Source: Candidatus Omnitrophota bacterium (lineage in GTDB: Bacteria; Omnitrophota; Gorgyraeia; 2-02-FULL-51-18). From it: a DNA stretch of 35,860 nucleotides. Under the pieces are notes generated by a model. The model searched no databases, had not been told where the DNA came from, and saw nothing but the letters and a program-made list of their open reading frames with translations. Each line of letters opens with the position of its first letter. The stretch's first letter is position 1. The DNA lies in contig JACQQY010000113.1 of the NCBI GenBank assembly GCA_016206825.1, forward strand, positions 1 through 35,860. The letters are read 5' to 3'. The translations under genes and the position numbers were made by a program. Positions 1 to 35,860 of this stretch are shown piece after piece.

Positions 1-2428
1 CAAGGCGCACATAGGTTTTGTCAAACTTGCTCCTGACACCAGACAAAGCTTCGGCATTCACAGTTTCCTTTTCATGGAATGACTTTATCGCTTCCTCAAA
101 AAAGCCCGCCTCGGTCTCAAAATCGTTCACGGTCTTAACGGTTTCCGCCGTCACCATTCCCACAAGCCCAAGCTGGCGGATGAGGCTTTGAACGACTTCC
201 AACTTGTCTTTCTCGGTCACGGCGGCTCTCGCCTTCCGCAGTTCCGCAAGCCTACTCTCAACGCGGCTGTAAAGAAGCTGGATCTTGTCTCTTTGTTCTA
301 TGGGCGCTTTGGTAAGTTCCTTAGACTCCGCTTTCTCCTTCGCCTCGCGGAAGATCTTCAAAGCCTCTTCGCCCTTTACTATCTCTTTTCTGATTTGGAC
401 CTCTTTTCCGTCAACAAAGACGGCCGTAACGAGAAAGCTTTCCCCGTTGACATTGAAATGAAATAAAAGTTGGTCTTTTCCAGCGTAAACAACCTCCATG
501 GTGTCCGCCACGGCTCCGCCGAGGAGGTAAGAGCGGGCGGCGAGAGAACTTTCCCCCTCCGCTTCCCCCGCCCCCCGCCCCTCCCACAAGGGGAGGGGAG
601 CAATGGAGGAAGCAATTCCTCCCCCCTTGGGACCAGTTCCTCCCCCCTTGTGGGGGAGGTTAGGAGAGGGGGAACCACTTACCTCCTTATATCTTTTCCC
701 ATACAACTCCCTCGCCCGTGCCACTTCCCTCTGCATTCTCTCATTCTTCTCCGCGTCATTCTCATAAGGCGTCTTTTCAATCGCTTTAAACGCCACCTGG
801 GCGAAGAAATGTGCGGTCATCTCGAGTTTTGTCCGCAGGACTTCTTCCGACTCGGCAAACTTCCGGAAGGACGCCTCGGAGTTGGTGATGAGCGTGAGGT
901 AGGGGCGCTTCGCCTTTTTATTGAAGCGCGGAAGAATGACGATATAAGACGTGTGGTTGCCCTTCAAAAGCTCCGTGATGCCTTTGGAGTGAAAGCCGCC
1001 GGTGACGAGGCAAGCGGTCGTTTGGCCGTTTTCCCTCATCTGCTTGACGGTATTGTTGAGGAGAGCCTCATTCCTCTTCTCGGCGGAGTCGTAGAACCGG
1101 ATGGATTCGGGGATGTCGCGGAAGATGGCTTCCAGCTCTCCCCCCTCCCACCAAAACACGCCATATCTCTTACCCTTCTCCTCCAGAAACTTCTTGAACG
1201 TCTCCAACTTAAACTCATCTCGATGCTGGCGATAATAAGCCAACCCGCCGCTTGAGAGCTTCACTTCGAAAAGATCGCGGATCACCTGCGCCTGGCGGAC
1301 CAACTGGTGGAGCTCGCGCTCCTCCTTGCTGCGGAAAAGCCTCTCACGGATTTTCTCCTCGAGCTGGAGGACCTCGTCCTTTAAAGCATCGATGTCGATG
1401 GATTCATAAAGCGTCATGTAGTCGGTGTAGCGGACAAGATGGGGATAGGCGGAAAGGTCGACGCCTTCCGAACGGGCGAGGTCCAAAAGGTAGGAAGAAA
1501 AAGCGCCTTGGGAAATTTTGCCGAGCTTATATGCGACGCTTTCGGCCACAAGCGTCTCAAGCTTTTCCCGCGGGAGAGCTTTGCTCAAGCTTTCCAAAAG
1601 CGCCTCCCGCTCGCGGTTGGCCTTTTCAAAATCGATTCCTTTCTCCGCCGCAATGGAGCCAAGGAGACTGCCGATGTTCGCATACGACGCGTAAGGAATG
1701 CGGTATTTGTCGGCGAAACCGGAGATGATTTTCCAGCGTTCGCTGAACTTGATCCCGTCGTTGTTATTGGAAACGCCGTTTTGATTAAGCTCCCTCAGCT
1801 CCTCCGAGTAAACGGCCTTCTCAAAACGCTCCAAGGCGGCAAGGAGCTTTTCGATCCGCGAGAAATTCTCCTTTTTCTTCTCCAAATTCCGCTTAAAATC
1901 CCTCAGGTTCTCCTCATAAAGCTCGTTGTCGTCCATCCCGTAGACCGCGACTTTGCCGCTCGTCATCGCGGAGAGAAACTCGCCCGCGGAGAGCTTGCCC
2001 GCCTGCATCAAGTAATTGGCGGTATTCCGTTTCATGTCCTCATAAGGGAAAGCCGCAAGCAAAGACGTGTCGATGGGGCCTTCCATTCCCTCAATGCCGA
2101 TGGTTTTGACGTTGTAATTGGCGATCAGGTTCTCAAGGATATGGACAATGGATTCCTGGGCGTTGAAATTGTCGTGGATGTCTTTGACGTTGATGATGGT
2201 TTCTCTACTGCTGGTTTGGTTGGCTTCTTTCACAAGGCCGATATTCTTAGGGACGGAAAAGGAGCGGAGATCCACCTGCGAGGGGGCGCTTAAATCCACA
2301 ACCCCAAACGCCGCCTCTTGGCACAAAAAGGCCGTCGTCACCGCCAACGAAACAAAACGCAAAACGAAGCGCTTCCGGCTTCGTTGGGTTGTTCGAAGCT
2401 TAAGTTGTAAGCCAACACCGTCTCTCAT
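1..2428 (-). CDS. Putative exported TraB/ChaN-like (EreA/ChaN/Tiki-type fold) protein with coiled-coil C-terminal part; partial, 3' end outside window
   Basis: Manual translation from ATG at 2428 gives 809 codons with no stop: MRDGVGLQLKLRTTQRSRKRFVLRFVSLAVTTAFLCQEAAFG..INVKDIHDNFNAQESIVHILENLIANYNVKTIGIEGMEGPID..VYGMDDNELYEENL..ACLVTGGFHSKGITELL. SD-like GAGGT about 4 nt upstream. Signal-peptide-like N-terminus. Family call rests on DIHxNxxxQ / IGIEGxxG / TGGFHxxG motifs. Confidence 0.85.
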   Translation of the reverse strand, partial: MRDGVGLQLKLRTTQRSRKRFVLRFVSLAVTTAFLCQEAAFGVVDLSAPSQVDLRSFSVPKNIGLVKEANQTSSRETIINVKDIHDNFNAQESIVHILENLIANYNVKTIGIEGMEGPIDTSLLAAFPYEDMKRNTANYLMQAGKLSAGEFLSAMTSGKVAVYGMDDNELYEENLRDFKRNLEKKKENFSRIEKLLAALERFEKAVYSEELRELNQNGVSNNNDGIKFSERWKIISGFADKYRIPYASYANIGSLLGSIAAEKGIDFEKANREREALLESLSKALPREKLETLVAESVAYKLGKISQGAFSSYLLDLARSEGVDLSAYPHLVRYTDYMTLYESIDIDALKDEVLQLEEKIRERLFRSKEERELHQLVRQAQVIRDLFEVKLSSGGLAYYRQHRDEFKLETFKKFLEEKGKRYGVFWWEGGELEAIFRDIPESIRFYDSAEKRNEALLNNTVKQMRENGQTTACLVTGGFHSKGITELLKGNHTSYIVILPRFNKKAKRPYLTLITNSEASFRKFAESEEVLRTKLEMTAHFFAQVAFKAIEKTPYENDAEKNERMQREVARARELYGKRYKEVSGSPSPNLPHKGGGTGPKGGGIASSIAPLPLWEGRGAGEAEGESSLAARSYLLGGAVADTMEVVYAGKDQLLFHFNVNGESFLVTAVFVDGKEVQIRKEIVKGEEALKIFREAKEKAESKELTKAPIEQRDKIQLLYSRVESRLAELRKARAAVTEKDKLEVVQSLIRQLGLVGMVTAETVKTVNDFETEAGFFEEAIKSFHEKETVNAEALSGVRSKFDKTYVRL
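548..676 (+). repeat. GC-rich double-hairpin palindromic element, copy 1 (inside CDS 1-2428)
   Basis: Hairpins CCCCTCCC-ACAAG-GGGAGGGG (578-598) and CCTCCCCC-CTTGT-GGGGGAGG (639-659); ends GGAGGTTAGGAGAGGGGGAA. Confidence 0.85.
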
Positions 2429-2429
2429 G

Positions 2430-2442
2430 TTACCTCATCCAC
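2430..2442 (-). promoter_or_regulatory. Probable ribosome-binding site for the gene starting at 2428
   Basis: Minus strand reads GGTGGATGAGGTAAC-ATG; GAGGT about 4 nt before ATG. Confidence 0.5.
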
Positions 2443-2445
2443 CTC

Positions 2446-2552
2446 TTTCCCCCTCTCCTAACCTCCCCCACGAGGGGGGAGGAACTAACCCAGAAACCCA
2501 ACCATTCCCAACCACTATTCCCCTCCCTTTATGGGAGGGGCGGGGGGAGGGT
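2446..2552 (-). repeat. Same palindromic element, copy 2 (intergenic, inverted relative to copy 1)
   Basis: Hairpins CCTCCCCC..GGGGGGAGG (2462-2482) and CCCCTCCC-TTTAT-GGGAGGGG (2520-2540); TTCCCCCTCTCCTAACCTCC at 2447-2466 is the exact reverse complement of the copy 1 end. Confidence 0.88.
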
Positions 2553-2573
2553 GATCTACCTCACTAACCCCTA

Positions 2574-5500
2574 TTAATAATGTATATCCTCCTCCGCCGC
2601 TTCTTCAAAGAGTTTGTCGATGTCCCCTTGGACAGTCTTATTCTGCATGGCGAAGGTCACTTTGCCCTGGTGGGAGGCGATCTCTTTTTGGATGCCTTCT
2701 TTCATTAAGGAAACCTTATCACCGAGCATGGCGGGCAGGACTTCCGCCAGCATGGTCTGGATAGCCGCGCGTTGAACAACCACGACCCCCTGCTCCACGG
2801 CAAAGCGGATACCTTCTCGATTCCGGTCGTGGGTGATAAACCTCATATTCTGCGGCGCGATGCCCCTTGCCTTGGTCATGTCGGTTAGGAGGTTATTGAC
2901 TTCGTCTTTGCTTTCCATCTTGGCGCTGCTGACATAGAGGACATTCCGTCCAGCGAGGGTATTTACCCTGTCGGCAATGCGGCTCAGATTATTTGCCATG
3001 TCTTGCGACTGAGACATGCCTTGATCAACCACAATGGCTTTTGGGGTGACGATATCCCCTTTATATTCTTCCCGAATGAGTCGAAGTTGTCTATTGAACT
3101 GATGGATGGCGTCTTTCGCGGCTTGCTGAGTAGGAGCGGTCGTTAATCCACTGTCCAAAGCGGCTGTCGCTTGCGCGATGGAGTGATCAACGACGGCTGT
3201 AAGAACGGCTGTTTCAACTAGAGTTTTTATCGTCTCATCAGCAATACTTTGAATCCGCCCCTCCGCCTCCTTCGTGTTGGTGATTTCACCCGTGCTCAGT
3301 GAGAAGTCAAGCACAACAGGCTTGTCCAATTCCACCATTGCCGCTGTGGCAAGGTCTTTCACTTCAAGAATAGAGATGCTTGCCAACTTACCTGTTGTAG
3401 GATCCACCTGAGAAGTAAACGTCATCATCCCATCGGCAGAAGTCACCTGAATAGCCACTCCCTTTTCCGCAAACCGCCCGGCCAAACCGAGGAAGGAGGA
3501 GGCATCAGCCACAACAACGTCTCCCACCATTTGATTGATCATCTTGAGTGCGCCCTCAACGTTCGTTTGATCAAGTCCGACGAGTATATCCGCCGGCAAA
3601 ATAACCCCCTCTTCTTCAACCGGGGCGGCAAAACCCAAAAGAAGTGTAACGGGTGTCTTAATGGAAACGGTTTCTCCCAAGTCAGTGGCGACCGTTCCTC
3701 CAAAAGTGATGGAGGTTAGGGTCCCATCTGTAACCGAAGAAGTCATCTCAAGGCCGTTAGCCATAACCAATGTGACACCGGTTCTTGTGACGCCTCCCAC
3801 TTCTCTAAGAAGATTCATGATCCCCGCCGCATCCCCGGCGCTTTGGATCTTACTGGCGGCGTTTATCAGCCTGTCCATTCCCACCGTCACCTCTTCACTG
3901 GTTCCTTCAATAGTCACAGGGGCCTTGAACGAAAAGGGCTTACCCGAAGCCGTTACGACACCGCCGGACAACGAGAGAGAAAGCTTTCCTTCCGAGAAAT
4001 TGACTGTGAGCTCAACACTATTTTTTAACAGACCCGTGACAGATACCCCCAACTCCGCCGAAACGGTTTGTAAGAGGTTAAGAGCCTGGGCGGTGTTCTC
4101 GGTCTTAGATGTTTCGACGATAGCCTGCTCTGCCTTTAATCCTGCCTCGTGGGATTTGGCGTGGAGATCACCAATCATCTTCGATTTGGTCGTATCTTTA
4201 GCAGATTTGTCGATCCAATCTCGGATGGCTTCTCGGGTATTCTGGACACTCAAATCCTGTTTTAAGTCCCTGTTCATGAGTTCATTAGCCTCGGCCATGA
4301 GGTGTTTCACCTCCACCGCCTCATGCTGGGCAAGGGCCTCTAGGGCCGCCTCCTTAGAAACTCCTTTCTCAGCCACAAGCCTTTGCGTATCGATCTCGCC
4401 AATATAAACTTTATCCTTCGTTCTCGCCGCATGGCTGAACTCTTCGCCTTTCACAACGACAATTTCCCTGCCATTCACAATCCTCCCGGTGGACTCCACG
4501 CGGCCTTCGGCATAAGCCGTTGCGATCTTCTCATTCATCTCAGCGTGAGTATACTTGTCCCCTCTTGAACCGATGCCTGCCAAAGCTTCTCGTTCCACTT
4601 TCTGCCCAACTCCTTCCACAATCCTCGCCCCCGCTTCTTTCTCAGCCCCTTCCCTTAGCACGGCCCCGGACTTCCACACATAATTTTCAAAGCCGCGGGC
4701 CAGTAACATCACAAAGAGATTACGCGTCGTTGAGCGGATGGCGGCAAAGCCTTTTTGTTCGATCACCTTATTGAAGGCAGCCCTTGCATCTTCGGCGTTC
4801 TTACTCCGCCAAACCTCGCCAAGCTTGTCGGTCACTTCCACGCCTTTTTGGGCGGCAAATTGAACGAGGCTTTCTCTTGAGAATCCTCCTGAGGTGATTT
4901 GTCTCAAATCCGTCAGAGACAATTGGCTTAGGGCTTCATCGGCCACAAAACCGGACAAGGCCGCCAAACTAAGCTCGAGATTGGCCAACTCGCCCAAACT
5001 CATCGTCGAGTTGAAGTGACTCAGGATAAGTTCCTGATTCTGAACGGACAATCCCTCCACTCCCAAGGCGTTCATAAGAACCTTCAGGTCCTCGACAGGC
5101 GTGTTGGCGGCGTTCATTCCTTGCAGTATCTGCATAGCTTCCACAATAGGCCTCATCTGACCCAGCTTCGCCATGGCGGTCTCATGACTATCTTGTTCGG
5201 TGGGTGTATTCACCGCCACCAGCGCCGCATTCACCGCCGCCGGCGAGGCGCTCCAGTTCCAATCCAGGCCCGCCATTACTCTTTCGGCCTTAGCTTCCAT
5301 AGCCTGGACACCGTCAATCTTGTTGTTGTGGCCTTCGAGAGCTTCTCTCACGAAATATTCCAAGCTCCCCTCCACGGCTTTCTCCGAACCTTCAAATTCC
5401 TTCGAACCTGTCTTCAAAATTTGCCTCATATCAGCCAGTTCTTTATTCGTCGCCCTTAGATCGGTGATGTCCAAGAAATGATGAACGTCTGCCTCCGCTC

Positions 5501-8500
5501 TTCGCTGTTGTTTTTCCACAACCACACCGACACGCTTGGCCTGCTGGATCATGGCGGAGGAGGTGTTGACATCTCCGGTAGTGTACAGCACTTTTTTGAA
5601 ATCGCTCCGCATCTTATCTGCCGTTTGAATAAAGCCGTGCTTACCCACCCCAAAGATGTTGGAACCTGTAACCAGTTCCGCAATCACATGCACTTTGCCG
5701 CCGAACTCGGTTTGTTTCTTACCTTTAACCGCTTCGCCAAACTTCCCCGCATAGACGTTCGGGTTGTCGTAAACGACAACTTCCAACACCTTGCCGCTGG
5801 TATTTCCCGCCCTATAGATCGTTACGCCCTTCCCTTTAGAAACTGAAATCTTCCCACCGGTTCCTGCAAACTCCTTGGCGGCCGCATCGGCTTTCTCATG
5901 AGCCATGTCCCGGGTCGTAGCCGCAACCACGACCAGCTCATCAGACTTCCTATCCTTCGTTGCCTGCCGGATAACGTGTTGAGACAAAAACTTCAACATA
6001 GATGCGTGGCCGTCGAAGACGTGCCATTTGCCGGTGTCGTGGAATTTGCTCGTGCCCAGATCGTAAACCGCGGCGTTCATCATCCGGAGCGTCTGCTTAG
6101 CGCCCTCGATGGTTCCGCTCAATGCAACAAAGATGTCCCTGCCTGTCACGGAACCTTTGCTTAAAACGGTAAGAGCATCAAAGATGCCCACTCCCTTGGC
6201 GCTTGAAGTGCTGAATGAATTGTAAGCTCTCTTTATATTTGCGCCGGCACGAAAAGCAGCGGCAATAGCCTTGAAAGGATCTCCCAGGTGAGTCTTCTCC
6301 ATGGTTTGCCCGGCAAGGTCCTTCAAATCCACTCTCCCGCCCTTGCCGGTTGAGATTCCGCCTGCTTGTCCAACCTTGGTCGTAAGAATATCAACGGCTC
6401 GACTGACATAAGTTTTTAACAAGGTCTCTGCCATTTCCCGTCCGCCCAATTGGGTGATGAGCGCCGCGTTCTCTGGGGACAGTATCTTTTGAATCAAATT
6501 CTCAGCGGCGGGCTTATCCATCTGCATTTCCCGATTGGCGTCATATCCAAAAAGCTCTCTGTTTGTCCTGAACAATTCTCTTATTTGTCCCGATGTTTTC
6601 TCCAAAAGCCTGGTAAACGCATTGGCTGTTGGCTTATCGGTTTTATCCAGCTTCGTGTAGGCATCTTGCAGCGCCCCCATTGTCAGACGAGTGGTTTGGA
6701 AAACGGCTTCCGCTTCATCCACGGTAACCAGGGAGAACCCTTCGAGAAGCTTCTCGTTTGTGTGTTTGATTTCTAAAAGCGTTCTTGCGTCCAAGACAAA
6801 AACCCCGCCTTTATCCCCCTTGGCGGACATCTGGCCGGCATTTTCAATCACATGAATCCCGCTCCCATTCTCCATTAAAAATTTCTCAAGGGCGGCGTAG
6901 GTTTTATTGTTGGTATTTGAATCCTTGTTAACGTTCTGAGGGGTATCCATCAAAATCATCAGTTTCGTGGATCCGATGTCTCTGCCTTTCGCTTTCGCAT
7001 AGAGCAAGAACGCCAATTGCAAGGTCCAAATGGGAATAGTCTTTCCACCGCCTGCAGGGACAGCGATCATTAACATTCCACCAGGACCGGAGGCCAAACC
7101 GGCGTTTGAGAGAGCATAAAGCAAGCCGGAAGCCAGGGCCTTACGCTGATCGCCGCCAAGAGGATTTTCACCCTCTTGCCTGCCTCGCTCTATCGCTTGT
7201 CTCATGGCGGAAACGACTTCGCCCAACGGTCCTTGAAGCGCTTTCCCTGTCTCCACGGCCTCCGCAATCTCATTCACCTGATTTTCAACTTCCCTTTCCA
7301 TTTGACGATACTTCTCCGCCTGCCGGCTTACTTTTTCCGGCGTGATGGACTGGGCCAATTCACTGGTGCCTGTTCTGGCAAGTGTTCTCTCGGTAAAGCT
7401 GAAATCCTTCATCGTATTTTCCATAACGGCCGCCCTTCCATCGCGAGAAAGCTTGCTCAAAACATCTCCTGACTTTGCATCCACTCTTGTCTCATAGACC
7501 CTTATGTACAACTTCCCCAATTCAATCTTATAGAGCAGTGTTTCCCTGCCTAACTCTGTTTTCTCAACCTCGGTAAGGTTGGTCTTGCCCAATTCCTTCG
7601 CCTTTGCCTCACCCGCTTGAAGGGCAATTTGATTCATCCTGGCTCCGTCTCCCTGAGTTATATCGCTCAATCGCGCTTGTGCCTCTTGATGAATTCCTTG
7701 AGCGGCCTGCTTGACTAATGGAGATTCTCTCAACCTTTGTTCTCTAAGCGCCCTCCGCTCGGCGATTCCCTGCTGCAGTTTCCCGGCAGGAGACCACGCC
7801 TGCGGCATCATGAAAAGACCGATCCAGCCCAAGGCACCGATTTCAGACTGGGACAGCCCTGCGCCTTCCTCTTTCAAACCCTTCGGCGGGGCGGCATAGG
7901 TCAACAAAGCATGCAGACCCGTCACAAATCCTGCCATTTGAACGTTGCCCACATACCACCATCCACTCGTTAATTGCTTCACCAGGCTCTGCTGGGCTTC
8001 TCTCCCAGCCGTAGGCGATCCTAATATTCTCACCATCGGTCCCATCCAGAGACCTTGCATCGGACCTTGGATCATACCGGTCACCAAAGTATTTAAAGTA
8101 ATCTTCTGTCCGCCCGCCTCAAATCTTCCGGCAACGAGCCATGTCCAGCCTCCTTCCGCCAGAGTAAACAAGGGCGATACCACAATCCACTCCACACCCC
8201 CCCTGGCGCTTGCCATAAAGAGTGGATTGTTAATGGCAAAGCGCTGTATAGAGGTCATAGGAGCAAGCCCCGCCCGCACTCTCATGACATTCAATCTCTC
8301 AAAAGAAATCCCGCCCCCTCTCAAAACACGGTCGAGCTTTCCTGCCTGATTAAAGCTCCAAACCCGATGACCAATGGTTTGAGCATGACTGATGCCGATC
8401 GCAGAACCCCCGTATCCGGCAACCAACCCCCAAACAAAACCCTGCCCAAAGCTTCTCCCAATGTCCACCCAGTTACGAACGTTTCCACGGAGGAAGTAAT

Positions 8501-11500
8501 CGATCGCCACGTTGCCAACACCAACGACTGCCGCGCCTCCGACGTACTGGGCGCCCACCTTGAGTCTCGGAACCCCTGTAGCCAATCCGCTTCCCCATTT
8601 TAACGCCAAACCAAACCCAAATCCCTTCAAGAAAGTATCCCAACCCACCTTTTCAAAAAGCCCCTTGCCTTGAAGAAGATTAGACCCAACCTGCCAGCCA
8701 ATATTCCCGAACGCTCCCAAAAATCCCATCGTGGCATAACCCGTCAACGGATTGGCAAAGACACTCCCAACTCCCTTCGTTCCCAAAAGACCCTTTTCAA
8801 AGCTGAGGATGGTTTTGCCCGTTGCCGTAACCAACTTAAACCCATTCAGAATCCCATTCGCAACGGCGAATCCGCCCTGCAAGGAGGCTCCCCAGAAGCC
8901 GTTGTTAATCGCTCCGCCTATCGCCTGAGCCCAGTTGATTTCCTTGCCCTGATACCAAGACATCCCAACGTTGGTTCCCAGGGAAATGCCGCCCCACAAT
9001 TCTGCCCAAAGCAACGTTGCCGTTCCACCTGTCAAAGCGACACTGACGACAATGCCCGTGATGCCTATAACAGCCTTTGTCTGCAGCCACAAACCGGAAT
9101 CCGTAAAGAGACTCTCGCCCCCTGCCGCATGAAACCACCATTTGTCGTATAAGCTTTGCGCCAAATAAGCTTCCCTGCCGGATTGTACCTCGAAGGATCT
9201 CGTCAATCCCTTTAAGGCGCCGGGAGCGGTTTTCTCCATAGCCACCAGCTTATTGACGAGATCTTCTCCCTTCAAATCCCAGAGACTCGACCGATTCGAC
9301 AAATCTTCAACCACGAAGCGATTGAAACTATCCTGCATGAGATAGTCGCCGGCCGAAGGCAGATCGATCGACGCGACGATCCTCTCCGCTTGATGCTGAA
9401 GCGACAATTCCCGCATGGTCGCTTCGACGGCGTTAAACCTTCCGCTCTCCAACTCGTACGTAAACTGGTCAAACAACGTTTTCATCTGGGTTGACTTGTC
9501 GCCCTTATAGTCGCTTTCCACTTTTTGTCCATAAATTTCATGGGCTTTGGATACGGCGAGAAGCCCCATCTCCCCGCGCCTAATATCCAAAACCTCCGGA
9601 CCCACGCGCTGGATGGATTGCACATCGGTATAAACAAACTGCCCGCTCCCCGTGACTTCCGAATTGCCAACACGCAGAGTCTGAACCTGTTCACCCACAT
9701 CGAATGTCTGATTGGCCAAAGCCGCAAAGCGGCCCTCACGAATCGAAATACTCCCCTCGCCAAAAAATTGCTTGCCGTCTTTGTCTTTTACCACCTGGAT
9801 GGAAAAATCCTCGACCAACCCTTTCTTTTCACCGCCAGGCGCGCCCATCTCCTTCCAGCCCTGGACCCTGTCTCCCATTTCCAGAAGAACGTAACCTCTG
9901 TTATGCAACGCACCGGACTTCAAGAACAACGAATCTTTCCCAAGCTCCACCTCGTTCGTCGTGAGCGTGACCCCTCTCTCCAAATCAAGCTTGCTTCCCT
10001 GAACGTTGAAGAAACCCCCTTGAGTCAACGTAAGCGCTAAAACCCCGGAAACGGTAAATTGCTTGCCGCCTGCGGTGAAGATCATTGGCTTATCGCCCAT
10101 TTCCAACCGGAGTTGAAGCAAACCATCCTCGCCTTTCGCTAAAGCGGCCGTCCGACCAAACAAGACCGCGGTAAGCTTCTGATCGCCCAGTTCCTTCCCA
10201 TCAAACCCAAAAATTTTCGTTAGAGGCTGTTTACCGGTGAGATCCGTGACCTGCTTGGCCAAGAAAGTCCCCTTATCGTCGAACAAACTGGAAGAAACGT
10301 TCCTTGCCTTTCCATCCTTCCCAAAAATGGTATCCGAAACGTTATGGCCGTCGATGACGGACGAAATAGAAACCCCTTTCGATTCGTATGCCAAGCGCAG
10401 GGTCGTGTCAACGGTTCCGGCGTATTCTCTCAAGGTTGATTTCAAAGATTCTATCCCGGAAGCTTGGAGGACGAGATTCTGAAGACCCTGCGCAACAGGA
10501 ACCTTATCCAAATCCAACCGGCTGACGTCCGCCGAAAGCCCGATTTTTTGTCCGTCCTTCAGCAAAGCGGGCATCGAAAAAATGACGACCAGATTCGCAT
10601 CCACGGAAAGAACTCCGTTCCCAAAACCCCAGGAGATCTTCTGGATCCGCTCGCTTTTGTAGCTGTCCAATACCCCATGGGTGAATTCTCCTTTAGGACT
10701 CCACATCCCTTTCATGGCCTGCTTCATCTGCTCGGCAGTCAGATCCTTCCCCAACACGTCGCGGACATCGGAAGCGATGGAAATAGCCGGGTTCGTGTTG
10801 TCTTTTTCAAACATAATGTCCACCGACGCCTGGCGGATCGTCTCACCAACCCTTTGCCCAACAACCATATTCGTGACACCCGCCGGTGTGTAGGACCCTA
10901 CCTTTCCCTTTGAAACTTCCAAGTCCGCGCCCTGCCCTATACCCATAAACTCGGCCCACCAGACTCCCCTCAAAGGACCGCCGGAATAGTTTGCCCTGTG
11001 TCCTTTTAAATCCTGCGCTTCGCCTTGGGTAATCATATAAGTGGTGAATGAATCCTTATTCCCCAGGGTAAACTCCACACTGCCGACACCTGACAGCTTC
11101 AGAAATTTCCCTTCTTCAACCTCAAGCCCTCCAATGGAAACCTCCCCGCCTCCTCTGTGTGCCTCATAGCTGTAGAGCATCGTCGTGCCGGGGATCACGC
11201 GCAGCTTATACCCATCGGTCAAAACATCCGTCAAAGACTGCAGCGCCTCCGATTCGCTTCCGACTCGACCCTGCAGGAAACCGATCAGGGTTCGCGCATT
11301 CTCCTCTGAAATCGGAGCCAAGGCATCCGCTTTTGTCTTAAACAGAACTCTTATAGGCTTGTCGGCTCCAAGAGTTTGATTCACGGCTTTGATGCCCGCT
11401 ATTTCGGCTTCTTTACCCGCCATTACATTGATCACAAAGCTCTTCGTCTCAAATTGAACGCCAAATCCCATGGCGCTGACCTTTTGAGCAGCTTCTTTAT

Positions 11501-14500
11501 AATTGTCATCTGTGGCGCCGCCTGCGATTTTTCCTATTGCCGCCATTTGGGTCAGTTTGGCTTCATCAACCTTTCCATCCTTGCCGAGAAGCTGTACGGA
11601 TTTCCCGTCCTTATCCCGTATCGGCACAAAGAAATCAAGCGGCTGGCCGCCGCTTCCGACAGCCTTCTGGGCCATAACCGAGATCGATTCGAGTTGCCGG
11701 TCCTTCATGACAAACTGAAGGATTGTCCCCTCGACAGTTTCAAACGAAGCGGTGAAGCTGGGAACGCTCAACATGGCCAGAAGGACGTCGCCAGGTTTGG
11801 AAACCTTGGAAGCGCGCAGGACGTCCGCAAAAACCGGAACGGAATTCTTCAAGGAATTGAGCGCCCCAATATCCAACCGTTCGCCCTCGCCGAACAACCT
11901 ATCCATCCCTCCGACAAGGCGCGCAAAAGTCATCGCATCGACTTCCTTGCCAAGCCCTAAAAGCTGGAAGGCTCCGTTCAGCTCTGCGCGGAAGTCCATG
12001 ACGGCCTTGGCATTACCAGGAACTGCCAACATGCCGTTTATCCTCGCAGAGAAGCTGTCCATTTTCGTGTGATCCAAGAGCAAATAACCGTTCGCATCTT
12101 TTACAAAATTGCCGGCCTTATCCCTCTTCAAAAACTCCGTCATGCCGCCGGTGGATACCAGAGAAACAAGCTGTGAAAGACCGACCCCCTGCGCGGACGG
12201 ATCAGCCGATTTCGCAAAATCATCGATGGCCTTCTGTAAACCATCCAGATCCCTATCCACTTTTACGTTGACAGGAACGGCGGAGACGACGCCTCCAAGA
12301 GTAAAGTCCGAGGCGGTCTTGCCGATGACAATCTCAATCCCGCCCCCCGTGGTCCGGTTCACGGTAAGGCCGCTTAAATCCTTCAAAGGCACAACAAGCT
12401 CAAAGAGTTTCGTAACGTTCTCGACGTTGTGATTCAAAATCCCCAGGTCCGCCAAATAGACGGCATCTGTCCCGGCCTTCTTCTCCGCCCGCCCCAGCTC
12501 TCCCTTCATCCCGGAGGCAAACGCCGCCGCTTCTTTCAAATATTCCTTCGCCCTCCCAAGGTCCTTCGCCTCAAGCGCGCTGACGGCCTGGTCATACAAA
12601 TAATTCACTGTGCCCCCGGTTCTCTTCTGCTGTTCGACGATGAGCACCGCCTCCGCCGAGAAACCGCGGACGTCAAATTTGCCGCCGACCCACTGACCCT
12701 CCCTGCCCCACAGCTTCGTGAAGGAACCGGCGCCCTCAAGCTTCGCTGTCCCGCTCGCATCGACCATCAGAAACTTAACGGTAACGCCATCCAACGTTCG
12801 CCCTTCTCCCAAGGCCTGCGAATATCTTTCAAATAAACTCTGCTTAAGATCGCCGCGAACGCTGAGTTCAATAAACTCCTTAGTGCCTCGATCGATCAAA
12901 GCCACGTGGGGTTCTTGCAATCCATCCACATACACCACATCCCATTGGAGCCCAAAGCTGCCCGCGATTCTCGCCGCCAAGGCATGGGTGCCAACACAAT
13001 TCAAGCCTTCCGATTCCCTGTCCAAACCGCCGGGCTTCAACGCAATATTTTGCAGGATGAGAGTCTTGATGAAATTACCCATTTCCGCTTTGCCAATGTC
13101 GGTTCGAAGACGGGCGACGTCTGTATCCTTGCTTTCATCAATCCTTTTGGCAAGAGCCTGCCACGGATCAGCGCTCTTTATCTCCGTATCCGTCATGGAA
13201 AGGATCGCCTTTTGGATGGAGGGCGGGACCCCGTCTGGAGTCTTACCGTCTTTTAGTTGAGCGTGGAGAGCCGCCAATACTTCATTCATGGTGCTCCCAA
13301 GCTTTGCAAGCTCGGACGGCAAAGACCTAAGACCAAAAGGAACGGCGGCTGAAAGAATGCGCCCTTCGGCGTCAAACCTAAAGGTTCCCCGCGTCTCGGC
13401 AATGGTCCCGCTCACGGCGATGTGATCAACGGCAATTCCTAAGGTTTTCGCCATATCGAGGATGGCGGTTTGTGCCGCATTGGCATCCGGGAAGTCCTTG
13501 GCAACTTCCACGTCCGTCAACCGCCCTTGAGGATCAAAAGCGAAAACAGCCCTCGTTTCCGGACCAAAGGTGCCTTCCACAACGACGGGGCCGTTGGCGT
13601 CCTTTCTGCTCACGAACGCCAAGAAAAGCTGGGTCGCATCCACCATCACCTGTTTATCCAAAGGCATGCCCTGATTGGAAGTTCCGAGCGCCTTGAATAA
13701 ATTCTCAAAAGATCCCGATGAAGCCGCCTCACCCATGCCAAGATAAATCGCTCCTCTTGCGCTGGAATCCTTGGCGCCCAGTAAAATGCTGAAAAGCTCC
13801 GTCGCGCCGATCTGAACCTTTTGACCAAGACGGGCGTTAACGGCGCCTATCTTGCTTAAGGCGCCGATAAAGCTCTTATCTTCGCCCAAGGTGATTTGAT
13901 CAATTTTGCCGTAAATCTCTAACCTTGCCGAGGCATCCTTGGCGCCGAGGAGCTTAATAAAGAGTTCCGTGCCGCCTAACTCAACTTGGTCCGTGCGGCC
14001 TGCAGCTTTCAACGCATTATTGAGAGATTCAATCCGTTCCAAACTATGACCGAATCGCATAGACTCTGTCTTGATCTCCCCAATCTTGGAGTAAATCTCT
14101 TTCCTTTCACCGGCATTTTTCATCCCAAGCAGAATAGTCAACAGTTCTGTTGCGCCGATCTTGATCTGGCCGTGAGTTGCTTGAATGTCACGGAGAGAAG
14201 AAGCAAATTGAGAGCTTTCGGTGGTGGTAATCTCGGTGAGCCTTGTATAGATATCTCTTCGCGCATCGCCATCCTTAGCGCCTAAGAGGAAGATAAAGAA
14301 TTCCGTGGCCCCAATCTTGATAGTGTCTTTGATGCCCGCTTTGGCGATAAGAACGTTGAGAGTTTGGATATCTTCGAACGCAGTCACAAAATTCTGTTCT
14401 TTGAATAAAACTTCCCCAAACGCAATTTGTGAGATCCTGCCGTAGAGTTCTTGCCTTGCATCACCATTCTTCATGCCTAAAAGGGCGGTGAAGAGCTCCG

Positions 14501-17500
14501 TCGCTCCAAATTTGACTTGGTCCTTGATGCCGGCGTTGGCAAGCTGAGAATTCAAGGTTTGGATGTGGCTTGAAGAATCGACTATTTGATTCTTCTCAGT
14601 GGTCGTAATCCACCTAATATTGGTGTACACAGTCCCCCTTACACCAGCATCTTTCGCGCCTAATAAGAGGATGAACAATCCGGTGGCATCCATTTGGACC
14701 TGATCCTTGATACCTGCCTTGACAAGGTCAGCGTTGAGGTCTTGGATGCCGCGCAAGGAAGCTTCGAACTCGTTCTTTTCGTTTGTGGTAATCTCGCTAA
14801 TCTTCTGGTAGAGAGCCTGTCTTGCCTCACCGCCTTCCGCTCGGATGAGAAGACCCAGTAGTTCCGCTTCTCCCATTTTCACTTTATCCTCAATGCCAGC
14901 GGCCGTAAGCCTGCCGTTCAATTGGCCGATGCCAGCCAAAGCCTTGTCGACTTGTTGGCTTTCATTCGTGAGGGCTTGGACAAGCGCCTGGAGCTTGCTC
15001 GTCTCAAAACTTCCCATGATCCTTCCGGTGGCCGTCTCCATCACCACCGTAAACTCCGTCGCGCTGACAGGGACGTTGAAGATGACGCTCGCCAGGCTTC
15101 GCAGGAACGCCTGCTGGGCGGGGTCGGTCGTGGTTCCATAATTTACGCGCATGGCCTGCGAAACAAACCCTTCTCTCACAAACTTCTCTTCCCCACCCGC
15201 CTCGTCGAGGCTCACCACGAGAGCCTGTTGGGCGTTGGCCGCCGCGCCAAAGACGCCCTGCTTGGTCACAAGGATTTGTTGGCCTTCCCTAAGGATACGG
15301 CCTTCTTGAGGGAGGACGTTCAGGAGCTCCTTCGTGACTCCCATGGCCACTCCCATTTTCACGCCTTCCTCATTTTGGATGATTTGAATAGTGTCTGCCA
15401 GCAAACTTGGAGGAACGGGAAGCTCTACTCCCATGAGGTTGACGATAAAGCCCTTGAAGAAGGCCGCGGCTTCGGCGGTTACTCCTTTAAACTGGAACCG
15501 CAGGCCTTGCGCCGTTCCCAATTCGCCGCCGGCGAGCGTAAAGCGCTCTCGTCCGCCGCTGAAAAGTCCACTGCCCAGAGCCGCCGGAGGCGCGCCGCCC
15601 AGCCCGCCCTGCAGGCGATAAAGCTCGACTCCCTGTTCTCCGGCTTTCACGAAAATTTCCTGGCCTTCCGCGAGACCCGTTTGCTTCGCCAAGCGGTTAT
15701 CGATGCTGAACGTGAAACCGACCTGCTCGCCGAACCGGTTCAAGCCCTGCTGGAATTTACCCGACAAAATGGCCAAGGCCGAGAGACCCGTGAAGGAGCC
15801 CACGAGACCGGCGACGGCGAGCTTCGTGCTCTCATCGAGATCCGCGGCAAACTCCACCAGATAATTCCTGGCCAGATCCACTCCGAGATTCTTTACAGCC
15901 TCATTCTTAATGGCTTCCACGCCTTGGTCTTTGATGGCAAGAAGGCGGTTATTCTGCGCATCGAAGGCTTGGATGAGTCCCCCCTCCTGCTGAATGAAGA
16001 TTTCCTCTCCGGCTTTCACGTTACCGGCCTTTACCAAAAACCCAATCTGCCCTCCGGCCTGATTCGTAACCACTCCAAAGCCGATGGGCGCCGCAAACAA
16101 TCTCTGCGCGAGGAGCTTATAAGAAGCTTCCTGCTCCGGCGTCACCCCTTTTTGGAAAATCCGAAGCTGAGCTTCGCTCACGGTTCCTTTCACCCCTGCT
16201 CTTTCAAAAGCCCGCCGAACCTCTTGGATTTCAAAAAGCGCTTTGCCTCCCTCACTGAGCACTCTTTGCCTTTCCACGTCCACGAGAACAATCTGGCCCT
16301 TGTAGGCCCCCGTCGTGAAGCGCTCAACCTCCCCTTTTAGGTTGGTGAAGGCCGTCAGATTGGAAAGAATCTGCCCTTGGGCGTTGTAAGCCCGCAAAGT
16401 GGAGCTAAGGCCGGATAAGCTCCTCAAAACGTTCAAGGTGGCCGCATCCAGTCCGCTCTTCTCCCCTTCCTTGGTAACCGCGGCGACGACACCGCGAAGC
16501 ACGGCGATTCCCTGCGCGTTTCCTTTCACTTTTTCCTCATGAAACTCCGGAGCAATCAGCGGGGTGCCCTTGGCGTTCTCAATCTCCCCGGTTCGATCAT
16601 TGCGGAAGAAAGCCTGTCCCGAAACGAGAAGAAGAGACTGAATGCCAGGCTGAAGGCTGATCGCCACGGGCTGAAGTTGATTCGCCGTTGCAAACGAACC
16701 CAAAAGACCGGACAACTTCTCACGATCCAGCACGCTCTCCAAGCTCCCGCGCAAGGACAATTGACCATTAATCCTAAGCGAAAAACCGCCGCCCTCCCCA
16801 AGGAGAAAAAGCGCTTCAGAACCCTTCGCGGTACGAAAAGCCCTGCCGAGAATCTGCTCACCCTGAACCGCGCCCGTCTTATCCGTCACCACGCGGCCGC
16901 CTTGATCTACCCTGCCGCCCACAAGCTCAACGTCGAAGACATCCCTGCCTTCTTTGTCCGTTGTCGGAAAATGCCGCAGGCCCACGACCAGTTTTCCCAT
17001 AAACTCAAAGGCCACCCGTATCTGCCGCCCGGCCCGCAATTTTACCTCTATCGTTTCTCCTCCTCTGCTTTTCAACTCCGCATCCAAGACTTGAGACGTC
17101 AACCTATACCGGTCTTCTTTTTTCTCCACAAGGGTACGGCGGCGGCTCGTCGTACGCCCTTCTTTATCTTGAGTAAGCTCAAGCAGAGCAAAACCTTCCT
17201 TCGACCTGAAACCTAAAATCGCGGTCCCCGCTTCGGGGGCTTCCCTCCCCTGCCTTAGAGCTTCTTTCACCTCTTTATCGCTGACGACATGAACGGAAAA
17301 TTCGACGATCTCCCCCTTTAACCCTTCCACCGCCTTCAGCCCCTCCGTCTCCGCGATGATCCGCTTGGCGATGTCGGAGAACTGGACGGCCTTCGCCAAG
17401 AAGAGGGCCCTGCCAAGATCCTTGGTTCCCATCAAGCCTTCGATGAAACTCTTCGAAGCCCTGAAGCTCTTGGACGTGACAAGGCTGTAATTGTCCTGGA

Positions 17501-20500
17501 GCCACTTCCATTGCTTGCCGATACTTTGGGATTTGCTCTCCAAGTCTTCCATGGTGATATCGAAGGTTTCTTGATAAGTCTGCTCAGCGGCGCCCCTCTT
17601 TTTGGCATCCTGGTTCTCGAGGCTTCCCACCATGAGCTTTTCGATTTCCTCCACTATTTTCTTCATCGTATCGGAGTAAGTATCAGGACCTATCAAATCC
17701 TTCGGAGAAATGCTGCTATCTCCAATTTGGATAGGACCTGCGACGGAAGGATCACTGCCGGAAAGAATCTTCGTGAGCCTCGCGCCCTCATCCGCCGTTT
17801 GGGCCACCGGCCGAATGAGATCATAAAAGATGCCTTTTTGGAGCGGTTTGGGTTGGCGCTTAGGCGCGGCCGCCGCTCGAACGGTAGCGTCAAACCTTTT
17901 GGTTGTGAGCTTTCGGATGACGTTGCCCTGGCGGTCCTTGAAGGTCGTGGTCGTTTCAAGAACGCCTCCTTTCATGGGATCTTTCGGATCCACGAGGCTC
18001 GTTTTTTGCTCTATTTCCTCCTGCCCGCCCGACAGGAAAAGGGCGGCGCGTTCGGCGACAATATGCTTTTCGACAATGGCGTTATCCTTGGCTTGCTCAA
18101 GCCGCTTGAGAAGGGCTTCGTGGGTTTTCTCTATTTCTTCCTTTTGCCTTTTGGAGTTGTCTTCGACCGCTTTTCTCTGTTCGGCCAGCCTCGCCAAAGA
18201 GGCTCTTGCGCTCCCGGTGCCCTGGCCATAGGCCTCGTTCAGCACCTCCTTTGCACGATTGACGATCGTCTTGAGCGCCGGAACAAGACCCGTCGTATCC
18301 ACGGCGTTGGCTGCTTTCCAAAGATTCTCAAGCTGCTCCAGACCTTTTTCCAACACAGTAATCAGAACGGTGTTAAATTTCTTGACCCCCTGAAGGTCGA
18401 TGAGCTCCGTCACAACCGACGCCAGTTCCCATCCCCACTGGTATTGCTTCATCACGGCTTCGTACGAGCGGAAGAAGGTCCGCAGCATGGGAACAAGCTG
18501 CTGCGCGAGCAGACCGCGCACAATCTCCGCTTCCTGCCCATTAAGATCTTGAAGCGCCTTGCCTTTTGCCTCTTCCGTCTCGGAGAGCATCTTGTCTTTC
18601 AACTGGTCAAGCTCCTGCTTGCGCCGCTCGAACCTTTTCTCCTCCGCTTCCACCAAACCATTCAAAATCTGCGCAATCGTCTCCGGAAGAGCCCCCAGCA
18701 CGGGGTCATAAAACTCCTCAAGCCGCCTGAACAACTTGAGGTTCAATTGAGCATACCGATCGCCTATTTCTCCTTTGGCTCTTAACTCCTCAATCGTCAC
18801 CTGATCCTGGGCGGAAACTTTCGCGTACGTCGCCGAAGGATCGGTTGCCGTCCTATGAAGAATCCGATTTGAAGTGCCCAGCCCAAGCGGATCGCTGGAC
18901 AAAAGGTCAAAAAGGGCTTTCTCCTTTTCATCCTCCGAATTGTACACGACGACGTTGAAGCCTTTATTCTTGGAATAAAAATCGAGCCAGTACGCCGAAT
19001 TGGGGTATTGGGGCAGTTTGGCGTTAGGATCCTGATCGGTGTAACTGCCAATAAACGGTTTGGCGGTTCCCAGCAACCCACCGATATAGGACTTATAGGC
19101 CTGTGTGGAGTTCCAGGAGCTCCAATAAGGAGTTCCTGAAGAAGAATTCAGGTAAACGACCCCCGGGAAATCAGACCCCTTGTATCCATTTAAAGACGCT
19201 CCAAATTCTCCTCTGAGCGAGGCATCTGCAGTTTCACCCCACTTTATGCCCGTTCCTCCTCCCACGTCGCTGTAGGCTTTCCAGCTAAGAGACAATATTT
19301 TCCCATCGCCAAGATCCTCCGTGGAACCCTGCCGCGGCTGGCCGGTGTAATAAGGGGCGTAGGTGTTTACAAAGTCCTCTTGCGCCGATGTCATGTATTC
19401 ATAAAAAGTACTCGTCACCCATAAGGGGAAAATCGGCGCTTGCCAATCCGCAATCCCACCGGGGTACCCGCCATACGCCGGAACAGTGGGGTAGTAATCG
19501 ACCGTATCGATTAACCGATTCATAACGTATTGATTTCCGGCTACGTACTGCTCGACGATGCCGGACAATGCTTGGGGAAGTCCGGAGTCGTAAGAGGGGT
19601 ACGTGGCGCCCGTGATGGCGCCCGGCGAAAAAACGAGCCCTAACGTTTTAGTTCCCAAATCGCCGATATCCCCTCCAAAGGAAGGATTAAGAGCCCCGTG
19701 GTAGATGCCTCCGCCCGGACGGTGCTGATCGTCCCCCGTCCACGAAGAAGGCTCATCGAAGAGATAATCAAGAATATGACTTTGATAAGACTCCTTATCG
19801 ACCCGGCCCAGGTAATCAGGTGGGCCAAGCTTATTCACAAACGGCATGTTGTCGGGATCAAGGGTCTTTAATACTTCATCGATCGAAAAGGATAAGAATG
19901 CCCGATCCAAATCCCGGCCCAGCCAATCCGGCATCTCCTTGAAATCCGTTTTACTGCCGGTGCCTTCTTCGGTTAAAAGCCCTGCCGAACCAAGAGACCC
20001 GTCTCCTACTTTCTTCTCTGCCTCGAGACGCTCCTTCACTTCCGCCGCGTTTTTGGCCACTTCATACACCGTTTTCGACATCTCTTCTCCCAGCTCTTCA
20101 AGGCCCTCCCGCGTATCCTTTTGAATCTCATAGCTCTTTGAAAGCTCACCGGAGGAAGCGTCAACGATGCCTTTATAAGCCTCCGCGATAGTCTGGAAAA
20201 CCTCCGAAACGTCCGGCAATCCCTGCGCGATGGCCTCGACGTACTTCTTGACAGGTTCAACGTCGAAGTTAAGCTTGTACTTCACGGTAAGGGTTCCATC
20301 CGCTGACTCCGAGCTGACGGTCGCCTTTGCCCAATCCACAAGGGCAGCATCCTCGAACGTGCTTTCGGCCGCTTTAAATTGTTGAAACCTCTCTTTGATT
20401 GTGCCCACGGCCTCGGACCATTTCCTTCTGATCTCGCTCATTTGCTCGGTTATTTTCTCCTTCACGCTCCGTAAGGAGAGAAGGGTGTAAGCCACCGTGG

Positions 20501-23500
20501 CTCTTACGGATTCCCGCAACGCTTCAAGAAATCCTTTCGGACCTAAAAACTTATCCAGTTCTTTGATGGACCGATCCAAGGAAGCTTTGACGGCTGTTGA
20601 GACGTCCTCCGGCAAAAGATCCACAAAACCCGCGCCCAAAACTTCCTGCAGGTTCTCCTTGGCCGACCGGGCTCTCTCAAGCTGGCGGTCCACCTCTTCA
20701 TCCCACCACGAACGAGTAACCGCTCCCGGCACAAAAACATCATCCTCGCTGTAGCCGCCCTGCGCCCGTTGCCACCACGGGTCGTTTTCAAAACCTGCCC
20801 CGCCAAAGAAAGAATCCATGTAGTACCGGTTCGTGAGGTAAGGGGAAGATCTGGGGCCCTCCTCACGGCTTTGCTTAATGGGGCCTTCAAATCCCTCTAT
20901 TTTGCCAATCCCCTCCACCACGAGATCCTCCGGACCGATAAAAAGGCCGCGCAACGCCTCGTCCCGCCCTTCCATCTCTTTCTCCAATTTTGTCTGCGCT
21001 CTTTGAAGGTTCTTTAGACTGTCAGACTCCGTGTCGTCCACGGCGTCCAAAATATTCAACCATAAATCATCCCAATTCCCATTGTAGCTGTCACTGTAGG
21101 CGTGGCGGGCGGCTTTCCAATGCCTGCGGTAACTTCCTCCCAGATTTGTCAGGAAATCAGTCCCCGTAAGGTTGTAACCGATGCCAGCAGCCCTGGCGAC
21201 CATCTCATCGATCTTGGGTTGGAGATAACCTGCGCCTGCGGAACTCGTGCCGGAGGAATCCGTGATGGAACCGAAAGCTTGAAACACAAAGGTATCGTTC
21301 CACCTGCCCTTAAACGCATCCAGCATGGCACCGCTCTTATTCTTGAAATTTTCAAGAGCCGCGTTGGCCGTCTTGAAAAGCTCTCCCTTTTGGAGTTGGC
21401 TTGCCATCGCGGTCACGTAGCTCTTGCTGAGCTCTTTAAACTGCGTCCAAGAATCCGCCAGGTTTTTGCCGCTTGCTTCGTTAAATTTCCTCAGCTCGTT
21501 CTTGAAGCCGTCCTTGAAGTTGTTCAGAAGGGCCCACTTTCCATCCACGGCCAGTTTCTTCACGTAGAAGTAATCGTTCAAAGCGGCGTTCATTTCCCGC
21601 AAAGCGCTTTGGATGCCGCCCTGCCAGACGGGGTATTTCTTGTCCAGCTTGAGATTGAGCGCATTGATGAAGTCGGAAAGCTCAGTCCCGCGGATCTGCC
21701 GGAGAAGGCCGTTATCGAGAATAAAACCGTAACGCGCCTCCCAGAAGGATGCAATCTTTCCGGAAGGATCGTACTCGATAACCGCCGTCGCGTCGGCCGA
21801 GCTTTCCAAATCCACGCCGACGGCATACTTGGCGAGAAGCTCCCTGCTCTCCTTGGTGTAAACCGTCACGCGGATACTCCCATCTTCCAAATATTCGATT
21901 TTCTTATCGAAATTCTCGAAGGATCCCTTCCCGCCTCCCCCGCCCCCTCCTTCTAGATTCTCAATGGCATACAAGAGCCGACCCGTCGTGTCACCCAACA
22001 CCTTCGGATTCCGGCCGTAAAACGTTCTTCTCGTCCACTCTCCAACCTCATTCACCGTCTCGGCCATCATCGTGATCTCTTCCTGCTTCACCGTAGAAGG
22101 ATCACGCCCCGTCCAACGGACTCTCTTCCCGGTGGCCGGGTCCGTCGTAAACCCGTATTTCTCCGCCTCTCCGCTTGAAATAAAGGCATGGAACCACCTG
22201 CCGCCGGAGCCGAGAACCGCTTTGGCCTGATCAACCGTAAGCTCGGCGCCGGTTACGGGCTTTGAAGCCGCCAAAATGTTCCCATCCCAAATCCCGGTGA
22301 AATAGCTTCTCGTGCTCGTCTTCAACTGCCCTTCTTCCAGGAGAGTGACGACATCGTCATCGCTTATCTCCTTCACCACGACATAGTGGTCCGGCCCGAT
22401 GTGAGCGATGACGGGATTGCCGGCCTGGACGAACCGCTTCAGCTCATCAAAATCCACCCGATAGCCAAAGAAGCTCTTCTGAGTTTCAGCCTCCGCCGCT
22501 TCTTTCATCGCCTGAAGCGAAATAGTAAGATCCCCTGTCGTCGTCTCCGAGATAACCCCGCTTTGAATGTCTTTGGTGATTGCCTGAACGGCCGTCGACA
22601 CCAGGTTCGGAATCAAGCCGTTTGCGCCGTTGATCAAAAGGGATAAGGCGCCAAAGGCGCTGGCGCCGAAGTGCTTCGATTGATTTTTAAGCCAGGTGAG
22701 AATGCCCTGAACCATGCTCTCGGTAAGAGCCCCTCCGCTCAACCACGTCTGGTACTGCGTAACGTAATCGGCGCCGAAGTATTGTGAATACTCATCGGGA
22801 TTGTTGATAAAAAGCGTGATGTAGTACACGAAGGAGCCTTCCCCCTCGGTTTGAGGGGTCGCCTCGCCTTTCAAAAGCCTTTTGCCTTGCTCCGGATCGA
22901 CCTGAAAGTAATACAGGTATTCCCTAACCCAATTCGGAGCGGGCGCCGGCTGACCAAACGGAAGACCGATCCGTTCGGTAAGCCACTTCTCCACCCCGCT
23001 GATAATCGCCTCCCTCGTCGCCGCATCGAGCGTCTGTTCCCCGCCAAAGACAAGACTGCCTGAAAGGGCTATATCCTTTCCTTCGGGAATCCTGGCAATG
23101 AAGTGGAGACTCGGATCGTCCACAATTTCCTGGGCAAGATCTCCTAAAGTAAGAGACTTCGGATCGAGCGGATCTGTTTCCTTCATCAAGCGCGTCGTCT
23201 CGCCCAAAAGAACCTTCACTCCGCCGACGGTGACAAAAGGCGCCGCCGAACCGAAGAAATCAATGGGTTTGGTTTCGGGAATCACACGAGCGCTTACCAC
23301 CACTTGACTGGCCACCCACCTTCCTTCAACCTTCTCAGCCGTGATATCCACCAACACCAGCGGCTTTTTCTCCGTAAGGGTGATTCTCGTGGCAACGCCG
23401 TTCTCCGCCGTGACCTTGGCATAGATTTCATTTCCCAGAAGGGCGCTGTCTTCAAAAAAGCGGGCAAAACCCTCTTGGCTGACCGCCGAACCGTCCAGAC

Positions 23501-26500
23501 CTGTGATCTGAGTATCCGCCGTCACCTGGTACGTCACCCCTTTTACGGTGATGGTCTCAAGGGACATCCGGCCGTCTGCGTCCTTGCCCGTTTCAAGGGT
23601 GTTCACCAAGTAATCCGGATTGTTATGGAGCCAGTCATAAAGTTCCTGAAGGGTAAGAATTGTTTCGCCTCCCGTCTTGACAATGGCACGCGACAGGTCG
23701 ACGGCTTCACCCTTCACCTGAAGGGACTGCCCAGCAGCATCGAGGCTCTGAAGCTTTCCGTTAAAGCGCTCAAAGAAGGTCGTCGTCAGCTCTATTTTTT
23801 CCACCTCCCATGGACGAGTACGAGAAAGAGCGGCCTTGGCATAAGTAGGGATTCCATTCGCCGCGTTCTTCGCAAAAAGACGCTTCATCTCTTCCCAAGT
23901 CAAGATGACCCCCAAAGAATCTTTAATGACAAGCGAAGAGGAACGTGTGACCGAAACGCCCCCTAGGGTCAAAGCGTCAGCAACCGTATCTAATCCTGCC
24001 ACTCCACGGATCAACTGAGGCTGGGCCGTTGAAAGCTGAACCTCTCTGTTGTCATGGCGGGAACGAAGCTGAAGTTCCAGCGCCTTCCAACCGGTATCGG
24101 TTTCAATCAACTTGACTCTGGCGTTTGTCTCAAGTGACAGCTCCGAGTCAAGGAAAAGGGTGTTCGAAACCTGCTCAGCCGTCAGGAGAGAGCCGGCCGG
24201 ATCCGTCATCTTAAACCCATTGGCTAATGGATACTCCACCCCTCCCACTTTGACCTTGCCGCCAACTACATCCACTGCGTCCAGATTGTGACTTTCCGAC
24301 CGGGTATGCAAAGACTCCGTTAACACGTCGATGGTTTGAGCTTCGTATGTTCCATCCCGCAACATCATCCCGGTGACGTTGACAAGCGTCGGAATGGAAC
24401 GTGCTTGATTTTCGGAGCGAATTTGCTCAAGCCGTGCCCCGCCGATCGCAGCGCCCAAGCTGTCCCTGATAACCGCGGATGAAGTGACGGTGAAATCCAC
24501 GCCATTGATCCGAATCGAACGAAGCTCACCGTTGACGAGCGTGGCGCTTTGAAGCTCATCTTTCATTTGCGTCTTACCCGAAATATCCGCGGCGACTTTG
24601 ATGGTCTTGGCAACCGCTTGGCCGGAAACCATCTCAAAATGAACGTCAAAATAAAGCCCGGAGCTTCGATTCATCAGGGTTCGAAGCTGCTGGGCGCTTA
24701 CAAGGGTGAGATTCGCGTCAAAAATGGCGGTGGAACTATTGACAACGGCGGTGACGCCGTTCACCGTGACGGCGCCAGCGCTTGGATCCTGGGCATCCCA
24801 GGAAAAAGCGATCTCCTCCGGCTTCACCCCCGTCCAAGAGCGTCCTTCCGGAATCAAAACGCCCTCCGCTCCAAGACTCATGGCATCCGCGCGCCAGAGA
24901 ACGGAACGGACCTCATTTTGAACGAAGGCATCCGTTGAAACAAACCCATCGGGCAATCCGGCGGCCGGTTTTTCCAGATGATAAGCGGCATCGGCTGGAA
25001 TTACTTCGACGTCATCAAAGAAGGCCGGCGCCCCTAAGTTGGAAGTACCGAGCGCGATCTCGCCGACGCTATAGGCGGCATTCGTCACATTGAGAAACTG
25101 GGCGGTATTGCCATCCAAATAGACTCGGATATTGTCCCCGTTGGCGTCTACTTTCAAGGTGTGCCACGCTGAAGGATCAAAACCGGAGAGGGACGTAAAA
25201 CCCAACTGATTGCCCAGATTGCCGCTTTTCACTTCATAGAGCAGGAGATAAATTCCGCTTTCACTGCTTGTGCCCACGCGAACGGCATACCCGTCATTGC
25301 GGCTGTTCAATCGGAAATAAAGCTGGAGGTACTCATATAAGTTCCTCTTAAACTTGAACTTGGTTTGAATCGTGCCGTTCACGATCGTCTTACCGTCCAA
25401 GAAGGACAAATGGTCACCACCTAAGGTGGACTGGCGGTAAGCCATGTTCCCCGTTCCATCATCCACCACCTCCCAATTGCCTCCGTCAATTCTGGGGGTG
25501 AAGGGAACTGCGGTGGGCTTGGGGGAAAAGCTCTCGCTCCAATAAATTTCTTTTGCCGGAGCGGGACTGCCCTGTAGTGTTCCATCTTTCCCGTTGCCGG
25601 ACAAATCCTTACCGGTGCCGTCGTCGAAAGAATAATAAGCCAAAAGCCCTTCCTCATTCCCCTGGAGCTTGGTATTCATAACGCTTTGGATCTGAGAGGT
25701 TGTGAGGGCTTGGCCAAAGACGGCCGCTTCATCGATCGTGCCCATGGCACGGCCATAACTTAATTGTCCTTCTCCCCCTATCGCCGCCAGATCCTTTGTG
25801 ACCTGACGATTGAGAAGATTACCAACGGGATTTCCATCCATATAGAACTGAGTCTTTCCCCCGGAACCAACCGCCGCTACATGATGCCAGCCGCTTGACA
25901 AAGAACGAACGGAGTAGCCGCTGTCGACGGCGTTGTAAGGATAATAGGTATAACCGTTCATCGAATCCAAAATCGCCAGCGTCCCATCGGACCTCACCAC
26001 AAAGTGAGAATCGGAAGGTCCGCTGGAGCTTCTGAAGAGCGCGTTGTAAGAATAAGAGCTCTCAAGAGCGGGAAGCGGAAACTTCACCCATGCCATGATC
26101 GTCCGGTCGCCGTTCATGTTGATGGGCGGGATTGTCATCGTATCGGCCGTCGACGCGAACCGCATGGCATCGCTGTAGATTGCCACTTTTTTGATCAGGA
26201 CTTCATCCAGCCAAGCGTTGCCGTTCGCCGCAGCGGTGTCCGTCGTCTGTGTCCGGTCGTAAACCCACCGCAAGGTGTATTTGCCCTTCGGCAGATTCAG
26301 CGTGCTCCTCAGCCAACCATTGCTTGCCCCGGCAATCGATGCCGCTTCCTTCTCGTCGATGTAAAGTTTGAGAGCATCAGTCGCCTGCGAATCGATTCTC
26401 CAACTAAACTCCAACATGCCGGCGTCATCGAGCTCCGTCGTGGTTTGAAAAAAGGAACTCTGACCGCCTCTTGTGGCTCCCGCCTGCGCGGCAAAACCAC

Positions 26501-29500
26501 CTTGTCCATAAGCGAGAGAGTTCTGCGTTTTCCAGGCACCATCGCCCCCTGTCAGGAACCTTACTTGGGAGGGAGTGACGGAAACGATTGGGATCGCTTT
26601 ATCCTGAATCGCCGTCGTTCCACCTTGCAAGACTCCGTCATTTCCGGTGGTGGTCAGGTCTTTCGCCGAGCCGTCGTCGAAAGAATAATAAGTCACCAGA
26701 CCATTCTCACTCCCTTGGAGCTTGGTGGTCATCAGGGCTTTGACTTCATCAGCCGTGAGGGCGCGGTTATAAATGGCCGTCTCATCGATGGCTCCATTAA
26801 AGTATCCCGTGTTGTCGCCCTTTTGCCCTATAAAGAGATCTCCAAGCTGTGTATTGACGCCGAAAGAAATGGGATAACTGTTAATCTGCGCCCCGTCCAA
26901 ATAGATCTTTACGTTCGATCCCTCAAGGGTAACGGCCAAGTGATACCATCGGTTCAGGTCTGAAGAAGGAAGGCCGGCAGAAACGGAATAATAACCTCCA
27001 AAGCTTGAGACGATCTGGTTGTAATAGTTGTCAACGTAAACTCCCCAGAAATTGCTAAGAGCGGACGGCCCATAACCAAAGAGCCAATTTTGGCCGCTGG
27101 AATAGGAACCTGCTTTGTCCAATCGGAACCACGCCGCGAACGTTCTGGAAGAACCGCCGAGCGGTAAATTGGCTGGGTTTGTTACCTTGGCAAAATCATC
27201 CGTTCCATCGAACTTAAGCGCGGTTCCTTGAGGCTGTGATTTTACTTGAATTTCATCTACCCAAGCTTGACTGCTCGGCTCCCCAAAAACTGTCTTGGTC
27301 CGGTCAAACACCCAGCGAAGGGTATGAGCTCCTTTTGATAGTTTCAGCATTCCCTTTACCCAGCCGCTGCTCCCGGAAAGAGGCGAGATCGCATCCTGAG
27401 CGAGATTCCCATCGACGTAGAGGCGAAGCTTATCCGTGGCAAGGGCATCTATCTTCCATTGAAACTCCAAGAATCCATCCCCCTCCAGATTCACTTTCCT
27501 TTCCAAATAAGAACTGGTGCCCGCCAAGGTATCACCCGCCTGGAGGGCAAAGCCTCCCGCATCGTAAGCGGAGGTGTTTTGATTCTGCCAGGACGGATTT
27601 AAAGCGCTCACCACGGCAAAAGAAGAATCTCGGACAACCGTTCTTTGACTAACGGCCACTGCGCCTGCCGAGAGTGTCCCGTCATACTTGACGGCGTCTG
27701 TCGAAAGATCCCTGGCCGTGCCGTCGTCAAAAGAATAGTAAGCCAAAAGCCCCGTTTCATCGCCCTGAAGTTGTTGATTCTTATAGGCTTGGATGTCCGT
27801 TGAGGAAAGAGTCCTGTCAAACAGAGCCGCTTCATCGATGGTTCCAATATTTTGACTGCCCAAACCGCCGTTGCCTATCACCTCCAAATCCCGAGTCACT
27901 TGCGTGAAAGCCGTGCCCACGGCATTTCCATCAACATAAATGGTGGTTACCCCTCCAGAGATCGCCGCCGCCACCTGATGCCAGCCGCTGCTTAGAGACC
28001 CGATGTTGTACCATGAGTTGTAGAAGGAAAAACCGTTAAAGACCCCCAGATAGTTATCGGAGGAAATGACAAGATGGCTATAACCAGCCGCCTTGGAACT
28101 GAACAAAGTGCGATAACCCCCTGTGGAAGGAAGCGGGAACTTGACCCATGCCATGAGGGTGCGGTCACCGCTCATATTGATGGGCGGAACGGTCACCATG
28201 GCGTTTGTTGCGCCAAGGCTTAAACCATCTCCATAGGGTTGATCTTTTTGAATCTTCACCTCATCCACCCAAGCGTTGTTGTTGGCAGGGCCGGCGCTGA
28301 CGGAACTGCGCTTATAAACCCACCGCAAAGTATGAGCGCCTGCCGAAAGAGCATGGCTTTTTCCTGTCCAACCGCCGCTATTTCCGCTGACGGAAGCTAC
28401 AGGGGTATCCAGGTCATCCACGTAAAGCAAAAGTTCATCCCCCGGATCGGAATTCACCATCCAGTTAAAGCTCAAGGTGGAAGTCTGACCGACATAGACG
28501 GTCCTCTGAAGATAAGAGTTCTGACCGGCGCTGATTGTTCCCGCTTGAGCCGCCACCCCTCCTTGATCGAAAGCGGTTGTATTTTGATTCGCCCAGACCG
28601 CGTCTCCGCCGCTGGTGTAGGGAGCGGGGATCATGGTTCCCGTGGTGTAGTCCACGGAAGCAAATCCATCGTAGAAAAACGTCTTCTCATCCAATGGGAC
28701 AAGGCCTCCTTGCACGGTCCCCTTCACTCCACTCACCAAGTCAACCGCCGAGCCGTCGTCGAAAGAATAATAAGCGGCAAGACCGACTTCGCTGCTTGAA
28801 GGCCGGGTATCCATCAAACTTTGGATCTCGCCTGCGGTGAGAGGACGATTATAGACGGCCAATTCATCCAATTTCCCTCTGAAATAACCGGCATCGCCTC
28901 TCCCGATCAACGCCGGCAAGGTGCTGGAAACAGCGGAAGCATATAACGCATCCGTTTCATTCACGAACTGGCCGTTTTGATACCATCTCAGCTTTTTATT
29001 CTCCAGATCGCGGACAACAGCCAGGTGTGTCCAGGCGTTTCTGGCAAGAGAGGCACTCATCTTAAAACTCTGATAAGGATAATTATTCCCTCCTCCCGTG
29101 CCATAAGAATAAGAGACGCTCCCGTCCGTGTTGAGATAAATAGTGCCTTCGCCGCCATAGGCTTTGGAGAAAAGGTTGCTTGAGGAGGCAAAATCACTGG
29201 GATTCACCCATAAGGCAATAGTTTGACTTCCGGTGATCTGCAGGGAAGCAGGACTGCCCAAATCAACATAGTCATTGGTTCCGTCGAAACTCAAAGCCTT
29301 CCCGTAAGAAGCGGCTTTCTCGATCTTGATTTCGTCCACCCAGGCATTGCTGCTTGGTGGAGATCCCTGAGGCGTCTGGGTCCTGTCATAAACCCACTTC
29401 AAAGTGTGGGCGCCTGCGGAAAGAACCATCTTGGCATTGGTCCAGTCGGTGTTGCCGGAAATTAGGGGAACTTGGGTGGGCACTTCACTTCCATCCACAT

Positions 29501-32500
29501 AGAGCCGCAGCTTATCCGTGGAGTTCCCGTCGACTTTCCATTGGAACGTCAAGGCTCCGCTTTCTGCCAGTTCCACAACCTTCTCAAAATAAGAGCTGGA
29601 CCCGGCATCCGTGTTCCCCGCCTGCATACCGGCGCCTGCAGGATCATAGGACACTCCATCCTGAACCGCCCAGCTATCTGTCACATACCCGCCAGAGACG
29701 TTCAAAACCGTATCGGCCAAATACCCAAAGTCGATCTTCTTGGAAGTCTTGTCTTCCAAAAGAAGCAGTTCGTCGATCCATCCTGCGTCCTGACCCACAA
29801 GCCCCGTGTCCCCGCCGTCTTTCGTATAGACCCAACGCAAGGTGTAGGCCCCCTCGCCCAAGTCCCTTGTCACCCTTTGCCAATCCGCTTCGCCGCTGAT
29901 CACGCTGGTGTCATCGATCACAACCCCGTCTTTTAAGATTTCGAACTTGAACAAGTCTTTCCCCTGCTCCGAAGAGACCTTCCAATTAAACGCCACTGTC
30001 GCCTTGTCGGAGTTCACGCGGATGTCTTTGGTAATCACCGAGCTCTGGTTGTGGGATACCTTCCCGGTCTGCAGGGCATACGCCTTCACAAAACTGCCGG
30101 CAAGATTAGTGGCTTTACCGGCCTGATTGTTGGAGTCAAAGAGATTGGCCAACTCCTCCAAAGTATAGTATTTCCCGGCGGCGTCTTTGATCGTCTTGGA
30201 GCTGGTGACCAGAAGTGTTTCCCCATTCAACGTGACCGTTCCATCCTGAACAAGGACCCTCTGAACTGCTCCGCTAATGGAGCTCGTGGCTCGATCGGTA
30301 ATTTCATGCTGAGTTTCCGCAAGGATCCTCGCGGCCCGCCACGTATTGCCGACTTTCATGGCGGTTACCTTTACGGTCACGGGAACATCCGCCGGCACAA
30401 TGGATTGAAAGTCGCCGGACAATAAACCTTTAAGGCCTCCGACAGACCGGTACTCAAAGGTATTGGGCGGCGTCTGAAACTCGCTCCGCACACCTTCTCG
30501 TATCACACCGTACCGGTGGTCCTTATACCTGATTTCCACCTCCGTAAAGAAACCATCCGTCTCGGTGTCGTTGCCTACAACAACGTTCATACCGTTGACC
30601 GTCATCTGGGTGATCTTCTTCACATAAGAATCGTCGGCATCATCCACAAACTGGATATCCTGCGCCTTCACCGCAGAGCTGGTGAACGTGTCCGCCTTGT
30701 TCAAGATGCTCGTCACCCTGATCTTTTCCGCAACCCACTCTCCGGCTTCATCTTTCTTCACTCGAACGGACAAAAGGAGCTGTCCTTTGTTCGAAAGCGC
30801 CGCCAAATCACTCAAACCGCCTTGTAAAAGGCTGCCCGATGAATCCTCCACTAGAGTCTGCCCATCCACCTTAACGCTTTGTCCGCCGATGCCGACCACG
30901 CCCAAAGTGGAATCGATGGAACTGGGTGGACCGCTGAATTCATCGCCGAGGGGAAAAGCAGGCGTCATCTTAAGCTCTTCCGCCTTCCAAGCGTCCCCAA
31001 CTTTTACCAATTGAACCGACACCAGAGCATCCGCCGGCAGGTCTTGTAAACTCAAAGGATCCCCGGCCGCATTCCTCATAACGGTGCTTGAATCCACCTG
31101 AAACTGCATCCCGTCCGCCAAGGTGATCGTTCCCTTCGTCGAATCCGTTTCATCGATCGTCTTGACACTGACCGCGGCGGCACGCCTAAGGACGGTGTCG
31201 ATGCGTGTTAACACTTTCAGGCGTGACAAAACCAAATCGCCCGAAGAGGAAAGAACAACGCTTGCATCCACTCCGGTTGTAATTCCCATCAACCGATGAT
31301 AAGAGAAAATACCGGATAACTGGGCAAGGCTCAATGGATTGCCGCCCGTATCGCCAAGGATGCTCGTGTCTTTGACCTGGATATCCTTTCCGTTGATCTT
31401 TAGAGTGCCGACGGCGGGAGCTTGGGTGATTGTCACACCTTCCAAATTACCGGTAAAGGCGGCCTGTCCCTGGGCATCGGAAATAAGGTTGATTTGTTGA
31501 AGAACCCACTCACCGCTTATCCTTCTGACTTCCAGTGCGACAAACGTGCCGACACCGCCGGCTTTATTTCCCTCCCATAAGGCACTGAAAGCGGACTGGC
31601 TCATCGTTACCCCGTTTACGTCTTTGATCACCGTGCCATCCTGCAATTTCATGATTTGACCCGCAAATAAGATGGAACGACCGACGGCGTCTAAATTCTG
31701 AAGCGCCCCCGTAAGGCGCGTGGCAGCAATGTCAGGCTCCTCTGCCGTCAAAAGAACCTGTTGAGCTTCCCAGCCCGAAGCAGACTTAAGAGCCACGAGC
31801 TTGACCGTTGCAAAAATCCCTTGATCTTCAAAAGCTTGGCGGATGGCCTCCAACCGAGCCGTCTTCTCTGCGGCCGTTCCTGAGATCACATTGCCTTTCG
31901 CATCCTTCACAATCGTGGTATCAACGATTTTGATATCATGATCGGCGAAACGAACCGTGTCCGCACCCACGCCTTGTAAAATCCCCGTAAGAACACTAAG
32001 ACCCGAAGGATTGTAGAGATTGTCGACTGCTCCCTTTACCTCTCTCACAGGAGCGGCGACCACGTCTATTCGATCTGCTTTCCATGAGCCATCTTGCAGT
32101 TGAGCGGCAGTTACCTTAAGGTACGTGTCGGCGGGGTTGGCATCATAAATTTCTTTGAGCCTGCTTGCGGTGATAACAGCTCCCACGCCGTCGTAAATCA
32201 AAGTGCTGCTATCGATCTTCACGCTGTTAGAACCGAGCCTCACCGAACCAGCGCTATTGGGATCGAGCTCAATACCCAACAAAGCGCTGGTGAGAGTGGA
32301 GGCAGCCTCTTCAGCAAGGGCAAGAACAGCGCCGTTCGGAAAAGTCAACGTGCCGCCATCGGCAAGCGCAACGGTCCCGTCGCCCGGCAGCACGACAGCG
32401 CCTCCGGCAAGTAAAGTGGCTTCTTCGTTGTCAGACAGTTGGACAGTCCCGCCAACGCCAATGTTAAGAGTTTCACCCTTCACAACGACCGTGCCGCCAT

Positions 32501-35500
32501 TGGGCAACGTGAATACTCCGCCACCTGTTAAGGAAACGGTTCCTTTCCCCGAAAGGTTGACCGTAGCAGCTCCCTTCAAAACAGCCCGCTCCCCGGTAAG
32601 TAAATTCAAAGTTCCGCCGGCCGCTACGCCGATAAACTTATCGCGCGGAGGTTGAATGATCGTGTTGCTTGAAAAGCTTAACGAGCCATCGTTGATGAGA
32701 GTGATGGTGCCGCGACCGGGCAATGCCACCCTCCCGCCGGACTTAAGGGTGATCTGTGCGCCCTTCGGCGCGTTCACGGTCCCGCCCGCCGCGACGGTAA
32801 TCGTCTGGCCATTCGCGGAAATAACCGTACCGCCATCCGGCAAAGTGAGGTTCCCTCCCTCGGCCAGTGAAATGGCGGCATCCCCTGCGACATTCACCGT
32901 GCCTCCGTTGGGCAAAGTCGTGGCCGTACCTGAAGGCATGGGAAGCTGTGCCCCTTCCGGCATCTCGAGGGTGCTTCCGCTGGGTACCGCAAAGTAAGTG
33001 TATCGTTGAGAAAGCCCCCATACTTTCTCCTGAATCCACTCATAAACCTCTTTGAGCCTCATTTCTTTGTCAAAAATCTGCTCACGGAGTTTGAAATTGC
33101 CTGCTTTCCCAACGGCCTTCGCGTTGATAAGGGCATTCGTATTGGGATCCCTCGTATACTCGTAGTCATAGACCACGCGGGCGGGATAGTAGTAAGTTTG
33201 ACTGCCTACCTTGTAATCTTGGATTTCATCCTGCTCTATTTTGAGAAGAGTCCCATTCAAGTCATAGTGGGAGACTGAGCTGAGAACGTCCGTTTGCTGA
33301 CTGATGGGGATCCCGTAGATTCCTTTGGGTACGTAATGCTGGTATTGGGTCACTCCGGAACTGCCGACCGTCATCGCCGTCTCTCCATATTTGTCGAGGA
33401 TGGTCACTGAATCAAACGTGGAGGGATCTCCCCGCCTCGCGCTGCGCATAATCAGCGTTCTGAATTTCAACCGGGAATCAGGATAGCCGGGATCGACGAT
33501 CTCTTCATAGTTGTAGTACACCCAAAGGCCGTTTGGCTGGATCAGGAAAGAAACGCGGGACTCACCAAACTCGTTTTCTTCATAATAGCTCTTCGTGACC
33601 TTTAATTTATCCGCCTTTTTCGGAACAAACTTATCCGCATTTGAAATAAATGAGGATACGAAATCCTCAACCTTGGTTGTAGGTGGATCCGTTCGAAGCG
33701 GCTGGGTACTTGTTTCCTCCATTTCGTCAAACTGCATGGTGTAGAAAAGATCGCCCGATTCGTCATACCGATAGTAAGTAACGGAACTTCTTCCGCTTGT
33801 CACGTAGTCGACGCGTGCTTCTTGATAAAGATCCTTCTCATACACGGTCACCGTTTCGTTCGACTCAGGCACAAAAGTCGCGCCGTCATACTTCGCCACC
33901 GTGCTGGTGTAGCGCGTTCGCACAAGCGTGTCGGACGGATCGTATGCGTAAGTGGTAAGAGTGCCCCGGTAGTCGGTGGTATAGGTGGTTTGCGTTTCGT
34001 AGAATGGGTTCAGACCGAAGTAAGTGGTGAACCCATTGCCCTCCACCTCGATGCGGGTGAGAGAATCATCGATGTTTTCTTGAGAAGAATCCTCCTGCAT
34101 GACGCCGTTGGCATCCACTTTCCAGAATGACGAGTCATAGCGATACCTCTGCTCCACGCCCTTCCGGTCGGTGACGGTTTCGATTTTTTCTTCCCCGAAC
34201 TCGCCCGTGAAAACGGTGTCGCTGATTTTCCTGGCATTCGTGAGATTGATTCCCGTGGAGGTGACCATGGCGCCAAAGGTGGTCTCCTGCCTGCGCAAGG
34301 CATCCACGTCGCTCGCCTGAGAGGCCCGCTTGTCGCCCTCATAGAAGGAAACGGCCGCGTTTCGGAGCGCGCCGTTCGCTTTGTAGCTTGCCGTGTAGTC
34401 CATCTTTTCCGCGCCTTCCACGCCGGCATAATAAGTCGCGGATTTCACGCTGAGACCCGTAACGTCCCCCGATCCCTCCGCGCCCAATCGATAGGCCGTG
34501 GCGGCATGCAAAGCGCCGGTCGCGTCATATTCATAAAGGGCCGTCTCAAACACCACGCCGCTCCGCAGATACGTCTGGGTATAAGAAATTTTCTCTTCAC
34601 CGGCTTCTTCTCCCCGATAATAGGCAAATTGTCTCTTGGCTCCATCGATCCTCGTCTCCGTTCGAATGAGCCAATCGTCCGGCTGGGCGGAAGCGGCGCG
34701 CGCGTTCCCTTTGTAGAAATAAAGCTGTTCCGAAAGCACGACTTCCGAACCCGCCCGGCCGCGGTAATTGAGCGTCCGGTCGCGCCTTTCTTCTCTCGCG
34801 CCGCCCTTATAGAAAGTTTCGGACAAAAGCTTATTGGTGGTGAAACGGCTCGTCGGGGTGACGCTTGCGACGTCGGCCACCGCCCCCTTGAAGGTTCTAT
34901 CCTGAACGAGCGCATCTTCCGTAGAAGCGTCCTTGGCGCGGACCGCCGTATTATTCGGCCCTTGATAGAAATTAACGCCGACCGTCCGAATGCGCGCGCC
35001 GTCATTGGCGTAGCTATAGGCATAATCAGCCACCTCGTCTCCCTTGCCGAGGTGGGTGTCGAAGAAAGTGCTCGACCGGCGGTTGGCCGCTGCAAGGGAG
35101 CCAATACTGGATGTGCGATGACTATCCGAACGAACAAGAGCCTCCTCACCCTCGGCGCCGCCTGCGCGGATAACCGTGTTGTTGGGGCCTTGGTAGTAAT
35201 TGACGCTGACGGTCCGAACGGTAGCGCCGTCGCTGGAATAGGCATAGGTATAATCCGCGACTTCCTCCCCTTTGCCAAGATGAACGGCAAAGAAGGTGGA
35301 AGACCGCCGGTTCGCCGTTGCCACAAGGTTAATCGCCTTAGCGCGGTGGGTGTCGGAGCGAAGCAGAGCGTCTTCAGCGGACGCCTCACCTGCGCGCACA
35401 ACTGCACCGGCAGCCGGCCCTTCATAATAGCTGACACCTACGGTCCTAACCGCCACCCCATCCTTGGCGTAGTTGTAGGTGTAGTCGGCTATCTCGTCTC

Positions 35501-35860
35501 CGCGTCCCAGATGAGCGTCGAAGAAAGTGCTGGAGCGGCGGTTGGTGAAATTTGTGGAATCCACCTCATCAATCGAGGCGGCCTTGTGAGTGTCGGAACG
35601 AACGAGAGCTTCATCGGCAAAAACGTCCTTGGCCCTTATGGGGTTCTGTGCGCCCTGATAGTAGTTCACGGTAACGTTCTTCACACGGGACCCATCGCTC
35701 TCGTAGTTATACATATAATCGGCCGTCTCATCGCCTTTGTCTCCCACGAAGAAAGTGGAAGAGCGGCGGTTGGAAGTGACTGCCTCGCCGAGGCTCTTGG
35801 CTTTGTGAGTGTCGGTTCGGACCAAGGGGTCATCGGCTGTGGCTTTGTCCGCCCTTACCC
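2574..35860 (-). CDS. Giant multidomain, probably surface/secreted protein; partial, 5' end outside window (at least 11,083 codons in window)
   Basis: Single open frame with stop TAA at 2574-2576. Frame stays open through 35860: upstream codons read ..VRADKATADDP-LVRTDTHKAKS.., matching the downstream repeat junction IRAKDVFADEA-LVRSDTHKAAS. Coherent domain and repeat content throughout. Confidence 0.97.
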   Translation of the reverse strand, partial: VRADKATADDPLVRTDTHKAKSLGEAVTSNRRSSTFFVGDKGDETADYMYNYESDGSRVKNVTVNYYQGAQNPIRAKDVFADEALVRSDTHKAASIDEVDSTNFTNRRSSTFFDAHLGRGDEIADYTYNYAKDGVAVRTVGVSYYEGPAAGAVVRAGEASAEDALLRSDTHRAKAINLVATANRRSSTFFAVHLGKGEEVADYTYAYSSDGATVRTVSVNYYQGPNNTVIRAGGAEGEEALVRSDSHRTSSIGSLAAANRRSSTFFDTHLGKGDEVADYAYSYANDGARIRTVGVNFYQGPNNTAVRAKDASTEDALVQDRTFKGAVADVASVTPTSRFTTNKLLSETFYKGGAREERRDRTLNYRGRAGSEVVLSEQLYFYKGNARAASAQPDDWLIRTETRIDGAKRQFAYYRGEEAGEEKISYTQTYLRSGVVFETALYEYDATGALHAATAYRLGAEGSGDVTGLSVKSATYYAGVEGAEKMDYTASYKANGALRNAAVSFYEGDKRASQASDVDALRRQETTFGAMVTSTGINLTNARKISDTVFTGEFGEEKIETVTDRKGVEQRYRYDSSFWKVDANGVMQEDSSQENIDDSLTRIEVEGNGFTTYFGLNPFYETQTTYTTDYRGTLTTYAYDPSDTLVRTRYTSTVAKYDGATFVPESNETVTVYEKDLYQEARVDYVTSGRSSVTYYRYDESGDLFYTMQFDEMEETSTQPLRTDPPTTKVEDFVSSFISNADKFVPKKADKLKVTKSYYEENEFGESRVSFLIQPNGLWVYYNYEEIVDPGYPDSRLKFRTLIMRSARRGDPSTFDSVTILDKYGETAMTVGSSGVTQYQHYVPKGIYGIPISQQTDVLSSVSHYDLNGTLLKIEQDEIQDYKVGSQTYYYPARVVYDYEYTRDPNTNALINAKAVGKAGNFKLREQIFDKEMRLKEVYEWIQEKVWGLSQRYTYFAVPSGSTLEMPEGAQLPMPSGTATTLPNGGTVNVAGDAAISLAEGGNLTLPDGGTVISANGQTITVAAGGTVNAPKGAQITLKSGGRVALPGRGTITLINDGSLSFSSNTIIQPPRDKFIGVAAGGTLNLLTGERAVLKGAATVNLSGKGTVSLTGGGVFTLPNGGTVVVKGETLNIGVGGTVQLSDNEEATLLAGGAVVLPGDGTVALADGGTLTFPNGAVLALAEEAASTLTSALLGIELDPNSAGSVRLGSNSVKIDSSTLIYDGVGAVITASRLKEIYDANPADTYLKVTAAQLQDGSWKADRIDVVAAPVREVKGAVDNLYNPSGLSVLTGILQGVGADTVRFADHDIKIVDTTIVKDAKGNVISGTAAEKTARLEAIRQAFEDQGIFATVKLVALKSASGWEAQQVLLTAEEPDIAATRLTGALQNLDAVGRSILFAGQIMKLQDGTVIKDVNGVTMSQSAFSALWEGNKAGGVGTFVALEVRRISGEWVLQQINLISDAQGQAAFTGNLEGVTITQAPAVGTLKINGKDIQVKDTSILGDTGGNPLSLAQLSGIFSYHRLMGITTGVDASVVLSSSGDLVLSRLKVLTRIDTVLRRAAAVSVKTIDETDSTKGTITLADGMQFQVDSSTVMRNAAGDPLSLQDLPADALVSVQLVKVGDAWKAEELKMTPAFPLGDEFSGPPSSIDSTLGVVGIGGQSVKVDGQTLVEDSSGSLLQGGLSDLAALSNKGQLLLSVRVKKDEAGEWVAEKIRVTSILNKADTFTSSAVKAQDIQFVDDADDSYVKKITQMTVNGMNVVVGNDTETDGFFTEVEIRYKDHRYGVIREGVRSEFQTPPNTFEYRSVGGLKGLLSGDFQSIVPADVPVTVKVTAMKVGNTWRAARILAETQHEITDRATSSISGAVQRVLVQDGTVTLNGETLLVTSSKTIKDAAGKYYTLEELANLFDSNNQAGKATNLAGSFVKAYALQTGKVSHNQSSVITKDIRVNSDKATVAFNWKVSSEQGKDLFKFEILKDGVVIDDTSVISGEADWQRVTRDLGEGAYTLRWVYTKDGGDTGLVGQDAGWIDELLLLEDKTSKKIDFGYLADTVLNVSGGYVTDSWAVQDGVSYDPAGAGMQAGNTDAGSSSYFEKVVELAESGALTFQWKVDGNSTDKLRLYVDGSEVPTQVPLISGNTDWTNAKMVLSAGAHTLKWVYDRTQTPQGSPPSSNAWVDEIKIEKAASYGKALSFDGTNDYVDLGSPASLQITGSQTIALWVNPSDFASSSNLFSKAYGGEGTIYLNTDGSVSYSYGTGGGNNYPYQSFKMSASLARNAWTHLAVVRDLENKKLRWYQNGQFVNETDALYASAVSSTLPALIGRGDAGYFRGKLDELAVYNRPLTAGEIQSLMDTRPSSSEVGLAAYYSFDDGSAVDLVSGVKGTVQGGLVPLDEKTFFYDGFASVDYTTGTMIPAPYTSGGDAVWANQNTTAFDQGGVAAQAGTISAGQNSYLQRTVYVGQTSTLSFNWMVNSDPGDELLLYVDDLDTPVASVSGNSGGWTGKSHALSAGAHTLRWVYKRSSVSAGPANNNAWVDEVKIQKDQPYGDGLSLGATNAMVTVPPINMSGDRTLMAWVKFPLPSTGGYRTLFSSKAAGYSHLVISSDNYLGVFNGFSFYNSWYNIGSLSSGWHQVAAAISGGVTTIYVDGNAVGTAFTQVTRDLEVIGNGGLGSQNIGTIDEAALFDRTLSSTDIQAYKNQQLQGDETGLLAYYSFDDGTARDLSTDAVKYDGTLSAGAVAVSQRTVVRDSSFAVVSALNPSWQNQNTSAYDAGGFALQAGDTLAGTSSYLERKVNLEGDGFLEFQWKIDALATDKLRLYVDGNLAQDAISPLSGSSGWVKGMLKLSKGAHTLRWVFDRTKTVFGEPSSQAWVDEIQVKSQPQGTALKFDGTDDFAKVTNPANLPLGGSSRTFAAWFRLDKAGSYSSGQNWLFGYGPSALSNFWGVYVDNYYNQIVSSFGGYYSVSAGLPSSDLNRWYHLAVTLEGSNVKIYLDGAQINSYPISFGVNTQLGDLFIGQKGDNTGYFNGAIDETAIYNRALTADEVKALMTTKLQGSENGLVTYYSFDDGSAKDLTTTGNDGVLQGGTTAIQDKAIPIVSVTPSQVRFLTGGDGAWKTQNSLAYGQGGFAAQAGATRGGQSSFFQTTTELDDAGMLEFSWRIDSQATDALKLYIDEKEAASIAGASNGWLRSTLNLPKGKYTLRWVYDRTQTTDTAAANGNAWLDEVLIKKVAIYSDAMRFASTADTMTIPPINMNGDRTIMAWVKFPLPALESSYSYNALFRSSSGPSDSHFVVRSDGTLAILDSMNGYTYYPYNAVDSGYSVRSLSSGWHHVAAVGSGGKTQFYMDGNPVGNLLNRQVTKDLAAIGGEGQLSYGRAMGTIDEAAVFGQALTTSQIQSVMNTKLQGNEEGLLAYYSFDDGTGKDLSGNGKDGTLQGSPAPAKEIYWSESFSPKPTAVPFTPRIDGGNWEVVDDGTGNMAYRQSTLGGDHLSFLDGKTIVNGTIQTKFKFKRNLYEYLQLYFRLNSRNDGYAVRVGTSSESGIYLLLYEVKSGNLGNQLGFTSLSGFDPSAWHTLKVDANGDNIRVYLDGNTAQFLNVTNAAYSVGEIALGTSNLGAPAFFDDVEVIPADAAYHLEKPAAGLPDGFVSTDAFVQNEVRSVLWRADAMSLGAEGVLIPEGRSWTGVKPEEIAFSWDAQDPSAGAVTVNGVTAVVNSSTAIFDANLTLVSAQQLRTLMNRSSGLYFDVHFEMVSGQAVAKTIKVAADISGKTQMKDELQSATLVNGELRSIRINGVDFTVTSSAVIRDSLGAAIGGARLEQIRSENQARSIPTLVNVTGMMLRDGTYEAQTIDVLTESLHTRSESHNLDAVDVVGGKVKVGGVEYPLANGFKMTDPAGSLLTAEQVSNTLFLDSELSLETNARVKLIETDTGWKALELQLRSRHDNREVQLSTAQPQLIRGVAGLDTVADALTLGGVSVTRSSSLVIKDSLGVILTWEEMKRLFAKNAANGIPTYAKAALSRTRPWEVEKIELTTTFFERFNGKLQSLDAAGQSLQVKGEAVDLSRAIVKTGGETILTLQELYDWLHNNPDYLVNTLETGKDADGRMSLETITVKGVTYQVTADTQITGLDGSAVSQEGFARFFEDSALLGNEIYAKVTAENGVATRITLTEKKPLVLVDITAEKVEGRWVASQVVVSARVIPETKPIDFFGSAAPFVTVGGVKVLLGETTRLMKETDPLDPKSLTLGDLAQEIVDDPSLHFIARIPEGKDIALSGSLVFGGEQTLDAATREAIISGVEKWLTERIGLPFGQPAPAPNWVREYLYYFQVDPEQGKRLLKGEATPQTEGEGSFVYYITLFINNPDEYSQYFGADYVTQYQTWLSGGALTESMVQGILTWLKNQSKHFGASAFGALSLLINGANGLIPNLVSTAVQAITKDIQSGVISETTTGDLTISLQAMKEAAEAETQKSFFGYRVDFDELKRFVQAGNPVIAHIGPDHYVVVKEISDDDVVTLLEEGQLKTSTRSYFTGIWDGNILAASKPVTGAELTVDQAKAVLGSGGRWFHAFISSGEAEKYGFTTDPATGKRVRWTGRDPSTVKQEEITMMAETVNEVGEWTRRTFYGRNPKVLGDTTGRLLYAIENLEGGGGGGGKGSFENFDKKIEYLEDGSIRVTVYTKESRELLAKYAVGVDLESSADATAVIEYDPSGKIASFWEARYGFILDNGLLRQIRGTELSDFINALNLKLDKKYPVWQGGIQSALREMNAALNDYFYVKKLAVDGKWALLNNFKDGFKNELRKFNEASGKNLADSWTQFKELSKSYVTAMASQLQKGELFKTANAALENFKNKSGAMLDAFKGRWNDTFVFQAFGSITDSSGTSSAGAGYLQPKIDEMVARAAGIGYNLTGTDFLTNLGGSYRRHWKAARHAYSDSYNGNWDDLWLNILDAVDDTESDSLKNLQRAQTKLEKEMEGRDEALRGLFIGPEDLVVEGIGKIEGFEGPIKQSREEGPRSSPYLTNRYYMDSFFGGAGFENDPWWQRAQGGYSEDDVFVPGAVTRSWWDEEVDRQLERARSAKENLQEVLGAGFVDLLPEDVSTAVKASLDRSIKELDKFLGPKGFLEALRESVRATVAYTLLSLRSVKEKITEQMSEIRRKWSEAVGTIKERFQQFKAAESTFEDAALVDWAKATVSSESADGTLTVKYKLNFDVEPVKKYVEAIAQGLPDVSEVFQTIAEAYKGIVDASSGELSKSYEIQKDTREGLEELGEEMSKTVYEVAKNAAEVKERLEAEKKVGDGSLGSAGLLTEEGTGSKTDFKEMPDWLGRDLDRAFLSFSIDEVLKTLDPDNMPFVNKLGPPDYLGRVDKESYQSHILDYLFDEPSSWTGDDQHRPGGGIYHGALNPSFGGDIGDLGTKTLGLVFSPGAITGATYPSYDSGLPQALSGIVEQYVAGNQYVMNRLIDTVDYYPTVPAYGGYPGGIADWQAPIFPLWVTSTFYEYMTSAQEDFVNTYAPYYTGQPRQGSTEDLGDGKILSLSWKAYSDVGGGTGIKWGETADASLRGEFGASLNGYKGSDFPGVVYLNSSSGTPYWSSWNSTQAYKSYIGGLLGTAKPFIGSYTDQDPNAKLPQYPNSAYWLDFYSKNKGFNVVVYNSEDEKEKALFDLLSSDPLGLGTSNRILHRTATDPSATYAKVSAQDQVTIEELRAKGEIGDRYAQLNLKLFRRLEEFYDPVLGALPETIAQILNGLVEAEEKRFERRKQELDQLKDKMLSETEEAKGKALQDLNGQEAEIVRGLLAQQLVPMLRTFFRSYEAVMKQYQWGWELASVVTELIDLQGVKKFNTVLITVLEKGLEQLENLWKAANAVDTTGLVPALKTIVNRAKEVLNEAYGQGTGSARASLARLAEQRKAVEDNSKRQKEEIEKTHEALLKRLEQAKDNAIVEKHIVAERAALFLSGGQEEIEQKTSLVDPKDPMKGGVLETTTTFKDRQGNVIRKLTTKRFDATVRAAAAPKRQPKPLQKGIFYDLIRPVAQTADEGARLTKILSGSDPSVAGPIQIGDSSISPKDLIGPDTYSDTMKKIVEEIEKLMVGSLENQDAKKRGAAEQTYQETFDITMEDLESKSQSIGKQWKWLQDNYSLVTSKSFRASKSFIEGLMGTKDLGRALFLAKAVQFSDIAKRIIAETEGLKAVEGLKGEIVEFSVHVVSDKEVKEALRQGREAPEAGTAILGFRSKEGFALLELTQDKEGRTTSRRRTLVEKKEDRYRLTSQVLDAELKSRGGETIEVKLRAGRQIRVAFEFMGKLVVGLRHFPTTDKEGRDVFDVELVGGRVDQGGRVVTDKTGAVQGEQILGRAFRTAKGSEALFLLGEGGGFSLRINGQLSLRGSLESVLDREKLSGLLGSFATANQLQPVAISLQPGIQSLLLVSGQAFFRNDRTGEIENAKGTPLIAPEFHEEKVKGNAQGIAVLRGVVAAVTKEGEKSGLDAATLNVLRSLSGLSSTLRAYNAQGQILSNLTAFTNLKGEVERFTTGAYKGQIVLVDVERQRVLSEGGKALFEIQEVRRAFERAGVKGTVSEAQLRIFQKGVTPEQEASYKLLAQRLFAAPIGFGVVTNQAGGQIGFLVKAGNVKAGEEIFIQQEGGLIQAFDAQNNRLLAIKDQGVEAIKNEAVKNLGVDLARNYLVEFAADLDESTKLAVAGLVGSFTGLSALAILSGKFQQGLNRFGEQVGFTFSIDNRLAKQTGLAEGQEIFVKAGEQGVELYRLQGGLGGAPPAALGSGLFSGGRERFTLAGGELGTAQGLRFQFKGVTAEAAAFFKGFIVNLMGVELPVPPSLLADTIQIIQNEEGVKMGVAMGVTKELLNVLPQEGRILREGQQILVTKQGVFGAAANAQQALVVSLDEAGGEEKFVREGFVSQAMRVNYGTTTDPAQQAFLRSLASVIFNVPVSATEFTVVMETATGRIMGSFETSKLQALVQALTNESQQVDKALAGIGQLNGRLTAAGIEDKVKMGEAELLGLLIRAEGGEARQALYQKISEITTNEKNEFEASLRGIQDLNADLVKAGIKDQVQMDATGLFILLLGAKDAGVRGTVYTNIRWITTTEKNQIVDSSSHIQTLNSQLANAGIKDQVKFGATELFTALLGMKNGDARQELYGRISQIAFGEVLFKEQNFVTAFEDIQTLNVLIAKAGIKDTIKIGATEFFIFLLGAKDGDARRDIYTRLTEITTTESSQFASSLRDIQATHGQIKIGATELLTILLGMKNAGERKEIYSKIGEIKTESMRFGHSLERIESLNNALKAAGRTDQVELGGTELFIKLLGAKDASARLEIYGKIDQITLGEDKSFIGALSKIGAVNARLGQKVQIGATELFSILLGAKDSSARGAIYLGMGEAASSGSFENLFKALGTSNQGMPLDKQVMVDATQLFLAFVSRKDANGPVVVEGTFGPETRAVFAFDPQGRLTDVEVAKDFPDANAAQTAILDMAKTLGIAVDHIAVSGTIAETRGTFRFDAEGRILSAAVPFGLRSLPSELAKLGSTMNEVLAALHAQLKDGKTPDGVPPSIQKAILSMTDTEIKSADPWQALAKRIDESKDTDVARLRTDIGKAEMGNFIKTLILQNIALKPGGLDRESEGLNCVGTHALAARIAGSFGLQWDVVYVDGLQEPHVALIDRGTKEFIELSVRGDLKQSLFERYSQALGEGRTLDGVTVKFLMVDASGTAKLEGAGSFTKLWGREGQWVGGKFDVRGFSAEAVLIVEQQKRTGGTVNYLYDQAVSALEAKDLGRAKEYLKEAAAFASGMKGELGRAEKKAGTDAVYLADLGILNHNVENVTKLFELVVPLKDLSGLTVNRTTGGGIEIVIGKTASDFTLGGVVSAVPVNVKVDRDLDGLQKAIDDFAKSADPSAQGVGLSQLVSLVSTGGMTEFLKRDKAGNFVKDANGYLLLDHTKMDSFSARINGMLAVPGNAKAVMDFRAELNGAFQLLGLGKEVDAMTFARLVGGMDRLFGEGERLDIGALNSLKNSVPVFADVLRASKVSKPGDVLLAMLSVPSFTASFETVEGTILQFVMKDRQLESISVMAQKAVGSGGQPLDFFVPIRDKDGKSVQLLGKDGKVDEAKLTQMAAIGKIAGGATDDNYKEAAQKVSAMGFGVQFETKSFVINVMAGKEAEIAGIKAVNQTLGADKPIRVLFKTKADALAPISEENARTLIGFLQGRVGSESEALQSLTDVLTDGYKLRVIPGTTMLYSYEAHRGGGEVSIGGLEVEEGKFLKLSGVGSVEFTLGNKDSFTTYMITQGEAQDLKGHRANYSGGPLRGVWWAEFMGIGQGADLEVSKGKVGSYTPAGVTNMVVGQRVGETIRQASVDIMFEKDNTNPAISIASDVRDVLGKDLTAEQMKQAMKGMWSPKGEFTHGVLDSYKSERIQKISWGFGNGVLSVDANLVVIFSMPALLKDGQKIGLSADVSRLDLDKVPVAQGLQNLVLQASGIESLKSTLREYAGTVDTTLRLAYESKGVSISSVIDGHNVSDTIFGKDGKARNVSSSLFDDKGTFLAKQVTDLTGKQPLTKIFGFDGKELGDQKLTAVLFGRTAALAKGEDGLLQLRLEMGDKPMIFTAGGKQFTVSGVLALTLTQGGFFNVQGSKLDLERGVTLTTNEVELGKDSLFLKSGALHNRGYVLLEMGDRVQGWKEMGAPGGEKKGLVEDFSIQVVKDKDGKQFFGEGSISIREGRFAALANQTFDVGEQVQTLRVGNSEVTGSGQFVYTDVQSIQRVGPEVLDIRRGEMGLLAVSKAHEIYGQKVESDYKGDKSTQMKTLFDQFTYELESGRFNAVEATMRELSLQHQAERIVASIDLPSAGDYLMQDSFNRFVVEDLSNRSSLWDLKGEDLVNKLVAMEKTAPGALKGLTRSFEVQSGREAYLAQSLYDKWWFHAAGGESLFTDSGLWLQTKAVIGITGIVVSVALTGGTATLLWAELWGGISLGTNVGMSWYQGKEINWAQAIGGAINNGFWGASLQGGFAVANGILNGFKLVTATGKTILSFEKGLLGTKGVGSVFANPLTGYATMGFLGAFGNIGWQVGSNLLQGKGLFEKVGWDTFLKGFGFGLALKWGSGLATGVPRLKVGAQYVGGAAVVGVGNVAIDYFLRGNVRNWVDIGRSFGQGFVWGLVAGYGGSAIGISHAQTIGHRVWSFNQAGKLDRVLRGGGISFERLNVMRVRAGLAPMTSIQRFAINNPLFMASARGGVEWIVVSPLFTLAEGGWTWLVAGRFEAGGQKITLNTLVTGMIQGPMQGLWMGPMVRILGSPTAGREAQQSLVKQLTSGWWYVGNVQMAGFVTGLHALLTYAAPPKGLKEEGAGLSQSEIGALGWIGLFMMPQAWSPAGKLQQGIAERRALREQRLRESPLVKQAAQGIHQEAQARLSDITQGDGARMNQIALQAGEAKAKELGKTNLTEVEKTELGRETLLYKIELGKLYIRVYETRVDAKSGDVLSKLSRDGRAAVMENTMKDFSFTERTLARTGTSELAQSITPEKVSRQAEKYRQMEREVENQVNEIAEAVETGKALQGPLGEVVSAMRQAIERGRQEGENPLGGDQRKALASGLLYALSNAGLASGPGGMLMIAVPAGGGKTIPIWTLQLAFLLYAKAKGRDIGSTKLMILMDTPQNVNKDSNTNNKTYAALEKFLMENGSGIHVIENAGQMSAKGDKGGVFVLDARTLLEIKHTNEKLLEGFSLVTVDEAEAVFQTTRLTMGALQDAYTKLDKTDKPTANAFTRLLEKTSGQIRELFRTNRELFGYDANREMQMDKPAAENLIQKILSPENAALITQLGGREMAETLLKTYVSRAVDILTTKVGQAGGISTGKGGRVDLKDLAGQTMEKTHLGDPFKAIAAAFRAGANIKRAYNSFSTSSAKGVGIFDALTVLSKGSVTGRDIFVALSGTIEGAKQTLRMMNAAVYDLGTSKFHDTGKWHVFDGHASMLKFLSQHVIRQATKDRKSDELVVVAATTRDMAHEKADAAAKEFAGTGGKISVSKGKGVTIYRAGNTSGKVLEVVVYDNPNVYAGKFGEAVKGKKQTEFGGKVHVIAELVTGSNIFGVGKHGFIQTADKMRSDFKKVLYTTGDVNTSSAMIQQAKRVGVVVEKQQRRAEADVHHFLDITDLRATNKELADMRQILKTGSKEFEGSEKAVEGSLEYFVREALEGHNNKIDGVQAMEAKAERVMAGLDWNWSASPAAVNAALVAVNTPTEQDSHETAMAKLGQMRPIVEAMQILQGMNAANTPVEDLKVLMNALGVEGLSVQNQELILSHFNSTMSLGELANLELSLAALSGFVADEALSQLSLTDLRQITSGGFSRESLVQFAAQKGVEVTDKLGEVWRSKNAEDARAAFNKVIEQKGFAAIRSTTRNLFVMLLARGFENYVWKSGAVLREGAEKEAGARIVEGVGQKVEREALAGIGSRGDKYTHAEMNEKIATAYAEGRVESTGRIVNGREIVVVKGEEFSHAARTKDKVYIGEIDTQRLVAEKGVSKEAALEALAQHEAVEVKHLMAEANELMNRDLKQDLSVQNTREAIRDWIDKSAKDTTKSKMIGDLHAKSHEAGLKAEQAIVETSKTENTAQALNLLQTVSAELGVSVTGLLKNSVELTVNFSEGKLSLSLSGGVVTASGKPFSFKAPVTIEGTSEEVTVGMDRLINAASKIQSAGDAAGIMNLLREVGGVTRTGVTLVMANGLEMTSSVTDGTLTSITFGGTVATDLGETVSIKTPVTLLLGFAAPVEEEGVILPADILVGLDQTNVEGALKMINQMVGDVVVADASSFLGLAGRFAEKGVAIQVTSADGMMTFTSQVDPTTGKLASISILEVKDLATAAMVELDKPVVLDFSLSTGEITNTKEAEGRIQSIADETIKTLVETAVLTAVVDHSIAQATAALDSGLTTAPTQQAAKDAIHQFNRQLRLIREEYKGDIVTPKAIVVDQGMSQSQDMANNLSRIADRVNTLAGRNVLYVSSAKMESKDEVNNLLTDMTKARGIAPQNMRFITHDRNREGIRFAVEQGVVVVQRAAIQTMLAEVLPAMLGDKVSLMKEGIQKEIASHQGKVTFAMQNKTVQGDIDKLFEEAAEEDIHY
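2577..3100 (-). other. C-terminal alpha/beta domain of unknown function
   Basis: TPKAIVVDQGMSQSQDMANNLSRIADRVNTLAGRNVLYVSSAKMESKDEVNNLLTDMTKARGIAPQNMRFITHDRNREGIRFAVEQGVVVVQRAAIQTMLAEVLPAML: alternating beta-strand and helix pattern. Confidence 0.5.
3290..4110 (-). repeat. Three divergent ~85-aa repeats
   Basis: LLQTVSAELGVSVTGLLKNSVELTVNFSEGKLSLSLSGG..FSFKAPVTIEG / LLREVGGVTRTGVTLVMANGLEMTSSVTDGTLTSITFGG..VSIKTPVTLLLG / LAGRFAEKGVAIQVTSADGMMTFTSQVDPTTGKLASISI..VELDKPVVLDFSL. Confidence 0.75.
4302..4325 (-). other. HExxExxH motif (ALAQHEAVEVKHLMAEA)
   Basis: Codons CAT GAG GCG GTG GAG GTG AAA CAC read in frame. Confidence 0.5.
5440..7260 (-). other. SecA/DEAD-type helicase-like ATPase domain
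   Basis: GDQRKALASGLLYAL..MLMIAVPAGGGKTIPIWTLQLAFLLYAKAKG (Walker A 7038-7055); FSLVTVDEAEAVF (Walker B DEAE 6708-6719); FVALSGTIEG (motif III-like, about 6102-6132); C-terminal part ..SAMIQQAKRVGVVVEKQQRRAEADVHHFLDITDLR (about 5450-5560), compared with the SecA-type QLRGRAGRQG..SRFFLSLED region. Confidence 0.8.
7800..9140 (-). other. Gly-rich hydrophobic, putative membrane-associated region
   Basis: AVIGITGIVVSVALTGGTATLLWAELWGGISLGTNVGM..AIGGAINNGFWGASLQGGFAVANGILNGF..VGGAAVVGVGNVAIDYFL..FGQGFVWGLVAGYGGSAIGI..IGALGWIGLFMMPQAW. Confidence 0.75.
12700..13060 (-). other. Transglutaminase-like core
   Basis: GLNCVGTHALAARIAGSFGLQWDVVYVDGLQEPHVALIDRGTKEFIELS. Candidate Cys codon at 12996-12998, candidate His codon at 12906-12908, followed by Asp. 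Confidence 0.5.
13595..14975 (-). repeat. Eight tandem repeats of about 50-64 aa (..fe.sl..Iq.LN..l.kAGikdqVkiGATELF..LLGaKd..aR.eiY.kI.eItt.e)
   Basis: E.g. QVDKALAGIGQLNGRLTAAGIEDKVKMGEAELLGLLIRAEGGEARQALYQKISEITTNEK; NFVTAFEDIQTLNVLIAKAGIKDTIKIGATEFFIFLLGAKDGDARRDIYTRLTEITTTES; SLERIESLNNALKAAGRTDQVELGGTELFIKLLGAKDASARLEIYGKIDQITLGED. Confidence 0.93.
15000..16200 (-). repeat. About four tandem ~120-aa modules with 'xxxGExIFVxxxG' core
   Basis: Cores VKAGEEIFIQQEGG (about 16000), LAEGQEIFVKAGEQG (about 15650), LREGQQILVTKQG (about 15280), each preceded by a hydrophobic segment such as LAQRLFAAPIGFGVVT or FFKGFIVNLMGVELPVPP. The fourth copy is partial (FLRSLASVIFNVPVSATEFTVVME). Confidence 0.45.
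17900..18740 (-). other. Helical / coiled-coil region
   Basis: Charged heptad-like segments, e.g. EEKRFERRKQELDQLKDKMLSETEEAKGKALQDLNGQEAEIV and RLAEQRKAVEDNSKRQKEEIEKTHEALLKRLEQAKDNAIVEKHIVAE. Confidence 0.7.
22260..22720 (-). other. Peptidase C39-like (papain-fold) domain, apparently lacking the catalytic Cys
   Basis: HFGASAFGALSLLINGANGL...FFGYRVDFDELKRFVQAGNPVIAHIGPDHYVVVKEISDDDVVTLLEEGQLKTSTRSYFTGIWDGNILA. The His block (PVIAHIGPDHYVVV) is clear; the expected CG.xxL is replaced by SAFGAL. Confidence 0.6.
23200..24870 (-). other. Second block of DUF5666-like modules (about 6)
   Basis: AGAVTVNGVTAVVNSSTAIFDANLTLVSAQQL; RSIRINGVDFTVTSSAVIRDSLGAAIGGARL; DALTLGGVSVTRSSSLVIKDSLGVILTWEEM; GKLQSLDAAGQSLQVKGEAVDLSRAIVKTGGETILTLQEL. 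Same pattern as block 1. Confidence 0.55.
24985..25500 (-). other. Jelly-roll domain, DUF1080 / LamG-like
   Basis: NGTIQTKFKFKRNLYEYLQLYFRLNSRNDGYAVRVGTSSESGIYLLLYEV..SAWHTLKVDANGDNIRVYLDGNTAQFLNV..GEIALGTSNLGAPAFFDDVEVIP. Confidence 0.7.
25555..26185 (-). other. LamG / concanavalin A-like domain 4
   Basis: AMRFASTADTMTIPPINMNGDRTIMAWVKFPLP..GWHHVAAVGSGGKTQFYMDGNPVG..MGTIDEAAVFGQALTTSQIQSVM..LLAYYSFDDGTGKDLSGNGKDGTLQG. Confidence 0.92.
26610..27235 (-). other. LamG / concanavalin A-like domain 3
   Basis: ALKFDGTDDFAKVTNPANLPLGGSSRTFAAWFRLD..RWYHLAVTLEGSNVKIYLDG..FNGAIDETAIYNRALTADEVKALM..LVTYYSFDDGSAKDLT. Confidence 0.93.
27650..28238 (-). other. LamG / concanavalin A-like domain 2
   Basis: VTVPPINMSGDRTLMAWVKFPLP..GWHQVAAAISGGVTTIYVDGNAVG..IGTIDEAALFDRTLSSTDIQAYK..LLAYYSFDDGTARDLS. 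Confidence 0.92.
28690..29310 (-). other. LamG / concanavalin A-like lectin domain 1
   Basis: ALSFDGTNDYVDLGSP..ITGSQTIALWVNPSDF..WTHLAVVRD..RWYQNGQFV..GKLDELAVYNRPLTAGEIQSLM..LAAYYSFDDGSAVDLVSG. Confidence 0.93.
30040..32300 (-). other. Series of about 8 DUF5666-like beta-barrel modules
   Basis: Repeated pattern G.LQ.v.....i...G..i.v...T.i.d..G..ls...l.......g....v.l....g.W.A..i.l, e.g. GILQGVGADTVRFADHDIKIVDTTIVKDAKGNVI..LKSASGWEAQQVLL and GALQNLDAVGRSILFAGQIMKLQDGTVIKDVNGVTM..ISGEWVLQQINL. Confidence 0.6.
32308..32990 (-). repeat. Octapeptide repeat array (about 28 units, consensus [LV][PA]xGGTVx), predicted beta-solenoid
   Basis: Near-exact 8-aa register: VPSGSTLE MPEGAQLP MPSGTATT LPNGGTVN VAGDAAIS LAEGGNLT LPDGGTVI SANGQTIT VAAGGTVN APKGAQIT LKSGGRVA LPGRGTIT ... 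LPGDGTVA LADGGTLT FPNGAVLA. Confidence 0.9.
33000..34905 (-). other. Divergent YD/RHS-like repeat region
   Basis: Recurrent motifs such as YYAGVEGAEKMDYTASYKANGALRNAAVSFYEG, YEYDATGALHAATAYR, YRYDESGDLFYTMQF, VSHYDLNGTLLKIEQ. Confidence 0.7.
34905..35860 (-). repeat. Four tandem 73-80-aa YD-like repeats (..VRSDTHKA..NRRSSTFF..KGDEvADYtYnYa.DGa.vrtV.VnYYqGp..), continuing beyond the window
   Basis: Protein-level tandem copies start at 35825, 35606 and about every 228-240 bp after that; partial upstream copy at the window edge. Confidence 0.93.

What the first reader, a model, noticed from the sequence alone, without database searches (positions are those of the whole stretch)
548..676. Palindromic element inserted in frame within a coding sequence
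The double-hairpin element sits inside the exported-protein gene and is read through as SPSPNLPHKGGGTGPKGGGIASSIAPLPLWEGRGAGEAEGESS without breaking the frame, adding about 43 low-complexity residues. It also carries an internal 21-bp (7-aa) duplication of TTCCTCCCCCCTTG (616-629 and 637-650). Protein-coding palindromic repeats are known mainly from Rickettsia (RPE), so this is a notable parallel.
Basis: partly seen in the sequence, partly recalled or inferred. Interest (0 to 1): 0.7.

Follow-up and report, generated by a model that had tools for sequence, protein, structure and literature searches.

The report
REP-like palindrome pair inside a gene
A short, self-complementary repeat of a kind that usually sits between bacterial genes has landed inside a gene without breaking it, and in this little-known group of bacteria (apparently Omnitrophota) the same has happened repeatedly, in loops and linkers of unrelated proteins.

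Summary
Window 563-674 carries two REP-like units (15-nt pyrimidine tail, 8-bp perfect stem, 5-nt loop) facing each other, read in frame inside an ORF of at least 809 aa. The 21-bp duplication is real (18/21 identical). The genome has 17 units at 10 sites; five sites lie in frame inside ORFs: four secreted-protein paralogues (one copy within an intein) and a DegT aminotransferase, whose copy adds 11 aa and is missing from 28 alignable orthologues of other genera. A distant genome, G221, has more, including one in the turn of a TPR. Copies are read in different frames, so spread as DNA, not a useful peptide, explains them. This is what Di Nocera et al. 2013 described as intragenic REPs; 'mainly Rickettsia' is too narrow. 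The units bear neither the GTAG nor the CGTC tag. A RAYT link is not supported: G221 has 42 units and no Y1 transposase, and no convincing unit lies near 50 Y1 genes. For the window copy, 'adds 43 residues' is unproven: the only orthologue covering the site has an unrelated linker just 5 aa shorter. Best reading: an untagged REP-like family, patchy in this phylum, tolerated in coding loops when length and frame fit.

The parts
637..674 (-). REP-like unit A: tail TTCCCCCTCTCCTAA, stem CCTCCCCC / loop ACAAG / stem GGGGGAGG, then AA
   Evidence: 64.8 bits, E 2.8e-15; 37-38 of 38 nt identical to copies on contigs C60, C10, C91, C80 and to 2447-2484
563..600 (+). REP-like unit B (TTCCCCCGCCCCCCG, stem CCCCTCCC / loop ACAAG / stem GGGAGGGG, AG), hairpin facing unit A (tails outside: head-to-head heterodimer)
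   Evidence: 57.6 bits, E 2e-13
609..650 (-). Imperfect 21-bp (7-codon) tandem duplication that includes the 3' arm of unit A; reads KGGGTGP KGGGIAS
   Evidence: exact 14-mers at 616-629 and 637-650; 18/21 over the full period
2..2428 (-). Host ORF, at least 809 aa, open at the contig end; hydrophobic N-terminus; element at residues ~585-627, in the linker after the conserved N-terminal domain
   Evidence: open frame; homologues in 30 of 39 genomes searched, own included, mostly over the first ~530 residues; orthologue in G010 aligns on both sides of the element
2447..2555 (.). Second head-to-head dimer of the same family (A 2447-2484 +, B 2518-2555 -), between the stop of the giant gene (2574) and the start of the host ORF (2428): the ordinary extragenic position
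   Evidence: 64.6 and 54.0 bits

Best explanation
The segment is a composite (head-to-head pair) of two units of a multicopy REP-like palindrome. It entered the linker of a secreted-protein gene as DNA and survives because the linker tolerates extra residues and because the insert keeps the frame. Unit A has a stop in only one of three frames on each strand, so read-through is easy when the length is a multiple of three. SHOWN: repeat family, two-unit architecture, arm covariation, in-frame reading, absence from the orthologue, the same kind of in-frame insertion in other genes and in another genus, and use of different frames by different copies. INFERRED: that copies move as DNA hairpins (single-stranded or cruciform), that they are neutral baggage rather than peptides under selection, and that selection removed frame-breaking insertions. 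The enzyme that spreads them is not identified; a Y1/RAYT transposase in the same genome is not needed for the units to be there now.
For: 17 units at 10 sites in the own genome. Five sites lie inside ORFs, all in frame. DegT aminotransferase (C55): a single unit reads ISPSPCPSHRGRGI, net +11 aa; 28 alignable orthologues from other genera lack it (one further row, L099, was the wrong frame), as do the three solved homologues whose alignments were shown. G221: two-unit inserts of 30 aa in a TPR protein and at the same site in two paralogues. Different frames: SPSPNLPHKGGG (window) against SSPLVGEVRRGG (C91, C80), from the same DNA unit. Stems: 65 units, 99.2% of cells paired, 56 two-sided changes and no one-sided change; 441 C-G and 72 T-A pairs, no G-U. 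Patchy: 63 of 386 genomes of the phylum, 2 of 13 in the family.
Against: The empty site of the window copy itself is not resolved: the single orthologue (44% identity) has its own unrelated linker of similar length, so insertion here rests on repeat identity and on the other copies. No target-site duplication or mobilising enzyme was found. Only good matches were aligned, by a model trained on Watson-Crick stems, which favours perfect arms. In-frame cases are biased towards survivors.
Confidence: 0.85

Rival explanations
1. A RAYT-type Y1 (HUH) transposase moves these units in trans, as proposed for GTAG REPs/REPINs.
For: Units are short hairpins in opposed pairs; the own genome has one Y1_Tnp gene (C64:3566-3898, 342-aa frame, with a DnaA_C match just under its cut-off).
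Against: G221 (94% complete) has 42 units and no Y1_Tnp; G004 and G139 have units and none. Of 50 Y1_Tnp loci scanned with flanks, only one weak match (16.4 bits) lay near a gene. Units lack the GTAG tag.
Confidence: 0.2
2. The palindrome is kept for an RNA role in the mRNA (terminator, stability or processing hairpin), and its coding is incidental.
For: The strand folds strongly (z -3.8); the 2447-2555 copy sits just after a giant gene's stop, where REPs are often found.
Against: No Rfam family reaches its gathering score. Arms differ only by full Watson-Crick swaps with no G-U, whereas G-U was often seen in GTAG REPs thought to act as RNA (PMC3733652). Half the own-genome sites lie mid-gene.
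Confidence: 0.12
3. The peptide itself was recruited: a protein-coding palindromic element whose encoded stretch is useful to exported proteins.
For: Four of five own-genome intragenic sites are in one paralogous exported family.
Against: Copies use different frames and encode different peptides; one sits in an aminotransferase and one in an intein; most A units are 95-100% identical as DNA irrespective of frame.
Confidence: 0.05
4. The segment is a native low-complexity linker or an assembly join, not an insertion.
For: The orthologue in G010 has a linker of nearly the same length; the genome is a draft of 120 contigs.
Against: Units of the family occur at 9 other sites; the ORF is open and homologous on both sides; DegT orthologues show a clean extra segment.
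Confidence: 0.04

Closest known systems
Intragenic REPs of the GTAG and CGTC superfamilies (Di Nocera et al. 2013, PMC3733652)
   Same: Short stem-loop units, mostly opposed dimers, some wholly inside ORFs of unrelated proteins; inserts encode 20-30 aa as dimers and up to 43-82 aa as clusters; proposed to sit in linkers or loops.
   Different: No GTAG or CGTC tag; long pyrimidine tail TTCCCCCTCTCCTAA; no G-U pairs in stems; a different phylum; no transposase linked.
Rickettsia palindromic elements (RPE-1, RPE-4, RPE-6)
   Same: Palindromes read in frame inside functional-looking genes, plus extragenic copies.
   Different: RPE-4 and RPE-6 are CGTC-type; this unit is not. Few copies here (10 sites).
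REPIN/RAYT systems of Pseudomonas and E. coli
   Same: Opposed REP pairs behaving as one unit.
   Different: No RAYT flanked by units was found; unit-rich G221 lacks any Y1 transposase.

Membership tests
REP-like palindromic repeats (broad sense) | 20-40 bp stem-loop present in many copies | tested here: met
   38-nt unit, 8-bp stem; 17 units in own genome, 42 in G221; few compared with classic REPs
REP-like palindromic repeats (broad sense) | Frequent dimers in opposite orientation | tested here: met
   7 of 10 own sites are opposed pairs, in both arrangements; tails-inside pairs prevail elsewhere
REP-like palindromic repeats (broad sense) | Mostly extragenic | tested here: inconclusive
   Yes in other genomes: 4 of 47 sites intragenic in G221, G159 and G179 by a mechanical rule; own genome 5 of 10 intragenic
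GTAG REPs | Terminal GTAG next to the stem | tested here: not met
   Stem is preceded by CTAA or CCCG; on the other strand TTAG/CGGG follows it
GTAG REPs | RAYT gene flanked by units | tested here: not met
   G221 has no Y1_Tnp
CGTC REPs (includes RPE-4, RPE-6) | CGTC tag, A-T first stem pairs, CCA tail | tested here: not met
   First two stem pairs are C-G in all 60 distinct units; no tag
CGTC REPs (includes RPE-4, RPE-6) | 8-9 bp stem, 4-5 nt loop, no dedicated transposase | tested here: met
   8 bp, 5 nt; no linked transposase
Protein-coding palindromic elements (behaviour) | Read in frame inside a gene whose orthologues lack it | tested here: met
   DegT: 28 orthologues lack it; window copy: one orthologue lacks it, net size unresolved
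Protein-coding palindromic elements (behaviour) | Host protein is made and works | not testable with these tools
   needs expression data

The most novel reading that the evidence does not exclude
This phylum carries a third REP superfamily, untagged and C-rich, spread without a Y1 transposase (for example by replication template switching at perfect DNA hairpins, which would also explain arm swaps without G-U intermediates), and it repeatedly extends protein loops and linkers in frame.
Probability: 0.2. Interest if true: 0.65.

Novelty: new variant of a known kind. Interest (0 to 1): 0.42.

Why it matters
It extends in-frame intragenic palindromes to a poorly known phylum and gives a clean example, a DegT enzyme lengthened by 11 residues between two conserved motifs, of how repeat DNA can lengthen proteins. 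A unit-rich genome without any Y1 transposase makes the question of how such repeats spread directly testable.

Tried and rejected
Rfam: nothing above gathering. More orthologues over the window site: only G010 among 99 genomes. Literature search for the unit sequence: no relevant paper. G221 site L226 was set aside as probably upstream of the real start of its gene.

Full report
What is there. The window is contig C93 of a draft genome of 1.29 Mb, 120 contigs, 84% complete. On the minus strand an ORF of at least 809 aa runs from 2428 to the contig end.

Anatomy. The segment is two related 38-nt units. Unit A is TTCCCCCTCTCCTAA + CCTCCCCC-loop-GGGGGAGG + AA; unit B has the stem CCCCTCCC/GGGAGGGG. 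They face each other, tails outside. A 21-bp imperfect tandem duplication (18/21) includes the 3' arm of A. A second pair, 2447-2555, lies between the giant gene's stop and the start of this ORF, so one contig holds one extragenic and one intragenic copy.

Stem evidence. Across 65 units from many genomes, 99.2% of stem cells pair, and 56 cells change on both sides while none changes to another standard pair on one side only; the covariation score exceeds all 500 shuffles and all slid controls. All standard pairs are C-G or T-A; there is no G-U on this strand, and the three C-A cells would read as G-U on the other. The caveat is selection of good matches by a model with Watson-Crick stems. The pattern suggests that the palindrome is maintained or copied as DNA.

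Copies in the own genome. Model R1 finds 17 units at 10 sites. Five lie inside ORFs with no stop: the window ORF; C37 (inside a Pfam intein domain of a paralogue); C91 and C80 (further paralogues); and C55, a DegT/DnrJ/EryC1 aminotransferase (E 7e-123). In C55 the unit adds a net 11 residues between the conserved HYPxPIHxQ.AY and FPVTE motifs. Of 29 other rows in the alignment, one (L099) is a wrong frame and is disregarded; the other 28, all from other genera, lack it, as do the three solved homologues whose alignments were shown.

Another genome. G221, in a different family of the class, has 42 units. Of 24 sites inspected, three are convincing in-frame two-unit inserts of 30 aa: one in a TPR protein, between YLY and INLAIEHYSRAL, where a TPR has its helix turn (position judged from the TPR consensus, established knowledge), and two at the same site of two paralogues, probably one insertion before duplication. 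G159 and G179 show 0 of 11 and 0 of 12. Intragenic fractions are thus 5/10 (own), 4/24 by the mechanical rule in G221 (one doubtful), and 0/23. A separate comparison, 5/10 against about 1/29 loci from other genomes, gives Fisher p = 0.002; numbers are small and the classification is mechanical.

Why DNA and not peptide. The same A unit is read as SPSPNLPHKGGG in the window and SSPLVGEVRRGG in C91 and C80, with near-identical DNA. Unit A is open in two of three frames on each strand; unit B less evenly so.

What is not shown. For the window copy the gain is unresolved: G010, the only orthologue that spans the site (44% identity), has an unrelated linker of 43 aa against 48 aa.

Mobiliser. The own genome has one Y1_Tnp gene with no unit nearby. 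G221, G004 and G139 have units but no Y1_Tnp hit; G004 and G139 are incomplete, G221 is 94% complete. Scans of 50 Y1 loci found one weak unit. The enzyme could have been lost or lie in missing sequence, so this lowers, but does not exclude, a RAYT model.

Known or new. In-frame intragenic REPs are described in several bacteria, with dimers encoding 20-30 aa and the suggestion that they lie in linkers or loops (PMC3733652). The behaviour is therefore known. The unit fails the tags of both described superfamilies, so it is filed as a new variant of that kind. Whether this C-rich unit has been described elsewhere could not be settled: the literature search covered open-access text only and figures are not searchable.

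Noticed in passing
G000:C91:12168-12196 and G000:C37:3867-3892 (L054, L053): CGTC-type REPs (GTCATTCCCGCAATGTTTTAGCGGGAATC; CGTCATTCTGAGCGCCAGCGAAGAATCCA) also lie in frame inside two of the same paralogous ORFs; the search pattern has 12 hits in the genome, about 8 of them REP-like, and 0 in the reversed control.
   Followed up: partly
G000:C37 ORF residues ~447-483 (L053): A further palindrome-like insert, AAATCCCCCCTGCCCCCTTT...GGGGGCAGGGGGGATTT, is read in frame in the same ORF.
   Followed up: no
G000:C37:2500-6733 (L053): An intein splicing domain (PF14890) sits in a secreted-protein paralogue and itself hosts a REP pair.
   Followed up: partly
window 2574-35858 (-): Giant ORF of at least 11,094 aa with four Laminin_G_3 stretches and, by eye, an ATPase-like motif PAGGGKT.
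   Followed up: no
own genome, 17 matches of the window ORF: The host ORF belongs to a large paralogous exported family with matches in 30 of 39 genomes searched; no Pfam family reaches its cut-off.
   Followed up: partly
G000:C10 and C56, next to units (L004, L007): Another repeat, around TAGGGGCAGACCTGCGTGTCTGCCC / CACATAGGTCTGCCCCTACA, lies near some units.
   Followed up: no
G004 loci L061-L071: A related but distinct family (CCTCCCCTAACCCCTCCTTCGTAAGGAGGGGAA, often followed by a second palindrome), mostly extragenic.
   Followed up: partly

What the first reader, a model, noticed from the sequence alone, without database searches (positions are those of the whole stretch)
2574..35860. Fragment of a giant gene: at least 33 kb in one open frame, with its N-terminus outside the window
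The frame is open for more than 11,083 codons with consistent domain and repeat content, which is exceptional for prokaryotes. The annotated start (35825) is TTG, not ATG, and falls inside a tandem repeat. The 33 nt upstream translate to VRADKATADDP, a match to the repeat junction, so the true protein is longer. Giant genes with mosaic beta-rich architecture have been described in Omnitrophota, and this looks of that kind. The lineage is inference.
Basis: partly seen in the sequence, partly recalled or inferred. Interest (0 to 1): 0.9.

Follow-up and report, generated by a model that had tools for sequence, protein, structure and literature searches.

The report
Truncated giant surface protein of Omnitrophota
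The window holds the last 11,094 amino acids of a single enormous protein, probably used by a tiny uncultured Omnitrophota bacterium to grip other cells or polysaccharides; it belongs to a known class of giant genes, but this one carries a built-in SecA-like motor and only one cysteine, which sits in a likely enzyme site.

Summary
One minus-strand frame is open for 11,094 codons and runs off the contig end. The TTG at 35825 is not a start: it lies inside an array of about 76-aa repeats. The genome is Omnitrophota: all five named PolA hits are. A syntenic ortholog in a same-family genome spans at least 66 kb (about 22,000 aa), with more LamG copies and an extra subtilase, and is also cut by a contig end, so the true gene is probably longer. 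Architecture: beta repeats, solenoid-like and DUF5666-like repeats, four LamG units, a degenerate C39 domain, helical repeats, a Cys-His domain, a hydrophobic stretch, a divergent SecA-like ATPase, an alpha/beta tail. The protein has one Cys where about 126 are expected, and it is invariant in six homologs. The SecA relation rests on profile-profile comparison with giant proteins that do match SecA_DEAD (E=3.7e-14; controls 0.25-0.93); Pfam alone misses it. Most likely role: cell-surface adhesin/processing protein; the motor's role is inferred. The kind is already described in Omnitrophota, so this is a new member with notable details, not a new category. C44, my candidate for the missing N-terminus, was tested and rejected.

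The parts
2574..35858 (-). giant ORF, 11,094 codons, 5' end outside the contig
34839..35858 (-). about 76-aa YD/RHS-like beta repeats, residues 1-340 (4 full units and a partial one); contig breaks here
   Evidence: self-BLAST; DNA identity; RHS_repeat only E 0.21
32988..34838 (-). degenerate YD-like beta repeats, residues 341-957
   Evidence: homologous to G010 (34.5% id)
32259..32987 (-). beta-solenoid-like repeats (LPNGGTV...), residues 958-1200
   Evidence: fold inferred from sequence only
30078..32258 (-). DUF5666-like ~90-aa repeats, first block, residues 1201-1927
   Evidence: PF18914 above cut-off; self-BLAST
25539..30077 (-). four units of ~350 aa, each a jelly-roll-like domain plus Laminin_G_3, residues 1928-3440
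   Evidence: PF13385 E 1.8e-78, 4 stretches
24984..25538 (-). 3keto-disac_hyd/LamG-like domain, residues 3441-3625
   Evidence: PF06439 27.8 bits, cut-off 26.8
23469..24791 (-). DUF5666-like repeats, second block, residues 3690-4130
   Evidence: PF18914 E 7.8e-7, 3 stretches
22179..22961 (-). degenerate peptidase C39-like domain without the catalytic Cys, residues 4300-4560
   Evidence: PF03412 24.2 bits, profile 45-130 only; no Cys there
13506..15134 (-). about 60-aa helical repeats, residues 6909-7451
   Evidence: self-BLAST; helical nature inferred from sequence
12639..13241 (-). Cys-His (transglutaminase-like) domain, residues 7540-7740; only Cys of the protein (C7621, codon 12996-12998) and H7651 (codon 12906-12908)
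   Evidence: C and H invariant in 7 sequences; fold not confirmed
7719..9161 (-). Gly-rich hydrophobic stretch before the ATPase, residues 8900-9380
   Evidence: aligned with hydrophobic stretches of G010 and G051
5388..7223 (-). divergent SecA-like P-loop ATPase, residues 9546-10157
   Evidence: hhalign to SecA_DEAD-positive giant domains E 3.7e-14
2577..3356 (-). C-terminal alpha/beta domain and tail ending in D-x-D ... hydrophobic-x-aromatic-stop
   Evidence: shared with 4 other large ORFs
2..2428 (-). downstream gene P0001, signal-peptide start, cut by contig end at 809 aa; probable N-terminus of a second very large gene
   Evidence: 42% id to G010 ORF of 1,736 aa that continues over a 10-N gap into a 6,520-aa ORF; N-terminal signature A6

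Best explanation
This is the C-terminal part of one giant surface protein of an Omnitrophota bacterium, N-terminally truncated by the contig end. Shown: one open frame, lineage, a larger syntenic ortholog, LamG arrays, near-total loss of cysteine, a conserved Cys-His domain, and a SecA-like ATPase near the C-terminus. Inferred: the chain is exported through Sec by an N-terminal signal that lies off the contig; its beta-repeat/LamG half extends outward as a long, multivalent, disulfide-free adhesin that binds polysaccharide of a partner or prey cell; the Cys-His domain modifies or cleaves the bound target or the protein itself; the hydrophobic stretch anchors the chain; and the SecA-like ATPase stays on the cytoplasmic side, where it helps drive or hold the export of its own chain. 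The first part (giant exported adhesin of the Omnitrophota kind) I rate about 0.75; the motor role alone about 0.3.
For: Open frame with native codon usage. All five named PolA hits are Omnitrophota. Ortholog in a same-family genome, at least 66 kb, same downstream gene, LamG and DUF5666 arrays plus subtilase. LamG in our protein at E 1.8e-78; laminin_G_3 giant ORFs already reported for Omnitrophota (PMC10066038). One Cys observed, about 126 expected from 33 ORFs of the same genome, typical of exported proteins that avoid disulfides (own knowledge). SecA-like ATPase: profile-profile E 3.7e-14 over 477 columns in motif order, controls 0.25-0.93. Pooled over seven relatives, SecA-like domains hold 3.9 Cys per 1000 against 0.6 elsewhere in the same proteins (p 4e-8), as expected if only that part faces the cytoplasm. 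Peptides of a giant ORF rose 3-fold in attached cells of V. archaeovorus (PMC10066038).
Against: The N-terminus and its signal peptide are not on the contig. Hydrophobic segments in our protein are few (3 with mean hydropathy of at least 1.6, only one close to the ATPase), so membrane anchoring is uncertain. In our protein and in G010 the SecA-like part also has no Cys, which weakens the topology argument for this gene. Relatives come from MAGs, several of them fragmented. No expression data.
Confidence: 0.6

Rival explanations
1. Polyprotein: the chain is made once and then cut into several working proteins (adhesin, enzyme, ATPase) by its own or other proteases.
For: Domains of unlike character in one chain; a conserved Cys-His domain here and a subtilase in the ortholog could process it; cleavage of Omnitrophota giants has been suggested (PMC13104272 citing West-Roberts 2023).
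Against: No cleavage motif recognised; the order of domains is kept in the ortholog; no proteomic data.
Confidence: 0.2
2. Delivered effector: as in large polymorphic toxins, beta repeats and the hydrophobic stretch carry the C-terminal part into a neighbouring cell, where the SecA-like and Cys-His domains act.
For: YD-like repeats and a hydrophobic Gly-rich stretch upstream of a C-terminal enzyme-like part; SecA-like part is Cys-free in this family; predatory lifestyles proposed for the phylum (PMC10066038).
Against: RHS_repeat below cut-off; no immunity gene recognised; the C-terminal part is conserved rather than variable among relatives.
Confidence: 0.1
3. Assembly chimera or decayed gene that happens to be open.
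For: MAG contig that ends inside repeats; the G051 relative has one in-frame stop.
Against: Uniform codon bias, no N, diverged repeats that do not collapse easily, and a collinear ortholog with the same neighbour.
Confidence: 0.03

Closest known systems
Giant ORFs (>20 kb) of Omnitrophota, Seymour et al. 2023 (PMC10066038)
   Same: Same phylum, length over 20 kb, laminin_G_3 domains, proposed adhesion/predation role.
   Different: Here the gene is incomplete, nearly Cys-free, and a Cys-His domain and SecA-like ATPase are mapped.
Giant genes of predatory bacteria, West-Roberts et al. 2023 bioRxiv 2023.11.21.568195 (cited in PMC13104272; not held, content recalled)
   Same: Giant Omnitrophota genes, up to about 85,800 aa (PMC12057145); I recall that most were said to carry divergent secA DEAD helicase domains.
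   Different: The SecA-like subfamily here is so diverged that Pfam misses it; it was found in 7 of 384 class genomes.
45,379-aa ORF of G038 (single 1.55 Mb contig)
   Same: Same class, single giant ORF, two SecA_DEAD matches, signal-like N-terminus.
   Different: Normal Cys content (431, 0.95%); its SecA part is close enough for Pfam.
Canonical SecA
   Same: P-loop, DE box, SGT motif and motif V/VI region in the same order.
   Different: Below Pfam cut-off and fused in a giant protein; the genome has its own 888-aa SecA ORF on C113.

Membership tests
Omnitrophota giant ORFs (Seymour 2023) | host lineage Omnitrophota | tested here: met
   PolA hits, all five Omnitrophota
Omnitrophota giant ORFs (Seymour 2023) | ORF longer than 20 kb | tested here: met
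   33.3 kb open
Omnitrophota giant ORFs (Seymour 2023) | adhesion domains such as laminin_G_3 | tested here: met
   PF13385 E 1.8e-78
Omnitrophota giant ORFs (Seymour 2023) | multiple transmembrane helices | tested here: inconclusive
   3 hydrophobic segments in ours, 12 in G010, by hydropathy only
Giant genes with divergent SecA DEAD domain (West-Roberts 2023) | SecA-type DEAD domain in a giant ORF | tested here: met
   profile-profile E 3.7e-14 with controls; the definition itself is from recall
SecA (PF07517) | Pfam SecA_DEAD above cut-off | tested here: not met
   no hit; own canonical SecA is elsewhere
RHS/YD-repeat proteins | RHS_repeat (PF05593) above cut-off | tested here: not met
   E 0.21, 12.5 bits against 22
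Peptidase C39 | catalytic Cys | tested here: not met
   Pfam 24.2 bits but no Cys in the domain
Transglutaminase-like cysteine enzymes | Cys-His catalytic pair | tested here: met
   C7621 and H7651 invariant in 7 sequences; activity not shown
Transglutaminase-like cysteine enzymes | fold | tested here: inconclusive
   single-sequence model pLDDT 47 and no meaningful match; no Pfam or PDB sequence match
Two-partner secretion / autotransporter | N-terminal secretion domain | not testable with these tools
   N-terminus lies off the contig

The most novel reading that the evidence does not exclude
A self-exporting giant protein: a SecA-like motor fused to the C-terminus of an almost cysteine-free extracellular adhesin powers or ratchets the secretion of its own chain, which would explain how such proteins leave a tiny cell.
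Probability: 0.15. Interest if true: 0.9.

Novelty: new member of a known kind. Interest (0 to 1): 0.5.

Why it matters
How cells make and export proteins of tens of thousands of residues is open. This locus gives a diverged SecA-like motor inside such a protein, a conserved Cys-His domain that can be assayed alone, and an ortholog pair that shows growth by LamG repeat expansion and enzyme gain. Each makes one part of the question testable.

Tried and rejected
C44 (own contig, N-terminal signature, YD-like repeats, runs off contig end) was my candidate for the missing N-terminus; rejected because relatives hold it as a separate gene of about 1,390 aa. No contig of the genome repeats the N-terminal 400 aa or overlaps the contig end. 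The first genome-contig scan with P0001 found nothing. Viral-contig scans gave no relatives. Direct sequence search of the SecA-like and Cys-His domains against PDB gave nothing meaningful. Single-sequence AlphaFold models were poor (pLDDT 47 and 39), so the Foldseek result is not used. The idea that the C-terminal tail is a phylum-wide sorting signal is weak: it was found in only 5 large ORFs. No Rfam RNA or tRNA in the window.

Full report
What is there. The window is a complete contig, C93, of a 1.29 Mb MAG in 120 contigs, 84% complete. On the minus strand one frame is open from 35858 to the stop at 2574: 11,094 codons, running off the contig. The TTG at 35825 is simply the first start-like codon in the frame. 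The residues before it, VRADKATADDP, match the junctions of the following repeats, so the protein continues upstream. The other frames of that strand have about 480-500 stops each, position-specific GC is even along the ORF, and codon usage matches other genes of the genome (r=0.96).

Lineage. rpoB is missing from the MAG. PolA from contig C4 found five named relatives, all Candidatus Omnitrophota, at 44-46% identity.

Ortholog and real size. A genome of the same family, G010, has the same gene at the end of a 1.59 Mb contig: 1527917-1594126, at least 66 kb, about 22,000 residues in pieces that change frame only at scaffold N-gaps. It aligns with parts of our protein in order from residue 31 to 10,109, with a related C-terminal tail and the same downstream gene. 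No similarity was found between about 5,960 and 8,970. It has more Laminin_G_3 copies, more 3keto-disac_hyd and DUF5666 copies, and a subtilase (PF00082, 8.4e-43) that ours lacks at that place. So these genes seem to grow by repeat expansion and to gain enzymes. It too is cut inside its N-terminal repeats.

Anatomy. Self-comparison and Pfam give: beta repeats (1-957), solenoid-like repeats (958-1200), DUF5666-like repeats (1201-1927), four jelly-roll + LamG units (1928-3440), a 3keto-disac_hyd-like domain (to 3625), more DUF5666-like repeats (3690-4130), a C39-like domain with no catalytic Cys (4300-4560), a long helical part with about 60-aa repeats (6909-7451), a Cys-His domain (7540-7740), a Gly-rich hydrophobic stretch (8900-9380), an ATPase (9546-10157) and an alpha/beta tail (10835-11094).

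One cysteine. The protein has one Cys in 11,094 residues; 33 ORFs of the same genome predict 126. That Cys, C7621, lies in a domain found in six other class genomes, inside ORFs of 2,058 to 11,919 aa (three weaker hits in short ORFs were left out, one being an epimerase-like protein). In the alignment the Cys and a His 30 residues on are two of only six invariant positions. The pattern resembles transglutaminase-like enzymes, but no database match or good model confirms the fold. Retention of the one Cys at an invariant site in an otherwise Cys-free protein argues that it is used.

SecA-like ATPase. Residues 9546-10157 carry GGGKT, VDEAE, SGT.EG, TGSN and Q..R motifs. Profile search found the domain in 7 of 384 class genomes, then 15 of 384 in the phylum, mostly in large ORFs including 21,903 and 35,009 aa. 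Pfam does not recognise it, apart from a sub-threshold DEAD match in one member. In 12 of 59 class genomes PF07517 SecA_DEAD scores above cut-off inside large ORFs (1,874 to 45,379 aa). Comparing the two sets as profiles gives E 3.7e-14 over 477 columns with the motifs in order; reversed and unrelated profiles give 0.25-0.93. An earlier, smaller comparison gave 3.1e-4, and the direct comparison with canonical SecA alone only 0.0024. I take the domain as a diverged SecA-type ATPase. Whether it hydrolyses ATP is not known.

How it may work. LamG arrays and loss of Cys point to an exported, disulfide-free, multivalent binder. The Cys-His domain may process the target or the chain. The SecA-like part needs ATP and so is most simply placed in the cytoplasm behind the hydrophobic stretch. 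The pooled Cys bias (3.9 versus 0.6 per 1000, p 4e-8) fits this, but our own protein and G010 have no Cys in that part either, so for them topology stays open. Polyprotein processing and delivery into prey are live rivals.

Neighbour. P0001 (2-2428) is not a small gene: its G010 ortholog (42% id) continues across a gap into a 6,520-aa ORF. It begins with the signal-peptide signature shared by giant genes of the class. The same signature led to C44, which I tested as the missing N-terminus and rejected.

Known or new. Giant ORFs with laminin_G_3 in Omnitrophota are published (PMC10066038), as are lengths up to about 85,800 aa (PMC12057145). The preprint that, as I recall, treats their SecA-like domains is cited in PMC13104272 but not held. 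The finding is therefore a new member of a known kind, with an unusually diverged SecA-like module and an extreme Cys bias as its notable features.

Noticed in passing
L094 (own contig C37) 2-6742, minus strand: A P0001 paralog, 2,247 aa and cut by the contig end, carries an intein splicing domain (PF14890, E 3.2e-22).
   Followed up: partly
window 2-2428 (around residues 585-625 of P0001) and 2480-2560: Repeat-like sequence read in frame as PLPLWEGRGAGEAEGE inside P0001, and CCTCCCC/GGGAGG hairpins in the intergenic gap: perhaps a mobile palindromic element.
   Followed up: no
L069-L076 (G038:C1:1156625-1292761, plus strand): A single 45,379-aa ORF on a one-contig 1.55 Mb genome, with two SecA_DEAD matches and a signal-like N-terminus; Cys content is normal.
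   Followed up: partly
L014/L015 (G051:C15:21515-21517): One in-frame stop separates 3,003 and 7,080 codons of a related giant gene: error, decay or readthrough.
   Followed up: no
L012/L028 (G010:C1:1503213-1527706): Second very large gene downstream of the G010 ortholog, with a YAHELGHHLF zinc-protease-like motif.
   Followed up: partly
L095 (own contig C44) 3798-6671, plus strand: Omnitrophota protein family of about 1,390 aa with the giant-type N-terminal signature and YD-like repeats; relatives in most same-family genomes.
   Followed up: partly
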